From: Elusimicrobiota bacterium
Lineage (GTDB): Bacteria > Elusimicrobiota > Endomicrobiia > Endomicrobiales > Endomicrobiaceae
Assembly (NCBI GenBank): GCA_017528425.1
Contig: JAFXOV010000013.1
Location: 1-45,215 of the forward strand
Length of the DNA stretch: 45,215 nt
Direction: 5' to 3'
The position numbers and the translations under genes are program-made. The notes under the pieces are model-generated. The model saw only the letters and a list, made by a program, of their open reading frames with translations, was not told the origin of the DNA and made no database searches. This document shows positions 1 through 45,215 of this stretch, one piece after another (position 1 is the stretch's first letter; every line of letters starts with the position of its first letter).

Positions 1-49
1 TATTATATATTTATATAATAATATATCTTTTGAAATCTCTTTGCAATTT

Positions 50-709
50 TTAACAGATTTTTCCGTCTACAATTTTTATTTGTCTGTCTGCCAAATTCGC
101 AAGTTCCTGGCTGTGAGTAACAACCAACAAAGTTGTTTTTAATTTACTGCACATTTCAAACATCAAGTTTTCTATTTTTTCGCCTGTTTTCCTGTCTAAA
201 TTGCCCGTAGGTTCATCGGCAAACAATATTTTAGGATTATTAATCAATGCCCTTGCAAGGGCCACTCGTTGTTGTTCCCCGCCCGACAATTCGTTCGGCA
301 TATGATTTGCCCTGTCTGTTAACCCCATAGTTTCCAACATGTTTAATGCATACTCTTTTTTTTGTTTCCTTTCATTCCATACCGGCATTAAAATGTTTTC
401 CATAACGGTAAAATCAGCCAACAAATAATGAAATTGGAAAACAAAACCTATGTTTTCTTTTCTCATTTTTGCAAGTTTGTTTGGAGTATATGTCGTTATA
501 TCAATATCGTCTATTAAAACATTACCGGATGTAGGTTTGTCCATTAATCCTAAAATGTGAATTAACGTACTTTTACCTGCACCGGACGGTCCCATCAAAG
601 CAACTTTTTCGCCGGAATTTATTAATAAGTCTATTCCTTTGAGAACTTTTACTTCTCCGGATTTTGGAACTATATAGTTTTTAGTTAAATTTTTAGTTTC
701 AAGTTTCAT
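50..709 (-). CDS. lolD: Lipoprotein-releasing ABC transporter ATPase LolD
   Basis: ATPase subunit that powers release of outer-membrane lipoproteins from the inner membrane through LolC/E. Counting from the ATG, the Walker A motif GPSGAGKS is near residues 40-47, the signature LSGGEQQR near 140 and the Walker B ILFADEP follows, then the switch histidine in VVTHS. Length (219 aa) is normal for the LolD/MacB class of ABC ATPases. An in-frame TTG lies 12 bases upstream at 721, but it starts in an AT-repeat. I prefer the ATG (MKLETKN), although neither has a clear ribosome site. The permease gene lolC lies 160 bp upstream on the same strand, which supports the Lol assignment over other LolD-like exporters. 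Confidence 0.9.
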   Translation of the reverse strand: MKLETKNLTKNYIVPKSGEVKVLKGIDLLINSGEKVALMGPSGAGKSTLIHILGLMDKPTSGNVLIDDIDITTYTPNKLAKMRKENIGFVFQFHYLLADFTVMENILMPVWNERKQKKEYALNMLETMGLTDRANHMPNELSGGEQQRVALARALINNPKILFADEPTGNLDRKTGEKIENLMFEMCSKLKTTLLVVTHSQELANLADRQIKIVDGKIC

Positions 710-715
710 TTTTAA

Positions 716-846
716 CTGCAATTTATAATTTACAATTTATAATTTATAATTAACTACAAAAACAATTCTTAACTTTTAGAATGTTTGGTTTCATATAAAG
801 TTACATTAAACCTATAATCCTATAACCTTATCACCCTATAACCCAA
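716..846. repeat. lolC-lolD gap with AT palindromic repeat and CCTATAA-type repeats
   Basis: The gap holds two repeat types. At 720-751 is an AT-only run built on AATTTATAATTTACAATTT, whose core recurs at 10266-10298 and 19961-19988. At 810-846 are degenerate units of CCTATAA/CCCTATAA, related to the perfect tandem at 4827-4850. No promoter is obvious. Confidence 0.6.
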
Positions 847-847
847 T

Positions 848-875
848 CTAAAATTTTGCAAAGCAAAAATTTTAG
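848..875 (-). other. AT-rich hairpin at the lolC stop codon
   Basis: CTAAAATTTTGC and GCAAAAATTTTAG form a stem of about 11-12 bp with a 3-base loop. It begins within the lolC stop codon. There is no U-tract after it, so it is more likely an RNA-stabilising or weak pausing structure than a complete terminator. A similar TTTTTGC/GCAAAAA hairpin lies after dprA at 10302. Confidence 0.45.
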
Positions 876-2095
876 TTGTATCTTATTGCTTCCAAAGGTT
901 CTAATTTGGATACCTGATATGCCGGATACAATCCTGCAATTATCGTTATTGCAAAAGCACATATCGCAACCAAACATATATCACCGGGTATTATCATAAC
1001 AGGTAATCTGTCAACATAATATACTCCCTTAGGAAGTTTAAATATTTCAAAATTTTTAAGACCATAACTTATAAATATTCCTAAAGCCAATCCTAACACA
1101 GTTCCGACTGATCCGACAATAATCCCTTCATAAAAGAATATTTTGGATATTGCAAACTTTGAAAATCCCATAGCGGACAATATTCCTATTTCTTTTGCTT
1201 TTTCCACACTGAGCAAAAGTATGTTCGAAATTATGTTAAACGACGCAACTATTATGATTAAAGCAAGAATTATAAACATCATAATTTTTTCAAGCTTCAG
1301 TGCCGAAAAAAGATTTTTGTTCATTTCTATCCAAGATCTTGCTCTGTAAGGATATCCTAATTTTTCCTGCAAATCTTTTGCATATTTTGTGGCTTTATCA
1401 AAGCTTGATGTTCTTATTGCTATACCGCTTACTCCGCCGTCAAAAGAAAACATTTCGTCCGCAGCTCTCAAATCAACATAAGCGAGTGTATTATCATATT
1501 CATACATTCCCGAATGAAATACCGCTTCTATTTTTAGCTTCTTCATTTTAGGAACGGACGACATTTGGCTCGGAAACATTACAATAACATAATCGCCGAC
1601 TTCAGCATGAATGGAACTTGCAAGTTCGTTTCCTAAAATTATTCCGTCTTCACTTATTTCGTTATCCAACAAAATACTGTCTTTTGCAAGTTTGGATTTT
1701 AAGTCCATAAGTTTATCTTCTTCCTTAAAATCTATACCTTTTACCAAAGCACCTGTTCCTTGAGTATATCCCTGTTTTTTTATTATCGATTGTCCGAATA
1801 TATAAGGAGAAGAAGCTTTTATATAATCATAATCGGAAATTTTGTTCATTATATCGTTATAATTATCAAACAAAACACCGTCTGTTCTGGTTAAATAAAT
1901 GTGCGGTTGTATTCCCAAAATTTTCGTTCTGATATCTTGTTGAAACCCTGTCATCACGGATAAAGTGATAACCAAAGCACAAACACCGAGTGTTGTTCCA
2001 CCTATAGCAATAAGTGTGGTTAAGAAAGCAAAAAAACCTTTCTTTCTTGCTTTAATGTATCTGTAAGCGATAAAAAGTTCCGCTGATCCTAACAT
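872..2095 (-). CDS. lolC: Lipoprotein-releasing system permease LolC/LolE
   Basis: Inner-membrane permease of the lipoprotein-sorting ABC transporter. The N-terminus carries the typical [12 protein letters not shown] stretch followed by a first membrane helix (about residues 21-47) and the family motif [16 protein letters not shown] large periplasmic domain spans about 50-265. Three membrane helices follow at roughly 270-295, 315-345 and 365-395, the classic 4-TM MacB/LolCE layout. The usual family length is about 400 aa and this is 407. The start ATG overlaps the lysS stop (ATGTTAG), suggesting translational coupling. Only one LolC/E-type gene is present, consistent with a single LolCE/LolF-like permease. 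The gene symbol is by family, not a proven C-versus-E assignment. Confidence 0.9.
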
Positions 2096-3573
2096 TCCGG
2101 TCTCATTGTAGGGAAGAATATTACTTCTCTGATAGATTCCGATTTGGTTAAAATCATAACCAATCTGTCTATACCTATACCAAGTCCGCCCGTAGGAGGA
2201 AGTCCCTGTTCCAATGCATTTATATAATCCGCATCGTACGGTTGAGCTTCTTCATCACCTTGAACTTTAGCTTCCATTTGTTGCTGGAATCTTATTTTCT
2301 GTAAGTGAGGATCATTCATTTCGGAGTAAGCATTACATATTTCCATACCGTTTATGTAAAGTTCAAACCTTTCCGCAATTTCAGGTTGTTCGAAATTAAC
2401 TTTTGTTAACGGAGAATATATTGCGGGATAATCCATGACGAATGTAGGTTGTTGCAAGTTAGGTATAACTTTTTCGTCTAATACTGCATCCAACACTTTT
2501 TGGTCACCTGCATCGGGAGCAACATCGAGATTCAAATGTTTTACCTGCTCATACATTTTGCCCGTTCCGACATATTGAAGCAAATCAAGGTTGGTATATT
2601 CTTTTATTAAATCAAAAAGTTTTGCTCTTCTGAAATTAAGATTTAAATCCGTTGCACCGATGGAAGCCGCGGCGTTTTTTATTAACACTTCGGTTAAGTC
2701 CATCATATCGTTATAGTCGGCATAAGCCTGGTAGAGTTCCATCATCGTAAACTCGGGATTATGGTTTCTGTCTATACCTTCGTTCCTGAAATTTCTGCCG
2801 ATTTCAAATACTCTTTCTATTCCGCCGACAACCAATCTTTTTAAGAAAAGTTCGGGAGCGATTCTCATATACAAATCCATATCAAGTGCATTGTGATGAG
2901 TAATGAAAGGTTTTGCGTTTGCTCCGCCCGCAAGAGTTTGCAATATAGGAGTTTCCACTTCGATAAAGCCCAACTCTTCAAGTTTTTTTCTTATAGAAGA
3001 AATTATGGTACTTCTTTTCTTAAATACTTCTTTTACGTCGGGGTTGGCAATTAAATCCAAATATCTTTGTCTGTATCTTGTTTCGGTATCTTTTAAACCG
3101 TGCCACTTTTCAGGTAACGGTCTGAAAGCTTTAGTCGCTATAGAAAACTTGTCCGCTTTTAAGCTGAGTTCACCTGTTCTTGTTCTGAAAGGAACACCCG
3201 TTATTAAAACGAAATCGGACAAATCGGACATTTCTTTAAATATTTTAAAATCCTGTTCACCTATTTGATCTTTCCTGACATAAACCTGTATTCTTCCGGT
3301 ACCGTCGGCAATATCTATAAAAGAAGCTTTACCCATATCTCTTCTGGACATCATTCTACCTGCAACGGTAACCTGATCTTTAGACATCTCTTCTTTCTGT
3401 AAAGATTCGTATTTTTCTCTAACCTGAGCAATTTTACTGTCTATTTTTATTCTTGCGGGATACGGATCGATTTTTGCAGCTCTCATCGTATCTGCTTTAT
3501 TTTTTCTTTGTGCTATTATTGTATCTATAGTAGCTTGTGAAGTTTCATTTTTTTGTTCTTGATTTTCTGCCAT
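2089..3573 (-). CDS. lysS: Lysyl-tRNA synthetase, class II
   Basis: Charges tRNA-Lys with lysine. The N-terminal OB-fold anticodon-binding domain lies at about residues 65-165 ([18 protein letters not shown]). The class II catalytic domain follows, with motif 2 ([20 protein letters not shown]) and motif 3 ([15 protein letters not shown]) near the C-terminus. At 494 aa it has normal length for bacterial LysS. An AAGGA ribosome site sits 8 bases upstream of ATG. It is the first gene of a lysS-lolC-lolD unit and overlaps lolC by 7 bases. Confidence 0.96.
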
Positions 3574-3591
3574 TTTTTTATCCTTTGTTAC

Positions 3592-3619
3592 AGTATAAAT
3601 TTATCTTAATATGATACAA
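3592..3619 (-). promoter_or_regulatory. Predicted sigma-70 promoter of lysS-lolC-lolD
   Basis: On the minus strand a TTGTAT -35 box (3614-3619) is followed after 16 bases by a TATACT -10 box (3592-3597), ahead of the lysS ribosome site. This is a pattern match only. Confidence 0.5.
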
Positions 3620-3652
3620 TTTTTTGATGCACAAAATCAAAAAATTAGTGAT

Positions 3653-3801
3653 TAGCTAAGCGAGTTTTATTTTTTACTTATAATTTTCGCATTTGCCTTC
3701 TTTATGTACCATCCGCTACCGCTTCCATTTATGTACACCGCAGTCGGCAAATGCTTTATTCTAAGCAAAAACTTCGAAACTCTTTGGATGCAACCAACGA
3801 C
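3653..3801 (-). repeat. Long hairpin repeat element, copy 1
   Basis: The element is an imperfect hairpin of about 120 bp (3662-3782) with conserved outer ends (GCTAAGCGAG on one side, ACCAACGAC on the other). The inner arm is GCATTTGCC/GGCAAATGC (3689-3697 with 3746-3754). The tip, read on the minus strand, is TGTAC, a loop of about 23 bases containing AAGCGGTAGCGGATG, then GTACA. Some arm differences are G-U pairs only on the minus strand, hinting that this is the folding strand. Related copies are at 3882, 20938, 24511 and 37095. Confidence 0.75.
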
Positions 3802-3816
3802 AAAACAGCAACGACT

Positions 3817-3851
3817 GGATTGCCACAACCGCTAAAGCGGTTTCGCAATGA
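3817..3851. repeat. REP-like palindrome (ATTGCC type)
   Basis: Nested hairpin: outer ATTGC/GCAAT (3819-3823 and 3845-3849) and inner AACCGCT/AGCGGTT (3827-3842), ending in CAATGACA. It sits between two long hairpin repeats, as REP-like palindromes also do near 20802 and 37271. Confidence 0.55.
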
Positions 3852-3881
3852 CAAAAATTTTCTATACCTTATTCTTTGCTA

Positions 3882-4018
3882 TCAAAGACTTTTCGGATTT
3901 TGAATTAGAACGAAGTATTTGGCGAATGAAGTGTACGTAAAAGAAAGCGATAGCGATTGGTACTCGATTGAGCCAAATACAAAGTTATAATTCAAAAGAT
4001 AAAGTCGCTTCGCTAAAA
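3882..4018 (+). repeat. Long hairpin repeat element, copy 2
   Basis: Opposite in orientation to copy 1. Outer arms GACTTTT.../...AAAGTC run from 3887 to 4006. The inner arm is TATTTGGC/GCCAAATA (3916-3923 with 3972-3979), different in sequence from copy 1 but still self-complementary. The tip has GTAC/GTAC around a long loop containing GAAAGCGATAGCGATTG. The conserved end CGCTTCGCTAAAA follows. The same family features in a different stem sequence are the key observation. Confidence 0.75.
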
Positions 4019-4020
4019 TA

Positions 4021-4116
4021 AAAAAAACAGAAATTTCCGAGTCGTAGTGTACGTAAGTGAAACGGTACATGAGGCTCGGAAATTTGAAGTTGCAACTAAA
4101 ATATTTCTGTTTTTTT
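4021..4116 (+). repeat. Short hairpin element after OMP gene, copy 1
   Basis: A perfect 11-bp stem AAATTTCCGAG/CTCGGAAATTT (4031-4041 with 4075-4085) encloses the family tip, TGTAC-GTAAGTGAAACG-GTACA. An outer CAGAAA/TTTCTG pairing ends in a T-run at 4110-4116. It starts 25 bases beyond the stop codon of the minus-strand outer-membrane gene at 4141-4770. Read from that gene it gives stem, loop and terminal T-run (complement of the A7 at 4021), so it could act as a terminator. A near-identical element follows the paralogous gene at 20176. Confidence 0.75.
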
Positions 4117-4140
4117 GTATTAATGTAACTTAGTTAAATC

Positions 4141-4770
4141 CTAACAAAAGTCAAACTTAAAACCTACATTAAATTTAAATGAATAAGTCGATATATCGTA
4201 TTCAAAATCCGGGTGCGGTCCAGCACAACCCGTAAATTCTGCACTTCCGTAATTAAACGAATATATTAATTCCATTATAAAGTATCTTGCTATTGTAGTT
4301 CCTACACCGATTCCCCAATATACGCCGTTTGCATTTTCCACACTTGCGCCGGGAGGATCATTTCTAAGATCCCAATCTGCATGTAATATTCCGTAACCCA
4401 ATTGAAATATCGGATAAATATTATTATAGCCATAATCATCAAAATCGAAATTATATTTTATTTGGAAATAAATATTCGTATATCCGATTTTATCTTTTGG
4501 TTCACCCGGTGCATATTTTAGTTTACTGTTAAAAATATGATCTACTCCTAAACCTACTGCAACATTGTAATCTAAATAATAGAAAAAATCCGCTCCGACA
4601 GAACAGGTTGTTTTCATATCATAATCTTCATAGCCAAAACCATCCAATCTTGTTTGTTGTGCAAGAGGAATACCGGCTTTTACACCCGCTTCCATTGTTC
4701 CTTGGTCTGCCGCAAATACCGGCAAAACAAGTACTGTTGTAAACAACAATATCAGCAAACTTTTTCTCAT
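4141..4770 (-). CDS. Outer-membrane beta-barrel protein, paralogue 1
   Basis: Small exported barrel protein of 209 aa. A signal peptide (MRKSLLILLF... cleaved after VFAA/FAA near residue 21) is followed by DQGTMEAGVKAGIP and alternating aromatic/polar strands typical of an 8-strand OmpW/OmpX-like porin fold. It shares the mature N-terminus (DQG.ME), the glycine/aromatic motif NGVYWGIGVGTTI and the end pattern with the protein at 20176-20748, and more loosely with 4871-5467. The last residues are KFDFC: the usual terminal aromatic is followed by an extra cysteine, which is unusual. The specific role is unknown. A TCTCCTC-complement ribosome site (GAGGAG) precedes ATG. Confidence 0.75.
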   Translation of the reverse strand: MRKSLLILLFTTVLVLPVFAADQGTMEAGVKAGIPLAQQTRLDGFGYEDYDMKTTCSVGADFFYYLDYNVAVGLGVDHIFNSKLKYAPGEPKDKIGYTNIYFQIKYNFDFDDYGYNNIYPIFQLGYGILHADWDLRNDPPGASVENANGVYWGIGVGTTIARYFIMELIYSFNYGSAEFTGCAGPHPDFEYDISTYSFKFNVGFKFDFC

Positions 4771-4798
4771 ATTTTCTCCTCTAAAAAATTTTCGGGTT

Positions 4799-4820
4799 AT
4801 AAGGCTACCGGTCGCCTTAT
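4799..4820 (-). other. Intercistronic hairpin between barrel genes
   Basis: ATAAGGC and GCCTTAT form a 7-bp stem with loop TACCGGTC, between the stop of the 4871 gene and the ribosome site of the 4141 gene. There is no immediate U-run, so a terminator is doubtful; it may protect the upstream mRNA segment. Confidence 0.4.
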
Positions 4821-4826
4821 CGTTAA

Positions 4827-4850
4827 CCCTATAACCCTATAACCCTATAA
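4827..4850. repeat. Tandem octamer CCCTATAA x3
   Basis: Three perfect head-to-tail copies of CCCTATAA. Degenerate copies occur near 810-846. It lies between two outer-membrane protein genes. Confidence 0.7.
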
Positions 4851-4870
4851 TTTATAACTTATTATTTTTA

Positions 4871-5467
4871 TTAGAAACCGAATTTGTAACCTACATTAAC
4901 TGCTATTCTTCTTGTTGTATAAGACCAACCTTTATTCCAAGCTAAATCATCATTATGTTCCCAATAGTTTACGGAATACAAAAGTTCAACAAGTATGTTA
5001 GCTTTTTCTATACCTAAACCTGCTCCCCAATATAAACCATTCTCTGAAAAATTATAATCATCATAATCGGAACTAAATTCTGTAATACCCATACCTAACT
5101 GGCCTACCAAATATACTCTGTCTACTAATCCTTTTTCCGCCAATACCGGTTTTACTGTAGCATATATATTTGTTGATCCTGATTTTACATCTTCAACCAA
5201 ACCTTTCCATTTTTTTCCGTCAAAATCACTATCAAAAATATAAGAACCACCGACACCTATACCGAGACAATCTATTACAAAGAAATATAAATCTGCTCCA
5301 ACGGAATATGACGGATCCTGCGAATAAGTACATTTATATTCGTTTGCACCTGTTTCCGTTATTGTCGGTTCAATTATGTATCCTGCTTTTAAATCAAATT
5401 CCATTACTGCAAATGCAGGTGCTACCATTGCTACTGCCAAAAACATTGCTGCTAACAACTTTTTCAT
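4871..5467 (-). CDS. Outer-membrane beta-barrel protein, paralogue 2
   Basis: Exported barrel protein of 198 aa. A clear signal peptide (MKKLLAAMFLAVAMVAPAFA) is followed by VMEFDLKAGYIIEP and strands with the same plan as its neighbours, including YSVGADLYFFV and GLYWGAGLG. It ends in YKFGF, a terminal phenylalanine as expected for BAM-assembled proteins. A GGGGGA ribosome site precedes ATG. It has its own consensus promoter inside the end of mazG, so it is probably an abundant envelope protein. The ligand or role is not evident. Confidence 0.75.
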   Translation of the reverse strand: MKKLLAAMFLAVAMVAPAFAVMEFDLKAGYIIEPTITETGANEYKCTYSQDPSYSVGADLYFFVIDCLGIGVGGSYIFDSDFDGKKWKGLVEDVKSGSTNIYATVKPVLAEKGLVDRVYLVGQLGMGITEFSSDYDDYNFSENGLYWGAGLGIEKANILVELLYSVNYWEHNDDLAWNKGWSYTTRRIAVNVGYKFGF

Positions 5468-5525
5468 TTTTTACTTCCCCCATTTATAATTTTTTTCTTA
5501 ACTTTAATTATTTACATATACAATT

Positions 5526-5554
5526 ATTATATTTATATGAGTATTTATTGTCAA
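5526..5554 (-). promoter_or_regulatory. Perfect-consensus sigma-70 promoter for barrel genes
   Basis: On the minus strand TTGACA (5549-5554) is separated by exactly 17 bases from TATAAT (5526-5531), a full match to the vegetative promoter consensus. It overlaps the mazG stop codon and lies about 60 bases ahead of the barrel gene at 4871-5467. It should give strong, constitutive transcription. Confidence 0.8.
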
Positions 5555-5955
5555 ACTTTATTCTTCTGTTTCTTTTCTTCCGCTTTGATTTTTTCCCATT
5601 CCGCTCTTATTTCTTCTTCGGTTGTCGCTTTGGAGTTACCAAACACGTGCGGATGTCTTCTTATCATTTTTTCGTTTATTGTATCTAAAACATCGTATAT
5701 ATCGAACTTATTATTTTCTTTCGCTATCTGTGCATGAAAAATTATCTGTAACAACACATCGCCTAACTCCTCTTTCATGTTGTTGTAATCCATTTTTTGA
5801 ACTGCTTCGTTATATTCGTTTGATTCTTCAAACAAATATTTCATAAGTGATTGATGAGTTTGTTTTTTGTCCCAAGGGCAACCGTGTTCTCCCCTTAACT
5901 TTTCCAAAATATCTACCAACTTAAAAAATTTATTTGCTTTTTCTTCATTGTTCAT
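5551..5955 (-). CDS. mazG: MazG-type nucleotide pyrophosphohydrolase
   Basis: House-cleaning all-alpha NTP pyrophosphatase. It has the MazG hallmarks LRGEHGCPWDKKQTHQSL, the metal-binding EESNEYNEA (EExxE-type) and EELGDVLLQIIFHA, and HPHVFG. At 134 aa it is a single-domain form, about half the length of E. coli MazG, and it ends in a lysine/glutamate-rich helix. An AAGGA ribosome site precedes ATG. It is divergent from tRNA-Leu. Confidence 0.9.
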   Translation of the reverse strand: MNNEEKANKFFKLVDILEKLRGEHGCPWDKKQTHQSLMKYLFEESNEYNEAVQKMDYNNMKEELGDVLLQIIFHAQIAKENNKFDIYDVLDTINEKMIRRHPHVFGNSKATTEEEIRAEWEKIKAEEKKQKNKV

Positions 5956-5965
5956 TATAAATTCC

Positions 5966-5994
5966 TTGTCAATTTACCTACAAAATGATATATT
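5966..5994 (+). promoter_or_regulatory. Predicted promoter of tRNA-Leu
   Basis: TTGTCA (5966-5971), 17 bases, then TATATT (5989-5994). The predicted start is about 8 bases before the tRNA 5' end. Confidence 0.65.
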
Positions 5995-6008
5995 TTTCTT
6001 AACCTTTT

Positions 6009-6091
6009 GCCGAGGTGGTGGAACGGCAGACACACAGGTCTCAGAAGCCTGTAGTCGCAAGACTGTGCGAGTTCAAATCTCGTCCTCGGCA
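6009..6091 (+). tRNA. tRNA-Leu (anticodon CAG)
   Basis: Acceptor stem GCCGAGG pairs with CCTCGGC (6084-6090), discriminator A at 6091. Anticodon stem CAGGT/GCCTG with loop CTCAGAA gives anticodon CAG. A long variable arm (TAGTCGCAAGACTG region) marks a class II leucine tRNA, and the T-arm holds GTTCAAATC. No CCA is encoded, so CCA must be added enzymatically. It is one of only two plus-strand genes in the window. Confidence 0.95.
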
Positions 6092-6095
6092 CATT

Positions 6096-7037
6096 TTACA
6101 TTTTATTTTTTTCAATTTCTCCCGTATAGTAAGGCAAAAATCTTGTTTGCCAAGTAGTAGTGTCTTTCGTTTCCAGAACTTTTAATGTTCTGCCTCTTTC
6201 AACGTGCGATATACCGAAAATCAAATCGGAATATTTTAAACAAACAATATATTCGTTACCTATTTCTTCTACAGACTGCACTTCCGCAGGTATAGGAATC
6301 ATCGCCTGTTCTTTTTTTGCACCTATCAAATGTCCTATATAGTGAGCGATATCTCTTGTATCTATTATTTTTGCAAGAACCTTATCACCCAACGCTAAAT
6401 TTTCTATTTTTTTACCTGCGGAATCTTCAAAAATAATTGCTTCCAGTTCTATTACCGACGAATACTCCGAAGAAATTGTTTCTTTGGGAATGTTTTCCGG
6501 GAAATATTTCGGCAATTTCCTGAAATCTCTTAAGGTAAGTTCTTCGGCAACGATTTCTATCTGTGCATCGTTTTCGGCGAAATAAGATTCCAATACGGTT
6601 TTCATATCTTTACAGGTTATAATCTTATTGCTTTTTAAGTTAGAACTTACAAATTCTTTAAGATTTTTATCTATTGTTTTCGTGTAATTTTCGATAACAC
6701 CTTCTACCAAACGATACGAATATATTTGTTTTTCAAAAGAGAACCAATCCACTTCAACATTCTGTTCATACACTATAGGATTAAATGTCATAACAACACT
6801 GAATCTTAACAAATCGAGATTTTTGTTGTTCGTTATTATGTGAATAAGTCCGAAAATGTTATCGTTTTTTAAAATTATTTTTGCTTTATATGCTGTAATA
6901 TATTTAAGCATTGCGCCGACATAAGAAATCGCTTTGTTAAAATTTCCTTCGGCAAGTTCCAATGCGGTTTTTGCTTCCGATTCTTCACAACCGGTATCGT
7001 CCATTAAAGCTTTTATTTTTTCTGCCGTAATGTTCAT
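6096..7037 (-). CDS. UBA/TS-N domain protein of unknown function
   Basis: A 313-aa cytoplasmic protein. Residues 1-45 (MNITAEKIKALMDDTGCEES, then AKTALELAEGNFNKAISYV) form a UBA-like TS-N helical domain of the type found in EF-Ts and nascent-polypeptide complexes. I do not recognise the rest. It is an alpha/beta region ending in a possible small beta domain (ALGDKVLAKIIDTRDIAHYI; CLKYSDLIFGISHVERGRT). It is not EF-Ts, because the Ts core is absent. It starts just after the xerC/D stop (2-base gap), so it is probably co-transcribed with it. It converges on tRNA-Leu. Confidence 0.6.
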   Translation of the reverse strand: MNITAEKIKALMDDTGCEESEAKTALELAEGNFNKAISYVGAMLKYITAYKAKIILKNDNIFGLIHIITNNKNLDLLRFSVVMTFNPIVYEQNVEVDWFSFEKQIYSYRLVEGVIENYTKTIDKNLKEFVSSNLKSNKIITCKDMKTVLESYFAENDAQIEIVAEELTLRDFRKLPKYFPENIPKETISSEYSSVIELEAIIFEDSAGKKIENLALGDKVLAKIIDTRDIAHYIGHLIGAKKEQAMIPIPAEVQSVEEIGNEYIVCLKYSDLIFGISHVERGRTLKVLETKDTTTWQTRFLPYYTGEIEKNKM

Positions 7038-7039
7038 TA

Positions 7040-7933
7040 TTATTTTACCCTCGGATGAGCACTGTTATAAACTTTTCTTAAACTTTCCAATGTTACATGC
7101 GTATAAATTTGTGTAGTAGATAAATTTTTGTGTCCCAACATTTGTTGAACGCTTCTTATATCACAACCGTGATCCAAAAGATGTGTGGCAAAAGTGTGTC
7201 TTAAAGTATGCGGTGACACTTTTTTTACTAACCCGGCTTTGATAAACCAATTGTGCAAAACTTTTCTTGCACCTCTTGAAGTTATTCTTTTACCGTACAC
7301 ATTTAAAAACATAGGTGAATTTATAGAACAGTCCAGCCCGTTGGCTCTTCTTTGGTCAATATAATTTTTTATTGCCACCAAACATTTATCACCTACGGGA
7401 ACTATTCTTTCCGCGGAACCTTTACCGAACACTTTTAATGTTCCTGACAACAAATCTATATCTTTCAAATTTCTGCTTACGAGCTCTTCTATTCTTATAC
7501 CCGATGAATATAATAATTCTATCATAGCTCTGTCTCTTAAATCAATATCGGGTAAATCAAACAATTTTGTTATTTCCTGTTCGGTAATAAACACAGGTAT
7601 TCTTTTATCTTTTTTCGGCGTTGCCATAGATACCGTAGGATTAACTTCTATAACCGACGTAATAACCAAAAACTTATAAAAAGATTTCAGCACCGCAAGT
7701 TTTCTTATAATGGACGACTTTTTTAAATTTTCGTTGTATAAACAAGCAAGATAATCTCTTATTATATTTTTATCGCATTTAATCAAATCAACATTTTTGT
7801 TCTTTTTAACGAAATCGGCAAAAGCATACATATCAACACTGTAAGCTCTTGCGGTGTTTGGTGAATAGTTTCGTTCGGCTGTTAAATATTGAATGAATTG
7901 TTCTATTTCTTTTATAGGTTCAATTTGTTCCAT
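7040..7933 (-). CDS. xerC: Tyrosine recombinase XerC/XerD
   Basis: Site-specific recombinase that resolves chromosome dimers at dif. The N-terminal SAM-like DNA-binding domain spans about residues 8-95. The catalytic domain has the full set: R147 (SSGIRIEE), K171 (GKGS), H242 and R245 (PHTLRHTFATH), H268 (GHKN) and nucleophile Y277 (QIYTHV). Its length, 297 aa, matches Xer proteins. It could be XerC or XerD, since no second copy is visible to compare. Transcription seems to begin at the ATG itself, because an extended -10 lies only 6 bases upstream. Confidence 0.92.
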   Translation of the reverse strand: MEQIEPIKEIEQFIQYLTAERNYSPNTARAYSVDMYAFADFVKKNKNVDLIKCDKNIIRDYLACLYNENLKKSSIIRKLAVLKSFYKFLVITSVIEVNPTVSMATPKKDKRIPVFITEQEITKLFDLPDIDLRDRAMIELLYSSGIRIEELVSRNLKDIDLLSGTLKVFGKGSAERIVPVGDKCLVAIKNYIDQRRANGLDCSINSPMFLNVYGKRITSRGARKVLHNWFIKAGLVKKVSPHTLRHTFATHLLDHGCDIRSVQQMLGHKNLSTTQIYTHVTLESLRKVYNSAHPRVK

Positions 7934-7939
7934 ATATTA

Positions 7940-7948
7940 ATTATACCA
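7940..7948 (-). promoter_or_regulatory. Extended -10 promoter placing the xerC/D start at the ATG
   Basis: On the minus strand TGGTATAAT (extended -10; TATAAT at 7940-7945) ends 6 bases before the ATG. Initiation at normal spacing would give a leaderless mRNA. It lies immediately after the topA terminator T-run. Confidence 0.55.
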
Positions 7949-7986
7949 AAAAAAATGAAGCAGGAAGATTTTTTCTTCCTGCTTCA
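7948..7986 (-). terminator. Rho-independent terminator after topA
   Basis: A perfect 13-bp stem TGAAGCAGGAAGA/TCTTCCTGCTTCA (7956-7986) is followed on the minus strand by eight T residues. It sits 15 bases past the topA stop. Confidence 0.9.
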
Positions 7987-8000
7987 CTTATTATTATTAA

Positions 8001-10232
8001 TTATTTTGCTTTTTTCTTTGTCTTTTTCGTTGCTGTCTTTTTTGTTTCTTTTGCTTCTTTTTTTTCTATTATTATGTTACCTTCGGAATCTGTTTTTACC
8101 CATACAAGATTTCTGCATTTCGGAAAAGCAGAACATGTTAAAAACGGTCCTCTTTTACCTATTCTTTTAAGCATCGGGCTACCGCATTTTTCACATTTCA
8201 TATCGGTCTTTTCAGGTTCCGGTTTTATAACTTTGTTACCGTTTTTATCTAAAGAGTATGTCGTTTTACATTCCGGATAATGTTCGCATGCAAGATAAGG
8301 GCCTCTGAATCCCATTTTCTTTAACATTACGCCACCGCATTTAGGACACTTTTCTTCCGTTTTTTCCGGTTCGTTGGAAACTTTGTTGCCGTCTTTATCT
8401 ACGGAGAAAGTTGTTTTACATTCCGGATATCCCGAACATGCCATAAAAGGTCCTCTTCTGCTTTCTCTTATAACCATCGGTTTGCCGCATTTAGGGCAAA
8501 CTTCGTTTGTTGCTTTAGGAGCAATCTTTTGTCTTGTAGCACCTTCCGCTTTTGTTAAATGACTTTCAAACGGAGTATAAAATTTCTTCAAAACATCCTG
8601 CCATTTAAGTTTGTTTTCAGCTATATCATCGAACTCTTCTTCAATGTCTGCCGTAAATTCGTAGTTTATAACATCTTTAAAGTTTTCTTTTAAAAATTTG
8701 TTTACAACTACACCCAAATCCGTAGGATAAAACTTTTTATTTTCAAGTCTTACGTACATTCTGTCAAGTATGGTTTTTATCGTAGGTGCATAAGTTGAAG
8801 GTCTGCCTATACCGTACTCTTCCAATGTTTTAATCAAACTTGCTTCGTTGTATCTTGCAGGCGGTTCCGTAAAATGTTGTTCGGGAACAACTTTTATTAA
8901 GTTCAAGTTATCGTTTTGTTCCAATACAGGAAGTTTAGGTTCTTTTGTATCTTCGTCTTGTATTGTGTAAACTTTCATAAAACCGTCAAACTTAAGTGTT
9001 GAACCGGTTGCTCTAAACATATAATTATTTGCTTGTATATCTATTGTAACGGTATCGTATACCGCATCTGCCATTTGGCTTGCAACAAATCTGTTCCATA
9101 TTGCTTTATAAAGTTTATATTCGTCTGCGGTAAGATACTGTTTCATCATTTCGGGTGTTCTTTTAACCGATGTAGGTCTTATTGCTTCGTGAGCTTCCTG
9201 AGCACCTTTGGACTTTGTTTTATAAAATCTCGGCTTTGAAGGAACAAAACCTTTTCCGTAACTCGTTTCTATAAAACTCAAAGCTTCTTTTTGTGCAACT
9301 GCAGCAATATTTAAAGAGTCCGTTCTCATATATGTTATAAGACCGACAACTCCCTGATTACCTATTTGTATACCTTCATATAATTTCTGTGCAACCGACA
9401 TTGTTTTTGATGAAGAAAAGCCTATTCTTCTTGAAACGTCCTGTTGCATTGTGGATGTTGTATAAGGAGGATACGGACTTCTTTTCCTTTCCTTCTTTTC
9501 CACAGAAGAAACCACATACTTTGCATTCTCAAGTTCCTTTAATATTTTATCTGCTTGTTCTTTGTTTTGTATGGCAAGTTTTTCGAACTTCTTACCGTCT
9601 TTCGATATAAGATTTGCAGTGAAAGACATATCTTTATCTTTTTGAAGTTCGGCTTCAACAGACCAATATTCTACAGGAACAAACTTTTCTATTTCTTCTT
9701 CTCTGTCGCATATCATCATAACGGCAACAGACTGAACTCTTCCTGCGGAAAGGCCTTTTCTTATCTTTTTCCATAATATAGGTGACAACTTATAACCTAC
9801 AAGTCTGTCCAAAATTCTTCTTGCCTGTTGGCTGTCAACCAAAGCCATGTCTATTTTTCTCGGGTTTTTAACAGCTTCTTTTATTGCCGATTCGGTTATT
9901 TCGTGGAAAGTAATTCTGTCTGTTTTATCGTCCGGCAACTTTAACAATTCTTTTAAGTGCCAAGCTATAGCTTCCCCTTCTCTATCCAAATCGGTTGCAA
10001 GATATACATGCCCTACCTGTTCTACCGCCTTTTTTAAATCAGTAATGATTTTTTTTGATTTCGGCATTGCAACATATGTAGGTTTAAAGTCTTTTTCGAT
10101 ATCAACACCTATCTTGTTTTCGGGCAAATCTCTGATATGACCGAACGAACTTTTAACTATATAATCGCTCCCCAACATTTTGGATATTGTTTTTGATTTT
10201 GCGGGAGATTCCACTATTACTAAACTTTTCAT
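8001..10232 (-). CDS. topA: DNA topoisomerase I
   Basis: Type IA topoisomerase that removes negative supercoils. The TOPRIM domain starts at residue 2 (SLVIVESPAKSKTISKMLG) with DLDREGEAIAWH at 81-92. The active-site tyrosine is Y301 in GLITYMRTDS. Three C-terminal zinc ribbons (CPKCGKPM, CPKCGGVM, CEKCGSPM, each with a second Cys pair) are joined by near-identical linkers (DKDGNKVS and DKNGNKVI). A lysine-rich tail (KKTATKKTKKKAK) ends the 743-aa protein. It lies between dprA and xerC/D, a frequent gene neighbourhood, and is closed by a strong terminator. Confidence 0.97.
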   Translation of the reverse strand: MKSLVIVESPAKSKTISKMLGSDYIVKSSFGHIRDLPENKIGVDIEKDFKPTYVAMPKSKKIITDLKKAVEQVGHVYLATDLDREGEAIAWHLKELLKLPDDKTDRITFHEITESAIKEAVKNPRKIDMALVDSQQARRILDRLVGYKLSPILWKKIRKGLSAGRVQSVAVMMICDREEEIEKFVPVEYWSVEAELQKDKDMSFTANLISKDGKKFEKLAIQNKEQADKILKELENAKYVVSSVEKKERKRSPYPPYTTSTMQQDVSRRIGFSSSKTMSVAQKLYEGIQIGNQGVVGLITYMRTDSLNIAAVAQKEALSFIETSYGKGFVPSKPRFYKTKSKGAQEAHEAIRPTSVKRTPEMMKQYLTADEYKLYKAIWNRFVASQMADAVYDTVTIDIQANNYMFRATGSTLKFDGFMKVYTIQDEDTKEPKLPVLEQNDNLNLIKVVPEQHFTEPPARYNEASLIKTLEEYGIGRPSTYAPTIKTILDRMYVRLENKKFYPTDLGVVVNKFLKENFKDVINYEFTADIEEEFDDIAENKLKWQDVLKKFYTPFESHLTKAEGATRQKIAPKATNEVCPKCGKPMVIRESRRGPFMACSGYPECKTTFSVDKDGNKVSNEPEKTEEKCPKCGGVMLKKMGFRGPYLACEHYPECKTTYSLDKNGNKVIKPEPEKTDMKCEKCGSPMLKRIGKRGPFLTCSAFPKCRNLVWVKTDSEGNIIIEKKEAKETKKTATKKTKKKAK

Positions 10233-10396
10233 CTTTACCTCATATAAAAATACTTCGTATTTTTTAATTTATAATTTATAATTTACAATTTATAATTAAT
10301 GTGTTTTTGCAATGCAAAAACAATTTGTTCAACAAAAATTACTCCGTAATTTTTACCGACATTGTACATTGTAAATTGTACATTATCAATTGTCGT
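10233..10396. other. topA-dprA gap with AT repeat and small hairpins
   Basis: This 164-bp gap holds no gene. It contains the AT repeat (10266-10298), a hairpin TGTTTTTGC/GCAAAAACA (10302-10322), a hairpin AAAAATTAC/GTAATTTTT (10335-10355) and TACATTGTAAATTGTACATT-like repeats next to the dprA stop. The hairpins are AT-rich and could attenuate dprA-topA read-through. Confidence 0.5.
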
Positions 10397-11515
10397 TTAT
10401 GTGTTTCTTACATATATCTGTCCCGGCATGGCTTTTATTAAACCATCAAGTTCGAGTTCCAACAATATTGTAGAAACTTCCGAAACATTAACACCGGCCT
10501 TCAAACTTATTTCATCCAAAGATATACCGGTGATTGAAGATTGTATCATTTTTAAAATATTTTTACTACTTTGAGAAATTAAAGGCAAATCTTTTTCAAT
10601 TTCTTTTTTCTTTTTTTTCGTATTTTTTCTTACCCAATCGGCAAGAAAAGGAACCTGTTCGGTAACATCTTCCGGCGTTACCGCAACAAAAGCACCCTGC
10701 TTTATTAAATTGTTCGGGCCTTGCGAATATTTTGCAAATATCGGACCGGGAACCGCGAAAACATCTTTACCGTACTCACAAGCAAGTTCCGCGGTTATTA
10801 AAGAACCGCTTTTAATGGCAGCTTCAATAACAATTGTTGCTTGCGACAATGCGGCAACTATCCTGTTTCTTCTTGGAAAATTTATAGGTAAAGCTTTCCT
10901 TTTTAAAGAAAATTCACTTATAACAGCCCCTTTTTCAAATATTTCGTTTTGAAGTTTTCTGTTTTCCGCAGGATAATATTCCAACAGACCGTTACCTATA
11001 ACAGCGACTGTTTTACCGGAGTTTTTTAAAGTGGATGTATGAACCTGTGTATCTATACCGCTTGCCAACCCTGATATTGTTGTTATTGATTTTTGAGCGA
11101 AATATTTACAAAAATTTTCGGTTACTATCCTACCGTAATTTGTCGGTCTTCTTGAACCCACTATCGATACGGAACAAATATCATCCTTTGAAAAATTACC
11201 TTTTATATATAAAACAGGCGGAAAATCGCATATGTTTTTTAATTGGGAAGGATAATCTTCATCCAAATATGTTAAAACTTTTATATTGTTTTTTGTAGCC
11301 AGTTCAAGTTCTTCTGTTGCTGTTTTAAAATCAGAAAGATTTTTTATGGTTTCTGCAGTTTTTCCCGCAATATTAAAAGAAGATATAAGTTCACCCTTAT
11401 CGACAGACAACACATTTGTTGCACTGCCGAAATATTCTATTAAACTTATAATTTTTTTTGGAGATAAATCCGCAACGGTATTTAAAGCAACTACAGATAA
11501 CTGTTCGTCATTCAT
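10397..11515 (-). CDS. dprA: DNA processing protein DprA (Smf)
   Basis: Binds incoming single-stranded DNA and loads RecA during natural transformation. After an N-terminal helical (SAM/HhH-like) region, the Rossmann-like DprA core begins near residue 115 (SIVGSRRPTNYGR), with SGLASGIDTQVH and FPRRNRIVAALS. A C-terminal winged-helix domain (about 315-370, TGISLDEISLKAG) is present. The usual length is 360-380 aa and this is 372. Its ATG overlaps the stop of the ankyrin gene by one base (TAATG), so translation is coupled. Confidence 0.95.
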   Translation of the reverse strand: MNDEQLSVVALNTVADLSPKKIISLIEYFGSATNVLSVDKGELISSFNIAGKTAETIKNLSDFKTATEELELATKNNIKVLTYLDEDYPSQLKNICDFPPVLYIKGNFSKDDICSVSIVGSRRPTNYGRIVTENFCKYFAQKSITTISGLASGIDTQVHTSTLKNSGKTVAVIGNGLLEYYPAENRKLQNEIFEKGAVISEFSLKRKALPINFPRRNRIVAALSQATIVIEAAIKSGSLITAELACEYGKDVFAVPGPIFAKYSQGPNNLIKQGAFVAVTPEDVTEQVPFLADWVRKNTKKKKKEIEKDLPLISQSSKNILKMIQSSITGISLDEISLKAGVNVSEVSTILLELELDGLIKAMPGQIYVRNT

Positions 11516-12102
11516 TACTTTTTCTTTTTAAGAAGAGCTTTTATTTCTTCACCGTATTGTTTATTGTTTGATGCATAATCTGCCGCTTTGTAACCGTCAT
11601 AATCTTTTGCATTAACGTCTGCTCCGGCATTTATAATCAACTCTACTATTTGAGGATTGTTATTTTCGCATGCCAACATCAAAGCTGTTGTTCCGTCGTT
11701 TGCTTTAACATTAACAAGAGCTCCCGCTTTTAAAAGTTCTCTGAAAACTTTTTCATAAGTATCATATTGTGCGGCATACATAAAAGCTGTTTTACCGCCA
11801 TTATCGGTTAAATTAACTTTTGCTCCGTAAGAAAGTAACAACTGCATCATTTCAACACTGGAATTTCCCTGACATGCAGCCATCAAAGCTGTTCTTCCGT
11901 CTGCATCTTTTCCGTTTACATCTTCACCGGCAATAATTGCATCTTTAACTTCACTGAAAGAAGCAAACTCGCATAATTCCTGCAACGTCTGTTCTTCCAC
12001 CATAGGCTCGTTTGAAAATTTATCTCTTGCCTGTAAATTACCGTCAAAATAAAAAGTTATACCCAACATAACCAAGACAACAAGTATTATATTCTTTCTC
12101 AT
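11515..12102 (-). CDS. Exported ankyrin-repeat protein
   Basis: A 195-aa protein with an N-terminal membrane/signal segment (MRKNIILVVLVMLGITFYF) followed by about four ankyrin repeats. Consensus pieces include DGRTALMAACQGN, GGKTAFMYAAQYD, DGTTALMLACENN and DGYKAADYASNNK, with AGADVNAKD-type turns. It ends in a lysine tail (LLKKKK). It is probably periplasmic and protein-binding; the partner is unknown. It leads dprA with a 1-base overlap, an unexpected neighbour for a competence gene. The ribosome site is GGAGG. Confidence 0.8.
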   Translation of the reverse strand: MRKNIILVVLVMLGITFYFDGNLQARDKFSNEPMVEEQTLQELCEFASFSEVKDAIIAGEDVNGKDADGRTALMAACQGNSSVEMMQLLLSYGAKVNLTDNGGKTAFMYAAQYDTYEKVFRELLKAGALVNVKANDGTTALMLACENNNPQIVELIINAGADVNAKDYDGYKAADYASNNKQYGEEIKALLKKKK

Positions 12103-12129
12103 TTTTTTACCTCCGTTCGAACACTAATT

Positions 12130-13053
12130 TTATTTTATATTTTTAAAATATTCAACCGTATATTTTAAACCGTCAACAATATTTACTTTCGGTTGCCAAC
12201 CCAAAACTTTTTTAGCTTTGGAAATATTTAAAAAACTTCTGAATAATTCCCCGTTTCTTTTAGGTTTAAATATCGGTTTATTTTTATAACCTATAATTTT
12301 AGACAACTCTTGAGCCAATTTTGTTACGGATGTTGTTTTATTTGTTCCTATATTTATAACTTCGTTATTACCTTTGGTTAATGATTTTATGTTTGCCGAA
12401 ACTACATCTTTAACATAAACATAATCTCTTAACTGTTTACCGTCACCGAAAATAAAAATATCTTTATTTGCTGTCATTTTACCTATAAATATTGCAACAA
12501 CGCCCGCTTCACCGTTAACATCTTGTCTCGGTCCGTAAACGTTACCGTATCTTAATATTGTGTATTTTAAACCGTACAATGCACTGTATGCTTTTATATA
12601 ATGTTCTACGGAAAGTTTTGCTACTCCGTAAGGTGATAAAGGATTGGCAAATGCTTTTTCATCCGGAGCTTTCAAACCGCATTCACCGTAAATCGTTCCG
12701 CCTGAAGATGAAAATATTATTTTTTTTACTTTAGTGTTTTTGCAAGCTTCCAATATATTTAATGCACCTTTTATGTTTACATCGGCATCAAAACAAGGAT
12801 CCGCAACGGATTTTCTTACATCAAGTTGTGCTGCATGATGTATAACAATGTCTATTTTTTCTTTTTTAAATATATCGTCTATTTTTTTCTTGTCACATAC
12901 GGAAACTTTATAAAATTTTGCTTTTTTGTTCACATTTTTTATGTTGCCCGTTGCAAGATTATCAACAATAACAACTTTATGTTTCTTATCAATCAATTCA
13001 TCAACAATATTTGAACCGATAAATCCTGCACCGCCGGTAACTAAAATTTTCAT
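12130..13053 (-). CDS. NAD-dependent sugar-nucleotide epimerase/dehydratase (GalE-like)
   Basis: Extended short-chain dehydrogenase acting on nucleotide sugars. It begins with the NAD-binding glycine motif TGGAGFIGSNIV (residues 6-17). It has the catalytic SSSGG segment near 116-120 and the YGVAK pair (YxxxK), and the substrate-loop RYGNVYGPRQD. At 307 aa it fits the UDP-glucose 4-epimerase-like class; the substrate cannot be read from sequence. Its ATG overlaps the stop of the preceding sulfatase-fold gene (ATGA) and its G-rich ribosome site lies inside that gene, so the two are coupled. A joint role in an envelope glycan or glycolipid is likely. Confidence 0.85.
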   Translation of the reverse strand: MKILVTGGAGFIGSNIVDELIDKKHKVVIVDNLATGNIKNVNKKAKFYKVSVCDKKKIDDIFKKEKIDIVIHHAAQLDVRKSVADPCFDADVNIKGALNILEACKNTKVKKIIFSSSGGTIYGECGLKAPDEKAFANPLSPYGVAKLSVEHYIKAYSALYGLKYTILRYGNVYGPRQDVNGEAGVVAIFIGKMTANKDIFIFGDGKQLRDYVYVKDVVSANIKSLTKGNNEVINIGTNKTTSVTKLAQELSKIIGYKNKPIFKPKRNGELFRSFLNISKAKKVLGWQPKVNIVDGLKYTVEYFKNIK

Positions 13054-15089
13054 TTTATTTTCCCCCCGTCATTTATTAACATATAATATGCAATGGCTAC
13101 ACTTGCCTTATAATGTTTAACCATATTTTTGTGTTCTTCGGTTTGTTCCGCAGGAACTATTTCTCTCGGTTTTTCTTTGTTCCATATATAATATTTTTCT
13201 TTACCGGAAGCAAAATCGTAAATAACGAAATTGTCTTTTGTCATTATCGAACCCAAACAATTCGATGCAATATTTTCTTCCGCTTCATCGGACAACAAAT
13301 CCGTTCCCGTTGCCCAATAGTTCGCATTTGATAAAGATACATTGTACAATGTAGGTAAAATATCGGTATGAGAACCTACAATTTTGTCCGTATCTATTTT
13401 TTTATTTGGTTTTAATTTTTTCGGAACATATAAATAAAAAGGTACACTCATTTCATCCAACCTTTTTTCAACCGGATAAGAGAAAGTACTCCAAAAATTA
13501 TGGTCACCGGTTATTGCAACTATAGTATTATCCGCATATTTTGAATTTTTTAATCTTGTTAAAAACTCACCGACTTTTTGAGCGGAATATTGATAAGTTG
13601 CAAATCTCATTTTGGAAAGTGTCATATCACCCGTAATATCTTTTTTTAATTGTTCATCTATTTCCAACGGATACGGTTTTTGATAATTGCTCGGTAAAGA
13701 GTAAGGCGGATGATTTGATGTTGTCATAATATAAATAAATTTTCTGTTATCATTTTCATCCAAAACTTTAAATATATAATCAAACAAATATTCATCATAA
13801 ACGCCCCACTGGTTTCTTTCGTAATCTTTCGGCATCGAACCTTCACCGATAACTCTGTCAAAACCTACATTAGGCATATACGAAGTGCAGTTTCTCCAAC
13901 CTGAATTTCCGCCATACATAAACACGGTTTCATATCCGCTGTTTTTGTAAGGCATAGGACCTGTATAAAAATATTTGTTGTAAGCATATTTAGATTGGCA
14001 CAAAAATTGTGATAAAGGTAGTCTTGCAATATTTGTTATTGCCGATTCCAAACTTCCTATTGTTCCCATATTTGCAGGTAAAAATCTGTAAAACATAAAA
14101 TCTTCATCTATATGTTTTTTGAATTCGCCCAACACATTAAAGCTTTCGCTGTTATAATGCATTAAATCGGTTCCCAATGCTTCCATCATTATAAACACTA
14201 CATTTGGTTTTGTTTCTTCTATATTTTTATTATATTTTGTCGTTTTCATCAGAGAAGTTTCGGGTTTTGTTTTATCTATCGAGTTTATATCTGTATTCAA
14301 AAAATCACTGAAAGCTTTAGCCATATTATCTTTTGAATAGCCCATTTGTTTGATATAGTCTCTGTCTTTTTCTTTTGATCTTGCTTCTATTGCCGCTTGT
14401 AAAGTGTATATGCCGTTTATAGCAACTTTATTTATAAATGTATTTGTTGATATTTCAGCGTCATCTACACCTAACGGGAAAAGCCCGAAAGAACCTCTTG
14501 CTATAATAAAATTAACCGTTAACAGGATTAAAGCAACTATAACTTTTATATAAATTTTTGTTTTTTCAATGTAATAACCTATAACTTTTCTTTCCACTAA
14601 AAGTTTGGTTAAAAAATATACAACCACAAAAATTAGTATAAAACCTATACCTACCCAAACAACAGGATAGTTTTCAACTATTGTTGAAAACAAAGCTTGT
14701 GTATCATCTTCAAAAACACCGAACATTAAAATGTTCATATGATTTTGAAAATAAGAATAGAACCCGAAATCTATACAGAGCAATGTAACTATCGCACCGA
14801 AAAATATTGTGTAGTAATATTTTAAACTTTTAACGAACTTTACAAAAAGTTTTTGTTTGCCTATGAACCAAAAGATTATAAAGAACAACGTCACCAAAGA
14901 ATTGATATATGCGAGTATTGCACAATCGTATCTTACACCCAAAATAAATGCTTGTATTAAATCGCCTGAATATTGAGAGAGAGATGCCCAATCAGAATAA
15001 TAAAATGTAAATATTATTCTGTATATTGTCATTATCAATGCAAATATTATATTAAGTGTTATTATTCTTTTTATAAAACGTTTAATCAT
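13050..15089 (-). CDS. LTA-synthase-like membrane phosphotransferase (sulfatase fold)
   Basis: Polytopic inner-membrane enzyme. Four to five membrane helices fill about the first 195 residues. A periplasmic alkaline-phosphatase/sulfatase-fold domain follows, with NVVFIMMEALGTD (metal-binding Glu), NMGTIGSLES (candidate threonine nucleophile) and AITGDHNFWS (metal-binding Asp-His). This is the plan of LtaS, MdoB/OpgB and related phosphoglycerol or phosphoethanolamine transferases. The open frame extends to an ATG at 15116, but that lies in a terminator-like hairpin. I choose ATG 15089 (MIKRFIKR), preceded by AGAG. It is coupled to the epimerase downstream. The donor and acceptor are unknown. 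Confidence 0.8.
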   Translation of the reverse strand: MIKRFIKRIITLNIIFALIMTIYRIIFTFYYSDWASLSQYSGDLIQAFILGVRYDCAILAYINSLVTLFFIIFWFIGKQKLFVKFVKSLKYYYTIFFGAIVTLLCIDFGFYSYFQNHMNILMFGVFEDDTQALFSTIVENYPVVWVGIGFILIFVVVYFLTKLLVERKVIGYYIEKTKIYIKVIVALILLTVNFIIARGSFGLFPLGVDDAEISTNTFINKVAINGIYTLQAAIEARSKEKDRDYIKQMGYSKDNMAKAFSDFLNTDINSIDKTKPETSLMKTTKYNKNIEETKPNVVFIMMEALGTDLMHYNSESFNVLGEFKKHIDEDFMFYRFLPANMGTIGSLESAITNIARLPLSQFLCQSKYAYNKYFYTGPMPYKNSGYETVFMYGGNSGWRNCTSYMPNVGFDRVIGEGSMPKDYERNQWGVYDEYLFDYIFKVLDENDNRKFIYIMTTSNHPPYSLPSNYQKPYPLEIDEQLKKDITGDMTLSKMRFATYQYSAQKVGEFLTRLKNSKYADNTIVAITGDHNFWSTFSYPVEKRLDEMSVPFYLYVPKKLKPNKKIDTDKIVGSHTDILPTLYNVSLSNANYWATGTDLLSDEAEENIASNCLGSIMTKDNFVIYDFASGKEKYYIWNKEKPREIVPAEQTEEHKNMVKHYKASVAIAYYMLINDGGKIK

Positions 15090-15109
15090 TTTTTCTCTGT
15101 AAACATAAA

Positions 15110-15145
15110 CAACCATTTCTACCTAATTAACGATAGAAATGGTTG
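15110..15145 (-). terminator. Probable terminator after PPi-PFK gene
   Basis: A perfect 12-bp stem CAACCATTTCTA/TAGAAATGGTTG follows the PFK stop by about 18 bases. On the minus strand it leads into a moderately T-rich tail (TTTATGTTT), so it may be leaky. Confidence 0.5.
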
Positions 15146-15163
15146 CTGTTTTGTATTTGAAAA

Positions 15164-16840
15164 CTATTTTTTCTTTTGTTCATACTGCAATGTTTTTGTT
15201 GTAATATCGGTTACACTTGCAGGTCCGAAGAACTGTATAGGGCCGGGGAACATATATCTGTCGTTCATTGCCCAATCTTGTCTTACTTTAGCGAAAGCTT
15301 TAAACGGTGCACCGTTAAGTTTTACCAAAGCTTTCTGTATAACAGGTTTTTCTTTACCTTTTCTTCTTTCTATGTTCATCATCATTGTTAAAGGTATTCC
15401 GCCGCATTTCCATTCGGAAGATTTCTTAACAAGATTCTTAACAGAAGACAAATATCCGGACATATTGTTCAATACCAATGCTGCAGCGTTATAACCTAAA
15501 GCATAAGTATAGTTTGCATCAAAGTTTGATGGAACTCCGCATCTTCCTTCATATCCGAAGAAATGGTTGATTGTAGAGAATTTACCGGAATATTTTCCTG
15601 CTTTTTTGAGTTCTTTCAATTTCTTGGAAACCATTTCAATAAGCAACTTTTCTGTTTCGATCAACGAAACCTGAACGTTACCGTGAGGATCTCTGTCTAA
15701 CATTAATTGAGCTGCAATGTTTTTCGGTAAAGATAACAAAAGTGCAGACAAGTTTTTAGGTAATTTTGCGGAAATGAATTTTATCTTTTCATCAACAGAG
15801 CTTAACTTAGCAACTTTTGCTTCGTTTTCTGCCAACAAATCGTTAAGTTCCGCGATAAGAGCTTTCATTTCGGGAATAAACTCTATTAATCCTTCCGGTA
15901 TTAAAACTACACCGTAATTTTTACCGGCTTTAGATCTTTTAACAACCAAATTTACCAAATTATCTACAATTTGTTTAAGTGTCATTTTCTTAGCTAAAAC
16001 TTCTTCGCCCACCAAAACAACGTTAGGTTGAACTTTAAAACCTACTTCCAAAGTAATATGAGAAGCACTTCTGCCCATAAGTCTTATAAAGTGCCAATAT
16101 TTTCTTGCTGAATTTACATCTCTTTCAATGTTTCCTACAAGTTCTGCATAAATTTTTGTTGCAGTATCAAAACCGAAAGAAGCTTCTATATGCTCATTTT
16201 TCAAGTCACCGTCTATGGTTTTAGGAACACCGATAACACAAACGTTTGCATTTTCTTTTTTCAAGTACTCCGCAAGCAATGCTGCGTTTGTGTTTGAATC
16301 GTCACCGCCGATAAATACCAAAGCATCCATTTTGTTTTTCAAAATTGTTGCTTTAGCTTGTGCAAACTGTTCCGGTGTTTCGATTTTTGTTCTTCCGGAT
16401 TGAATCATATCGAATCCGCCGGTATTTTTGTAGTTTGCAAGAACTTTATCGTTAATTTCCATTGTTTTATTATCTAATATTCCAGAAGGACCGCCCAAGA
16501 AACCAATCAATTTGTTTTTCTTGTTAGCGGATTTTAATCCTTCGAAAAGTCCGAATATAACGTTGTGTCCTCCGGGTGCCTGACCACCGGAAAGAACTAC
16601 TCCAACCTTAATGGCTTTTTTTGCAACAACCGCATTTTTACCTGCCTGGAAACTTACAACAGGCATACCGTAAGTTTTTTCGAAAATAGCTTTTATTTTT
16701 GCGAAATCGGCTACTGATTTTGTTGCTTTACCGAGTACAGGTTTTACATTTGCAACACCTTTTTGTAATACTGCCGGCAAAACAGGTTTAAATTTCAATC
16801 TTTCTTCATGCAATTCTGAAACACTACATTTCTGTGCCAT
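15164..16840 (-). CDS. pfp: Pyrophosphate-dependent phosphofructokinase (long form)
   Basis: Phosphorylates fructose 6-phosphate using PPi rather than ATP, reversibly. The PFK fold starts near residue 78 (VGVVLSGGQAPGGHN). GGDDS at 178-182 has the second Asp typical of PPi enzymes, where ATP enzymes have GGDGS. K207 in PKTIDGD and the MGRSASHI substrate motif are present. At 558 aa it belongs to the long Pfp class (plant beta subunit, Borrelia, Chlamydia). A strong AAGGAG site precedes ATG. It is a single-gene unit with its own promoter. Confidence 0.95.
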   Translation of the reverse strand: MAQKCSVSELHEERLKFKPVLPAVLQKGVANVKPVLGKATKSVADFAKIKAIFEKTYGMPVVSFQAGKNAVVAKKAIKVGVVLSGGQAPGGHNVIFGLFEGLKSANKKNKLIGFLGGPSGILDNKTMEINDKVLANYKNTGGFDMIQSGRTKIETPEQFAQAKATILKNKMDALVFIGGDDSNTNAALLAEYLKKENANVCVIGVPKTIDGDLKNEHIEASFGFDTATKIYAELVGNIERDVNSARKYWHFIRLMGRSASHITLEVGFKVQPNVVLVGEEVLAKKMTLKQIVDNLVNLVVKRSKAGKNYGVVLIPEGLIEFIPEMKALIAELNDLLAENEAKVAKLSSVDEKIKFISAKLPKNLSALLLSLPKNIAAQLMLDRDPHGNVQVSLIETEKLLIEMVSKKLKELKKAGKYSGKFSTINHFFGYEGRCGVPSNFDANYTYALGYNAAALVLNNMSGYLSSVKNLVKKSSEWKCGGIPLTMMMNIERRKGKEKPVIQKALVKLNGAPFKAFAKVRQDWAMNDRYMFPGPIQFFGPASVTDITTKTLQYEQKKK

Positions 16841-16885
16841 GACAAAACTCCTTATATATTTTTGTGTTGTTTATATTAGTTTTTT

Positions 16886-16914
16886 ATTATACAACTTTTT
16901 AATAAATATTTTAA
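16886..16914 (-). promoter_or_regulatory. Predicted promoter of pfp
   Basis: On the minus strand TTAAAA (16909-16914), 17 bases, TATAAT (16886-16891), followed by a short AT-rich leader with AAGGAG. Confidence 0.55.
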
Positions 16915-16922
16915 GATATTAA

Positions 16923-19412
16923 TTATGAATAAATGTATAAAAAGTCTCTTAAGAAATTTATCATCTGTTTACCTGTATAGAAAGCAACATATTTTTTCTT
17001 CCATACCGGATTAAACTTGGATTTAAACTCTTTTAAAGCATTCATGTCGTACTTAAAATGTTCCGCAAAAACAAATATTTTTGCTTTACTGTTAAAATCA
17101 TCATCTATAATTACTTCGTCGCTCGGTGTTAACCCTAAATTGAACCACTTATATTCATTTTCTTTCGCCCAACTTATGCAGTTAAACAAAATGTATTGTA
17201 TTATCTTTTCGTCACAATCGGTTGTATATCTTACATTGGAAACAAAGGCTTCGTATTTGGTATTGGAAAGTAAAAGATACGCATAACCGGAAATAAAATT
17301 ATCTTTCTTTATAATCACATATTTGTTTGCCGCATTTACGGAAACATCAAACATTTTGTTCTTTACGTTACCGAAATCTTTTTCCCACTGATAATCAATA
17401 AATCCTATATATTTTTGATTTTCCAAAAACTTTTCTTTATCAACTATTTCAAAGCTGTAACCGTTTTTGCTAAGGTTATCACAATAGTTGTTTATATCCT
17501 CAAGTTCTTTTGAATCTTTTGAAAAATATTTTAATGAAACGTTTGCATCAACACCGAATGATGCAATATCAAAACCGATATCATCGTAAATTTTTAAATT
17601 CTTATAACCTAAATAAACAAATGTAGGAATTATACTTTTTGAGTCGGTCATTTCTTTAAAATCCCAAATAAGTTCTTTGGCTGATTTACTGTCGCCTACA
17701 GGATCTCCAAACACTATTGCATTGTTGTTTATTTGAGAATACATCATAAAAGAATCCGTATTCATATCAAACAAATTCTTGTTCTCAAAAGCGTAATTAC
17801 TGTAAACAAACTTTGATGAATTCGATATTTTTCTGATATTTTTTAAATCTATGTGAGATTGCTTATATCTGTATCTTTTCCATGTTTCGGCTATTATTAT
17901 AATACCGATAGTAATTATCATACCTATACAAACCCTTAAAGATCTTCCCGCATCGCTTGCACTGAACAAAATATTTATAAACTTGTTCCATGAATGGAGA
18001 TCCGGTCTGTATACAAAAAAGCAAAGCCATGTTGATGCGATAAACACTGCCGATATTAGAGAAGCCCATAACATGTTCATTTTAACGGCTATCAAACTTA
18101 AATTTCTGTAGAAATATTTTTTTGCCGGAATTATAAGTGAAAGAAGGACAAGCAAAAACACCATTTTTTCATATCCGTATCCGTTAATTAATGCCAACGG
18201 GAATAATAAAGATAACAAAACTATTGCCATGGTGTATGCTCTTTTTATTCTTAAAACAAGACCTCTGGAAATAAATAAAAGCATTATACCTATAACACTT
18301 ATTGCAAAATGTAACGAGTCAAGAATAACAGGTGAAATATAGTTATCTAACGTATGAATTATAGATGATGATACATCGGTTACTCCGGAAAACAATATAA
18401 ATGTTCCGCCTATAAAAATACTTACGGACAGTGCCTGAGGTATAAGTGATGCCATTCTTCCGCCGTAAAATCTCGCAAGTACTTTGAATCTTTTTTTAGC
18501 TCTGAAAAATTCGTGGCTTGCAAGAAGCAATAAAGCAACTCCCAACGGAAAGAAATAAAAAATTGCTCTGTATGCAAGTAATGCTCCCATAACGTAAGAA
18601 CTTTGTGTTGCTTCCGGCAACATCATAACAATTGCCGTTTCAAATACTCCCATACCGCCCGGAACCTGACTTAATATACCGAGCATTTGAGCAACCAAAA
18701 ATATTTGTAACAATGTTATATATGAAATTTCCCCCTGCGGTAAAAGAACAAAAAGTGTGCACGATGCTATTACCCAATCGGCAGTGGCAAGAAACATTTG
18801 CCATAAAGTAATCTTTATATTAGGAAAAGTTATTGTCCATTTATTGAACAATTTTATAGGTTTGGATTTAAACAAACTTAATAAAGTATAAGAACTAACC
18901 AATGTTAAAAACAATATTCCCAACGGGAATGAAGAATGAAAGAAGAATTTACTGTCGGTAAATTCCACGGGAAAAAAAGTAAAAACTATACCGCCGATAA
19001 TAAGTAATCCGAACCATATTGTCGCCGAAGAAAAGAACAACACTTTTGTAACGTTCAACATTGAAACATTGTATAAGGAATAAAGTCTGTATCTTATAGA
19101 ACCGCCGAACAACATTGAATAGCCGGTATTATTACCTAAAGCATTACTTATAAAACATGTAAAAACAACATTTTTAAATTTTAAAGGAACATTTATGAAC
19201 TTGAAAGCTATAACATCGTATCCGCCCAAAATCAAATAGTAGGATAATGCCAATATTAATGCACAGATTATTTTAACGGAAGGAATTGCTTTTAAGGTAT
19301 CAAGTATCTGTTGATAGCTGTAACTTTTCATTTCGTTACTTAACAACATTATAGCAACAACAAATATGATTATTCCTAACGGAGCAATAAGAATTTTTAG
19401 TATTTTTTTCAT
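16923..19412 (-). CDS. mprF: MprF-like phosphatidylglycerol lysyltransferase/flippase
   Basis: Large membrane protein of 829 aa. The N-terminal two thirds (to about residue 510) contains 12-14 membrane helices with the UPF0104/flippase core (PGGMGVFETAIVMMLP). The soluble C-terminal part is a GNAT-like DUF2156 domain (GDPVGDSKSAKELIWDF; WFNLGLTPSDE) that transfers an amino acid from aminoacyl-tRNA to phosphatidylglycerol. Full-length domain order and size match MprF. The amino acid (Lys, Ala or other) cannot be told. It follows guaD with a 7-base gap. Modification of membrane charge and resistance to cationic peptides is the known family role. Confidence 0.9.
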   Translation of the reverse strand: MKKILKILIAPLGIIIFVVAIMLLSNEMKSYSYQQILDTLKAIPSVKIICALILALSYYLILGGYDVIAFKFINVPLKFKNVVFTCFISNALGNNTGYSMLFGGSIRYRLYSLYNVSMLNVTKVLFFSSATIWFGLLIIGGIVFTFFPVEFTDSKFFFHSSFPLGILFLTLVSSYTLLSLFKSKPIKLFNKWTITFPNIKITLWQMFLATADWVIASCTLFVLLPQGEISYITLLQIFLVAQMLGILSQVPGGMGVFETAIVMMLPEATQSSYVMGALLAYRAIFYFFPLGVALLLLASHEFFRAKKRFKVLARFYGGRMASLIPQALSVSIFIGGTFILFSGVTDVSSSIIHTLDNYISPVILDSLHFAISVIGIMLLFISRGLVLRIKRAYTMAIVLLSLLFPLALINGYGYEKMVFLLVLLSLIIPAKKYFYRNLSLIAVKMNMLWASLISAVFIASTWLCFFVYRPDLHSWNKFINILFSASDAGRSLRVCIGMIITIGIIIIAETWKRYRYKQSHIDLKNIRKISNSSKFVYSNYAFENKNLFDMNTDSFMMYSQINNNAIVFGDPVGDSKSAKELIWDFKEMTDSKSIIPTFVYLGYKNLKIYDDIGFDIASFGVDANVSLKYFSKDSKELEDINNYCDNLSKNGYSFEIVDKEKFLENQKYIGFIDYQWEKDFGNVKNKMFDVSVNAANKYVIIKKDNFISGYAYLLLSNTKYEAFVSNVRYTTDCDEKIIQYILFNCISWAKENEYKWFNLGLTPSDEVIIDDDFNSKAKIFVFAEHFKYDMNALKEFKSKFNPVWKKKYVAFYTGKQMINFLRDFLYIYS

Positions 19413-19419
19413 TTCAGCA

Positions 19420-19890
19420 CTAATATTTTATTTTATCTTTTTTATTTTTCCATTCTACAAAAGGCAAATCAGAATCTTTTGTTTTTACTTCTATAAACTT
19501 TACCGTCTTTATTTTATTTTTAAGTTCATCATATATTTTACCGTCTTTAAATCCGTACTTTGTCGCAATTTCTTTCGTTGCGGAATAATAAACTTTCTTT
19601 ATATTTGCCCAATATATAGCGGAAAAACACATAGGACACGGATAACAGGATGAATAAATTTCGCAACCTGACAAATCAAAAGTTTTTAACTTTTTAGAAG
19701 CTTTTCTTATAGCATCTATTTCGGCATGCATAGTAGGATCTTTTTTTGATGTTACCTGATTATAACCGTAACTTATAACTTTATTATCTTTTACAACTAT
19801 TGCGGCAAAAGGTCCGCCTTTACCTGCCAAAACATTTTTTTGCGCAAGCTCAATAACCTTATTGATAAATTGTTCTTTATCATTTTTCAT
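19420..19890 (-). CDS. guaD: Guanine deaminase (CDA fold)
   Basis: Small zinc deaminase of 156 aa. The Zn ligands are H55 in MHAEID and C85/C88 in PCPMC, with E57 as proton shuttle. The segment AIYWANIKKVYYSATKE and the C-terminal DLPFVEWKNKKDK match Bacillus-type GuaD better than tRNA adenosine deaminase TadA. It would convert guanine to xanthine. A TadA-like role cannot be fully excluded. Initiation seems leaderless. Confidence 0.8.
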   Translation of the reverse strand: MKNDKEQFINKVIELAQKNVLAGKGGPFAAIVVKDNKVISYGYNQVTSKKDPTMHAEIDAIRKASKKLKTFDLSGCEIYSSCYPCPMCFSAIYWANIKKVYYSATKEIATKYGFKDGKIYDELKNKIKTVKFIEVKTKDSDLPFVEWKNKKDKIKY

Positions 19891-19898
19891 ATCTGATT

Positions 19899-19907
19899 AT
19901 TATACCA
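19899..19907 (-). promoter_or_regulatory. Extended -10 promoter close to guaD start
   Basis: Minus-strand TGGTATAAT with TATAAT at 19899-19904, only 8 bases before ATG and with no ribosome site between. It matches the xerC/D arrangement. Confidence 0.5.
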
Positions 19908-19960
19908 TTTTTACTATTTAAGTTTAAACAACAAATTGAGGCTTGGAAACGACAGAACGG

Positions 19961-19988
19961 CAATTTATAATTTACAATTTATAATTTC
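19961..19988. repeat. AT palindromic repeat, third copy
   Basis: AATTTATAATTTACAATTTA-type sequence, identical in core to those at 720-751 and 10266-10298. All three are intergenic. The rest of the 19891-20041 gap shows no gene. Confidence 0.6.
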
Positions 19989-20041
19989 GGAAGAATTAAT
20001 TTTTTATTATTTAAGATTGTTATTAGAATTTAAGGACATTA

Positions 20042-20158
20042 GAAAAAACAGACATATTTGTAAGTGAAACAAAAAATTTCCGAGCCGTAGTGTACACAAG
20101 TGAAACGGTACATGAGGCTCGGAAATTTGAAGTTGCAACTAAAATTTTTCTGTTTTTT
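20042..20158 (+). repeat. Short hairpin element after OMP gene, copy 2
   Basis: The 11-bp stem AAATTTCCGAG/CTCGGAAATTT (20074-20084 with 20118-20128) and the tip are nearly identical to 4021-4116. The left arm carries about 20 extra bases (TATTTGTAAGTGAAAC region), so the outer stem AAAAAACAGA/TCTGTTTTTT is longer. It begins 18 bases after the stop of the barrel gene at 20176-20748, the same position relative to its gene as copy 1. Confidence 0.75.
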
Positions 20159-20175
20159 ATATTAAAGTTAGCTTA

Positions 20176-20748
20176 TTAAAAAGAAAATTTGTAACCTACT
20201 TTCAATTGTAATGTTGAATATTTTAAATCAAGTGCAACAGTAGGATTTACTTTTATAGATGCATTGCTGTTTGAATAAAGAATTTCAAAAACAAAATTTT
20301 CTTTTATTGTTGTTCCCGCACCGATTGCCCAATACAATCCGTTTGAATCTTCATGGGTATCAGGATCTGTTCTCATAATACCATAACCAACTTGAATCAA
20401 AGGATAAATATTGTTAAACAAATCATCACCTAAATCAAACATATATTTTGCCTGTGCATAAAGATTTGTCCAACCAGCTTTTACAGGTGTATCTTTTACT
20501 TTGGAATTAAAAACATACTCTACACCTGCACCGATTGCTAACTGTGGCATTACATAATAAAAAAAATCTACCCCTGTTGTAAATGCGGAATCAACATCGT
20601 TAGAATCATCATAATAATCATCAATTTCTACTTTAGACATAAGATTAAAACCTGCTTTAATGTCCAACTCCATAGCACCTTGGTCTGCTGCAAATGCAGG
20701 TGCTACAAGTGCTACCGCCAACAACATTGCTAAAACTACTTTTTTCAT
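20176..20748 (-). CDS. Outer-membrane beta-barrel protein, paralogue 3
   Basis: Exported 190-aa barrel protein. The signal peptide MKKVVLAMLLAVALVAPAFA is followed by ADQGAMELDIKAGFN. It shares DQG.ME, GVEYVFNSKVKD, the IYPLIQVGYGI segment and NGLYWAIGAGTTIKENF with the 4141-4770 protein, so the two are close paralogues. It ends YKFSF with the expected terminal phenylalanine. A GGGGAAAG ribosome site precedes ATG. Function unknown; OmpW/OmpX-like size. Confidence 0.75.
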   Translation of the reverse strand: MKKVVLAMLLAVALVAPAFAADQGAMELDIKAGFNLMSKVEIDDYYDDSNDVDSAFTTGVDFFYYVMPQLAIGAGVEYVFNSKVKDTPVKAGWTNLYAQAKYMFDLGDDLFNNIYPLIQVGYGIMRTDPDTHEDSNGLYWAIGAGTTIKENFVFEILYSNSNASIKVNPTVALDLKYSTLQLKVGYKFSF

Positions 20749-20801
20749 TTTACTTTCCCCTTTTTATAAAAATTTACTTCATAATTTTTATTCAATACAA
20801 G

Positions 20802-20822
20802 ATCCCGCATCAAGTGCGGGAT
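20802..20822. repeat. REP-like palindrome (ATCCCGCA type)
   Basis: ATCCCGCA/TGCGGGAT stem with loop TCAAG, followed by GACAGAC. The same palindrome, with one compensated change (ATTCCGCA/TGCGGAAT), occurs at 37271-37291. Confidence 0.65.
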
Positions 20823-20834
20823 GACAGACTTCTT

Positions 20835-20876
20835 GTCATTGGTTACTTTCTAAGACTTCCAATATTTTAAATTTTA
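20835..20876 (+). repeat. Truncated half of a long hairpin repeat
   Basis: GTCATTGGTTACTTTCTAAG and the following bases match the left end of the element at 20938 but no right arm follows. It looks like a decayed or half copy. Confidence 0.5.
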
Positions 20877-20937
20877 ACCATTTCTATTTTAAGTTTACCT
20901 ATGAATGTAGCAATCAAAAGAAAAATTCATACCTATT

Positions 20938-21077
20938 GTCGTTGGTTACTTTCTAAGGCTTTTGAGATTTTAAATAAGAATGAAGCATTTACCGACTGAA
21001 GTGTACAAAAGTGAAAACGGTACATGAAGGAGGTAAATGCAATATTATTATTTAAAAGATGAAGCCGCTTCGCGCTC
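20938..21077 (+). repeat. Long hairpin repeat element, copy 3
   Basis: Outer arms GGCTTTTGAG.../...GATGAAGCC (20957-21066). Inner arm GCATTTACC/GGTAAATGC (20985-20993 with 21032-21040), with the change from GCATTTGCC matched on the other side. The tip TGTAC-AAAAGTGAAAACG-GTACA has the short loop seen in the 4021 and 20042 elements. The end CGCTTCGCGCTC abuts the stop of the glycosidase at 21089. Confidence 0.75.
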
Positions 21078-21088
21078 AAAAGGAAAAA

Positions 21089-22339
21089 CTAATATGTTGC
21101 CGGATCCCAATCCCAAAGTTCTTCCTGGTATGTATAATAAACTCTTTTTAAAACTCGTTGGAACGGACTGTGTTTTCCTTTACCTTGAGAACAAATTCCG
21201 AGCCATTCATCGTTGAATTCGCCGTCTATTGTTGAACCGGGCCAAGCCCCTAAATGTGTATCGTGAACTTTGGATGAACCTACAAGCCACCATCTGTCCA
21301 TCCAAGAATAAGCTACACCGCCTATGGAATTTCCTGCACCGTCACCCCAAAAGCTGTTATTTTCTATGTTTTTCCATGCACCATAATGATATCTTGCCTG
21401 ATAAGCTTCACAAGTGGATTTCTTTTTTTCGTTCCAGGAATCACAACCGTATTCCGTAATAAGAACAGGTCTGTCAAATTCTTTTTTTACTCTGTTCCAC
21501 AATGTACTAAATCCATACGGTCCGCCGTACTGGTTAAATCCCAACACATCTATACTGGGTGAATGTTTAGCGTAATATTTAATGAATCTTGTTGTTGCAT
21601 TACATACACCTACAGGATGCTTATTGTCATCAAGTTTTTTTATCATCTTGCAAGCTTCTTCAACAAACTTTGCATAAACTTCCGGATATTTCCAAGCATT
21701 GGTATTTGTTGCCGTAGAATTTGCGGAGTTTCCGGAGACATCGTTTTCGTTTCCCAACATCCACATTAACACATAAGGTTCATTCTTATGTTCTTCAACC
21801 ATTTCTCTAACACTTTCAAGCATAGCCTGTCTTTGTTTTTCGTTCAAATAGCTTGTTCCGGAAGACCACGCTGCGCTGCTGCCTTTTGTATATGCACCGA
21901 AAAAGTTTCCCATTATAACCATTATGCCGTAATTATAATACAAATCTCTTAACAACTCTTTATTTATATTATCACTGTGATAAACTCTTATAGTGTTACA
22001 ACCCATAGCTTTAAGTAATGCAAAATCACCGATATTGTCTTCATAATTATCCCTGTAATTATCTCTGTTCAAATCAAGCCAAGATTCATAAGGCCCGTCT
22101 ATTAATCCGTTATTATTAATATCCTGCCACATCCAATCATTTACATTGCTCATACCGAATCCGACTCTGTCGCAACAATAAGCTATACCTTTTACAAAAT
22201 ACGGTTTATGGTCAACTAAAAGTTTCCATACCCCTTCCCTGTTTTTAACGACTTTTACGGCAGAAAAAGCATTAACCGTAAAAGACAGGCATGTAATTAA
22301 AGCTATTAATGTGGTAAATATTTTTTTATTAAATATCAT
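21089..22339 (-). CDS. Secreted clan GH-A glycoside hydrolase
   Basis: Exported TIM-barrel glycosidase of 416 aa. The signal peptide ends near FSA (residue 27). The barrel holds the acid/base glutamate E198 (MLGNEND) and the nucleophile E296 (ITEYGCD), the GH2/GH5-type pair. NTIRVYHSDN is a clan GH-A beta-strand. Between them is an EF-hand-like calcium loop, DINNNGLIDG (73-82), then LDLNRDNYRDNYED. It is paralogous to the next gene upstream, with a 5-base gap, so the two form an operon. Family could be GH2, GH5 or GH72-like; the substrate is probably a beta-glucan, which is inference. Confidence 0.8.
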   Translation of the reverse strand: MIFNKKIFTTLIALITCLSFTVNAFSAVKVVKNREGVWKLLVDHKPYFVKGIAYCCDRVGFGMSNVNDWMWQDINNNGLIDGPYESWLDLNRDNYRDNYEDNIGDFALLKAMGCNTIRVYHSDNINKELLRDLYYNYGIMVIMGNFFGAYTKGSSAAWSSGTSYLNEKQRQAMLESVREMVEEHKNEPYVLMWMLGNENDVSGNSANSTATNTNAWKYPEVYAKFVEEACKMIKKLDDNKHPVGVCNATTRFIKYYAKHSPSIDVLGFNQYGGPYGFSTLWNRVKKEFDRPVLITEYGCDSWNEKKKSTCEAYQARYHYGAWKNIENNSFWGDGAGNSIGGVAYSWMDRWWLVGSSKVHDTHLGAWPGSTIDGEFNDEWLGICSQGKGKHSPFQRVLKRVYYTYQEELWDWDPATY

Positions 22340-22344
22340 ATTCT

Positions 22345-24312
22345 CTACATTTTATATTTTTTCCACAGATTTTGTATGGAATAATATGCCTTTCTTAACT
22401 GTCTTTTGAAAGGACAATCTTTACCGTCTCCTATAGATACCAACCCGAACCACTCTTCGTATCCGCCGCCGTCAATAAAAGGGCCTTCCCATTGTGCAGT
22501 TTCATCGTGTGCATTAAAATCGTATTCCGGCGGAGGTCCTGCTTTCCACCATTCATCTGTCCATTCGAATATTATTCCGCCCAAAGCGTTTCCTACACCG
22601 TAACCCGCAACATTTTCCTGAATATTCTTTATACTTCCTTCATGATAAATCGCCTGTTGTTCTTCCGCTTCCTTTTGGTTATGTATTTTACTGAAAGCAG
22701 GACAACCGTATTCGGTAACAACTACCGGTCTTTCATAAAGTTTCATTACATCTTTCCACAATGTTGCAAAACCTTCTTTACCTCTGTATGCATTTGCACC
22801 GTAAATATCAAGTTCGGGAGCATATTTTGCGCATTGGTCCATGAACAAAGTATCACCGTTACATATTGCTACAGGTCTTTGTTGCGGATCCAACTCTTTT
22901 ATTCTCTTTGCACATCTGTTTATGAACTTATAATATGCGGGAACATCTTTTCTTACATTACAACCGGTTCCGGCTGCAACACCTACAACACCTACCGTTC
23001 CGTAATTATTTTCGTTTCCTAAAACCCACATTAAAACATAAGGTTCATCTTTATATTCGTTAACCATTCTTTCGACACTTGCCAACATTCTTTGACATTG
23101 TTCTTCATTTGTATAATCGGTACCTTCAAACCATTCGGCACCGGAATCCGTACAATACATACCTAAGAAGTTACCTATCATGTACATGAACCCGTAATTT
23201 TTGTATCCGTCCATAAGCAACTCTTTATTGAAATCGGGATAATGGTATAATCTTAATGTGTTTATACCCATATCTTTCATAAGTTTAAAGTCACCTACTA
23301 CTTGTTCATTTGTATCTTTTCTTTCGTTTCTGTTTTCATCTACCCATGATTCATAAGGTCCGTCTATAATTGCGTTATCGTTATAATCGGCAAACATCCA
23401 ATCCCTTGAAGCATTCAACGTTCCGTTATCGGGAGATGTTCCCACCGGGTTGGGAGAATAACAAATTCCCCTTACTATGAAAGGTTTATTATCAACAAAC
23501 AACTGATAATGTTTGTTGTTGTATTCTACAAGTTTAACTTTACCTTTACCTACGGTTTTCTTAATACCTGCTTTCTTCAAATCAACAGGTTTTTCAATCC
23601 AATCTTTACTTGTAGCTCTTATAAGTTTACCGGGATTTGAAACAAAATCATCGTTTGATTTTTCATCATCAAATCTGTTTATAACATCAACATAAGCATC
23701 TACCAATTTCAAACCTATTTCAGGATGTTCTCTTGTAAGATATTTGATTTTTTCGATTGCTACGGGTGCAACATACCAAGGGGTCTTCCAAAATGTGTAA
23801 CCGATCGCTTTAGGAAAGAATACTACGATAGAATAATAAGCTTTTATTGCTCTTTCGTAATTACCTGCATTTTCAAGTGCAAGTGCAACATAATATTGTC
23901 TTACACCGGGATCTTCCTGAGCTGTTGCCCATTTATAATAATTTAATTCCGTATTTCTTGTATTAACATAAGTCCATTTATCACCTTCGAGTTTCTTTTC
24001 TCTCATTAACTCTTTGTATCTCGGACTTTTGTAAACATCTGCAACATTAGGATAGATACCTTCGCCGGAAGCTTCTTTTAAAGCTTTGAAATCGGACGGA
24101 ACATATTTATATTTGTTTGTACCTACATTTTGAAATTCGCCGTACTTTTCATAATCAACTACATCTTCGGTTCCGGGGGTATGTATTTTAAAGCATTCTA
24201 CTGTTTTCTTTTCAGGAAGTTTTTCTACTTTTTTACCTGAAGCAACGACAAAAGAACCAAAAAAAACTATCATTGACATTATTAAAACTGATAAATATAG
24301 CTTCTTTTTCAT
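22345..24312 (-). CDS. Secreted clan GH-A glycoside hydrolase with TPR-like N-domain
   Basis: Exported 655-aa enzyme. After a signal peptide (residues 1-25, ending VVASG) comes an alpha-helical region (about 75-215) with a TPR-like stretch (ALENAGNYERAIKAYYSIVVF). A GH-A barrel follows, aligned with the neighbour's: RGICYSPNPVG, calcium-like DYNDNAIIDG, NTLRLYHYPD, acid/base E434 (LGNENN) and nucleophile E534 (VTEYGC). The pair arose by duplication with domain gain. A GAGAGG ribosome site precedes the start. The TPR-like region may mediate surface assembly. Confidence 0.8.
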   Translation of the reverse strand: MKKKLYLSVLIMSMIVFFGSFVVASGKKVEKLPEKKTVECFKIHTPGTEDVVDYEKYGEFQNVGTNKYKYVPSDFKALKEASGEGIYPNVADVYKSPRYKELMREKKLEGDKWTYVNTRNTELNYYKWATAQEDPGVRQYYVALALENAGNYERAIKAYYSIVVFFPKAIGYTFWKTPWYVAPVAIEKIKYLTREHPEIGLKLVDAYVDVINRFDDEKSNDDFVSNPGKLIRATSKDWIEKPVDLKKAGIKKTVGKGKVKLVEYNNKHYQLFVDNKPFIVRGICYSPNPVGTSPDNGTLNASRDWMFADYNDNAIIDGPYESWVDENRNERKDTNEQVVGDFKLMKDMGINTLRLYHYPDFNKELLMDGYKNYGFMYMIGNFLGMYCTDSGAEWFEGTDYTNEEQCQRMLASVERMVNEYKDEPYVLMWVLGNENNYGTVGVVGVAAGTGCNVRKDVPAYYKFINRCAKRIKELDPQQRPVAICNGDTLFMDQCAKYAPELDIYGANAYRGKEGFATLWKDVMKLYERPVVVTEYGCPAFSKIHNQKEAEEQQAIYHEGSIKNIQENVAGYGVGNALGGIIFEWTDEWWKAGPPPEYDFNAHDETAQWEGPFIDGGGYEEWFGLVSIGDGKDCPFKRQLRKAYYSIQNLWKKYKM

Positions 24313-24368
24313 ACAATATAAACCTCTCTGTTTTTTTTGATTTTTAACTTCGGAAGGAATTGAGAAAA

Positions 24369-24442
24369 TGGGCAGTGCAGGGATTGAACCTGCGACCTCC
24401 TCCTTGTAAGGGAGATGCTCTCCCTAGCTGAGCTAACTGCCC
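24369..24442 (-). tRNA. tRNA-Val (anticodon TAC)
   Basis: Minus-strand acceptor GGGCAGT/ACTGCCC, D-arm AGCTCAGCTAGGGAGAGC, anticodon stem TCTCC/GGAGG with loop CTTACAA, T-arm GGTTCAATCC, discriminator A. CCA is not encoded. It lies 57 bases upstream of the GH gene at 22345-24312 on the same strand. Confidence 0.95.
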
Positions 24443-24465
24443 ACACTCTCTAACTGACGGAGTAT

Positions 24466-24494
24466 AATTTATCAAATTTTTTTTAGGATGTCAA
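24466..24494 (-). promoter_or_regulatory. Predicted promoter of tRNA-Val
   Basis: Minus-strand TTGACA (24489-24494), 17 bases, TAAATT (24466-24471). The -35 is a perfect match. Confidence 0.65.
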
Positions 24495-24510
24495 TAAAAA
24501 TAATGCTGTA

Positions 24511-24655
24511 TTTTAGCGAAGCGAGTTTTATTTTTTGTTTATAATTTCGCATTTACCTTCTTTATGTACCGTTTCACTTTTGTACACCGCAGTCGGCAAA
24601 TGCTTTATTCTAAACAAAAACTTGAAAACTCTTTGATTGCCAATTAACAACAAAT
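24511..24655 (-). repeat. Long hairpin repeat element, copy 4
   Basis: Arms GAGTTTTATTTTTTGTTTA... and ...TAAACAAAAACTTGAAAACTC (24523-24631), inner arm GCATTTACC/GGCAAATGC. The single arm difference is an A-C clash on the plus strand but a G-U pair on the minus strand. Tip (minus strand) TGTAC-AAAAGTGAAACG-GTACA. Conserved end TTTTAGCGAAGCGAG. It fills most of the 24495-24676 gap. Confidence 0.75.
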
Positions 24656-24676
24656 TTATCGGAAATGATAGATGAG

Positions 24677-25096
24677 TTACATTGATGGTTGGGGTGTGGC
24701 GACAAGGATATTTTTTGCGGTTTGTTCCGCAAGTTCGTTGTTACCGATTTCCAAATAAATTGTTTCGGCCTCTTTAAACAATTTTAATGCTTCGTTTAGT
24801 TCTTCGCTGTTGTTTGTTGTAAGATAATTCTTGTACAAACTTAAAGCCAAATTGTTTTTTGTTTTGGCAATTAATGTTTTGTTATCCGAGTCGATTTTGG
24901 GAAGAGTCTTTTTGTATATTAAAACAGATTCGGAAAATCTTCCGCCAGAGTAAGCTTTTTCCGCTTTTGAAATGTTCCAAGAAACGGACACTCTGTTGAA
25001 AGATTTTCCGACATATTTAATTACATCAAATAAAATTCCTGATATAACTAACCCCGTAATAAAACCTACTATTACGGTTACTGCAATATTCTTCAC
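24677..25096 (-). CDS. Membrane-anchored TPR-like protein
   Basis: A 139-aa protein with one N-terminal membrane helix (IAVTVIVGFITGLVISGILF, residues 4-23) and a helical C-terminal region resembling two TPR units (KAEKAYSGGRFSESVLIYKK; NEALKLFKEAETIYLEIGN). It probably faces the periplasm as a scaffold. No enzyme motif is seen. It starts 6 bases after the stop of the repeat protein at 25103. Confidence 0.65.
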   Translation of the reverse strand: MKNIAVTVIVGFITGLVISGILFDVIKYVGKSFNRVSVSWNISKAEKAYSGGRFSESVLIYKKTLPKIDSDNKTLIAKTKNNLALSLYKNYLTTNNSEELNEALKLFKEAETIYLEIGNNELAEQTAKNILVATPQPSM

Positions 25097-25102
25097 TTAT
25101 TA

Positions 25103-25570
25103 TTAAGCAAAGCAGAAGTTGAAGAATACAAATACAGGCAAGAACTGTGTATTGTTCTTGATTATGTTAACCAAACCAAGTTGAAGACCTTTCATTGATT
25201 CGGTGTAGTTAACAAAACCTAATTGTGCACCTGTCATTTTACCTTTTGTCCAGTTAACAAAACCGAGTTGAGCACCTTTCATTTCTTGTGCTAAATTAAC
25301 ACAACCATACTGAATACCCAAACCATCGTTTGTATTGTTTACAAAACCCAACTGTGCACCTGTAAATTTGTCTGCTTGTGCATAGATTAATGCAAGTTGA
25401 ACACCTTTAACTTCTTGTGTTTGTGTTCCGATAGCAATTTCCAAACCTGTTGTTGTATCCCCGTTAGGAACACAAATAGGTCCCCACAAAGATAACTTGA
25501 TAGGTTGTGCTGCTTGAGCTGCTGCACACAACATAACTACTGCAACCAAACTTAATACTACTTTTTTCAT
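25103..25570 (-). CDS. Exported GAQLGFVN-repeat protein (LA_2272-like)
   Basis: A 155-aa secreted protein. The signal peptide MKKVVLSLVAVVMLCAAAQA is followed by five to six short repeats of about 20 residues built on GAQLGFVN (GVQLALIYA, GAQLGFVNN, GIQYGCVNL, GAQLGFVNW, GAQLGFVNY, GLQLGLVNI). This resembles the LA_2272-type surface repeat described in Leptospira and other Gram-negatives and predicts a beta-sheet stack or barrel. It ends hydrophobically (FVFFNFCFA). A strong AGGAGG site suggests abundant production. Confidence 0.7.
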   Translation of the reverse strand: MKKVVLSLVAVVMLCAAAQAAQPIKLSLWGPICVPNGDTTTGLEIAIGTQTQEVKGVQLALIYAQADKFTGAQLGFVNNTNDGLGIQYGCVNLAQEMKGAQLGFVNWTKGKMTGAQLGFVNYTESMKGLQLGLVNIIKNNTQFLPVFVFFNFCFA

Positions 25571-25586
25571 TTTACTTCCTCCTGTT

Positions 25587-26174
25587 TTATTTTAACAACA
25601 AATTTCCTATATCGTTTATTAATTTTCCAAACCCTGTTTGTTTTTTCGCACTTACACAATATATATCTTCTCTTTCCACTTCACACATCTCACAGATTGT
25701 ATCTTTTAATTTTTCCAAATTCAAGTTGCTGACTTTATCGGTTTTATTAGAAACTATCTTAAACGGTATATTAAGTTTTCTAACCCATTCCATCATAACA
25801 AAATCAAGTTCGGTAGGACCCACATAAGAATCTATAAGAATATATATCATTTTCAATGTTTTTCTTGAAGTGATATATGTTTCTATCATGTTTTGCCAAA
25901 CTTTCTTTTCTTGTTCGGTAACTCTTGCAAAACCGTATCCCGGCAAATCTACGATCCATCTGCCTTTGGCCGGTGTAAAAATATTTATTGCTCTTGTTCT
26001 TCCCGGAGTCTTTGATGTTCTTGCCAAATTTTTAGTTTTGCATACGGCATTTATAACGGAACTTTTGCCGACATTTGATCTGCCGACAAAAGCAACTTCA
26101 GATATACTTTGAGGTAACAGTTCCGGTTTTGTTTCGGATATAAAAAATACTGATTTTGATAGATCCAGCGCCAT
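25587..26174 (-). CDS. engB: Ribosome-biogenesis GTPase EngB/YsxC
   Basis: Essential GTPase for large-subunit assembly. G1 GRSNVGKSS (about 30-38), G3 DLPGYGFA, G4 NKTDK, G5 SAK. At 195 aa it has full length. Its start is 1 base from the stop of the Bax-inhibitor-like gene. Confidence 0.95.
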   Translation of the reverse strand: MALDLSKSVFFISETKPELLPQSISEVAFVGRSNVGKSSVINAVCKTKNLARTSKTPGRTRAINIFTPAKGRWIVDLPGYGFARVTEQEKKVWQNMIETYITSRKTLKMIYILIDSYVGPTELDFVMMEWVRKLNIPFKIVSNKTDKVSNLNLEKLKDTICEMCEVEREDIYCVSAKKQTGFGKLINDIGNLLLK

Positions 26175-26175
26175 T

Positions 26176-26883
26176 TTATCTTCTTACTTTACTCAACAAT
26201 CTCAATATTTCTATGTATAACCATATTATGGTAACCATAAGAGCAAATGCACCGTACCATTCCATATATTTCGGCGCCCCTCCGGAAGCACATTTTTGTA
26301 TTACGTCGAAATCTATTATCAAATTAAGAGCTGCAATTATAACAACAAAGACACTAAATACTATACCCCAAGGAGAAGATGAATTTATAACAGGAATTCC
26401 GGTACCGCCAAACAAGGATATCAAAAGGTCGGCAAGATAAAAAAGACAAATTGCAAGAGTGGATATTATTATAACGCTGTAAAACTTTTTTGTTGCTCTT
26501 ATCTTACCGGATTTAAATGCGGCCAACATACAAAACAAAACAGCTACAGTTAAAAATACTGCATTAACGGCTATTCCCGGATAATCTTTTTCAAAAAACA
26601 ATGTTACTGTTCCCAAAACCAACCCTTCACCGAAAGCATATATAGGAGAAAGGAAAGGACTGGTATGTTTTTTAAATGTTATTATCAAACATAAAACAAA
26701 TGCAACCAGCAGTACCGGCAAACATAATTTTATTGTAGTTTGAGGATTTGTCCAACCTATATATGCGCCTACCGCCAATATCAGCCATAAAAAGAAACTT
26801 TTATTGATGACACCGTTTATAGTCATTGTATCTTCATTGTAGCCCGCATTTATAAAAGATTTTTCATTTAATACAGGATTCAT
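26176..26883 (-). CDS. Bax inhibitor-1/YccA family membrane protein
   Basis: A 235-aa integral membrane protein with about seven helices and the YccA-like opening NPVLNEKSF...TMTINGVINKSFFLW. The C-terminus has IIDFDVIQKCASGGAPKYMEW, a conserved BaxI_1 segment. Members act as calcium-leak or protease-modulating proteins; the exact role here is unknown. An AAGGAGG ribosome site lies inside the upstream Nudix gene, which it overlaps by 20 bases. Confidence 0.85.
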   Translation of the reverse strand: MNPVLNEKSFINAGYNEDTMTINGVINKSFFLWLILAVGAYIGWTNPQTTIKLCLPVLLVAFVLCLIITFKKHTSPFLSPIYAFGEGLVLGTVTLFFEKDYPGIAVNAVFLTVAVLFCMLAAFKSGKIRATKKFYSVIIISTLAICLFYLADLLISLFGGTGIPVINSSSPWGIVFSVFVVIIAALNLIIDFDVIQKCASGGAPKYMEWYGAFALMVTIIWLYIEILRLLSKVRR

Positions 26884-27325
26884 TTTTTCCCTCCTTAATA
26901 AACATATATGCTGATTTTAATAATTTCTTTTGATTATCGTGTTTTAAATGTTCGATTGCCCGGTCACAATTTAACCATTTTCCCTGTCCGATTTCGTTGT
27001 CGCAAGAACATTTAAAATCTTCTCTTGTTCTTGCTAAATAGTATATAACATTTTTATCAATTATTCTATTTTTTGTAGTACTTAATGTACCTTTTATTTT
27101 GTAAGTATCGGTACAACGAAAATTTTTAACAAATTCTATATTTTCTATACCTGTTTCTTCTTTGATTTCTCTTTTTGCCGTTTCAAGTTCGGTTTCATCA
27201 GGTTCAACATGTCCCTTGGGAAATCCCCACTCTTTATTTCTTTCGGAATAAACTAAAAGGAACAATATTTCCTCTTTTTCTATTTTGTATATAAACGCAC
27301 CGACAGACGTTTCTTTAGTTTCCAT
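26864..27325 (-). CDS. Nudix hydrolase, Ap4A-hydrolase-like
   Basis: A 153-aa Nudix protein. The Nudix box GHVEPDETELETAKREIKEE (GX5EX7REUXEEXGU) is complete and preceded by RNKEWGFPK, typical of diadenosine-polyphosphate hydrolases. It probably cleans up alarmone-type dinucleotides; other substrates are possible. Confidence 0.8.
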   Translation of the reverse strand: METKETSVGAFIYKIEKEEILFLLVYSERNKEWGFPKGHVEPDETELETAKREIKEETGIENIEFVKNFRCTDTYKIKGTLSTTKNRIIDKNVIYYLARTREDFKCSCDNEIGQGKWLNCDRAIEHLKHDNQKKLLKSAYMFIKEGKNESCIK

Positions 27326-27326
27326 A

Positions 27327-27857
27327 TTATATTTTAGATGCTATGTAAAGTAACGCTATTACTGTTTTTGCATCTTTTATTTTACCTTGTTTTATCATTT
27401 GTAATGCTTTTTTGAAAGGTATGATTGCTCTTTCTATAAACTCATCATCATCGGGATGTTGCTTTCCCGGTACCAAATCTTTTGCTATATAAATAATAAG
27501 TTCTTCATTTGAAAAAGCCGTTGAAGGATAAAAAGATGTAAGTTTTTTTATGCTCTTTGCGGTATATCCGGTTTCTTCTTTCAATTCTCTCTTGGCACAT
27601 TTTAATAAAGATTCTTTTTTATCGAGTTTTCCTGCCGGAATTTCATAAGTTATCTCATCTACCGGATATCTGTACTGTTTAACCATGATAATATCGGTTT
27701 TATTTATAAAAGGAACAATTGCCACCGCACCGGGATGATCGATATATTCTCTTATTGCTTTGTTCCCGTTAGGCAGAATAACATCATCTTTACAAAAGTT
27801 TATTGCTTTACCGTTGTATATTCTGTTTTTTTTATAAACTTTTTCTTTCAGTTTCAT
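27327..27857 (-). CDS. Nudix ADP-ribose pyrophosphatase-like
   Basis: A 176-aa Nudix protein with box GKLDKKESLLKCAKRELKEE preceded by EITYEIPA and followed by SFYPSTAFSNE, the ADP-ribose/GDP-mannose hydrolase pattern (NudF/NudK). It is 1 base from the second Nudix gene and 10 bases after proB. Confidence 0.85.
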   Translation of the reverse strand: MKLKEKVYKKNRIYNGKAINFCKDDVILPNGNKAIREYIDHPGAVAIVPFINKTDIIMVKQYRYPVDEITYEIPAGKLDKKESLLKCAKRELKEETGYTAKSIKKLTSFYPSTAFSNEELIIYIAKDLVPGKQHPDDDEFIERAIIPFKKALQMIKQGKIKDAKTVIALLYIASKI

Positions 27858-27867
27858 TTTTTGCCTT

Positions 27868-28977
27868 CTATTTTATTACAACCAAATTATCTTTATGTAT
27901 TACTTCTTCACAAATCATATTCGGAAACTCTTTTTTTATTTCCGCGGAAGATTTTCCTGCAATTTTTAATAAATCAATTGAATTATAATTTGATAACCCT
28001 CTTGCAACTTCTATATGACTTTGCTCTATCGGATTTAAAACAACCACACTTATCGTGTCACCTCTGTTAAAACTTCCGCCGACAGCAATTATTCCGGAAG
28101 ACAAAAGACTTTTCTCTTTATTTCTTATGGCAACGGTCGCATTTGCATCTATAAGAACAAACCCTTTCGGTTTTTTACCGAAAGCTATCCATGTTTTTCT
28201 GGATTGAAGTTTTTTGTTCGGCAAAATCTTTGTTCCTATATCTTTGCCGTTAACGGCATCTTCTATTAAGTTTAGTTTTGTACCGTTAGTAATAAATGTC
28301 GTAGTTCCGGAACTTGCTGCAATTTTAGCCGCAAGAAGTTTTGTTTTCATTCCACCGGTACCTTTACCGCTGCTTGAATCGGGACTTGCAAGTTCCAACA
28401 AGTCGTCGGTTATTTTCTCAATTTCTTTTATTATGTTAGATTTTTTCGGAACCCCATCATAAAAACCGTCAACGTCTGTTAATATAAAAAGCATATCCGC
28501 CTGAACCGAAGCTGCAACTATAGCACTTAAAGTATCGTTATCTCCGAAATTTATTTCGTCAACGGCTATAGTATCGTTTTCGTTTATTATAGGAATAACA
28601 TCTTTCCTTAACAAAAGTTCGTTTATGGAATTTCTTATATTTATATATCTCTGTCTGTCATCAAAATCGTATCTTGTAAGAAGAATTTGTGCCACCATCA
28701 AGTTTAACGGTTTAAAAGCCTGTCTGTAAGCCTGCATTATTAACGGTTGACCGATAGAAGCAAGTGCTTGTTTCTTTCTAAGTTCTTTAGGCTTTTTTGT
28801 TAAATTTAAGTATCCCAACCCTGCACCTATAGCACCTGAACTTACCAAAATAATATCAACATTTTTTTCTTTTTTTATTTTGGCAATTTCTCTTGCAAAA
28901 GAATCTATATAAGAAACATTTAGTTTCCCGCTTTTATCCGTTAATGTACTGGTTCCTATCTTTATTACTATTCTCAT
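27868..28977 (-). CDS. proB: Glutamate 5-kinase
   Basis: First step of proline synthesis. Amino-acid-kinase domain with IKIGTSTLTD at the N-terminus, LVSSGAIGAGLGYL and GTGGMKTKLLAAK. The C-terminal PUA domain (GFVLIDANATVAIRN) is present; 369 aa is standard. No proA is adjacent in this window. Confidence 0.95.
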   Translation of the reverse strand: MRIVIKIGTSTLTDKSGKLNVSYIDSFAREIAKIKKEKNVDIILVSSGAIGAGLGYLNLTKKPKELRKKQALASIGQPLIMQAYRQAFKPLNLMVAQILLTRYDFDDRQRYINIRNSINELLLRKDVIPIINENDTIAVDEINFGDNDTLSAIVAASVQADMLFILTDVDGFYDGVPKKSNIIKEIEKITDDLLELASPDSSSGKGTGGMKTKLLAAKIAASSGTTTFITNGTKLNLIEDAVNGKDIGTKILPNKKLQSRKTWIAFGKKPKGFVLIDANATVAIRNKEKSLLSSGIIAVGGSFNRGDTISVVVLNPIEQSHIEVARGLSNYNSIDLLKIAGKSSAEIKKEFPNMICEEVIHKDNLVVIK

Positions 28978-28983
28978 ATTTTC

Positions 28984-30435
28984 CTACTTATTATTAAAAT
29001 ACTTTTTCCCAGGTCTTATAACAATAACCTGTTTAGGTTGCAAATATTTTTGTTTTTTCAGTTTCGGGTTATCTTCTTTTATTGCTGCCGGAGTTGTTTT
29101 AAACTCTCTTGCAATTTTTTCGAGATAATCACCTTTCTTTACTTTATATTTTACAAATCCCGTACTTGGATTTAAATCTTTTTCTTTAGATATGTTTTCC
29201 ATAAACATATCTTTTGTTCCTGCCGGCAAATGCAACTCAAAATCTTTGTATCCGTGCGGTGTGCACCATGCAAGGATGGACGGATTTAATTCTCTTATTA
29301 CTTCAACTGTCGTATTTGCACATTTAGCAACAATTTTTAAATCGATAACCTTGTCTATTGTTACGGTATCGAATTTTAACGGTTCTTCATAAACCAAATT
29401 TTTGAATCCGTACTCTTCCGGATTAGTAGCAATTTTTACCGCAGCAATAAATTGAGGCACATAATTTTGTGTTTCTTTCGGAAGCGCATTTCTTTCTTTC
29501 ATCTCAAGTATCGAAGAAGAATTTGAAAATTTCATATCTCTTATAAGACCGTATTCGCCTCTGTTATATGCTGATAACGCCAAATGCCAATCATTCAACA
29601 AAATAAAAAGTTCTCTTAAATATCTTGCTGCTGCTCTTGTGGCTTTTACGGGATCTTTTCTTTCATCCACCCAATAATTTATTTGTAATCCTAATGCTTT
29701 GCCTCTGTGTGCCATTATTTGCCACATCCCAACCGCTTTGGATTTTGATGTGGCATTATTATTAAACAAACTTTCTATTATGGGTAAATACTGAAGTTCT
29801 TCCGGCAAATTATACTCTCTTAAAACGGATACTATCAAATCTTTATATTTGCCGCTCCTTTCAAGTGCGATTCTTATACTTTGTGCCGCTTTTCCGTTAC
29901 TGTATCTGTTTATCCAATTATTTAAAATATCTTCATCGTATTCCATGGAAATTTCAAAAACTTCGTTACCGTTTATATGATCTTTATTTGTTTCAAGACC
30001 GTTCATATTTTTTATTTTTCTTAAAATATTTTCGCAATCGGTAAGCAAATATTTTATTTCTTCCGGTTTCAAATCAAGCGTATTTAATTTTTCCAAAAAC
30101 TTATGGTAATTGGCACTTACATCATCATAAGTTTCTTGTTTACATGCGTTTAACACATAATTTAAACACTTGTCGGCTTCCGCAACGTATTCTTTAAAAT
30201 GTTCATTTTCTTCATCAACCATTTCCGCGGAATTTTCTTGTGTTGCATTATTATCCGTATCAACGTTTTCAACTTGTTTTTCCTGTTGTTCCTGACTGAT
30301 TTGTTCTTGATTTACTTGTTCTTGAACCGTCTGTTTTTTATTCTTTTTACCAAAAGATACGGCAGGATTGAACATTAAAATTGCAGTTAAAACCGTTATT
30401 GTCAATATCTTTTTGTATCCGTTCAATAAATTCAT
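28984..30435 (-). CDS. Lytic transglycosylase, MltD-like, with LysM
   Basis: Periplasmic murein hydrolase of 483 aa. A signal/membrane segment (about 8-28) is followed by a Gln/Glu-rich linker, then an SLT domain with catalytic Glu in LPIIESLFNNN, SKAVGMWQIM and LALSAYNRGEYG. A C-terminal LysM (VKYKVKKGDYLEKIAREF) binds peptidoglycan; a weaker LysM-like region precedes it. The order matches MltD. It is packed between rpe (2 bases) and proB (6 bases). Confidence 0.88.
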   Translation of the reverse strand: MNLLNGYKKILTITVLTAILMFNPAVSFGKKNKKQTVQEQVNQEQISQEQQEKQVENVDTDNNATQENSAEMVDEENEHFKEYVAEADKCLNYVLNACKQETYDDVSANYHKFLEKLNTLDLKPEEIKYLLTDCENILRKIKNMNGLETNKDHINGNEVFEISMEYDEDILNNWINRYSNGKAAQSIRIALERSGKYKDLIVSVLREYNLPEELQYLPIIESLFNNNATSKSKAVGMWQIMAHRGKALGLQINYWVDERKDPVKATRAAARYLRELFILLNDWHLALSAYNRGEYGLIRDMKFSNSSSILEMKERNALPKETQNYVPQFIAAVKIATNPEEYGFKNLVYEEPLKFDTVTIDKVIDLKIVAKCANTTVEVIRELNPSILAWCTPHGYKDFELHLPAGTKDMFMENISKEKDLNPSTGFVKYKVKKGDYLEKIAREFKTTPAAIKEDNPKLKKQKYLQPKQVIVIRPGKKYFNNK

Positions 30436-30437
30436 AA

Positions 30438-31091
30438 CTATATAGATTTTAACCCTTTTAAAATTTGTTGCGGATCTTGTGCCGCAAAAATATAACTTCC
30501 GCTAACCAAAACATCGGCACCGGCATCAATACAAATCTTTGCGGTTTTATCGTTTATTCCGCCGTCTATTTCTATCAAACAGTTATATTTTTTATCATCT
30601 ATAATTTTTCTTAAAGAAGAGATTTTCGGAACCATGTCATTCATAAAAGATTGCCCGCCGAAACCCGGTTCAACCGTCATAATTAACACAACATCCGCTA
30701 ACGGCAAAACTTCTAAAATATCTTCTACCGGTGTTTTCGGTTTTATGGATATTCCGACTTTTATACCGGCTTTTTTAATTTCGTTTATCAATACTTTTTT
30801 ATCGCACAAAACTTCACTGTGAAACACAATTAAATCCGCACCGGCTTTATAAAAACTTTCCCAGTACTTTTCGGGATTTGTAATCATAAGATGCACGTCG
30901 AAAAACAATTTACTGTGCTTTTTTATTGATTTTACCACAACGGGACCTATGGTAATATTAGGAACAAAATGACCGTCCATAACATCTATGTGCAACCAAT
31001 CGGCACCGGCAGATTCCACCATGGCAACATCTTTTGCCAAATTTGCAAAATCCGCAGATAAAATTGATGGAGCTATCAAAGTTTTTTTCAT
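30438..31091 (-). CDS. rpe: Ribulose-phosphate 3-epimerase
   Basis: Pentose-phosphate TIM-barrel enzyme. APSILSADFANL at the N-terminus, HIDVMDGHFVPNITIGP, VHLMITNPE, MTVEPGFGGQSF and EIDGGIN are all in order; 217 aa is typical. It begins 1 base after the stop of the PASTA protein gene. Confidence 0.96.
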   Translation of the reverse strand: MKKTLIAPSILSADFANLAKDVAMVESAGADWLHIDVMDGHFVPNITIGPVVVKSIKKHSKLFFDVHLMITNPEKYWESFYKAGADLIVFHSEVLCDKKVLINEIKKAGIKVGISIKPKTPVEDILEVLPLADVVLIMTVEPGFGGQSFMNDMVPKISSLRKIIDDKKYNCLIEIDGGINDKTAKICIDAGADVLVSGSYIFAAQDPQQILKGLKSI

Positions 31092-31092
31092 A

Positions 31093-32043
31093 TTAAAACT
31101 CTATTTCCTCTATAGAAACGTTATTTATAAAAACTTTTACCGTTGCTTTACCGTTAACTTTTACGGGAACCGATATTGTAGTTTGAGGAGCTCTTATTCC
31201 GTTGAATATATCTTTTTCTCCGCCTTCATCACTCAAAACCAATCTTATTCTTTTGTTCTCGTTTCCTTCGGGAACAACGTATTCAAAAGTTTTATCTTCA
31301 AGAGCCAACGAACTTTTTTCATCGGCAACATAAAAAGTAATTTTTGTATCTTTTGTTATTTTTTCGTCGAATTTAGGTGACTGCTTAAAAACTTCTCCGG
31401 GGTTAGCAAGTGTCGTTCTTTTTGCAATAACGTTAACTTCGTAGTTTTCATCTATTGCCCATTTTTTAGCTTCTTCGGCAGGTTTACCGAACCAATCAGG
31501 CATCAAAACCATACCATTGGTCGGCATTCCATTTGATACCAACACATTTACGGAAGAATCTTTTTCAATTGTAGATCCTGCGGGAGGTTCCTGACTTAAT
31601 ACTATACCTTCTTCATATTTTGCAGATGATTTCTTTGTAAGTTCACCCAAAACAAGTCCTAAAGAACGCAGAGAAATTGTTGCCGATCTTATGGTTTGTC
31701 CTTTTAAATCCGGCACATAAACTATTTCTCCGCCCTGACTTATTACGATTTTTATAACTTTTCCTTCTTTAACATTCATACCTGCAGGAGGTACTTGTCT
31801 TATGACAATACCTGCCGGAACATCCTGATTAAATTCCGAACCGTCTTTCATCAATGCAAGTTTTGCTTGAGATAACATATCCAAACATTCAACCAAGTTT
31901 TTACCTTGTAAATCGGGAACTAAAACTTCCGATTTTTCTCTTACAAATCCCGACATTAAAGTATTAAAAGAAAAATATCCTGCTACGGCCAATATTGCCA
32001 AAATTACAAAAAGTTTTATAATGAACCAAAAGAATTTTTTCAT
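31093..32043 (-). CDS. Membrane-anchored PASTA-domain protein without kinase
   Basis: A 316-aa protein with one N-terminal membrane helix (about 5-27) then three PASTA domains (VPDLQGKNLVECLDML; VPDLKGQTIRSATISL; MPDWFGKPAEEAKKWA) and a C-terminal beta domain of about 75 residues. PASTA domains bind uncrosslinked peptidoglycan. Usually they are attached to a Ser/Thr kinase or PBP, and here neither is fused. In Firmicutes the PASTA kinase gene lies near rpe (prkC-rsgA-rpe), so this may be a relic or variant of that locus. No ribosome-site oddity. Confidence 0.8.
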   Translation of the reverse strand: MKKFFWFIIKLFVILAILAVAGYFSFNTLMSGFVREKSEVLVPDLQGKNLVECLDMLSQAKLALMKDGSEFNQDVPAGIVIRQVPPAGMNVKEGKVIKIVISQGGEIVYVPDLKGQTIRSATISLRSLGLVLGELTKKSSAKYEEGIVLSQEPPAGSTIEKDSSVNVLVSNGMPTNGMVLMPDWFGKPAEEAKKWAIDENYEVNVIAKRTTLANPGEVFKQSPKFDEKITKDTKITFYVADEKSSLALEDKTFEYVVPEGNENKRIRLVLSDEGGEKDIFNGIRAPQTTISVPVKVNGKATVKVFINNVSIEEIEF

Positions 32044-32061
32044 TTTTTTTCTCTCTTAAAA

Positions 32062-32364
32062 TTAATTTACATTATGTCTTTTCATCATTCTGTTAACTTT
32101 TCTTTCCAAATCTTTTTTTTCTCTTTGTCTTCTTGTACCATTGTAAGCCCCTGCTCTAAGTACAGCTTCCAAATCTTTTTTTTGTCTCATTGCGCCTGCG
32201 GAAACTCTGTTTGCATCATTTATTATACTTTTATAATCTTCGGTAATAAGTTGCCCTTTTTCGTTGGTAAACGTAGCTTTCGTTTTACTCATGGAAATAT
32301 AATACAAACAAAAAATTATCGCTAAAACAATAAGCAATTCTAAAAGAAGAGATCCTATTCTCAT
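32062..32364 (-). CDS. Small prepilin-like protein
   Basis: A 100-aa protein. The N-terminus MRIGSLLLELLIVLAII fits a type IV prepilin signal: a short positive leader ending in Gly4, glutamate at position +5 and a hydrophobic helix. The rest is a charged helix (AMRQKKDLEAVLRAG; RRQREKKDLERKVNRMMKRH) without a pilin head domain. It may be a minor pseudopilin or just a single-pass membrane protein. A minus-strand TATAAT at 32413-32418 could belong to its promoter. It precedes the PASTA gene by 18 bases. Confidence 0.5.
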   Translation of the reverse strand: MRIGSLLLELLIVLAIIFCLYYISMSKTKATFTNEKGQLITEDYKSIINDANRVSAGAMRQKKDLEAVLRAGAYNGTRRQREKKDLERKVNRMMKRHNVN

Positions 32365-32432
32365 TATTTTTTATTTCCGAAATCAAATAAATTTCAACAA
32401 CAAGTTTTTTATATTATACAAAAAATTACCGA

Positions 32433-33044
32433 CTACCAATTATTAACATGAACTTTTTCAGGGTTATATTTTTGTTTAGGTTCTTCTTTTTCAAAAGGAT
32501 ATCCCATAGGAATAATATTTAACGGAATAACATTTTCCGGCAAATTAAAAAATTCTCTGATTTCTTTTACTTTTTCTTCCGAAGGATACACTGCACACCA
32601 AACTGCACCCAACTCCAAAGATTCTGCCGCCAACAAAATATTTTCTGTTACGGCACAACAATCCTGTATCCAAAATTTATCGCTAACAGTTTTGTCTCCG
32701 CAAACGATTATTGCAAGTTGTGCGTTTTTACTGTAAGAAGCGTTCGGAGCAATTTGTGCAAGTTTTTCCAATTTTTCTTTATCGGTTACAACCAAAATTT
32801 CCCAAGGTTGTTTATTCATTGCACTTGGAGCAGCCATACCGCATTTCAAAATTGTATCTATCTTGTCTTGTTCGATTTTTTTATCGGAATACTTTCTTAC
32901 ACTTTTTCTGTTCACAATATTTTCTATTGCAGAACCATCAGAACTGTTATTTGTTGCAGACTTTTGTGAATTTCTGTCTGCTGTTACGCAAGAAACAAGT
33001 GAAAATGCCAAAATTACTGAAAAAATATAAATTACTTTTTTCAT
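32433..33044 (-). CDS. Nitroreductase-family lipoprotein
   Basis: A 203-aa FMN-dependent nitroreductase-fold protein with a lipoprotein signal peptide (lipobox LVSC, Cys19). The fold signature is NRKSVRKYSDKKI, then MAAPSAMNKQPWE and GAVWCAVYPSEEKVKEIR, MGYPFE. An exported nitroreductase is unusual, since FMN would need to be loaded before or during export. AGGAG precedes ATG. It is divergent from corA. Confidence 0.85.
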   Translation of the reverse strand: MKKVIYIFSVILAFSLVSCVTADRNSQKSATNNSSDGSAIENIVNRKSVRKYSDKKIEQDKIDTILKCGMAAPSAMNKQPWEILVVTDKEKLEKLAQIAPNASYSKNAQLAIIVCGDKTVSDKFWIQDCCAVTENILLAAESLELGAVWCAVYPSEEKVKEIREFFNLPENVIPLNIIPMGYPFEKEEPKQKYNPEKVHVNNW

Positions 33045-33074
33045 AAAACTTCTCCTATAAAAAGTACTTGGTTA

Positions 33075-33104
33075 ATTATATATAATATACGGGCTAAATT
33101 TCAA
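33075..33104 (-). promoter_or_regulatory. Predicted promoter of nitroreductase gene
   Basis: Minus-strand TTGAAA (33099-33104), 18 bases, TATAAT (33075-33080). Confidence 0.6.
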
Positions 33105-33145
33105 TTTGTTTTTTATTGTAAAATTTAAAAAAAACATAAAATTTC

Positions 33146-33174
33146 TTTACTTAAATACTTTTATTTTGTAAAAT
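33146..33174 (+). promoter_or_regulatory. Predicted promoter of corA
   Basis: TTTACT (33146-33151), 17 bases, TAAAAT (33169-33174), about 30 bases before ATG. A pattern match in very AT-rich DNA, so uncertain. Confidence 0.4.
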
Positions 33175-33204
33175 TTTTTTGTTATATAAAAACAGGGTAT
33201 TGGT

Positions 33205-34197
33205 ATGATTAAATCTATTTATGTAAACAACGGTATATGCCAACAAGAAGAAAGCATCGAAAATATAAATAAAATTTACAGTAACAATCCGTCCTTGTTA
33301 TGGGTTGATATTACTTTGGAAAAAGGCGATTTGTCTACAGATGAAATTGCTCTTCTTACCGATACATTCAAATTTCACGAACTTTCCGTAGAAGATTGTT
33401 TGTTCCCTTTGTATAACCCTAAAGTTGAAGAGTTCGATAATTATTTGTTTGTTAACACTCACGGTATAAGATTAAAAACCATGAACTTAGCTGAATTCGA
33501 TGAATCAATGTACGAACTTGATATATTTTTATCAACAAATTTGATAGTTACGGCACATACCGAAGAATTGGAATTCTTGGATGGTTTAATGCATAAAGCA
33601 ATGTTGAAACCGCAGATAGAGTTGAAAAGTATGGAAACGTTGCTTTACAAAATTTTATCGAAAGTTGTAGACAACCTTGAACATACAATGGAAAAAATAA
33701 GCGATAAAATAGATTTATTGGAAGATAAAGTTTTGGAAGATCCGCATCCGGATGATATGGAACAAATTCTCGACTTGAAAAAAGTTTTGCTTTCAATGAG
33801 AAAAATCGCAGATCCTCAAAGAAACGTTTATTCTTTCTTTGCAAGAGAAAACAACGAATATATAAGAGAGTCTTATTCCGCATATTTCAGAGATATTACA
33901 GACCAACTTAACAGTTTAAACAAAACAATAAATTATAATTCTCAAATGATAAGCTCACTTATTGCTATTTATATGTCTTCGGTAACATTGAAGTTAAACG
34001 AAACTATGAAATTCCTGAGTATAATAGCAACAATATTTTTGCCGATACTTATATTTGCAAGTTATTACGGGATGAATGTTGCTTTCCCGGAAATAAAAAT
34101 TTTGGGTGAAACGGGAACATGGTTTTTTGCAATCTTTTTAATACTTGCTTCAACCTGCGGAATTATTCTGTATATGAAAAGAAAAAAATGGTTTTAA
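33205..34197 (+). CDS. corA: CorA-type magnesium/cobalt channel
   Basis: Pentameric divalent-cation channel of 330 aa. A large cytoplasmic funnel precedes two C-terminal membrane helices. The signature YGMNVAFPE (GMN) ends the first helix and the protein finishes with the basic tail MKRKKWF. It is the only protein gene on the plus strand and is isolated by its own promoter and terminator. Confidence 0.93.
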   Translation: MIKSIYVNNGICQQEESIENINKIYSNNPSLLWVDITLEKGDLSTDEIALLTDTFKFHELSVEDCLFPLYNPKVEEFDNYLFVNTHGIRLKTMNLAEFDESMYELDIFLSTNLIVTAHTEELEFLDGLMHKAMLKPQIELKSMETLLYKILSKVVDNLEHTMEKISDKIDLLEDKVLEDPHPDDMEQILDLKKVLLSMRKIADPQRNVYSFFARENNEYIRESYSAYFRDITDQLNSLNKTINYNSQMISSLIAIYMSSVTLKLNETMKFLSIIATIFLPILIFASYYGMNVAFPEIKILGETGTWFFAIFLILASTCGIILYMKRKKWF

Positions 34198-34210
34198 AAA
34201 ATATTAAATA

Positions 34211-34247
34211 AAAAAGGAAGGTACTTTTTGGTGCCTTCCTTTTTTTA
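34211..34247 (+). terminator. Bidirectional terminator between corA and uvrA
   Basis: GGAAGGTAC/GTGCCTTCC stem (34216-34239) with A-tract on the left and T7 on the right, so it can serve convergent corA and uvrA. Confidence 0.9.
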
Positions 34248-34260
34248 TTGTATTAAAACT

Positions 34261-37077
34261 TTATTTTTGTTTTCCGTAAATAAGTTTTCTTAAGAATTGA
34301 CCGGTATAAGATTTTTCTATTGCCATAATTTTTTCCGGTGTTCCGCAACCTACAACTTTACCGCCGCCGTCTCCGCCTTCGGGACCTAAATCTATTATCC
34401 AATCTGCCGTTTTAATAACATCCAAATTGTGTTCTATAACAAGAACTGTGTTTCCGGCATAAACCAATTTGTGTAAAACATCAAGAAGCTTTGCAATATC
34501 GGCAAAATGTAAGCCTGTTGTAGGTTCATCAAGAATATAAAGTGTTCTGCCTGTAGATCTTCTTGAAAGTTCCGTTGCAAGTTTTATTCTTTGTGCTTCT
34601 CCGCCGGACAATGTTGTTGAAGATTGTCCTATCTTAATGTATCCCAAACCTACATCATTTAATGTAGATAATATTTTGTGCAGTTTCGGAATATTTTCAA
34701 AAAATTTTACACTTTCTTCAACCGTCATATTTAAAACTTCGTCTATATTCTTGCCTTTATATTTTATCTGTAAAGTTTCTTCATTAAATCTTCTGCCGCC
34801 GCAAACATCACACTTAACGAAAATGTCAGGTAAAAATTGCATTTCTATTTGTAATGTTCCGTCACCCTGACAATTTTCGCATCGTCCGCCTTTAACATTA
34901 AACGAAAATCTGCCCGGCATATAACCTCTTGCTTTAGCTTGAGGAGTTTGCGCAAACAAATCTCTTATCAAAGAAAATGCTCCCGTATATGTTACAGGGT
35001 TGGATCTGGGTGTTCTGCCTATAGGAGACTGATCTACAATAACTACCTTATCTATATTTTCAAGACCCTCTATACCTTTATTTTTGCCGGGAACTTCTTT
35101 TGCTCTGTAAAATTTTTGTGCTAAAGATTTATATAAAATTTCATGAACTAAAGTAGATTTCCCCGAACCCGAAACACCCGTTACACAAACAAATAAACCC
35201 AACGGAATATCAACATTAATATTTTTTAAATTGAACTGACTTGCACCTTTTATCGATAACCATTTACCGTTAGTTTTCTTTCTTTTCGGTATAGGTATTG
35301 AAAGTTTTCCGTTAAGATATTGTGCGGTAACTGAATTTTTAACTTTCATAACTTCTTTCGGTGTTCCGCTTGCAACAACCTGTCCTCCGTGCACTCCCGC
35401 ACCGGGACCTAAATCTATTAAATAGTCAGCTGTTCTCATTGTATCTTCATCGTGTTCAACAACAATTAATGTGTTACCTAAATCTCTTAATGTTGTTAAT
35501 GTTTTTAACAACATTGTATTATCTCTTTGATGAAGACCTATTGACGGTTCATCCAACACATAAAGAACACCTGTAAGCCCCGAACCTATTTGTGTTGCAA
35601 GATGTATTCTTTGTGCCTCACCGCCGGAAAGAGTGGAACTTTGCCTGTCTAAACTTAAGTATGAAAGGCCGACATTATTTAAAAAGTTTAATCTTGCTTT
35701 AATTTCTTTTAAAATAACTTTTGATATAGTTTTTTCTTTTTCGGTAAGTTTGATATTATCAAAAAATTTTACAGCTTGTTCCACCGACATTGCCGTTATA
35801 TCCATAATTGATTTATCGTTTACCAATACGGATAAAGCTTCTTTTTTCAATCTTTTACCGTGACATGTAGGACAAGTTTTTGTGGACATATACTTTGAAA
35901 AAATTTCGGTTCTTACAAAATCGGATTCGGTTTCGCTGTACCTTCTTTGCATGTTGGTAATAACACCTTCAAATTCTCCGTCACCATATAACAACACTTC
36001 CTGTTGCTTGGATGTTAAATCTTTCCACGGCCTGTTCATGGGAATTCTGTTTCTTTTACATGCATCGGTTATAAGTTCATAATAATACCCTGACCATGCA
36101 CCTTTCCATCTGTGAGTTCTTGTTGTTACCGGTTCGGACCATGCCTGTAATGCACCCTGATTAACCGTCCTTGTTTTGTCCGGAACAATCAAATCGGGAT
36201 CTATTTCGCTTTTTTCTCCTATACCGGAACAATCCGGACATGCACCGTGCGGAGTGTTAAAAGAAAAAAGTCTCGGTTCTATTTCTGATATATTTATACC
36301 GCAATCTATACAAGCATAATGTTCACTGTAAGTTTTTTCTTCTTTTATATCTTTGTTTTCGTTAACTACCGCAACAGTTACAAGACCTCTTGCCTGTTTA
36401 AGAGTGGTTTCTATTGAATCCGCTATTCTTGTGTGTGCCTGTTCGGACACTTTTATTCTGTCTATCAACAAATCTATGTTATGTTTTTTGTATCTGTCTA
36501 ACTTTATTGTTTCATCAAGGTTATAAATCTTTTTGTCTACTCTTACTCTTGTAAAACCGTCTTTTAAAAGTCTTGAAAAAAGTTCTTCGTAAGTTCCTAT
36601 TTTACTTTTTACAAGCGGTGCAAGAATATATATCATCGTTCCTTCATCAAGTTTCATAACATCATCTATAATTTGTTGCGAACTTTGCGGAGTAACTTTT
36701 TTACCGCATTTAGGACAATGTGCTATACCTATTCTTGCATATAACAATCTTAAATAATCGTAAATTTCCGTTACCGTTCCCACAATAGATCTCGGATTAT
36801 GTGACGGATTTTTTTGTTCTATGGAGATTGCCGGTGAAAGACCTTCGATAATATCAACATCCGGTTTATCCATAAGGTCTAAAAATTGTCTTGCATAAGC
36901 AGACAAAGATTCAACATATCTTCTTTGCCCTTCGGCATATATGGTATTAAATGCAAGTGAAGATTTCCCAGAACCTGATAAACCCGTAACAACAACAAGT
37001 TTGTTCTTCGGAATGTCGATATCTACGTTTTTTAAGTTATGTTGTCTTGCACCTCTTATTTTAATTATATTATCCAT
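34261..37077 (-). CDS. uvrA: Excinuclease ABC subunit A
   Basis: Damage-recognition ATPase of nucleotide-excision repair. Two ABC modules: GLSGSGKSS near the N-terminus and GVSGSGKST in the second half, with signatures [12 protein letters not shown] and [12 protein letters not shown]. Zinc motifs include [13 protein letters not shown]...CPDC, and CENCQGDG...CDVCGGRR. The frame stays open to 37167, but the family start is [14 protein letters not shown] at 37077, preceded by AAGGA; the longer version would run into a hairpin repeat. 938 aa is normal. Confidence 0.96.
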
Positions 37078-37094
37078 ACATTTTCCTTTTATAT

Positions 37095-37246
37095 TGCTAA
37101 GCGAGTTTAATTTTTTACTTCTAATTTTGCATTTGTCTCCCTTATGTACCACTCGCTCCGCTTTCATTTATGTACACCGCAGTCGTCAAATGCTTCATTA
37201 CAAGTAAAAACTTGGAAACTCTTGATTTGCCAAGCAACGACAACGA
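37095..37246 (-). repeat. Long hairpin repeat element, copy 5
   Basis: Arms GAGTTTAATTTTTTACTTC... and ...GTAAAAACTTGGAAACTC (37103-37221), inner arm GCATTTGTC/GTCAAATGC with one mismatch. The stem here reads TTACTT/AAGTAA where copy 4 has TTGTTT/AAACAA, a matched change. Minus-strand tip TGTAC-ATAAATGAAAGCGGAGCGAGTG-GTACA. Ends GCTAAGCGAG and CAACGACAACGAC. The remaining 37293-37415 shows no gene or clear signal. Confidence 0.75.
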
Positions 37247-37270
37247 CTAACGGCAACGACAAATTCTGTC

Positions 37271-37291
37271 ATTCCGCACTTGATGCGGAAT
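37271..37291. repeat. REP-like palindrome (ATTCCGCA type)
   Basis: ATTCCGCA/TGCGGAAT with loop CTTGA, preceded by TCTGTC. Same class as 20802-20822. Confidence 0.65.
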
Positions 37292-37415
37292 CTATAAAAG
37301 ATAAAAAGTCCTTATACCTTCTATTCTTCCAATCTTCTAGTCTTCCAGTCTTCAAATTTGCCAAAGAATAATTATACTAAATTTTAAGTATATTGGGTTA
37401 ATATAGCATAGTCAG

Positions 37416-38975
37416 CTATTTTGAAATGATTGTATCTTTTTTGGTATGTGATTTTTTCGGGTAATCCGAGTTAAAATGTGCGCCGCGACTTTCCTTTCTT
37501 GCCATGGCGGACTTTATTATAATTTCGGCAACATCTACAAGATTTTTTACTTCCAAAAGTTCCATACTGACTTTAAAATCTCTGAAATGATTTTCAACTT
37601 CTTTTTTTACGATTTTCAACCTTTTTAAAGCCATTTTTAATCTTTCTTTTGTTCTTACTATACCTACATAGTTAGACATTAATCTTCTGACTTCTTCCCA
37701 ATGTTGCAACATTATGGTAGGGTCACCGTTACCCGTACTTTCGTTAACAAACTCTTTAACATTATCATTAAACTTTATGTTAGGTAAAAGTTCCTGCGTT
37801 TTTTTGTAAGCATAGTGAGCAAAAACAAGACCGTCAAGCAACGAGTTTGAAGCAAGTCTGTTTGCACCTTGTAACCCGTTACAAGCATTTTCGCCTATGG
37901 CAAAAAGGTTTTGTATTGATGTTTGTCCGTCTTTATCTACGGCAATTCCGCCGCAACAATAATGTGCCGCAGGAACAACAGGTATCATATCTCTTGCCAT
38001 ATCTATTCCGTAGAACAAACATTTTTCGTATATGTTAGGGAACCTTTTTACTATAAAATCTTCCCCTCTGTGTCTTATATCAAGATAAACGAATTTATCG
38101 CCGCTTTTCTTAAGTTCGGTATCTATTGCTCTTGAAACTATATCTCTCGGTGCTAAATCTTTTAAAGGATGGTACTTTTGCATAAATGCTTCACCCTTCT
38201 GATTTTTCAGTACCGCACCTTCACCTCTTACCGCTTCGGAAATTAAAAAAGATTTTGCTACGGGATTATATAAACATGTCGGATGAAACTGTATAAATTC
38301 CATATTGGAAATGTTTGCTCCGGCTCTGTATGCCATTGCAATACCGTCACCTGTAGCAACATCCGGGTTGGATGTGTATAAGAAAACTTTACCTGTTCCG
38401 CCGCAAGCAAGAACAACAACTTTTGCCAAAAATATTTCCACCTTGGAATTTTTTACATCGTAAACATAAGCACCGCAACACTTTTTGTTTTCATCGATAA
38501 TCAAATCTATTGCCATGTGATCTTCATATATGCTTACATTGTTTGCTTTTTGTATGTTTGCAACCAACACTTTTTCTATTTCTTCACCGGTAATATCTCC
38601 GGCATGAAGAATTCTTCTTTTACTGTGTCCGCCTTCAAGACCAAGCTCGAATTCCGAACTGTTATAATCTTTTTTTGCAAACTTCATTCCCATGGAAATA
38701 AGTTCTTGTATTCTTTCCGGTGCAGACTTAACGGCTATTTCAACTATCTCTTTGTTGCAAAGTCCGTCACCCGCGACAAGAGTATCCTGTATATGAGATT
38801 CAAACGTATCATCTTTATCGGTGACACAAGCAACTCCGCCTTGTGCTTTACCAGTGGAAGAATCAAACAATTTTTTCTTGGTAACAAGCGCAACATCGTT
38901 GGTTTTGCAAGCTTTTAATGCAAAACTAAGACCTGCTATTCCGCTACCGATAACTAAATAATCTGTTTTTATCAT
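37416..38975 (-). CDS. nadB: L-aspartate oxidase
   Basis: Flavoenzyme making iminoaspartate for NAD synthesis. N-terminal FAD motif DYLVIGSGIAGLSFALKA, then GKAQGGVACV, the succinate-dehydrogenase-like FIQFHPTCLY, and AAHYCCGGIAVD; helical C-domain. 519 aa. nadA and nadC are not in the window. Its ATG overlaps the HAMP gene stop (ATGA). NadB normally uses oxygen or fumarate as acceptor; fumarate fits an anaerobe. Confidence 0.93.
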   Translation of the reverse strand: MIKTDYLVIGSGIAGLSFALKACKTNDVALVTKKKLFDSSTGKAQGGVACVTDKDDTFESHIQDTLVAGDGLCNKEIVEIAVKSAPERIQELISMGMKFAKKDYNSSEFELGLEGGHSKRRILHAGDITGEEIEKVLVANIQKANNVSIYEDHMAIDLIIDENKKCCGAYVYDVKNSKVEIFLAKVVVLACGGTGKVFLYTSNPDVATGDGIAMAYRAGANISNMEFIQFHPTCLYNPVAKSFLISEAVRGEGAVLKNQKGEAFMQKYHPLKDLAPRDIVSRAIDTELKKSGDKFVYLDIRHRGEDFIVKRFPNIYEKCLFYGIDMARDMIPVVPAAHYCCGGIAVDKDGQTSIQNLFAIGENACNGLQGANRLASNSLLDGLVFAHYAYKKTQELLPNIKFNDNVKEFVNESTGNGDPTIMLQHWEEVRRLMSNYVGIVRTKERLKMALKRLKIVKKEVENHFRDFKVSMELLEVKNLVDVAEIIIKSAMARKESRGAHFNSDYPKKSHTKKDTIISK

Positions 38976-39505
38976 TTTAATTTTACTTCTGTTTTAAACC
39001 ATTGCGTAAGTTCGCCAAGCAACTGTTTGGCTTTATCTTTTTCTCCGTTATCTATGGCAACTTTTATTTCATCTATTTTTTCCCTGTCTTGTGCTACTGC
39101 ATTTCTGACATTATTAACAGTTTCATTCATGTTTTTTGCAAGTTCTATAGTTTCATCTTTTTTTCTGTAATGAATTCTCATTGTAAAATCGCCGTTTTTT
39201 AATCTTGCGGTAACTTTTTCAAAAAAGAATATTGGACCGATAATCCTATGGAAATAAAATATACTTTCTATTAAAACAAGCGCCATAAAGCAAAGTATCG
39301 CCCAAAAGAACCCGCTCGTATATGATCTTATAAAATTGTTAATCGCACCTGCACTGAGTTGGTCCATTCCCGGGGAATTTAACAAAGAATCTAAAAACAT
39401 ATAATAAATCAGTATTGACGAAACAACAATAATAGCAGCCAAAATAAACAAATACTTTATTTGCAATTTCGGTTTAACAAAATATTGTCTTCTTTTTATT
39501 GTCAT
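38972..39505 (-). CDS. HAMP-domain membrane protein without output domain
   Basis: A 177-aa inner-membrane protein: membrane helices at about 17-37 and 66-87, then a HAMP-like linker (RIIGPIFFFEKVTARLKNGDF, wait-region 88-110, then MRIHYRKKDETIELAKNMNE) and a C-terminal helix. There is no kinase, cyclase or methyl-accepting domain. It may pair with a partner protein elsewhere. Translationally coupled to nadB by a 4-base overlap. Confidence 0.65.
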   Translation of the reverse strand: MTIKRRQYFVKPKLQIKYLFILAAIIVVSSILIYYMFLDSLLNSPGMDQLSAGAINNFIRSYTSGFFWAILCFMALVLIESIFYFHRIIGPIFFFEKVTARLKNGDFTMRIHYRKKDETIELAKNMNETVNNVRNAVAQDREKIDEIKVAIDNGEKDKAKQLLGELTQWFKTEVKLK

Positions 39506-39524
39506 TTTTCCCCCAAGAAAAATT

Positions 39525-40367
39525 TTATTTTTTACAAACTATATTATCGATTAATCTTACGTTTCCTACTTTAACTGCAACGGCTATCACTATGGATTTA
39601 TCTTTATCGGTTACTTCGTTCAAATTTTCCGAATTTCTTAACTCAACATAATCTATTTTGCTTTTAGGTATAGCCAGAATATTTTTTTCAATTCCCTTCT
39701 TAATATCTTTTAATTTTTTACCTGCGGAAAACTGTTTTTTTGCAAAGCATAAAGATTTGTATATACCGCAAGCATTTTCTTTATCTTTTTCCGATAAATA
39801 TGTATTTCTGCTCGACATTGCAAGTCCCGACTTTTCTCTTACTATCGGGCAACCTATAACTTTTATGTTAAAGTTTAAATCTTTTGCCATTTGTTTAACT
39901 ATCACATATTGCTGATAATCTTTTAACCCGAAATATGCTCTTGTCGGCATAGCAATATTAAAAAGTTTTGATACAACGGTACAAACACCCTGGAAATGTA
40001 TCGGTCTTGTAACACCGCACATTATTTTTGCTAACTTGTTATTGTATATATACGTTGAAAAGTTATCGTTATACAATGTTTTGTTCGTAGGCAAGAATAA
40101 GAAATCCACTTTGTTATCTTTACATACTTTAATATCGTGTTCTACAGGTCTCGGATATCTTTCATAATCTTCGTTCGGTCCGAACTGTATAGGATTTACA
40201 TATACGGATACAACGGTAACATCGTTTTGTGATACCGACTTTTTCATTAACGATATATGTCCCGAATGTAATGCACCCATAGTAGGAACAAGGCCTACTG
40301 TTTTACCTTTCTTTTTTAATCCTTCAATTACCTTTTGTAACTCTTCCGGCTTTCTTAAAATTTTCAT
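39525..40367 (-). CDS. panC: Pantothenate synthetase
   Basis: Joins pantoate and beta-alanine. HIGH-like ATP motif MGALHSGHISLM, then NPIQFGPNEDYERYPR, HFQGVCTVVSKLFN and MSSRNTYLS; 280 aa, standard. Its ATG overlaps the panB stop by 4 bases. No panD nearby. Confidence 0.96.
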   Translation of the reverse strand: MKILRKPEELQKVIEGLKKKGKTVGLVPTMGALHSGHISLMKKSVSQNDVTVVSVYVNPIQFGPNEDYERYPRPVEHDIKVCKDNKVDFLFLPTNKTLYNDNFSTYIYNNKLAKIMCGVTRPIHFQGVCTVVSKLFNIAMPTRAYFGLKDYQQYVIVKQMAKDLNFNIKVIGCPIVREKSGLAMSSRNTYLSEKDKENACGIYKSLCFAKKQFSAGKKLKDIKKGIEKNILAIPKSKIDYVELRNSENLNEVTDKDKSIVIAVAVKVGNVRLIDNIVCKK

Positions 40368-41155
40368 TTGTACGTGTTAACCTCTTGCGGAAATTTTCCT
40401 TCTTTAACTTCTTTACTGTATTGTGCTGTTGCTTCCTGTATAATTTGTGCCAAGTTTGCATACTTTTTTACAAATTTCGGTGTAAAATCGGTGAACATTC
40501 CAAGCAAATCGTCACTAACCAAAACTTGCCCGTCGCAATATCTTCCCGCACCTATACCTATCGTGGGAATATCCAACTTTTCGGTAACGGTTTTTGCTAT
40601 TGATTCGGGAATACCTTCAAACACTATCATAGATACACCTGCTTTTTGTAATAACAAAGAATCTTCCAACAACTTTTTTTGAGACTCTTCATCCCTGCAC
40701 TGAACTTTATATCCGCCCATCTTTTCTATGGATTGCGGCATAAGACCTAAATGTCCGACAATTTCTATACCTTCGTTTATAATAGCTTTTATTGATTCTA
40801 TAATTTCCAAACCGCCTTCAAGTTTTACCATATCGGCACCGGCATCAACAAGTTTTCTTGCATTTTCTACCGCCGATTTCGGATCTTCTTCGTAAGATTT
40901 GTATGGCATATCCGTAACAAGTACAACTTTTTCTTTATTTGTTCCTCTTGCCGTAGCTTTTGTATGATGTATCATATCGTCCATTGTAACAGACAATGTA
41001 TTTTCGTAACCCAGCTTTGTCATACCTACCGAATCGCCTACCAAAAACATATCCACATTTGAGTTAGACATAATTTTTGCCATGGTAGCATCGTAACAGG
41101 TTACCATTACGATTTTTTCGTTGTTTTGTTTCATCTTCAAAAATTTTTCTAACAT
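40364..41155 (-). CDS. panB: Ketopantoate hydroxymethyltransferase
   Basis: First committed step of pantothenate synthesis. VTCYDATMAKIMSN, VGDSVGMTKLGYENT, DMPYKSYE, VKLEGG and GIGAGRYCDGQVLVSDDLLG are intact; 263 aa. Operon with panC. Confidence 0.96.
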   Translation of the reverse strand: MLEKFLKMKQNNEKIVMVTCYDATMAKIMSNSNVDMFLVGDSVGMTKLGYENTLSVTMDDMIHHTKATARGTNKEKVVLVTDMPYKSYEEDPKSAVENARKLVDAGADMVKLEGGLEIIESIKAIINEGIEIVGHLGLMPQSIEKMGGYKVQCRDEESQKKLLEDSLLLQKAGVSMIVFEGIPESIAKTVTEKLDIPTIGIGAGRYCDGQVLVSDDLLGMFTDFTPKFVKKYANLAQIIQEATAQYSKEVKEGKFPQEVNTYK

Positions 41156-41172
41156 ATTTTTCCCTTCCGAAA

Positions 41173-42630
41173 TTAGTTATTAAAAAGTTTATAATTTATA
41201 TTTTCGGTATCAAAATCAAACGGATTAAAAGCAGAGGCTGCTATCAAATACCAACCGGTAGACGATGACGATGAAACCCAAGCTCCGTTTTTACCTCTCG
41301 GTATTTCCCACTCGTTAGCAAACGTTGTATATATTTGTTTATCCGTAGGTCTTTTAGATGTGTACGGTAAAGATTTATCTATCAAATCCAGAGTATTTGA
41401 AGCCTTTTCTATATTAGCTAAAGTTTCTATTGCCTGCTCTCTGTATTTCTCCGACAAATCTACTCTACCCATTTTTTTTGCATATTTTGACATAGCTTGA
41501 AGCGCCGTTGTGTGAAATCCGGTTCCTTCAAACCATATCATCCTGTAATTTTTTCTTCTTCCCTGTTGGTTAGTAAAATCGTAACCTTTTATTTCAACAT
41601 CATCTATGGTATCGGTAACAAGATAGTTGTCATCGGCAAATTGCATCATATCATAAGGATCTATTCCCAATTCGTCTAATCGTTTAGGAGTAACAGCCGG
41701 AATTGCCCAAGAAATAGTATCTAAAGCATCAGTTTTATCTATTCCATGGGAATTGTAACCCATGTTAAAAGTACCTTTATTTCTGTCTAAAATAAGTTGC
41801 GTAAGCCATCTTTCAATATTTGCCATCTCCTCATCTATATCTTTTAATCCGTAACCTACTCTATCAAAAATAGAAACAACATTTTTATTCGAATGCTTAT
41901 AAATGTATTTTAACATTTTTAATACAGCATAATAATCTACAACATTTTCCGTAGAATATACTGTAGACCAGTCCGGAGGCTGCCAACCGTATCCCATACT
42001 CGGGCCACCTTTTTCTCCGTCGGAAAAACTGTAATGTTTTATCTCTTTTGCCCATTTGGCCATATATAATACGAACGGAAGAAAATCTGTTTTTCCTGTT
42101 ATTGCCGTATACTGCAAAACTGCAATCGCAATCCACATGTTAGGTCCTAAATGTACTCTGTTACCATCGATTCCGGGCCTTAATCCCCACCTTGTTCTTT
42201 GAATATCGGTTCTATAAACATTACATAAACCGATATTGTCACCTTTTGACATAAAAAATTCTTTTTGGAAAATTCTAAACAAGTTTTCCGCTTTTTTATA
42301 CTGACCTGACAAAATATAACTTAAAGAAGCTATGGAACTGTCATAAATAAAAGCTTGTGCATCAAGCACACCTTTTGAACCGATTATAAATTTCCCTGTA
42401 AACAAATCGTAAGAATAATGAGATGTTTCTCTAAAACTCTCAACAAGTCCGTTAACAGACGATGTTTGTCTGTCGTAAAAACTTGCTGTTCTCATTTGGT
42501 GTCTGTAAAAATCTTCATTTAAAGTTTCGGTAGAAAATTGTTCTCTGTAAGACTTATTTACAATATCAACACAATAAGCCGTTGAGAAAATAAAAAGAAA
42601 TGTTATGATAAAAAAAATATTTTTTTTCAT
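41173..42630 (-). CDS. Exported six-hairpin glycosidase-like protein
   Basis: A 485-aa secreted protein. The signal peptide MKKNIFFIITFLFIFSTAYC is followed by a helical domain with repeated paired helices that look like an (alpha/alpha)6 barrel (DAQAFIYDSSIASLSYILSG; NMWIAIAVLQYTAITGKTDF; WFEGTGFHTTALQAMSKYAK). Acidic candidates exist (YDSS, WFEGTG) but I cannot assign catalytic residues or a GH family. There is no clear ribosome site: the ATG lies 12 bases after the stem of an upstream terminator. Context with carbohydrate-binding lipoproteins supports polysaccharide processing. The 17-base gap to panB is short, so read-through is possible. Confidence 0.65.
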   Translation of the reverse strand: MKKNIFFIITFLFIFSTAYCVDIVNKSYREQFSTETLNEDFYRHQMRTASFYDRQTSSVNGLVESFRETSHYSYDLFTGKFIIGSKGVLDAQAFIYDSSIASLSYILSGQYKKAENLFRIFQKEFFMSKGDNIGLCNVYRTDIQRTRWGLRPGIDGNRVHLGPNMWIAIAVLQYTAITGKTDFLPFVLYMAKWAKEIKHYSFSDGEKGGPSMGYGWQPPDWSTVYSTENVVDYYAVLKMLKYIYKHSNKNVVSIFDRVGYGLKDIDEEMANIERWLTQLILDRNKGTFNMGYNSHGIDKTDALDTISWAIPAVTPKRLDELGIDPYDMMQFADDNYLVTDTIDDVEIKGYDFTNQQGRRKNYRMIWFEGTGFHTTALQAMSKYAKKMGRVDLSEKYREQAIETLANIEKASNTLDLIDKSLPYTSKRPTDKQIYTTFANEWEIPRGKNGAWVSSSSSTGWYLIAASAFNPFDFDTENINYKLFNN

Positions 42631-42636
42631 GATTTA

Positions 42637-42676
42637 TAAAAAAGACACTATCTCCCGTAAAAAAGAGATTGTGTCT
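42637..42676 (-). terminator. Terminator after the lipoprotein cluster
   Basis: Stem AGACACTATCTC/GAGATTGTGTCT (42643-42676, one mismatch), followed on the minus strand by T6. It lies 28 bases beyond the stop of the Ig-like gene and just before the glycosidase-like ATG. Confidence 0.8.
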
Positions 42677-42704
42677 ATTATATCATATTTATAAATATAA
42701 AAAA

Positions 42705-43067
42705 CTAACTTACGGTAATGTTTATGGAAACGGTTACACCTTGACAAAAAAGGGTTATTGTTCCCTCACCGCTTGACTCCGCAGTAAATACGGTATTTTT
42801 CAACGATTTTGAAGAAAAACTTCCCAAATCTTCTCCGGATTCATTTTGAGAAACAGACCATCTTACAGGTTCGTCAACATCTTGCAACTTTGAATCTTTT
42901 ACAATTGCTCTCAACTCTTTAAAATCACCTATACCTAAAGTTATATCTTCGGCAGGCTCTATTTGTAAAATCATGGTACTGTTTACTATTTTACCCCTTT
43001 TAGTACATGCACCAAAACAAGCTATCAAACAAATAAACAACGATGATAATATTATTATTTTTTTCAT
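42705..43067 (-). CDS. Ig-like (BIG2-type) lipoprotein
   Basis: A 120-aa lipoprotein (signal peptide with lipobox FGAC, Cys21). The mature part is a single bacterial Ig-like domain: LQIEPAEDITLGIGDFKELRA, PVRWSV, GEGTITLFCQGVTVSINITVS. Such domains bind sugars or act as spacers. It is last in the lipoprotein cluster. Confidence 0.75.
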   Translation of the reverse strand: MKKIIILSSLFICLIACFGACTKRGKIVNSTMILQIEPAEDITLGIGDFKELRAIVKDSKLQDVDEPVRWSVSQNESGEDLGSFSSKSLKNTVFTAESSGEGTITLFCQGVTVSINITVS

Positions 43068-43082
43068 ATCTTTTCTTCCAAA

Positions 43083-43568
43083 CTAAATAGAAAATCTGGT
43101 TTTGTATCTTAACATTACACCATCTTTTCCATAAGTATCAATATTAAATTTCTCAAAAGCATATTTTTTCGATTCTTTTTTTGCAACCAAGTATGCATCA
43201 ACTACGGCAAACACCCAAGTGGCAACTGCCACACAACCCAAAATTCTTGAAGTATTCAAATCATTTTCATAATCGTCATAATAAGATGCCCCTCTCGATC
43301 CCAATCTTTTATAAGTAACATAATCCCCTTCGGATTTATTTAAATAATAAAATGTTCCAAACACAGAAACTGCAAACACGCCAAAAACTATCCAACCTTT
43401 AATTTTTTGGTTGTTCCATCCCTGTCCCCAACCCGGCATAACAGCAGAACGAAGTGCTGCATTCATTTCTGTATATTCGGAAAAGTCACAAGTCATTGTA
43501 CATGCACTTGCATTAGTACAATTTAATAACATAACCGAAATGATAATTACTATAAATTTTTTAATCAT
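43083..43568 (-). CDS. DUF5683-like membrane protein
   Basis: A 161-aa protein. N-terminal signal/lipobox-like segment (VMLLNCTNASAC) then AALRSAVMPGWGQGWNNQKI, the start of a DUF5683-type region, with two membrane helices (about 57-75 and 108-127). The function of this family is unknown; its GWGQ motif is typical. It lies between lipoprotein genes with gaps of 2 and 15 bases. Confidence 0.65.
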   Translation of the reverse strand: MIKKFIVIIISVMLLNCTNASACTMTCDFSEYTEMNAALRSAVMPGWGQGWNNQKIKGWIVFGVFAVSVFGTFYYLNKSEGDYVTYKRLGSRGASYYDDYENDLNTSRILGCVAVATWVFAVVDAYLVAKKESKKYAFEKFNIDTYGKDGVMLRYKTRFSI

Positions 43569-43570
43569 AC

Positions 43571-44230
43571 TTAATCTCTGGTAAACCTTATATCATCCAA
43601 ATAAACTGTTCCACCGTTTGTTGTACTATCCGCCAACAACGATATTGATATATCATATTCTATTTCCGTCATTTCTTCGATGTTAGGTATTTGAATCGAA
43701 ACTTCTGTCCAAGCAGGAGTAATTTCAGAAGCTGTTAAAGTACGAGAAATCCATGTACCGCCGCTCTTCTTAGGAATTTCTATCTTAAATGAACAGTTAG
43801 CAAACAGTTCCCCTCTTATCCAGAACTTTAAACTTGTATATTCGCTGGTAGACATATTTACGATTCCACCCTCATATTCCGTTGCCATTAAGCCGAAACC
43901 GAAATATCCGCTGTCAGGATCTTGAGAATTTCCGATCCATGTTAACTTTATACATTTTCTTCCTCTTTTAGGATTATTTAAACAAGCGAAACTGAGTTCT
44001 ACTTTATCCCAATCGGCACAACCTGTATAACTTTCCCATTTTTTAGGTTCCAAAGAACCTTTAGTATTTACTTCGTCATCGTAAATGTACCATATTTCCG
44101 GCCAACTATCGATTCTTTCGTGAATACCCAATAATGTTCTAACCGGATATCTTTCGCATGAAGTAAAACATGCAAAACATACTATTCCAAGCAAACAAAA
44201 TGATAATAATTTAATAAAATTTTTATTCAT
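43571..44230 (-). CDS. Carbohydrate-binding-like lipoprotein 1
   Basis: A 219-aa lipoprotein (lipobox FTSC, Cys25). The mature part is a jelly-roll, CBM-like domain with SLKFWIRGE and the closing VYLDDIRFTRD, the pattern of galactose-binding-like CBM11/CBM4-type modules. It is more divergent than the two upstream paralogues. Overlaps the preceding gene by 8 bases. Confidence 0.7.
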   Translation of the reverse strand: MNKNFIKLLSFCLLGIVCFACFTSCERYPVRTLLGIHERIDSWPEIWYIYDDEVNTKGSLEPKKWESYTGCADWDKVELSFACLNNPKRGRKCIKLTWIGNSQDPDSGYFGFGLMATEYEGGIVNMSTSEYTSLKFWIRGELFANCSFKIEIPKKSGGTWISRTLTASEITPAWTEVSIQIPNIEEMTEIEYDISISLLADSTTNGGTVYLDDIRFTRD

Positions 44231-44861
44231 ATCTTATATCATCCAAGAAAACAGTACATCCTTTGGGATTATCTTTTTTAGAAAAAACTATACAAAACCC
44301 GCCCGAGATAGAACTCAAGTCCGACTGAGACAAGTCTATGGTATATTTTTTCCAACTGCCTGTCAATTTAATTTTCTTTAACCAGGCAACATCCGTATCA
44401 CTGTAATCTCCGGAAATTCCGCCTATCTTAACTTCGGATATTATTTCATAACCGTTTGCTCCTCTTGCCCAGAATGTTAATTTCGTTGCTCCGGTTATAT
44501 TATATCCGCCTTTCTTATCTCCCCAATTGTTTGCGGGGTGTTGCCAGTAAATTCCTGCCCACTGTTTCAAACCTTCTGCATTATATCTCATTTTTATACA
44601 ACTTTTACCATCATGCATATTTTGGCTGTAAGACTGATCTAATTCCAAATTAGCAACATCACCCATCCAACCTGACGGGGCATAATGGTTTTTAGGAGAC
44701 ATAAAATCTTCATATACATAAAAAGGTTCAAAAGAACCGGTACCAGCAGTTTTATTTGTATCTGCGCTTGCTCCGTTTTTCACCGTTGTTGAAGAAACAC
44801 ATGCACAAATAAAACAACTTAATAAAACCATCGATAATGTTAAAATTTTTGTTCTGTTCAT
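44223..44861 (-). CDS. Carbohydrate-binding-like lipoprotein 2
   Basis: A 212-aa lipoprotein (lipobox ICAC, Cys21) with an Asn/Thr-rich linker then a CBM-like jelly-roll: GDKKGGYNITGATKLTFWAR, KKYTIDLSQSDLS and the terminal FLDDIRYE. It is strongly similar to the partial gene upstream (44913-45215), with shared pieces GDYSDTD/GEYPDSD and LTFWARGANG. A tandem duplication is the simplest explanation. A surface glycan-binding role is inferred. Confidence 0.75.
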   Translation of the reverse strand: MNRTKILTLSMVLLSCFICACVSSTTVKNGASADTNKTAGTGSFEPFYVYEDFMSPKNHYAPSGWMGDVANLELDQSYSQNMHDGKSCIKMRYNAEGLKQWAGIYWQHPANNWGDKKGGYNITGATKLTFWARGANGYEIISEVKIGGISGDYSDTDVAWLKKIKLTGSWKKYTIDLSQSDLSSISGGFCIVFSKKDNPKGCTVFLDDIRYE

Positions 44862-44878
44862 TTTTCCCTTTTATATTT

Positions 44879-44902
44879 GGGGCAGGAAATTAATCCTGCC
44901 CC
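44879..44902 (-). other. GC-rich hairpin between the paralogous lipoprotein genes
   Basis: GGGGCAGGA/TCCTGCCCC perfect 9-bp stem with 6-base loop AATTAA. There is no T-run on either strand, so it is more likely a segmental mRNA stabiliser or processing site than a full terminator. Confidence 0.55.
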
Positions 44903-44912
44903 ATAAAATCAA

Positions 44913-45215
44913 TTATTCATAAATAATGTCATCTAAATAGATTATAAATCCGTTAGGATTGTCATCTTTAGATGCTGCGAAGCAGAATCCACCGATTACG
45001 TGGCTCAAATCTTTGCCAGTTAAATCGATAGAATATTTCTGCCATTCTTTTGTTAATTCAATAGGACCAACTGCTGCTGAATCTGAATCAGGATATTCTC
45101 CGGTAATTCCACCCATCTTGAATTCTGCTATTTTTTCACCGCCGTTTGCTCCTCTTGCCCAGAATGTCAATTTCTTTGCGCCGGTTAAATCATAGCCGCC
45201 TTTCTTTTCTCCCCA
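44913..45215 (-). CDS. Carbohydrate-binding-like protein, partial (runs off window)
   Basis: The 3' 303 bases of a gene continuing beyond the right edge; an internal TTG at 45170 is not a start. The visible 100 codons (WGEKKGGYDLTGAKKLTFWA..., KYSIDLTGKDLSHVIGGFCF, ending IYLDDIIYE) are a close paralogue of 44223-44861. A lipoprotein signal would lie outside the window. Confidence 0.75.
   Translation of the reverse strand, partial: WGEKKGGYDLTGAKKLTFWARGANGGEKIAEFKMGGITGEYPDSDSAAVGPIELTKEWQKYSIDLTGKDLSHVIGGFCFAASKDDNPNGFIIYLDDIIYE

Follow-up and report, generated by a model that had tools for sequence, protein, structure and literature searches.

Bacterial genomes commonly carry small palindromic repeats, which are usually defined by their constant sequence. 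Insertion sequences that enter the loops of palindromes, such as IS1397 in BIMEs, carry a transposase gene. According to the sections of the papers cited here, REP sequences and REPINs are units of 20–40 bp that bear a GTAG or CGTC tag and are moved by RAYT, a Y1 HUH transposase (PMC3116915, PMC2817692, PMC3733652), and the CGTC-tagged repeats, the Rickettsia palindromic elements included, are short palindromes without a known transposase (PMC3733652). In the part of the source used, the attC sites of integrons have constant AAC/GTT in their R boxes and a variable terminal structure (PMC2727003), and the repetitive hairpin-forming elements of sponge mitochondria are described, in the portion cited, as having conserved stems and varying loops (PMC2800124).

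The hairpin family described here reverses the general rule: like structured RNAs and attC sites, it preserves shape and leaves the sequence free to vary. Its elements are scattered through the genomes of uncultured bacteria, probably of the rumen to judge from the nearest named relatives. Like REP and REPIN, as presented in the excerpts cited, they are intergenic, multicopy, folded, non-autonomous and often near gene 3′ ends; unlike REP, the unit is about 115–150 bp long, with three helices, free arms and a constant tip. A RAYT counterpart is lacking: of 11 genomes of the genus, 9 gave no match to the Y1 transposase (PF01797), among them all four that were at least 90% complete and no more than 5% contaminated, while one match above the cut-off came from G009 and a weak one below it from G007. 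GTAG occurs in 9 of 68 copies within 75 nt 5′ of the core and in 7 within 75 nt 3′ (background 0.084 per window), and CGTC in 2 and 5, respectively (background 0.058). The missing Y1 enzyme and foot tag, together with the unit length, rule out a REP/RAYT system.

The CGTC-tagged repeats and Rickettsia palindromic elements are similar as short palindromic repeats lacking a known transposase, but the present family rarely has CGTC in its flanks and differs from their description in the cited part of PMC3733652 by its covarying arms and self-nesting. The sponge elements, as far as the cited portion describes them, resemble it in intergenic spread, mobility and tandem insertion of copies, with the roles reversed, since here the stems vary and the loops are constant. 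With attC sites, as covered in the part used, it would share free arm sequence, recognition by shape and unpaired bases, and the use of a single strand; in contrast, its tip is its most constant part, and the boxes RYYYAAC..GTTRRRY were found in 1 of 68 copies on either strand, so attC boxes are not a trait of the family. As with IS1397-type elements, the hairpin apex would be a preferred target, but the inserted unit is a gene-less hairpin of the resident's own family. Rfam returned only two tRNAs for the whole window, and a relaxed search of 19950–21150, which holds two copies, gave 8 matches with E of 2.2 to 4.9, far under the gathering scores; neither search assigned a hairpin to an Rfam family. 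No paper describing these hairpins was found in the literature searched, and PMC11257099, in its accessible part, treats IS and CRISPR prediction and contains no such repeat. The earlier statement that no named family is known thus agrees with both searches, and we rate the hairpins as a variant of miniature palindromic mobile DNA, with no match to a named repeat or RNA family among those tested.

Copies, fold and unit

The window, that is, the whole stretch of 45,215 nt analysed (contig C22 of a 2.08-Mb genome that its closest named relatives place among rumen Endomicrobiaceae), carries seven hairpin elements (Table 1). A sequence-only reading had described five long elements, and their coordinates, stems and tip all match the sequence. 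Its total was too low: the copies at 4021–4117 (+) and 20043–20160 (+) had been overlooked, hence the count of seven. The common ends GCTTCGC and CAACGAC that it proposed apply to subtype L and fail for the family as a whole.

Table 1. Hairpin elements and remnants in the window
Feature	Position	Strand	Support
L-type hairpin element, upstream of lysS	3653..3801	-	core 3673-3764, 82.1 bits, E 4.8e-17
L2-type hairpin element, tip GTGTAC..GTACTCGATTGAG	3882..4018	+	core 3905-3995, 68.7 bits, E 1e-13
S-type hairpin element, left arm shortened, overlooked earlier	4021..4117	+	core 4021-4100, 77.6 bits
S-type hairpin element, overlooked earlier	20043..20160	+	core 20064-20143, 90.6 bits, E 3.7e-19
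Older L-type element, left-arm remnant (right end approximate)	20841..20878	+	congeners read at same junction
S-type element, left part, 52 nt	20880..20931	+	congeners read at same junction
L-type hairpin element	20938..21077	+	core 20975-21055, 80.7 bits; junction comparison
L-type hairpin element	24511..24655	-	core 24534-24613, 87.1 bits; junction comparison
L-type hairpin element, upstream of uvrA	37095..37246	-	core 37114-37203, 82.7 bits; junction comparison

A covariance model trained on 28 copies recovered at least 67 copies in the genome (E ≤ 0.01; 150 of the 1652 first-look candidates were scored) and 68 copies in the 273,746 bases around the genome-wide matches. The genomes G003 and G006, both 100% complete, hold 68 and 54 copies; counts of 2 and 5 elsewhere in the genus contrast with these. 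In the window's own genome the pattern GTGTAC-N8..30-GGTACAT has 28 occurrences and its reversal none. Each element consists of three variable helices with constant internal loops between them and a near-constant tip, GTGTAC..GTACAT; the foot helix differs between element types.

The stems co-vary, as had been claimed. Over 68 copies, standard pairs fill 90.5% of pair cells (70.2% when shuffled), double changes occur at 20 of 22 pairs, and double-changed cells number 307 against 82 in shuffles. Sliding the partner by 1–3 columns lowers pairing to 20–53%, and 11 copies thinned to below 60% identity are still 94.6% paired (shuffled, 68.0%). The measure of further pair types was not significant for the 68 copies, its value being reached by 84 of 500 shuffles. 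Chance palindromes are ruled out by the 28 to 0 count for the two patterns, the shuffles and the column slides. Outside the tip helix there are 28 G.T cells against 4 A.C cells; the folding strand is therefore the one carrying GTGTAC..GTACA, in line with the earlier observation that single-sided changes are G-U on that strand only. With RNA parameters this strand also folds more stably than its complement in 65 of the 68 copies, and with DNA parameters in 63. Together, the covariation and the G.T excess strongly support the proposal that selection acts on a folded single strand.

Among 114 pairs of paralogues with 85% identity or more, homology starts 16–45 nt ahead of the core in 84 pairs and ends 15–34 nt past it in 92, so that the unit ends at the foot of the hairpin. 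Paralogues are up to 97.4% identical and have little in common outside it.

Gene neighbourhood and exchange at junctions

The elements are polar with respect to genes. In 62 of 67 copies (one tie) it is the 3′ end that lies closer to a gene; the median distances are 35 nt for the 3′ end and 174 nt for the 5′ end. The gene beside the 3′ end is oppositely directed, i.e. antisense, in 44 copies; the other 23 lie directly upstream of a gene start in the sense direction, for example at groEL, purF, nifS and uvrA. We scanned 22 sense-side genes (without uvrA) and 41 antisense-side genes, after removing a mis-assigned gene and two that the sense-side set already contained. They are assorted housekeeping genes without a common function, which speaks against a shared regulon among the genes scanned; OMP β-barrels make up 5 of the 41 antisense-side neighbours. 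A regulatory signal had been one of the three natures first offered; since the neighbours are assorted and most 3′-side genes run the opposite way, a cis-regulatory role is unlikely.

At 8 of the 12 gene junctions readable in congeners, a different element stands at the same place. The 52-nt S-type piece in the window is letter-identical in G002 and G006, where that element is complete, and the L-type element at 20938..21077 occupies the place of its remainder, its 3′ end abutting the stop of gene 21089–22339. The uvrA junction has an L-type element in G008 too, and an M-type in G001 and G006. The element at 24511..24655 is present in G002, missing in G003 and G006, and lacks its core in G001. 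The S-type element at 20043..20160 lies at the 3′ side of an OMP β-barrel gene (20176–20748; PF13505); this gene and its element occur in G000 and G003 (99% identical) and are missing at the same junction in G001, G002, G006 and G008. The element at 4021..4117 adjoins the 3′ end of gene 4141–4770, which has no Pfam match, and the orthologous site in G008 reads as a plain terminator-like hairpin alone.

Remnants fit the same exchange. Of 41 left-half matches, 35 have an intact copy no farther than 251 nt away, and 33 of the 35 stand 5′ of it in shared orientation. None of the 41 extends beyond the first base of the tip by more than 7 nt. Their breakpoints span the whole left arm, from −28 to +7, with 11 of 41 at 0 to +7, a spread unlike that expected of a strictly site-specific enzyme and a point against the reading preferred below. 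Right-half matches within 250 nt of an intact copy lie on its 3′ side in shared orientation in 10 of 12 cases. Single queries account for 10 of the 41 left remnants and for 5 of the 23 on the right, two right ones sit at contig ends, and several matches are orthologous or duplicated and so not independent. Right halves are rarer than left, which argues for replacement as the usual outcome, not clean insertion. In G008, an intact K element separates the left and right halves of an M element, so that a newer hairpin sits within an older one's apex. In G002, two stacked right halves follow an intact K, each of them starting at or within a few nucleotides of TACTCGA, which forms the tip's right strand. 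This composite of 202–276 bp, 95.5–96.7% identical, has different surroundings in G000, in G002 and twice in G008. A classical MITE has constant terminal inverted repeats and a target-site duplication; here the foot helix varies with the element type, and duplications are not definable, because arm remnants and GTCGTT arrays occupy the flanks, which is a further point against the preferred reading. Vertical descent with covariation in place is unlikely, since remnants of other types adjoin intact copies.

Movement and rival explanations

The unit boundaries, the near-identical copies with differing flanks, the swaps and the nesting make a non-autonomous mobile hairpin the best fit among the three natures proposed from sequence; the REP/TnpA model and, as judged by attC boxes, the integron model put forward with it did not hold up. 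We consider it probable, with some reservation, that this is a miniature, gene-less mobile DNA family whose hairpin unit, when copied, tends to land in a resident element of like orientation, at its apex or within its left arm. The strand with GTGTAC..GTACAT folds into the three helices with constant loops and tip, shape and loops being maintained while arm sequence stays free. The hairpin would be duplicated as a unit into new sites, and landing in a resident of shared orientation would split or overwrite older copies, with the consequence that junctions retain an element while its type changes. The moving form may be single-stranded DNA, and a putative trans-acting recombinase could read the tip and internal loops, the tip perhaps being its target or cut site.

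Neither of the two enzyme families searched (PF01797, PF00078) yielded a gene linked to the hairpins, which likewise counts against the preferred reading. Reverse transcriptase (PF00078), which a derivative of a retroelement or group II intron would call for, occurs in 4 of 40 genomes of the taxonomic family, G000 and G009 among them, and was not found in G003 or G006, where a resident reverse transcriptase is thus ruled out as the mover. The large inserts inspected beside elements, judged by eye from their listed genes, appear to encode long repetitive surface proteins, a lipoprotein, and metabolic and other products; no recombinase stood out among them, and they were set aside as enzyme carriers. 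Plasmids gave no match to one S-type copy, phages none to one L-type copy and viral contigs none to five typed patterns, which speaks against a phage or plasmid origin.

The strongest competitor, though an unlikely one, is replication-driven template switching: a long hairpin stalls the fork, whereupon the growing strand switches, at the left arm or apex of one copy, to a copy elsewhere, replicates that and returns downstream, so that the elements are passive yet self-spreading and need no recombinase. Left breakpoints that vary along the arm and stop by the tip, the frequent lack of a right half on the 3′ side and the negative enzyme searches suit this mechanism, as does GTCGTT, possibly slippage filler, in 23 of 68 5′ flanks (background, 6.8% of 75-nt intergenic windows). 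However, donor limits fall mostly at the hairpin foot, not at random points, and covarying arms with constant loops and tip point to shape recognition.

A structured RNA family, a small RNA or mRNA element selected as transcript and moved by recombination, is less probable still. The covariation, the one-strand G-U pairs, the constant purine-rich internal loops and the sense copies just upstream of starts are as expected of an RNA, but the larger antisense share, the unrelated neighbours, the loss or swapping of copies among close relatives and the absent Rfam match are not. We regard as very improbable an integron-like tyrosine recombinase substrate, in which attC-like sites carry cassettes, an example being the OMP gene flanked by two elements. 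The combination of a folded single strand, arms of variable sequence and unpaired bases that stay constant would be analogous to attC, and the joint presence or absence of the OMP gene and its element would suit a cassette; against this, R boxes are nearly absent and most swaps alter the element while the genes stay.

Implications for the lineage

The family is self-nesting and apparently spreads at the expense of its own older copies, which it enters and overwrites. A narrower version of the mobile-DNA reading, in which a gene-less folded strand, recognised by shape and constant loops, integrates at the G^TAC tip of its own family, is conceivable but doubtful. If it were true, hairpins would compete for fixed gene junctions, nesting within and erasing each other, and this competition would leave arm sequence free to diversify while pairing is kept.

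Copies turn over fast, so that close relatives differ in the element at the same gene junction, and from this natural series of replacements one can read the rules by which a folded-strand mobile element is cut and joined. Core genes thereby receive changing 5′ and 3′ flanks, and the elements may thus alter terminators and leaders in this rumen lineage.

The folded element and its covariation

All five hairpin elements claimed for the window by the sequence-only reading are present as described; they are covered by subtypes L and L2, which, like S, M and K, are names of our convenience. Subtype S has the ends AACAGAAA..TTTCTGTT, M begins with AAGACCTTAAG.. and K with AGAACGAATAG... On the GTGTAC strand, in the 5' to 3' direction, the element opens with a variable outer helix (about 8-15 pairs). 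Past a short internal loop there follows a helix of three pairs, of the AAC/GTT, GAC/GTC or ACT/AGT kind, and, after an AAA/RAA internal loop, a variable main helix with 9-13 pairs. A GYA/AA internal loop separates the latter from the tip helix, GTGTAC/GTACAT, which is capped by an apical loop some 12 or 22 nt long. The main helix is broken in over half of the copies by a mismatched step resembling GA/GA, whose two pairs fail to form in 39 and 40, respectively, of the 68 aligned copies from the own genome. The tip helix occurs in a minority as GTGTGC/GCACAT or GTGTAT/ATACAT, and its second pair is non-standard in 25 of the 68.

In the alignment of the 68 copies, which was fitted to the covariance model and is thereby biased towards structure, 90.5% of 1495 pair cells were paired (shuffled, 70.2%), double changes occurred at 20 of 22 pairs, with 307 double-changed cells against 82.2, and the covariation score was 0.572 against 0.184; none of 500 shuffles reached these pairing, double-change and score values. 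Sliding the partner column as a control gave at most 52.9% pairing. The measure of further pair types was not significant, the observed value being reached by 84 of 500 shuffles. An unfitted MAFFT alignment of 28 copies, with the structure derived from the same copies, showed 94.8% pairing against 76.9% after shuffling; the tip helix is uninformative here, because these copies were picked by their tip. When the 68 copies were thinned to 35, 26, 19 and 11, pairing stayed at 92.6-94.6%, with slid controls at or below 51%. The proposed pairing of stem changes is borne out by covariation far above shuffles, even in 11 copies. The single-sided changes had been read as G-U on the GTGTAC strand, in agreement with the 28 G.T against 4 A.C cells outside the tip helix (42 against 3 inside it). 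Together, the data strongly support a real hairpin structure.

Host range and genomic setting

The own genome comprises 2.08 Mb in 64 contigs, the window being contig C22. Its lysine-tRNA ligase matches a sheep-rumen Elusimicrobia MAG at 100% and rumen or red-deer Endomicrobia/Elusimicrobia at 92-93%, followed at a greater distance by Candidatus Proruminimicrobium (81%) and then Endomicrobium. From these nearest named records, we take the host to be a rumen member of the Endomicrobiaceae.

The tip pattern GTGTAC-N8..30-GGTACAT occurs at 28 places in this genome, and its reversed control at none. A covariance model (R1), built on the alignment of these 28 tip-selected cores, found at least 67 copies genome-wide (150 scored out of 1652 candidates) and 68 in the regions around those copies plus the window (273,746 bases); the search suggested by the sequence-only reading has revealed many further copies. 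Copies exist in all 11 genomes of the genus (67, 54, 52, 68, 28, 40, 51, 63, 13, 2 and 5), in 20 of 59 genomes sampled from the family, and in at least 20 of 294 from the phylum, searched at E<=1e-4 under stricter filters with the scoring of 15 candidates in each genome; 19 of the latter 20 are of the same family and one of the same order. The sequence-only reading had pointed to no known named family with such a variable stem and conserved apex, and we found no Rfam match and no published description in the open literature, as distinct from subscription papers. Plasmid, phage and viral collections gave no match for the copies and patterns tried.

With nearest genes called by a simple open-frame rule, and one contig-end copy dropped, the 3' end of the element is the one closer to a gene in 62 of the 67 copies, with one tie (median distances 35 nt for the 3' end vs 174 nt for the 5' end). 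In 23 copies the 3'-side gene is sense and the element immediately precedes its start; in the other 44 it is antisense and the element immediately follows its stop. Judged from the first 25 of 205 families, the 22 sense-side genes are assorted (groEL, lysS, purF, nifS, metH, dnaJ, hydG and others); the 41 antisense-side genes, judged from the first 25 of 68 families, are likewise diverse and include at least five that encode OMP beta-barrels. The uvrA frame (window 34261-37167) continues into the element at 37095, but translation probably begins at the ATG near 37077, which lies immediately beyond the element. In M-like copies with an antisense neighbour, the 3'-terminal GCTATA or GTTATA of the element seems to provide the stop codon of the gene.

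GTCGTT arrays (CAACGAC on the other strand) lie beside the 5' foot in 23 of 68 flanks, compared with 6.8% of intergenic windows, and may be filler or insertion scars. A second short palindromic repeat, of the GTCATTCCGCACTTGATGCGGAATCTAT kind, and AAATCGCGAAGCGATTT hairpins also occupy the space 5' of elements. In 274 kb of own-genome DNA, CTAG is strongly depleted (30 seen vs 254.9 expected, ratio 0.12), and GTAC, the mark of the element tip, only mildly (0.75).

Positions of element copies, gene junctions, associated repeats and remnants (L handles are loci, followed by copy position)
Feature	Position	Remark
Copy 37114	window 37114	uvrA at 3' side
Junctions with other-armed element in some congener	window 21.0 kb; uvrA; L186:2541, 2989, 10729; L201:2513, 6818, 12436	10729 before hydG; 6818 before purF
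Junctions with element in some genomes, absent in others	lysS; 24.5 kb; L201:9099	
Twelfth junction	20.1 kb	same element type in G003
M-like copies, stop-codon examples	L173:1993-2067; L174:6813-6888; L178:2482-2566	open frame ends 13 nt from core
GTCGTT arrays, examples	window 37235-37262; 3795-3815	
GTCATTCCGCACTTGATGCGGAATCTAT-kind repeats and AAATCGCGAAGCGATTT hairpins	window 37260-37300; several congener junctions	
Identical left halves	L279	two, repeated event
M/K composite	L186; L285; L299; L300	repeated event
Like junctions	L278; L293	repeated event

Exchange of elements at gene junctions

There are 114 pairs of paralogues with an identity of 85% or more; those involving the adjoining window copies 3905 and 4021 are partly double-counted, and one consists of overlapping stretches of these two themselves. 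Homology starts 16-45 nt ahead of the core in 84 pairs and stops 15-34 nt beyond it in 92; the limits of homology are those of the hairpin foot. Examples are the copies L188:2470 and L195:2510 (97.4% identity over 115 bp), and L179:2493 and L186:2541 (97.2% over 145 bp).

Twelve gene junctions were readable in at least one congener (L186:11577, 13955 and 14883 were unreadable), with element types assigned by reading. At eight of them, some congener has an element with different arms, and a further three carry the element in certain genomes but not in all, the congener G008 having only a terminator-like hairpin at lysS. A small OMP beta-barrel gene (window 20176-20748) and an S-type hairpin are present or absent together, as one unit: both occur in the own genome and G003 (99% identical), and are absent at that junction in G001, G002, G006 and G008. 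Similar genes occur elsewhere in the own genome. At 21.0 kb, where G001, G002, G003 and G006 have S-type elements, the window contains only the first 52 nt of an S-type element, identical to G002 and G006, directly followed by an L-type element. Since four congeners share S, it was likely replaced by L. Ordinary strain recombination also acts here, as identity to G002 shifts from 96% on the left to 88% on the right. At the uvrA-side junction, G002 has about 7 kb (L270:1904-8606) encoding two long repetitive surface-like proteins, adjoining an element and a right-half remnant.

Nested remnants and the proposed mode of spread

Halves of 133 intact copies were searched for, standing alone, in the DNA of the own genome and congeners. 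Right halves were rarer than left (23 vs 41), 5 and 10 of them, respectively, having single-query support and two right halves lying at contig ends, which leaves 16 right and 31 left better supported; independent events are fewer, because several are copies of one event. Counted by themselves, the own-genome regions have 20 left halves (6 single-query) and 4 right. Of the left halves, 35 have an intact copy within 251 nt, and 33 of these are 5' of that copy and oriented alike; the other six were far from any copy found. Twelve right halves have an intact copy within 250 nt, 10 of them being 3' of it and again oriented alike. Relative to the first base of the tip, left halves break off anywhere from -28 to +7, 11 of the 41 doing so at 0 to +7; queries extended to +16, yet no left half reaches the far side of the tip. 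Of the right halves, 6 start at the tip (0 or +-1), 7 in the loop (-8 to -14, as far as the queries extended) and 10 in the right arm.

The clearest nest, in G008 (L285), comprises an M left arm, about 110 nt, an intact K, a short tail and the M right arm from TACTCGATTGAG. In G002 (L299), an L2-like left remnant, an intact K, an M right half and an L2 right half from TACTCGAAGAAG, which the BLAST match extends 8 nt further left, appear by reading to be nested like Russian dolls. Between the own genome, two places in G008 and one in G002, the M/K composite shares 95.5-96.7% identity across 202-276 bp and, as its surroundings differ, has itself moved.

The mobile behaviour of the hairpin unit is well supported, and of the options put forward by the sequence-only reading the non-autonomous mobile hairpin fits best. 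Neither the Y1 transposases nor the reverse transcriptases searched for are general in element-rich genomes. Recognition of the folded single strand may rest on the tip and internal loops, which stay constant; the apex of a resident hairpin would be the preferred target. The main rival explanation is template switching at stalled replication forks. Our analyses show that the hairpin unit ends up inside or replacing older copies, in the same orientation, and that what spreads is a folded unit whose strand and shape are under constraint.
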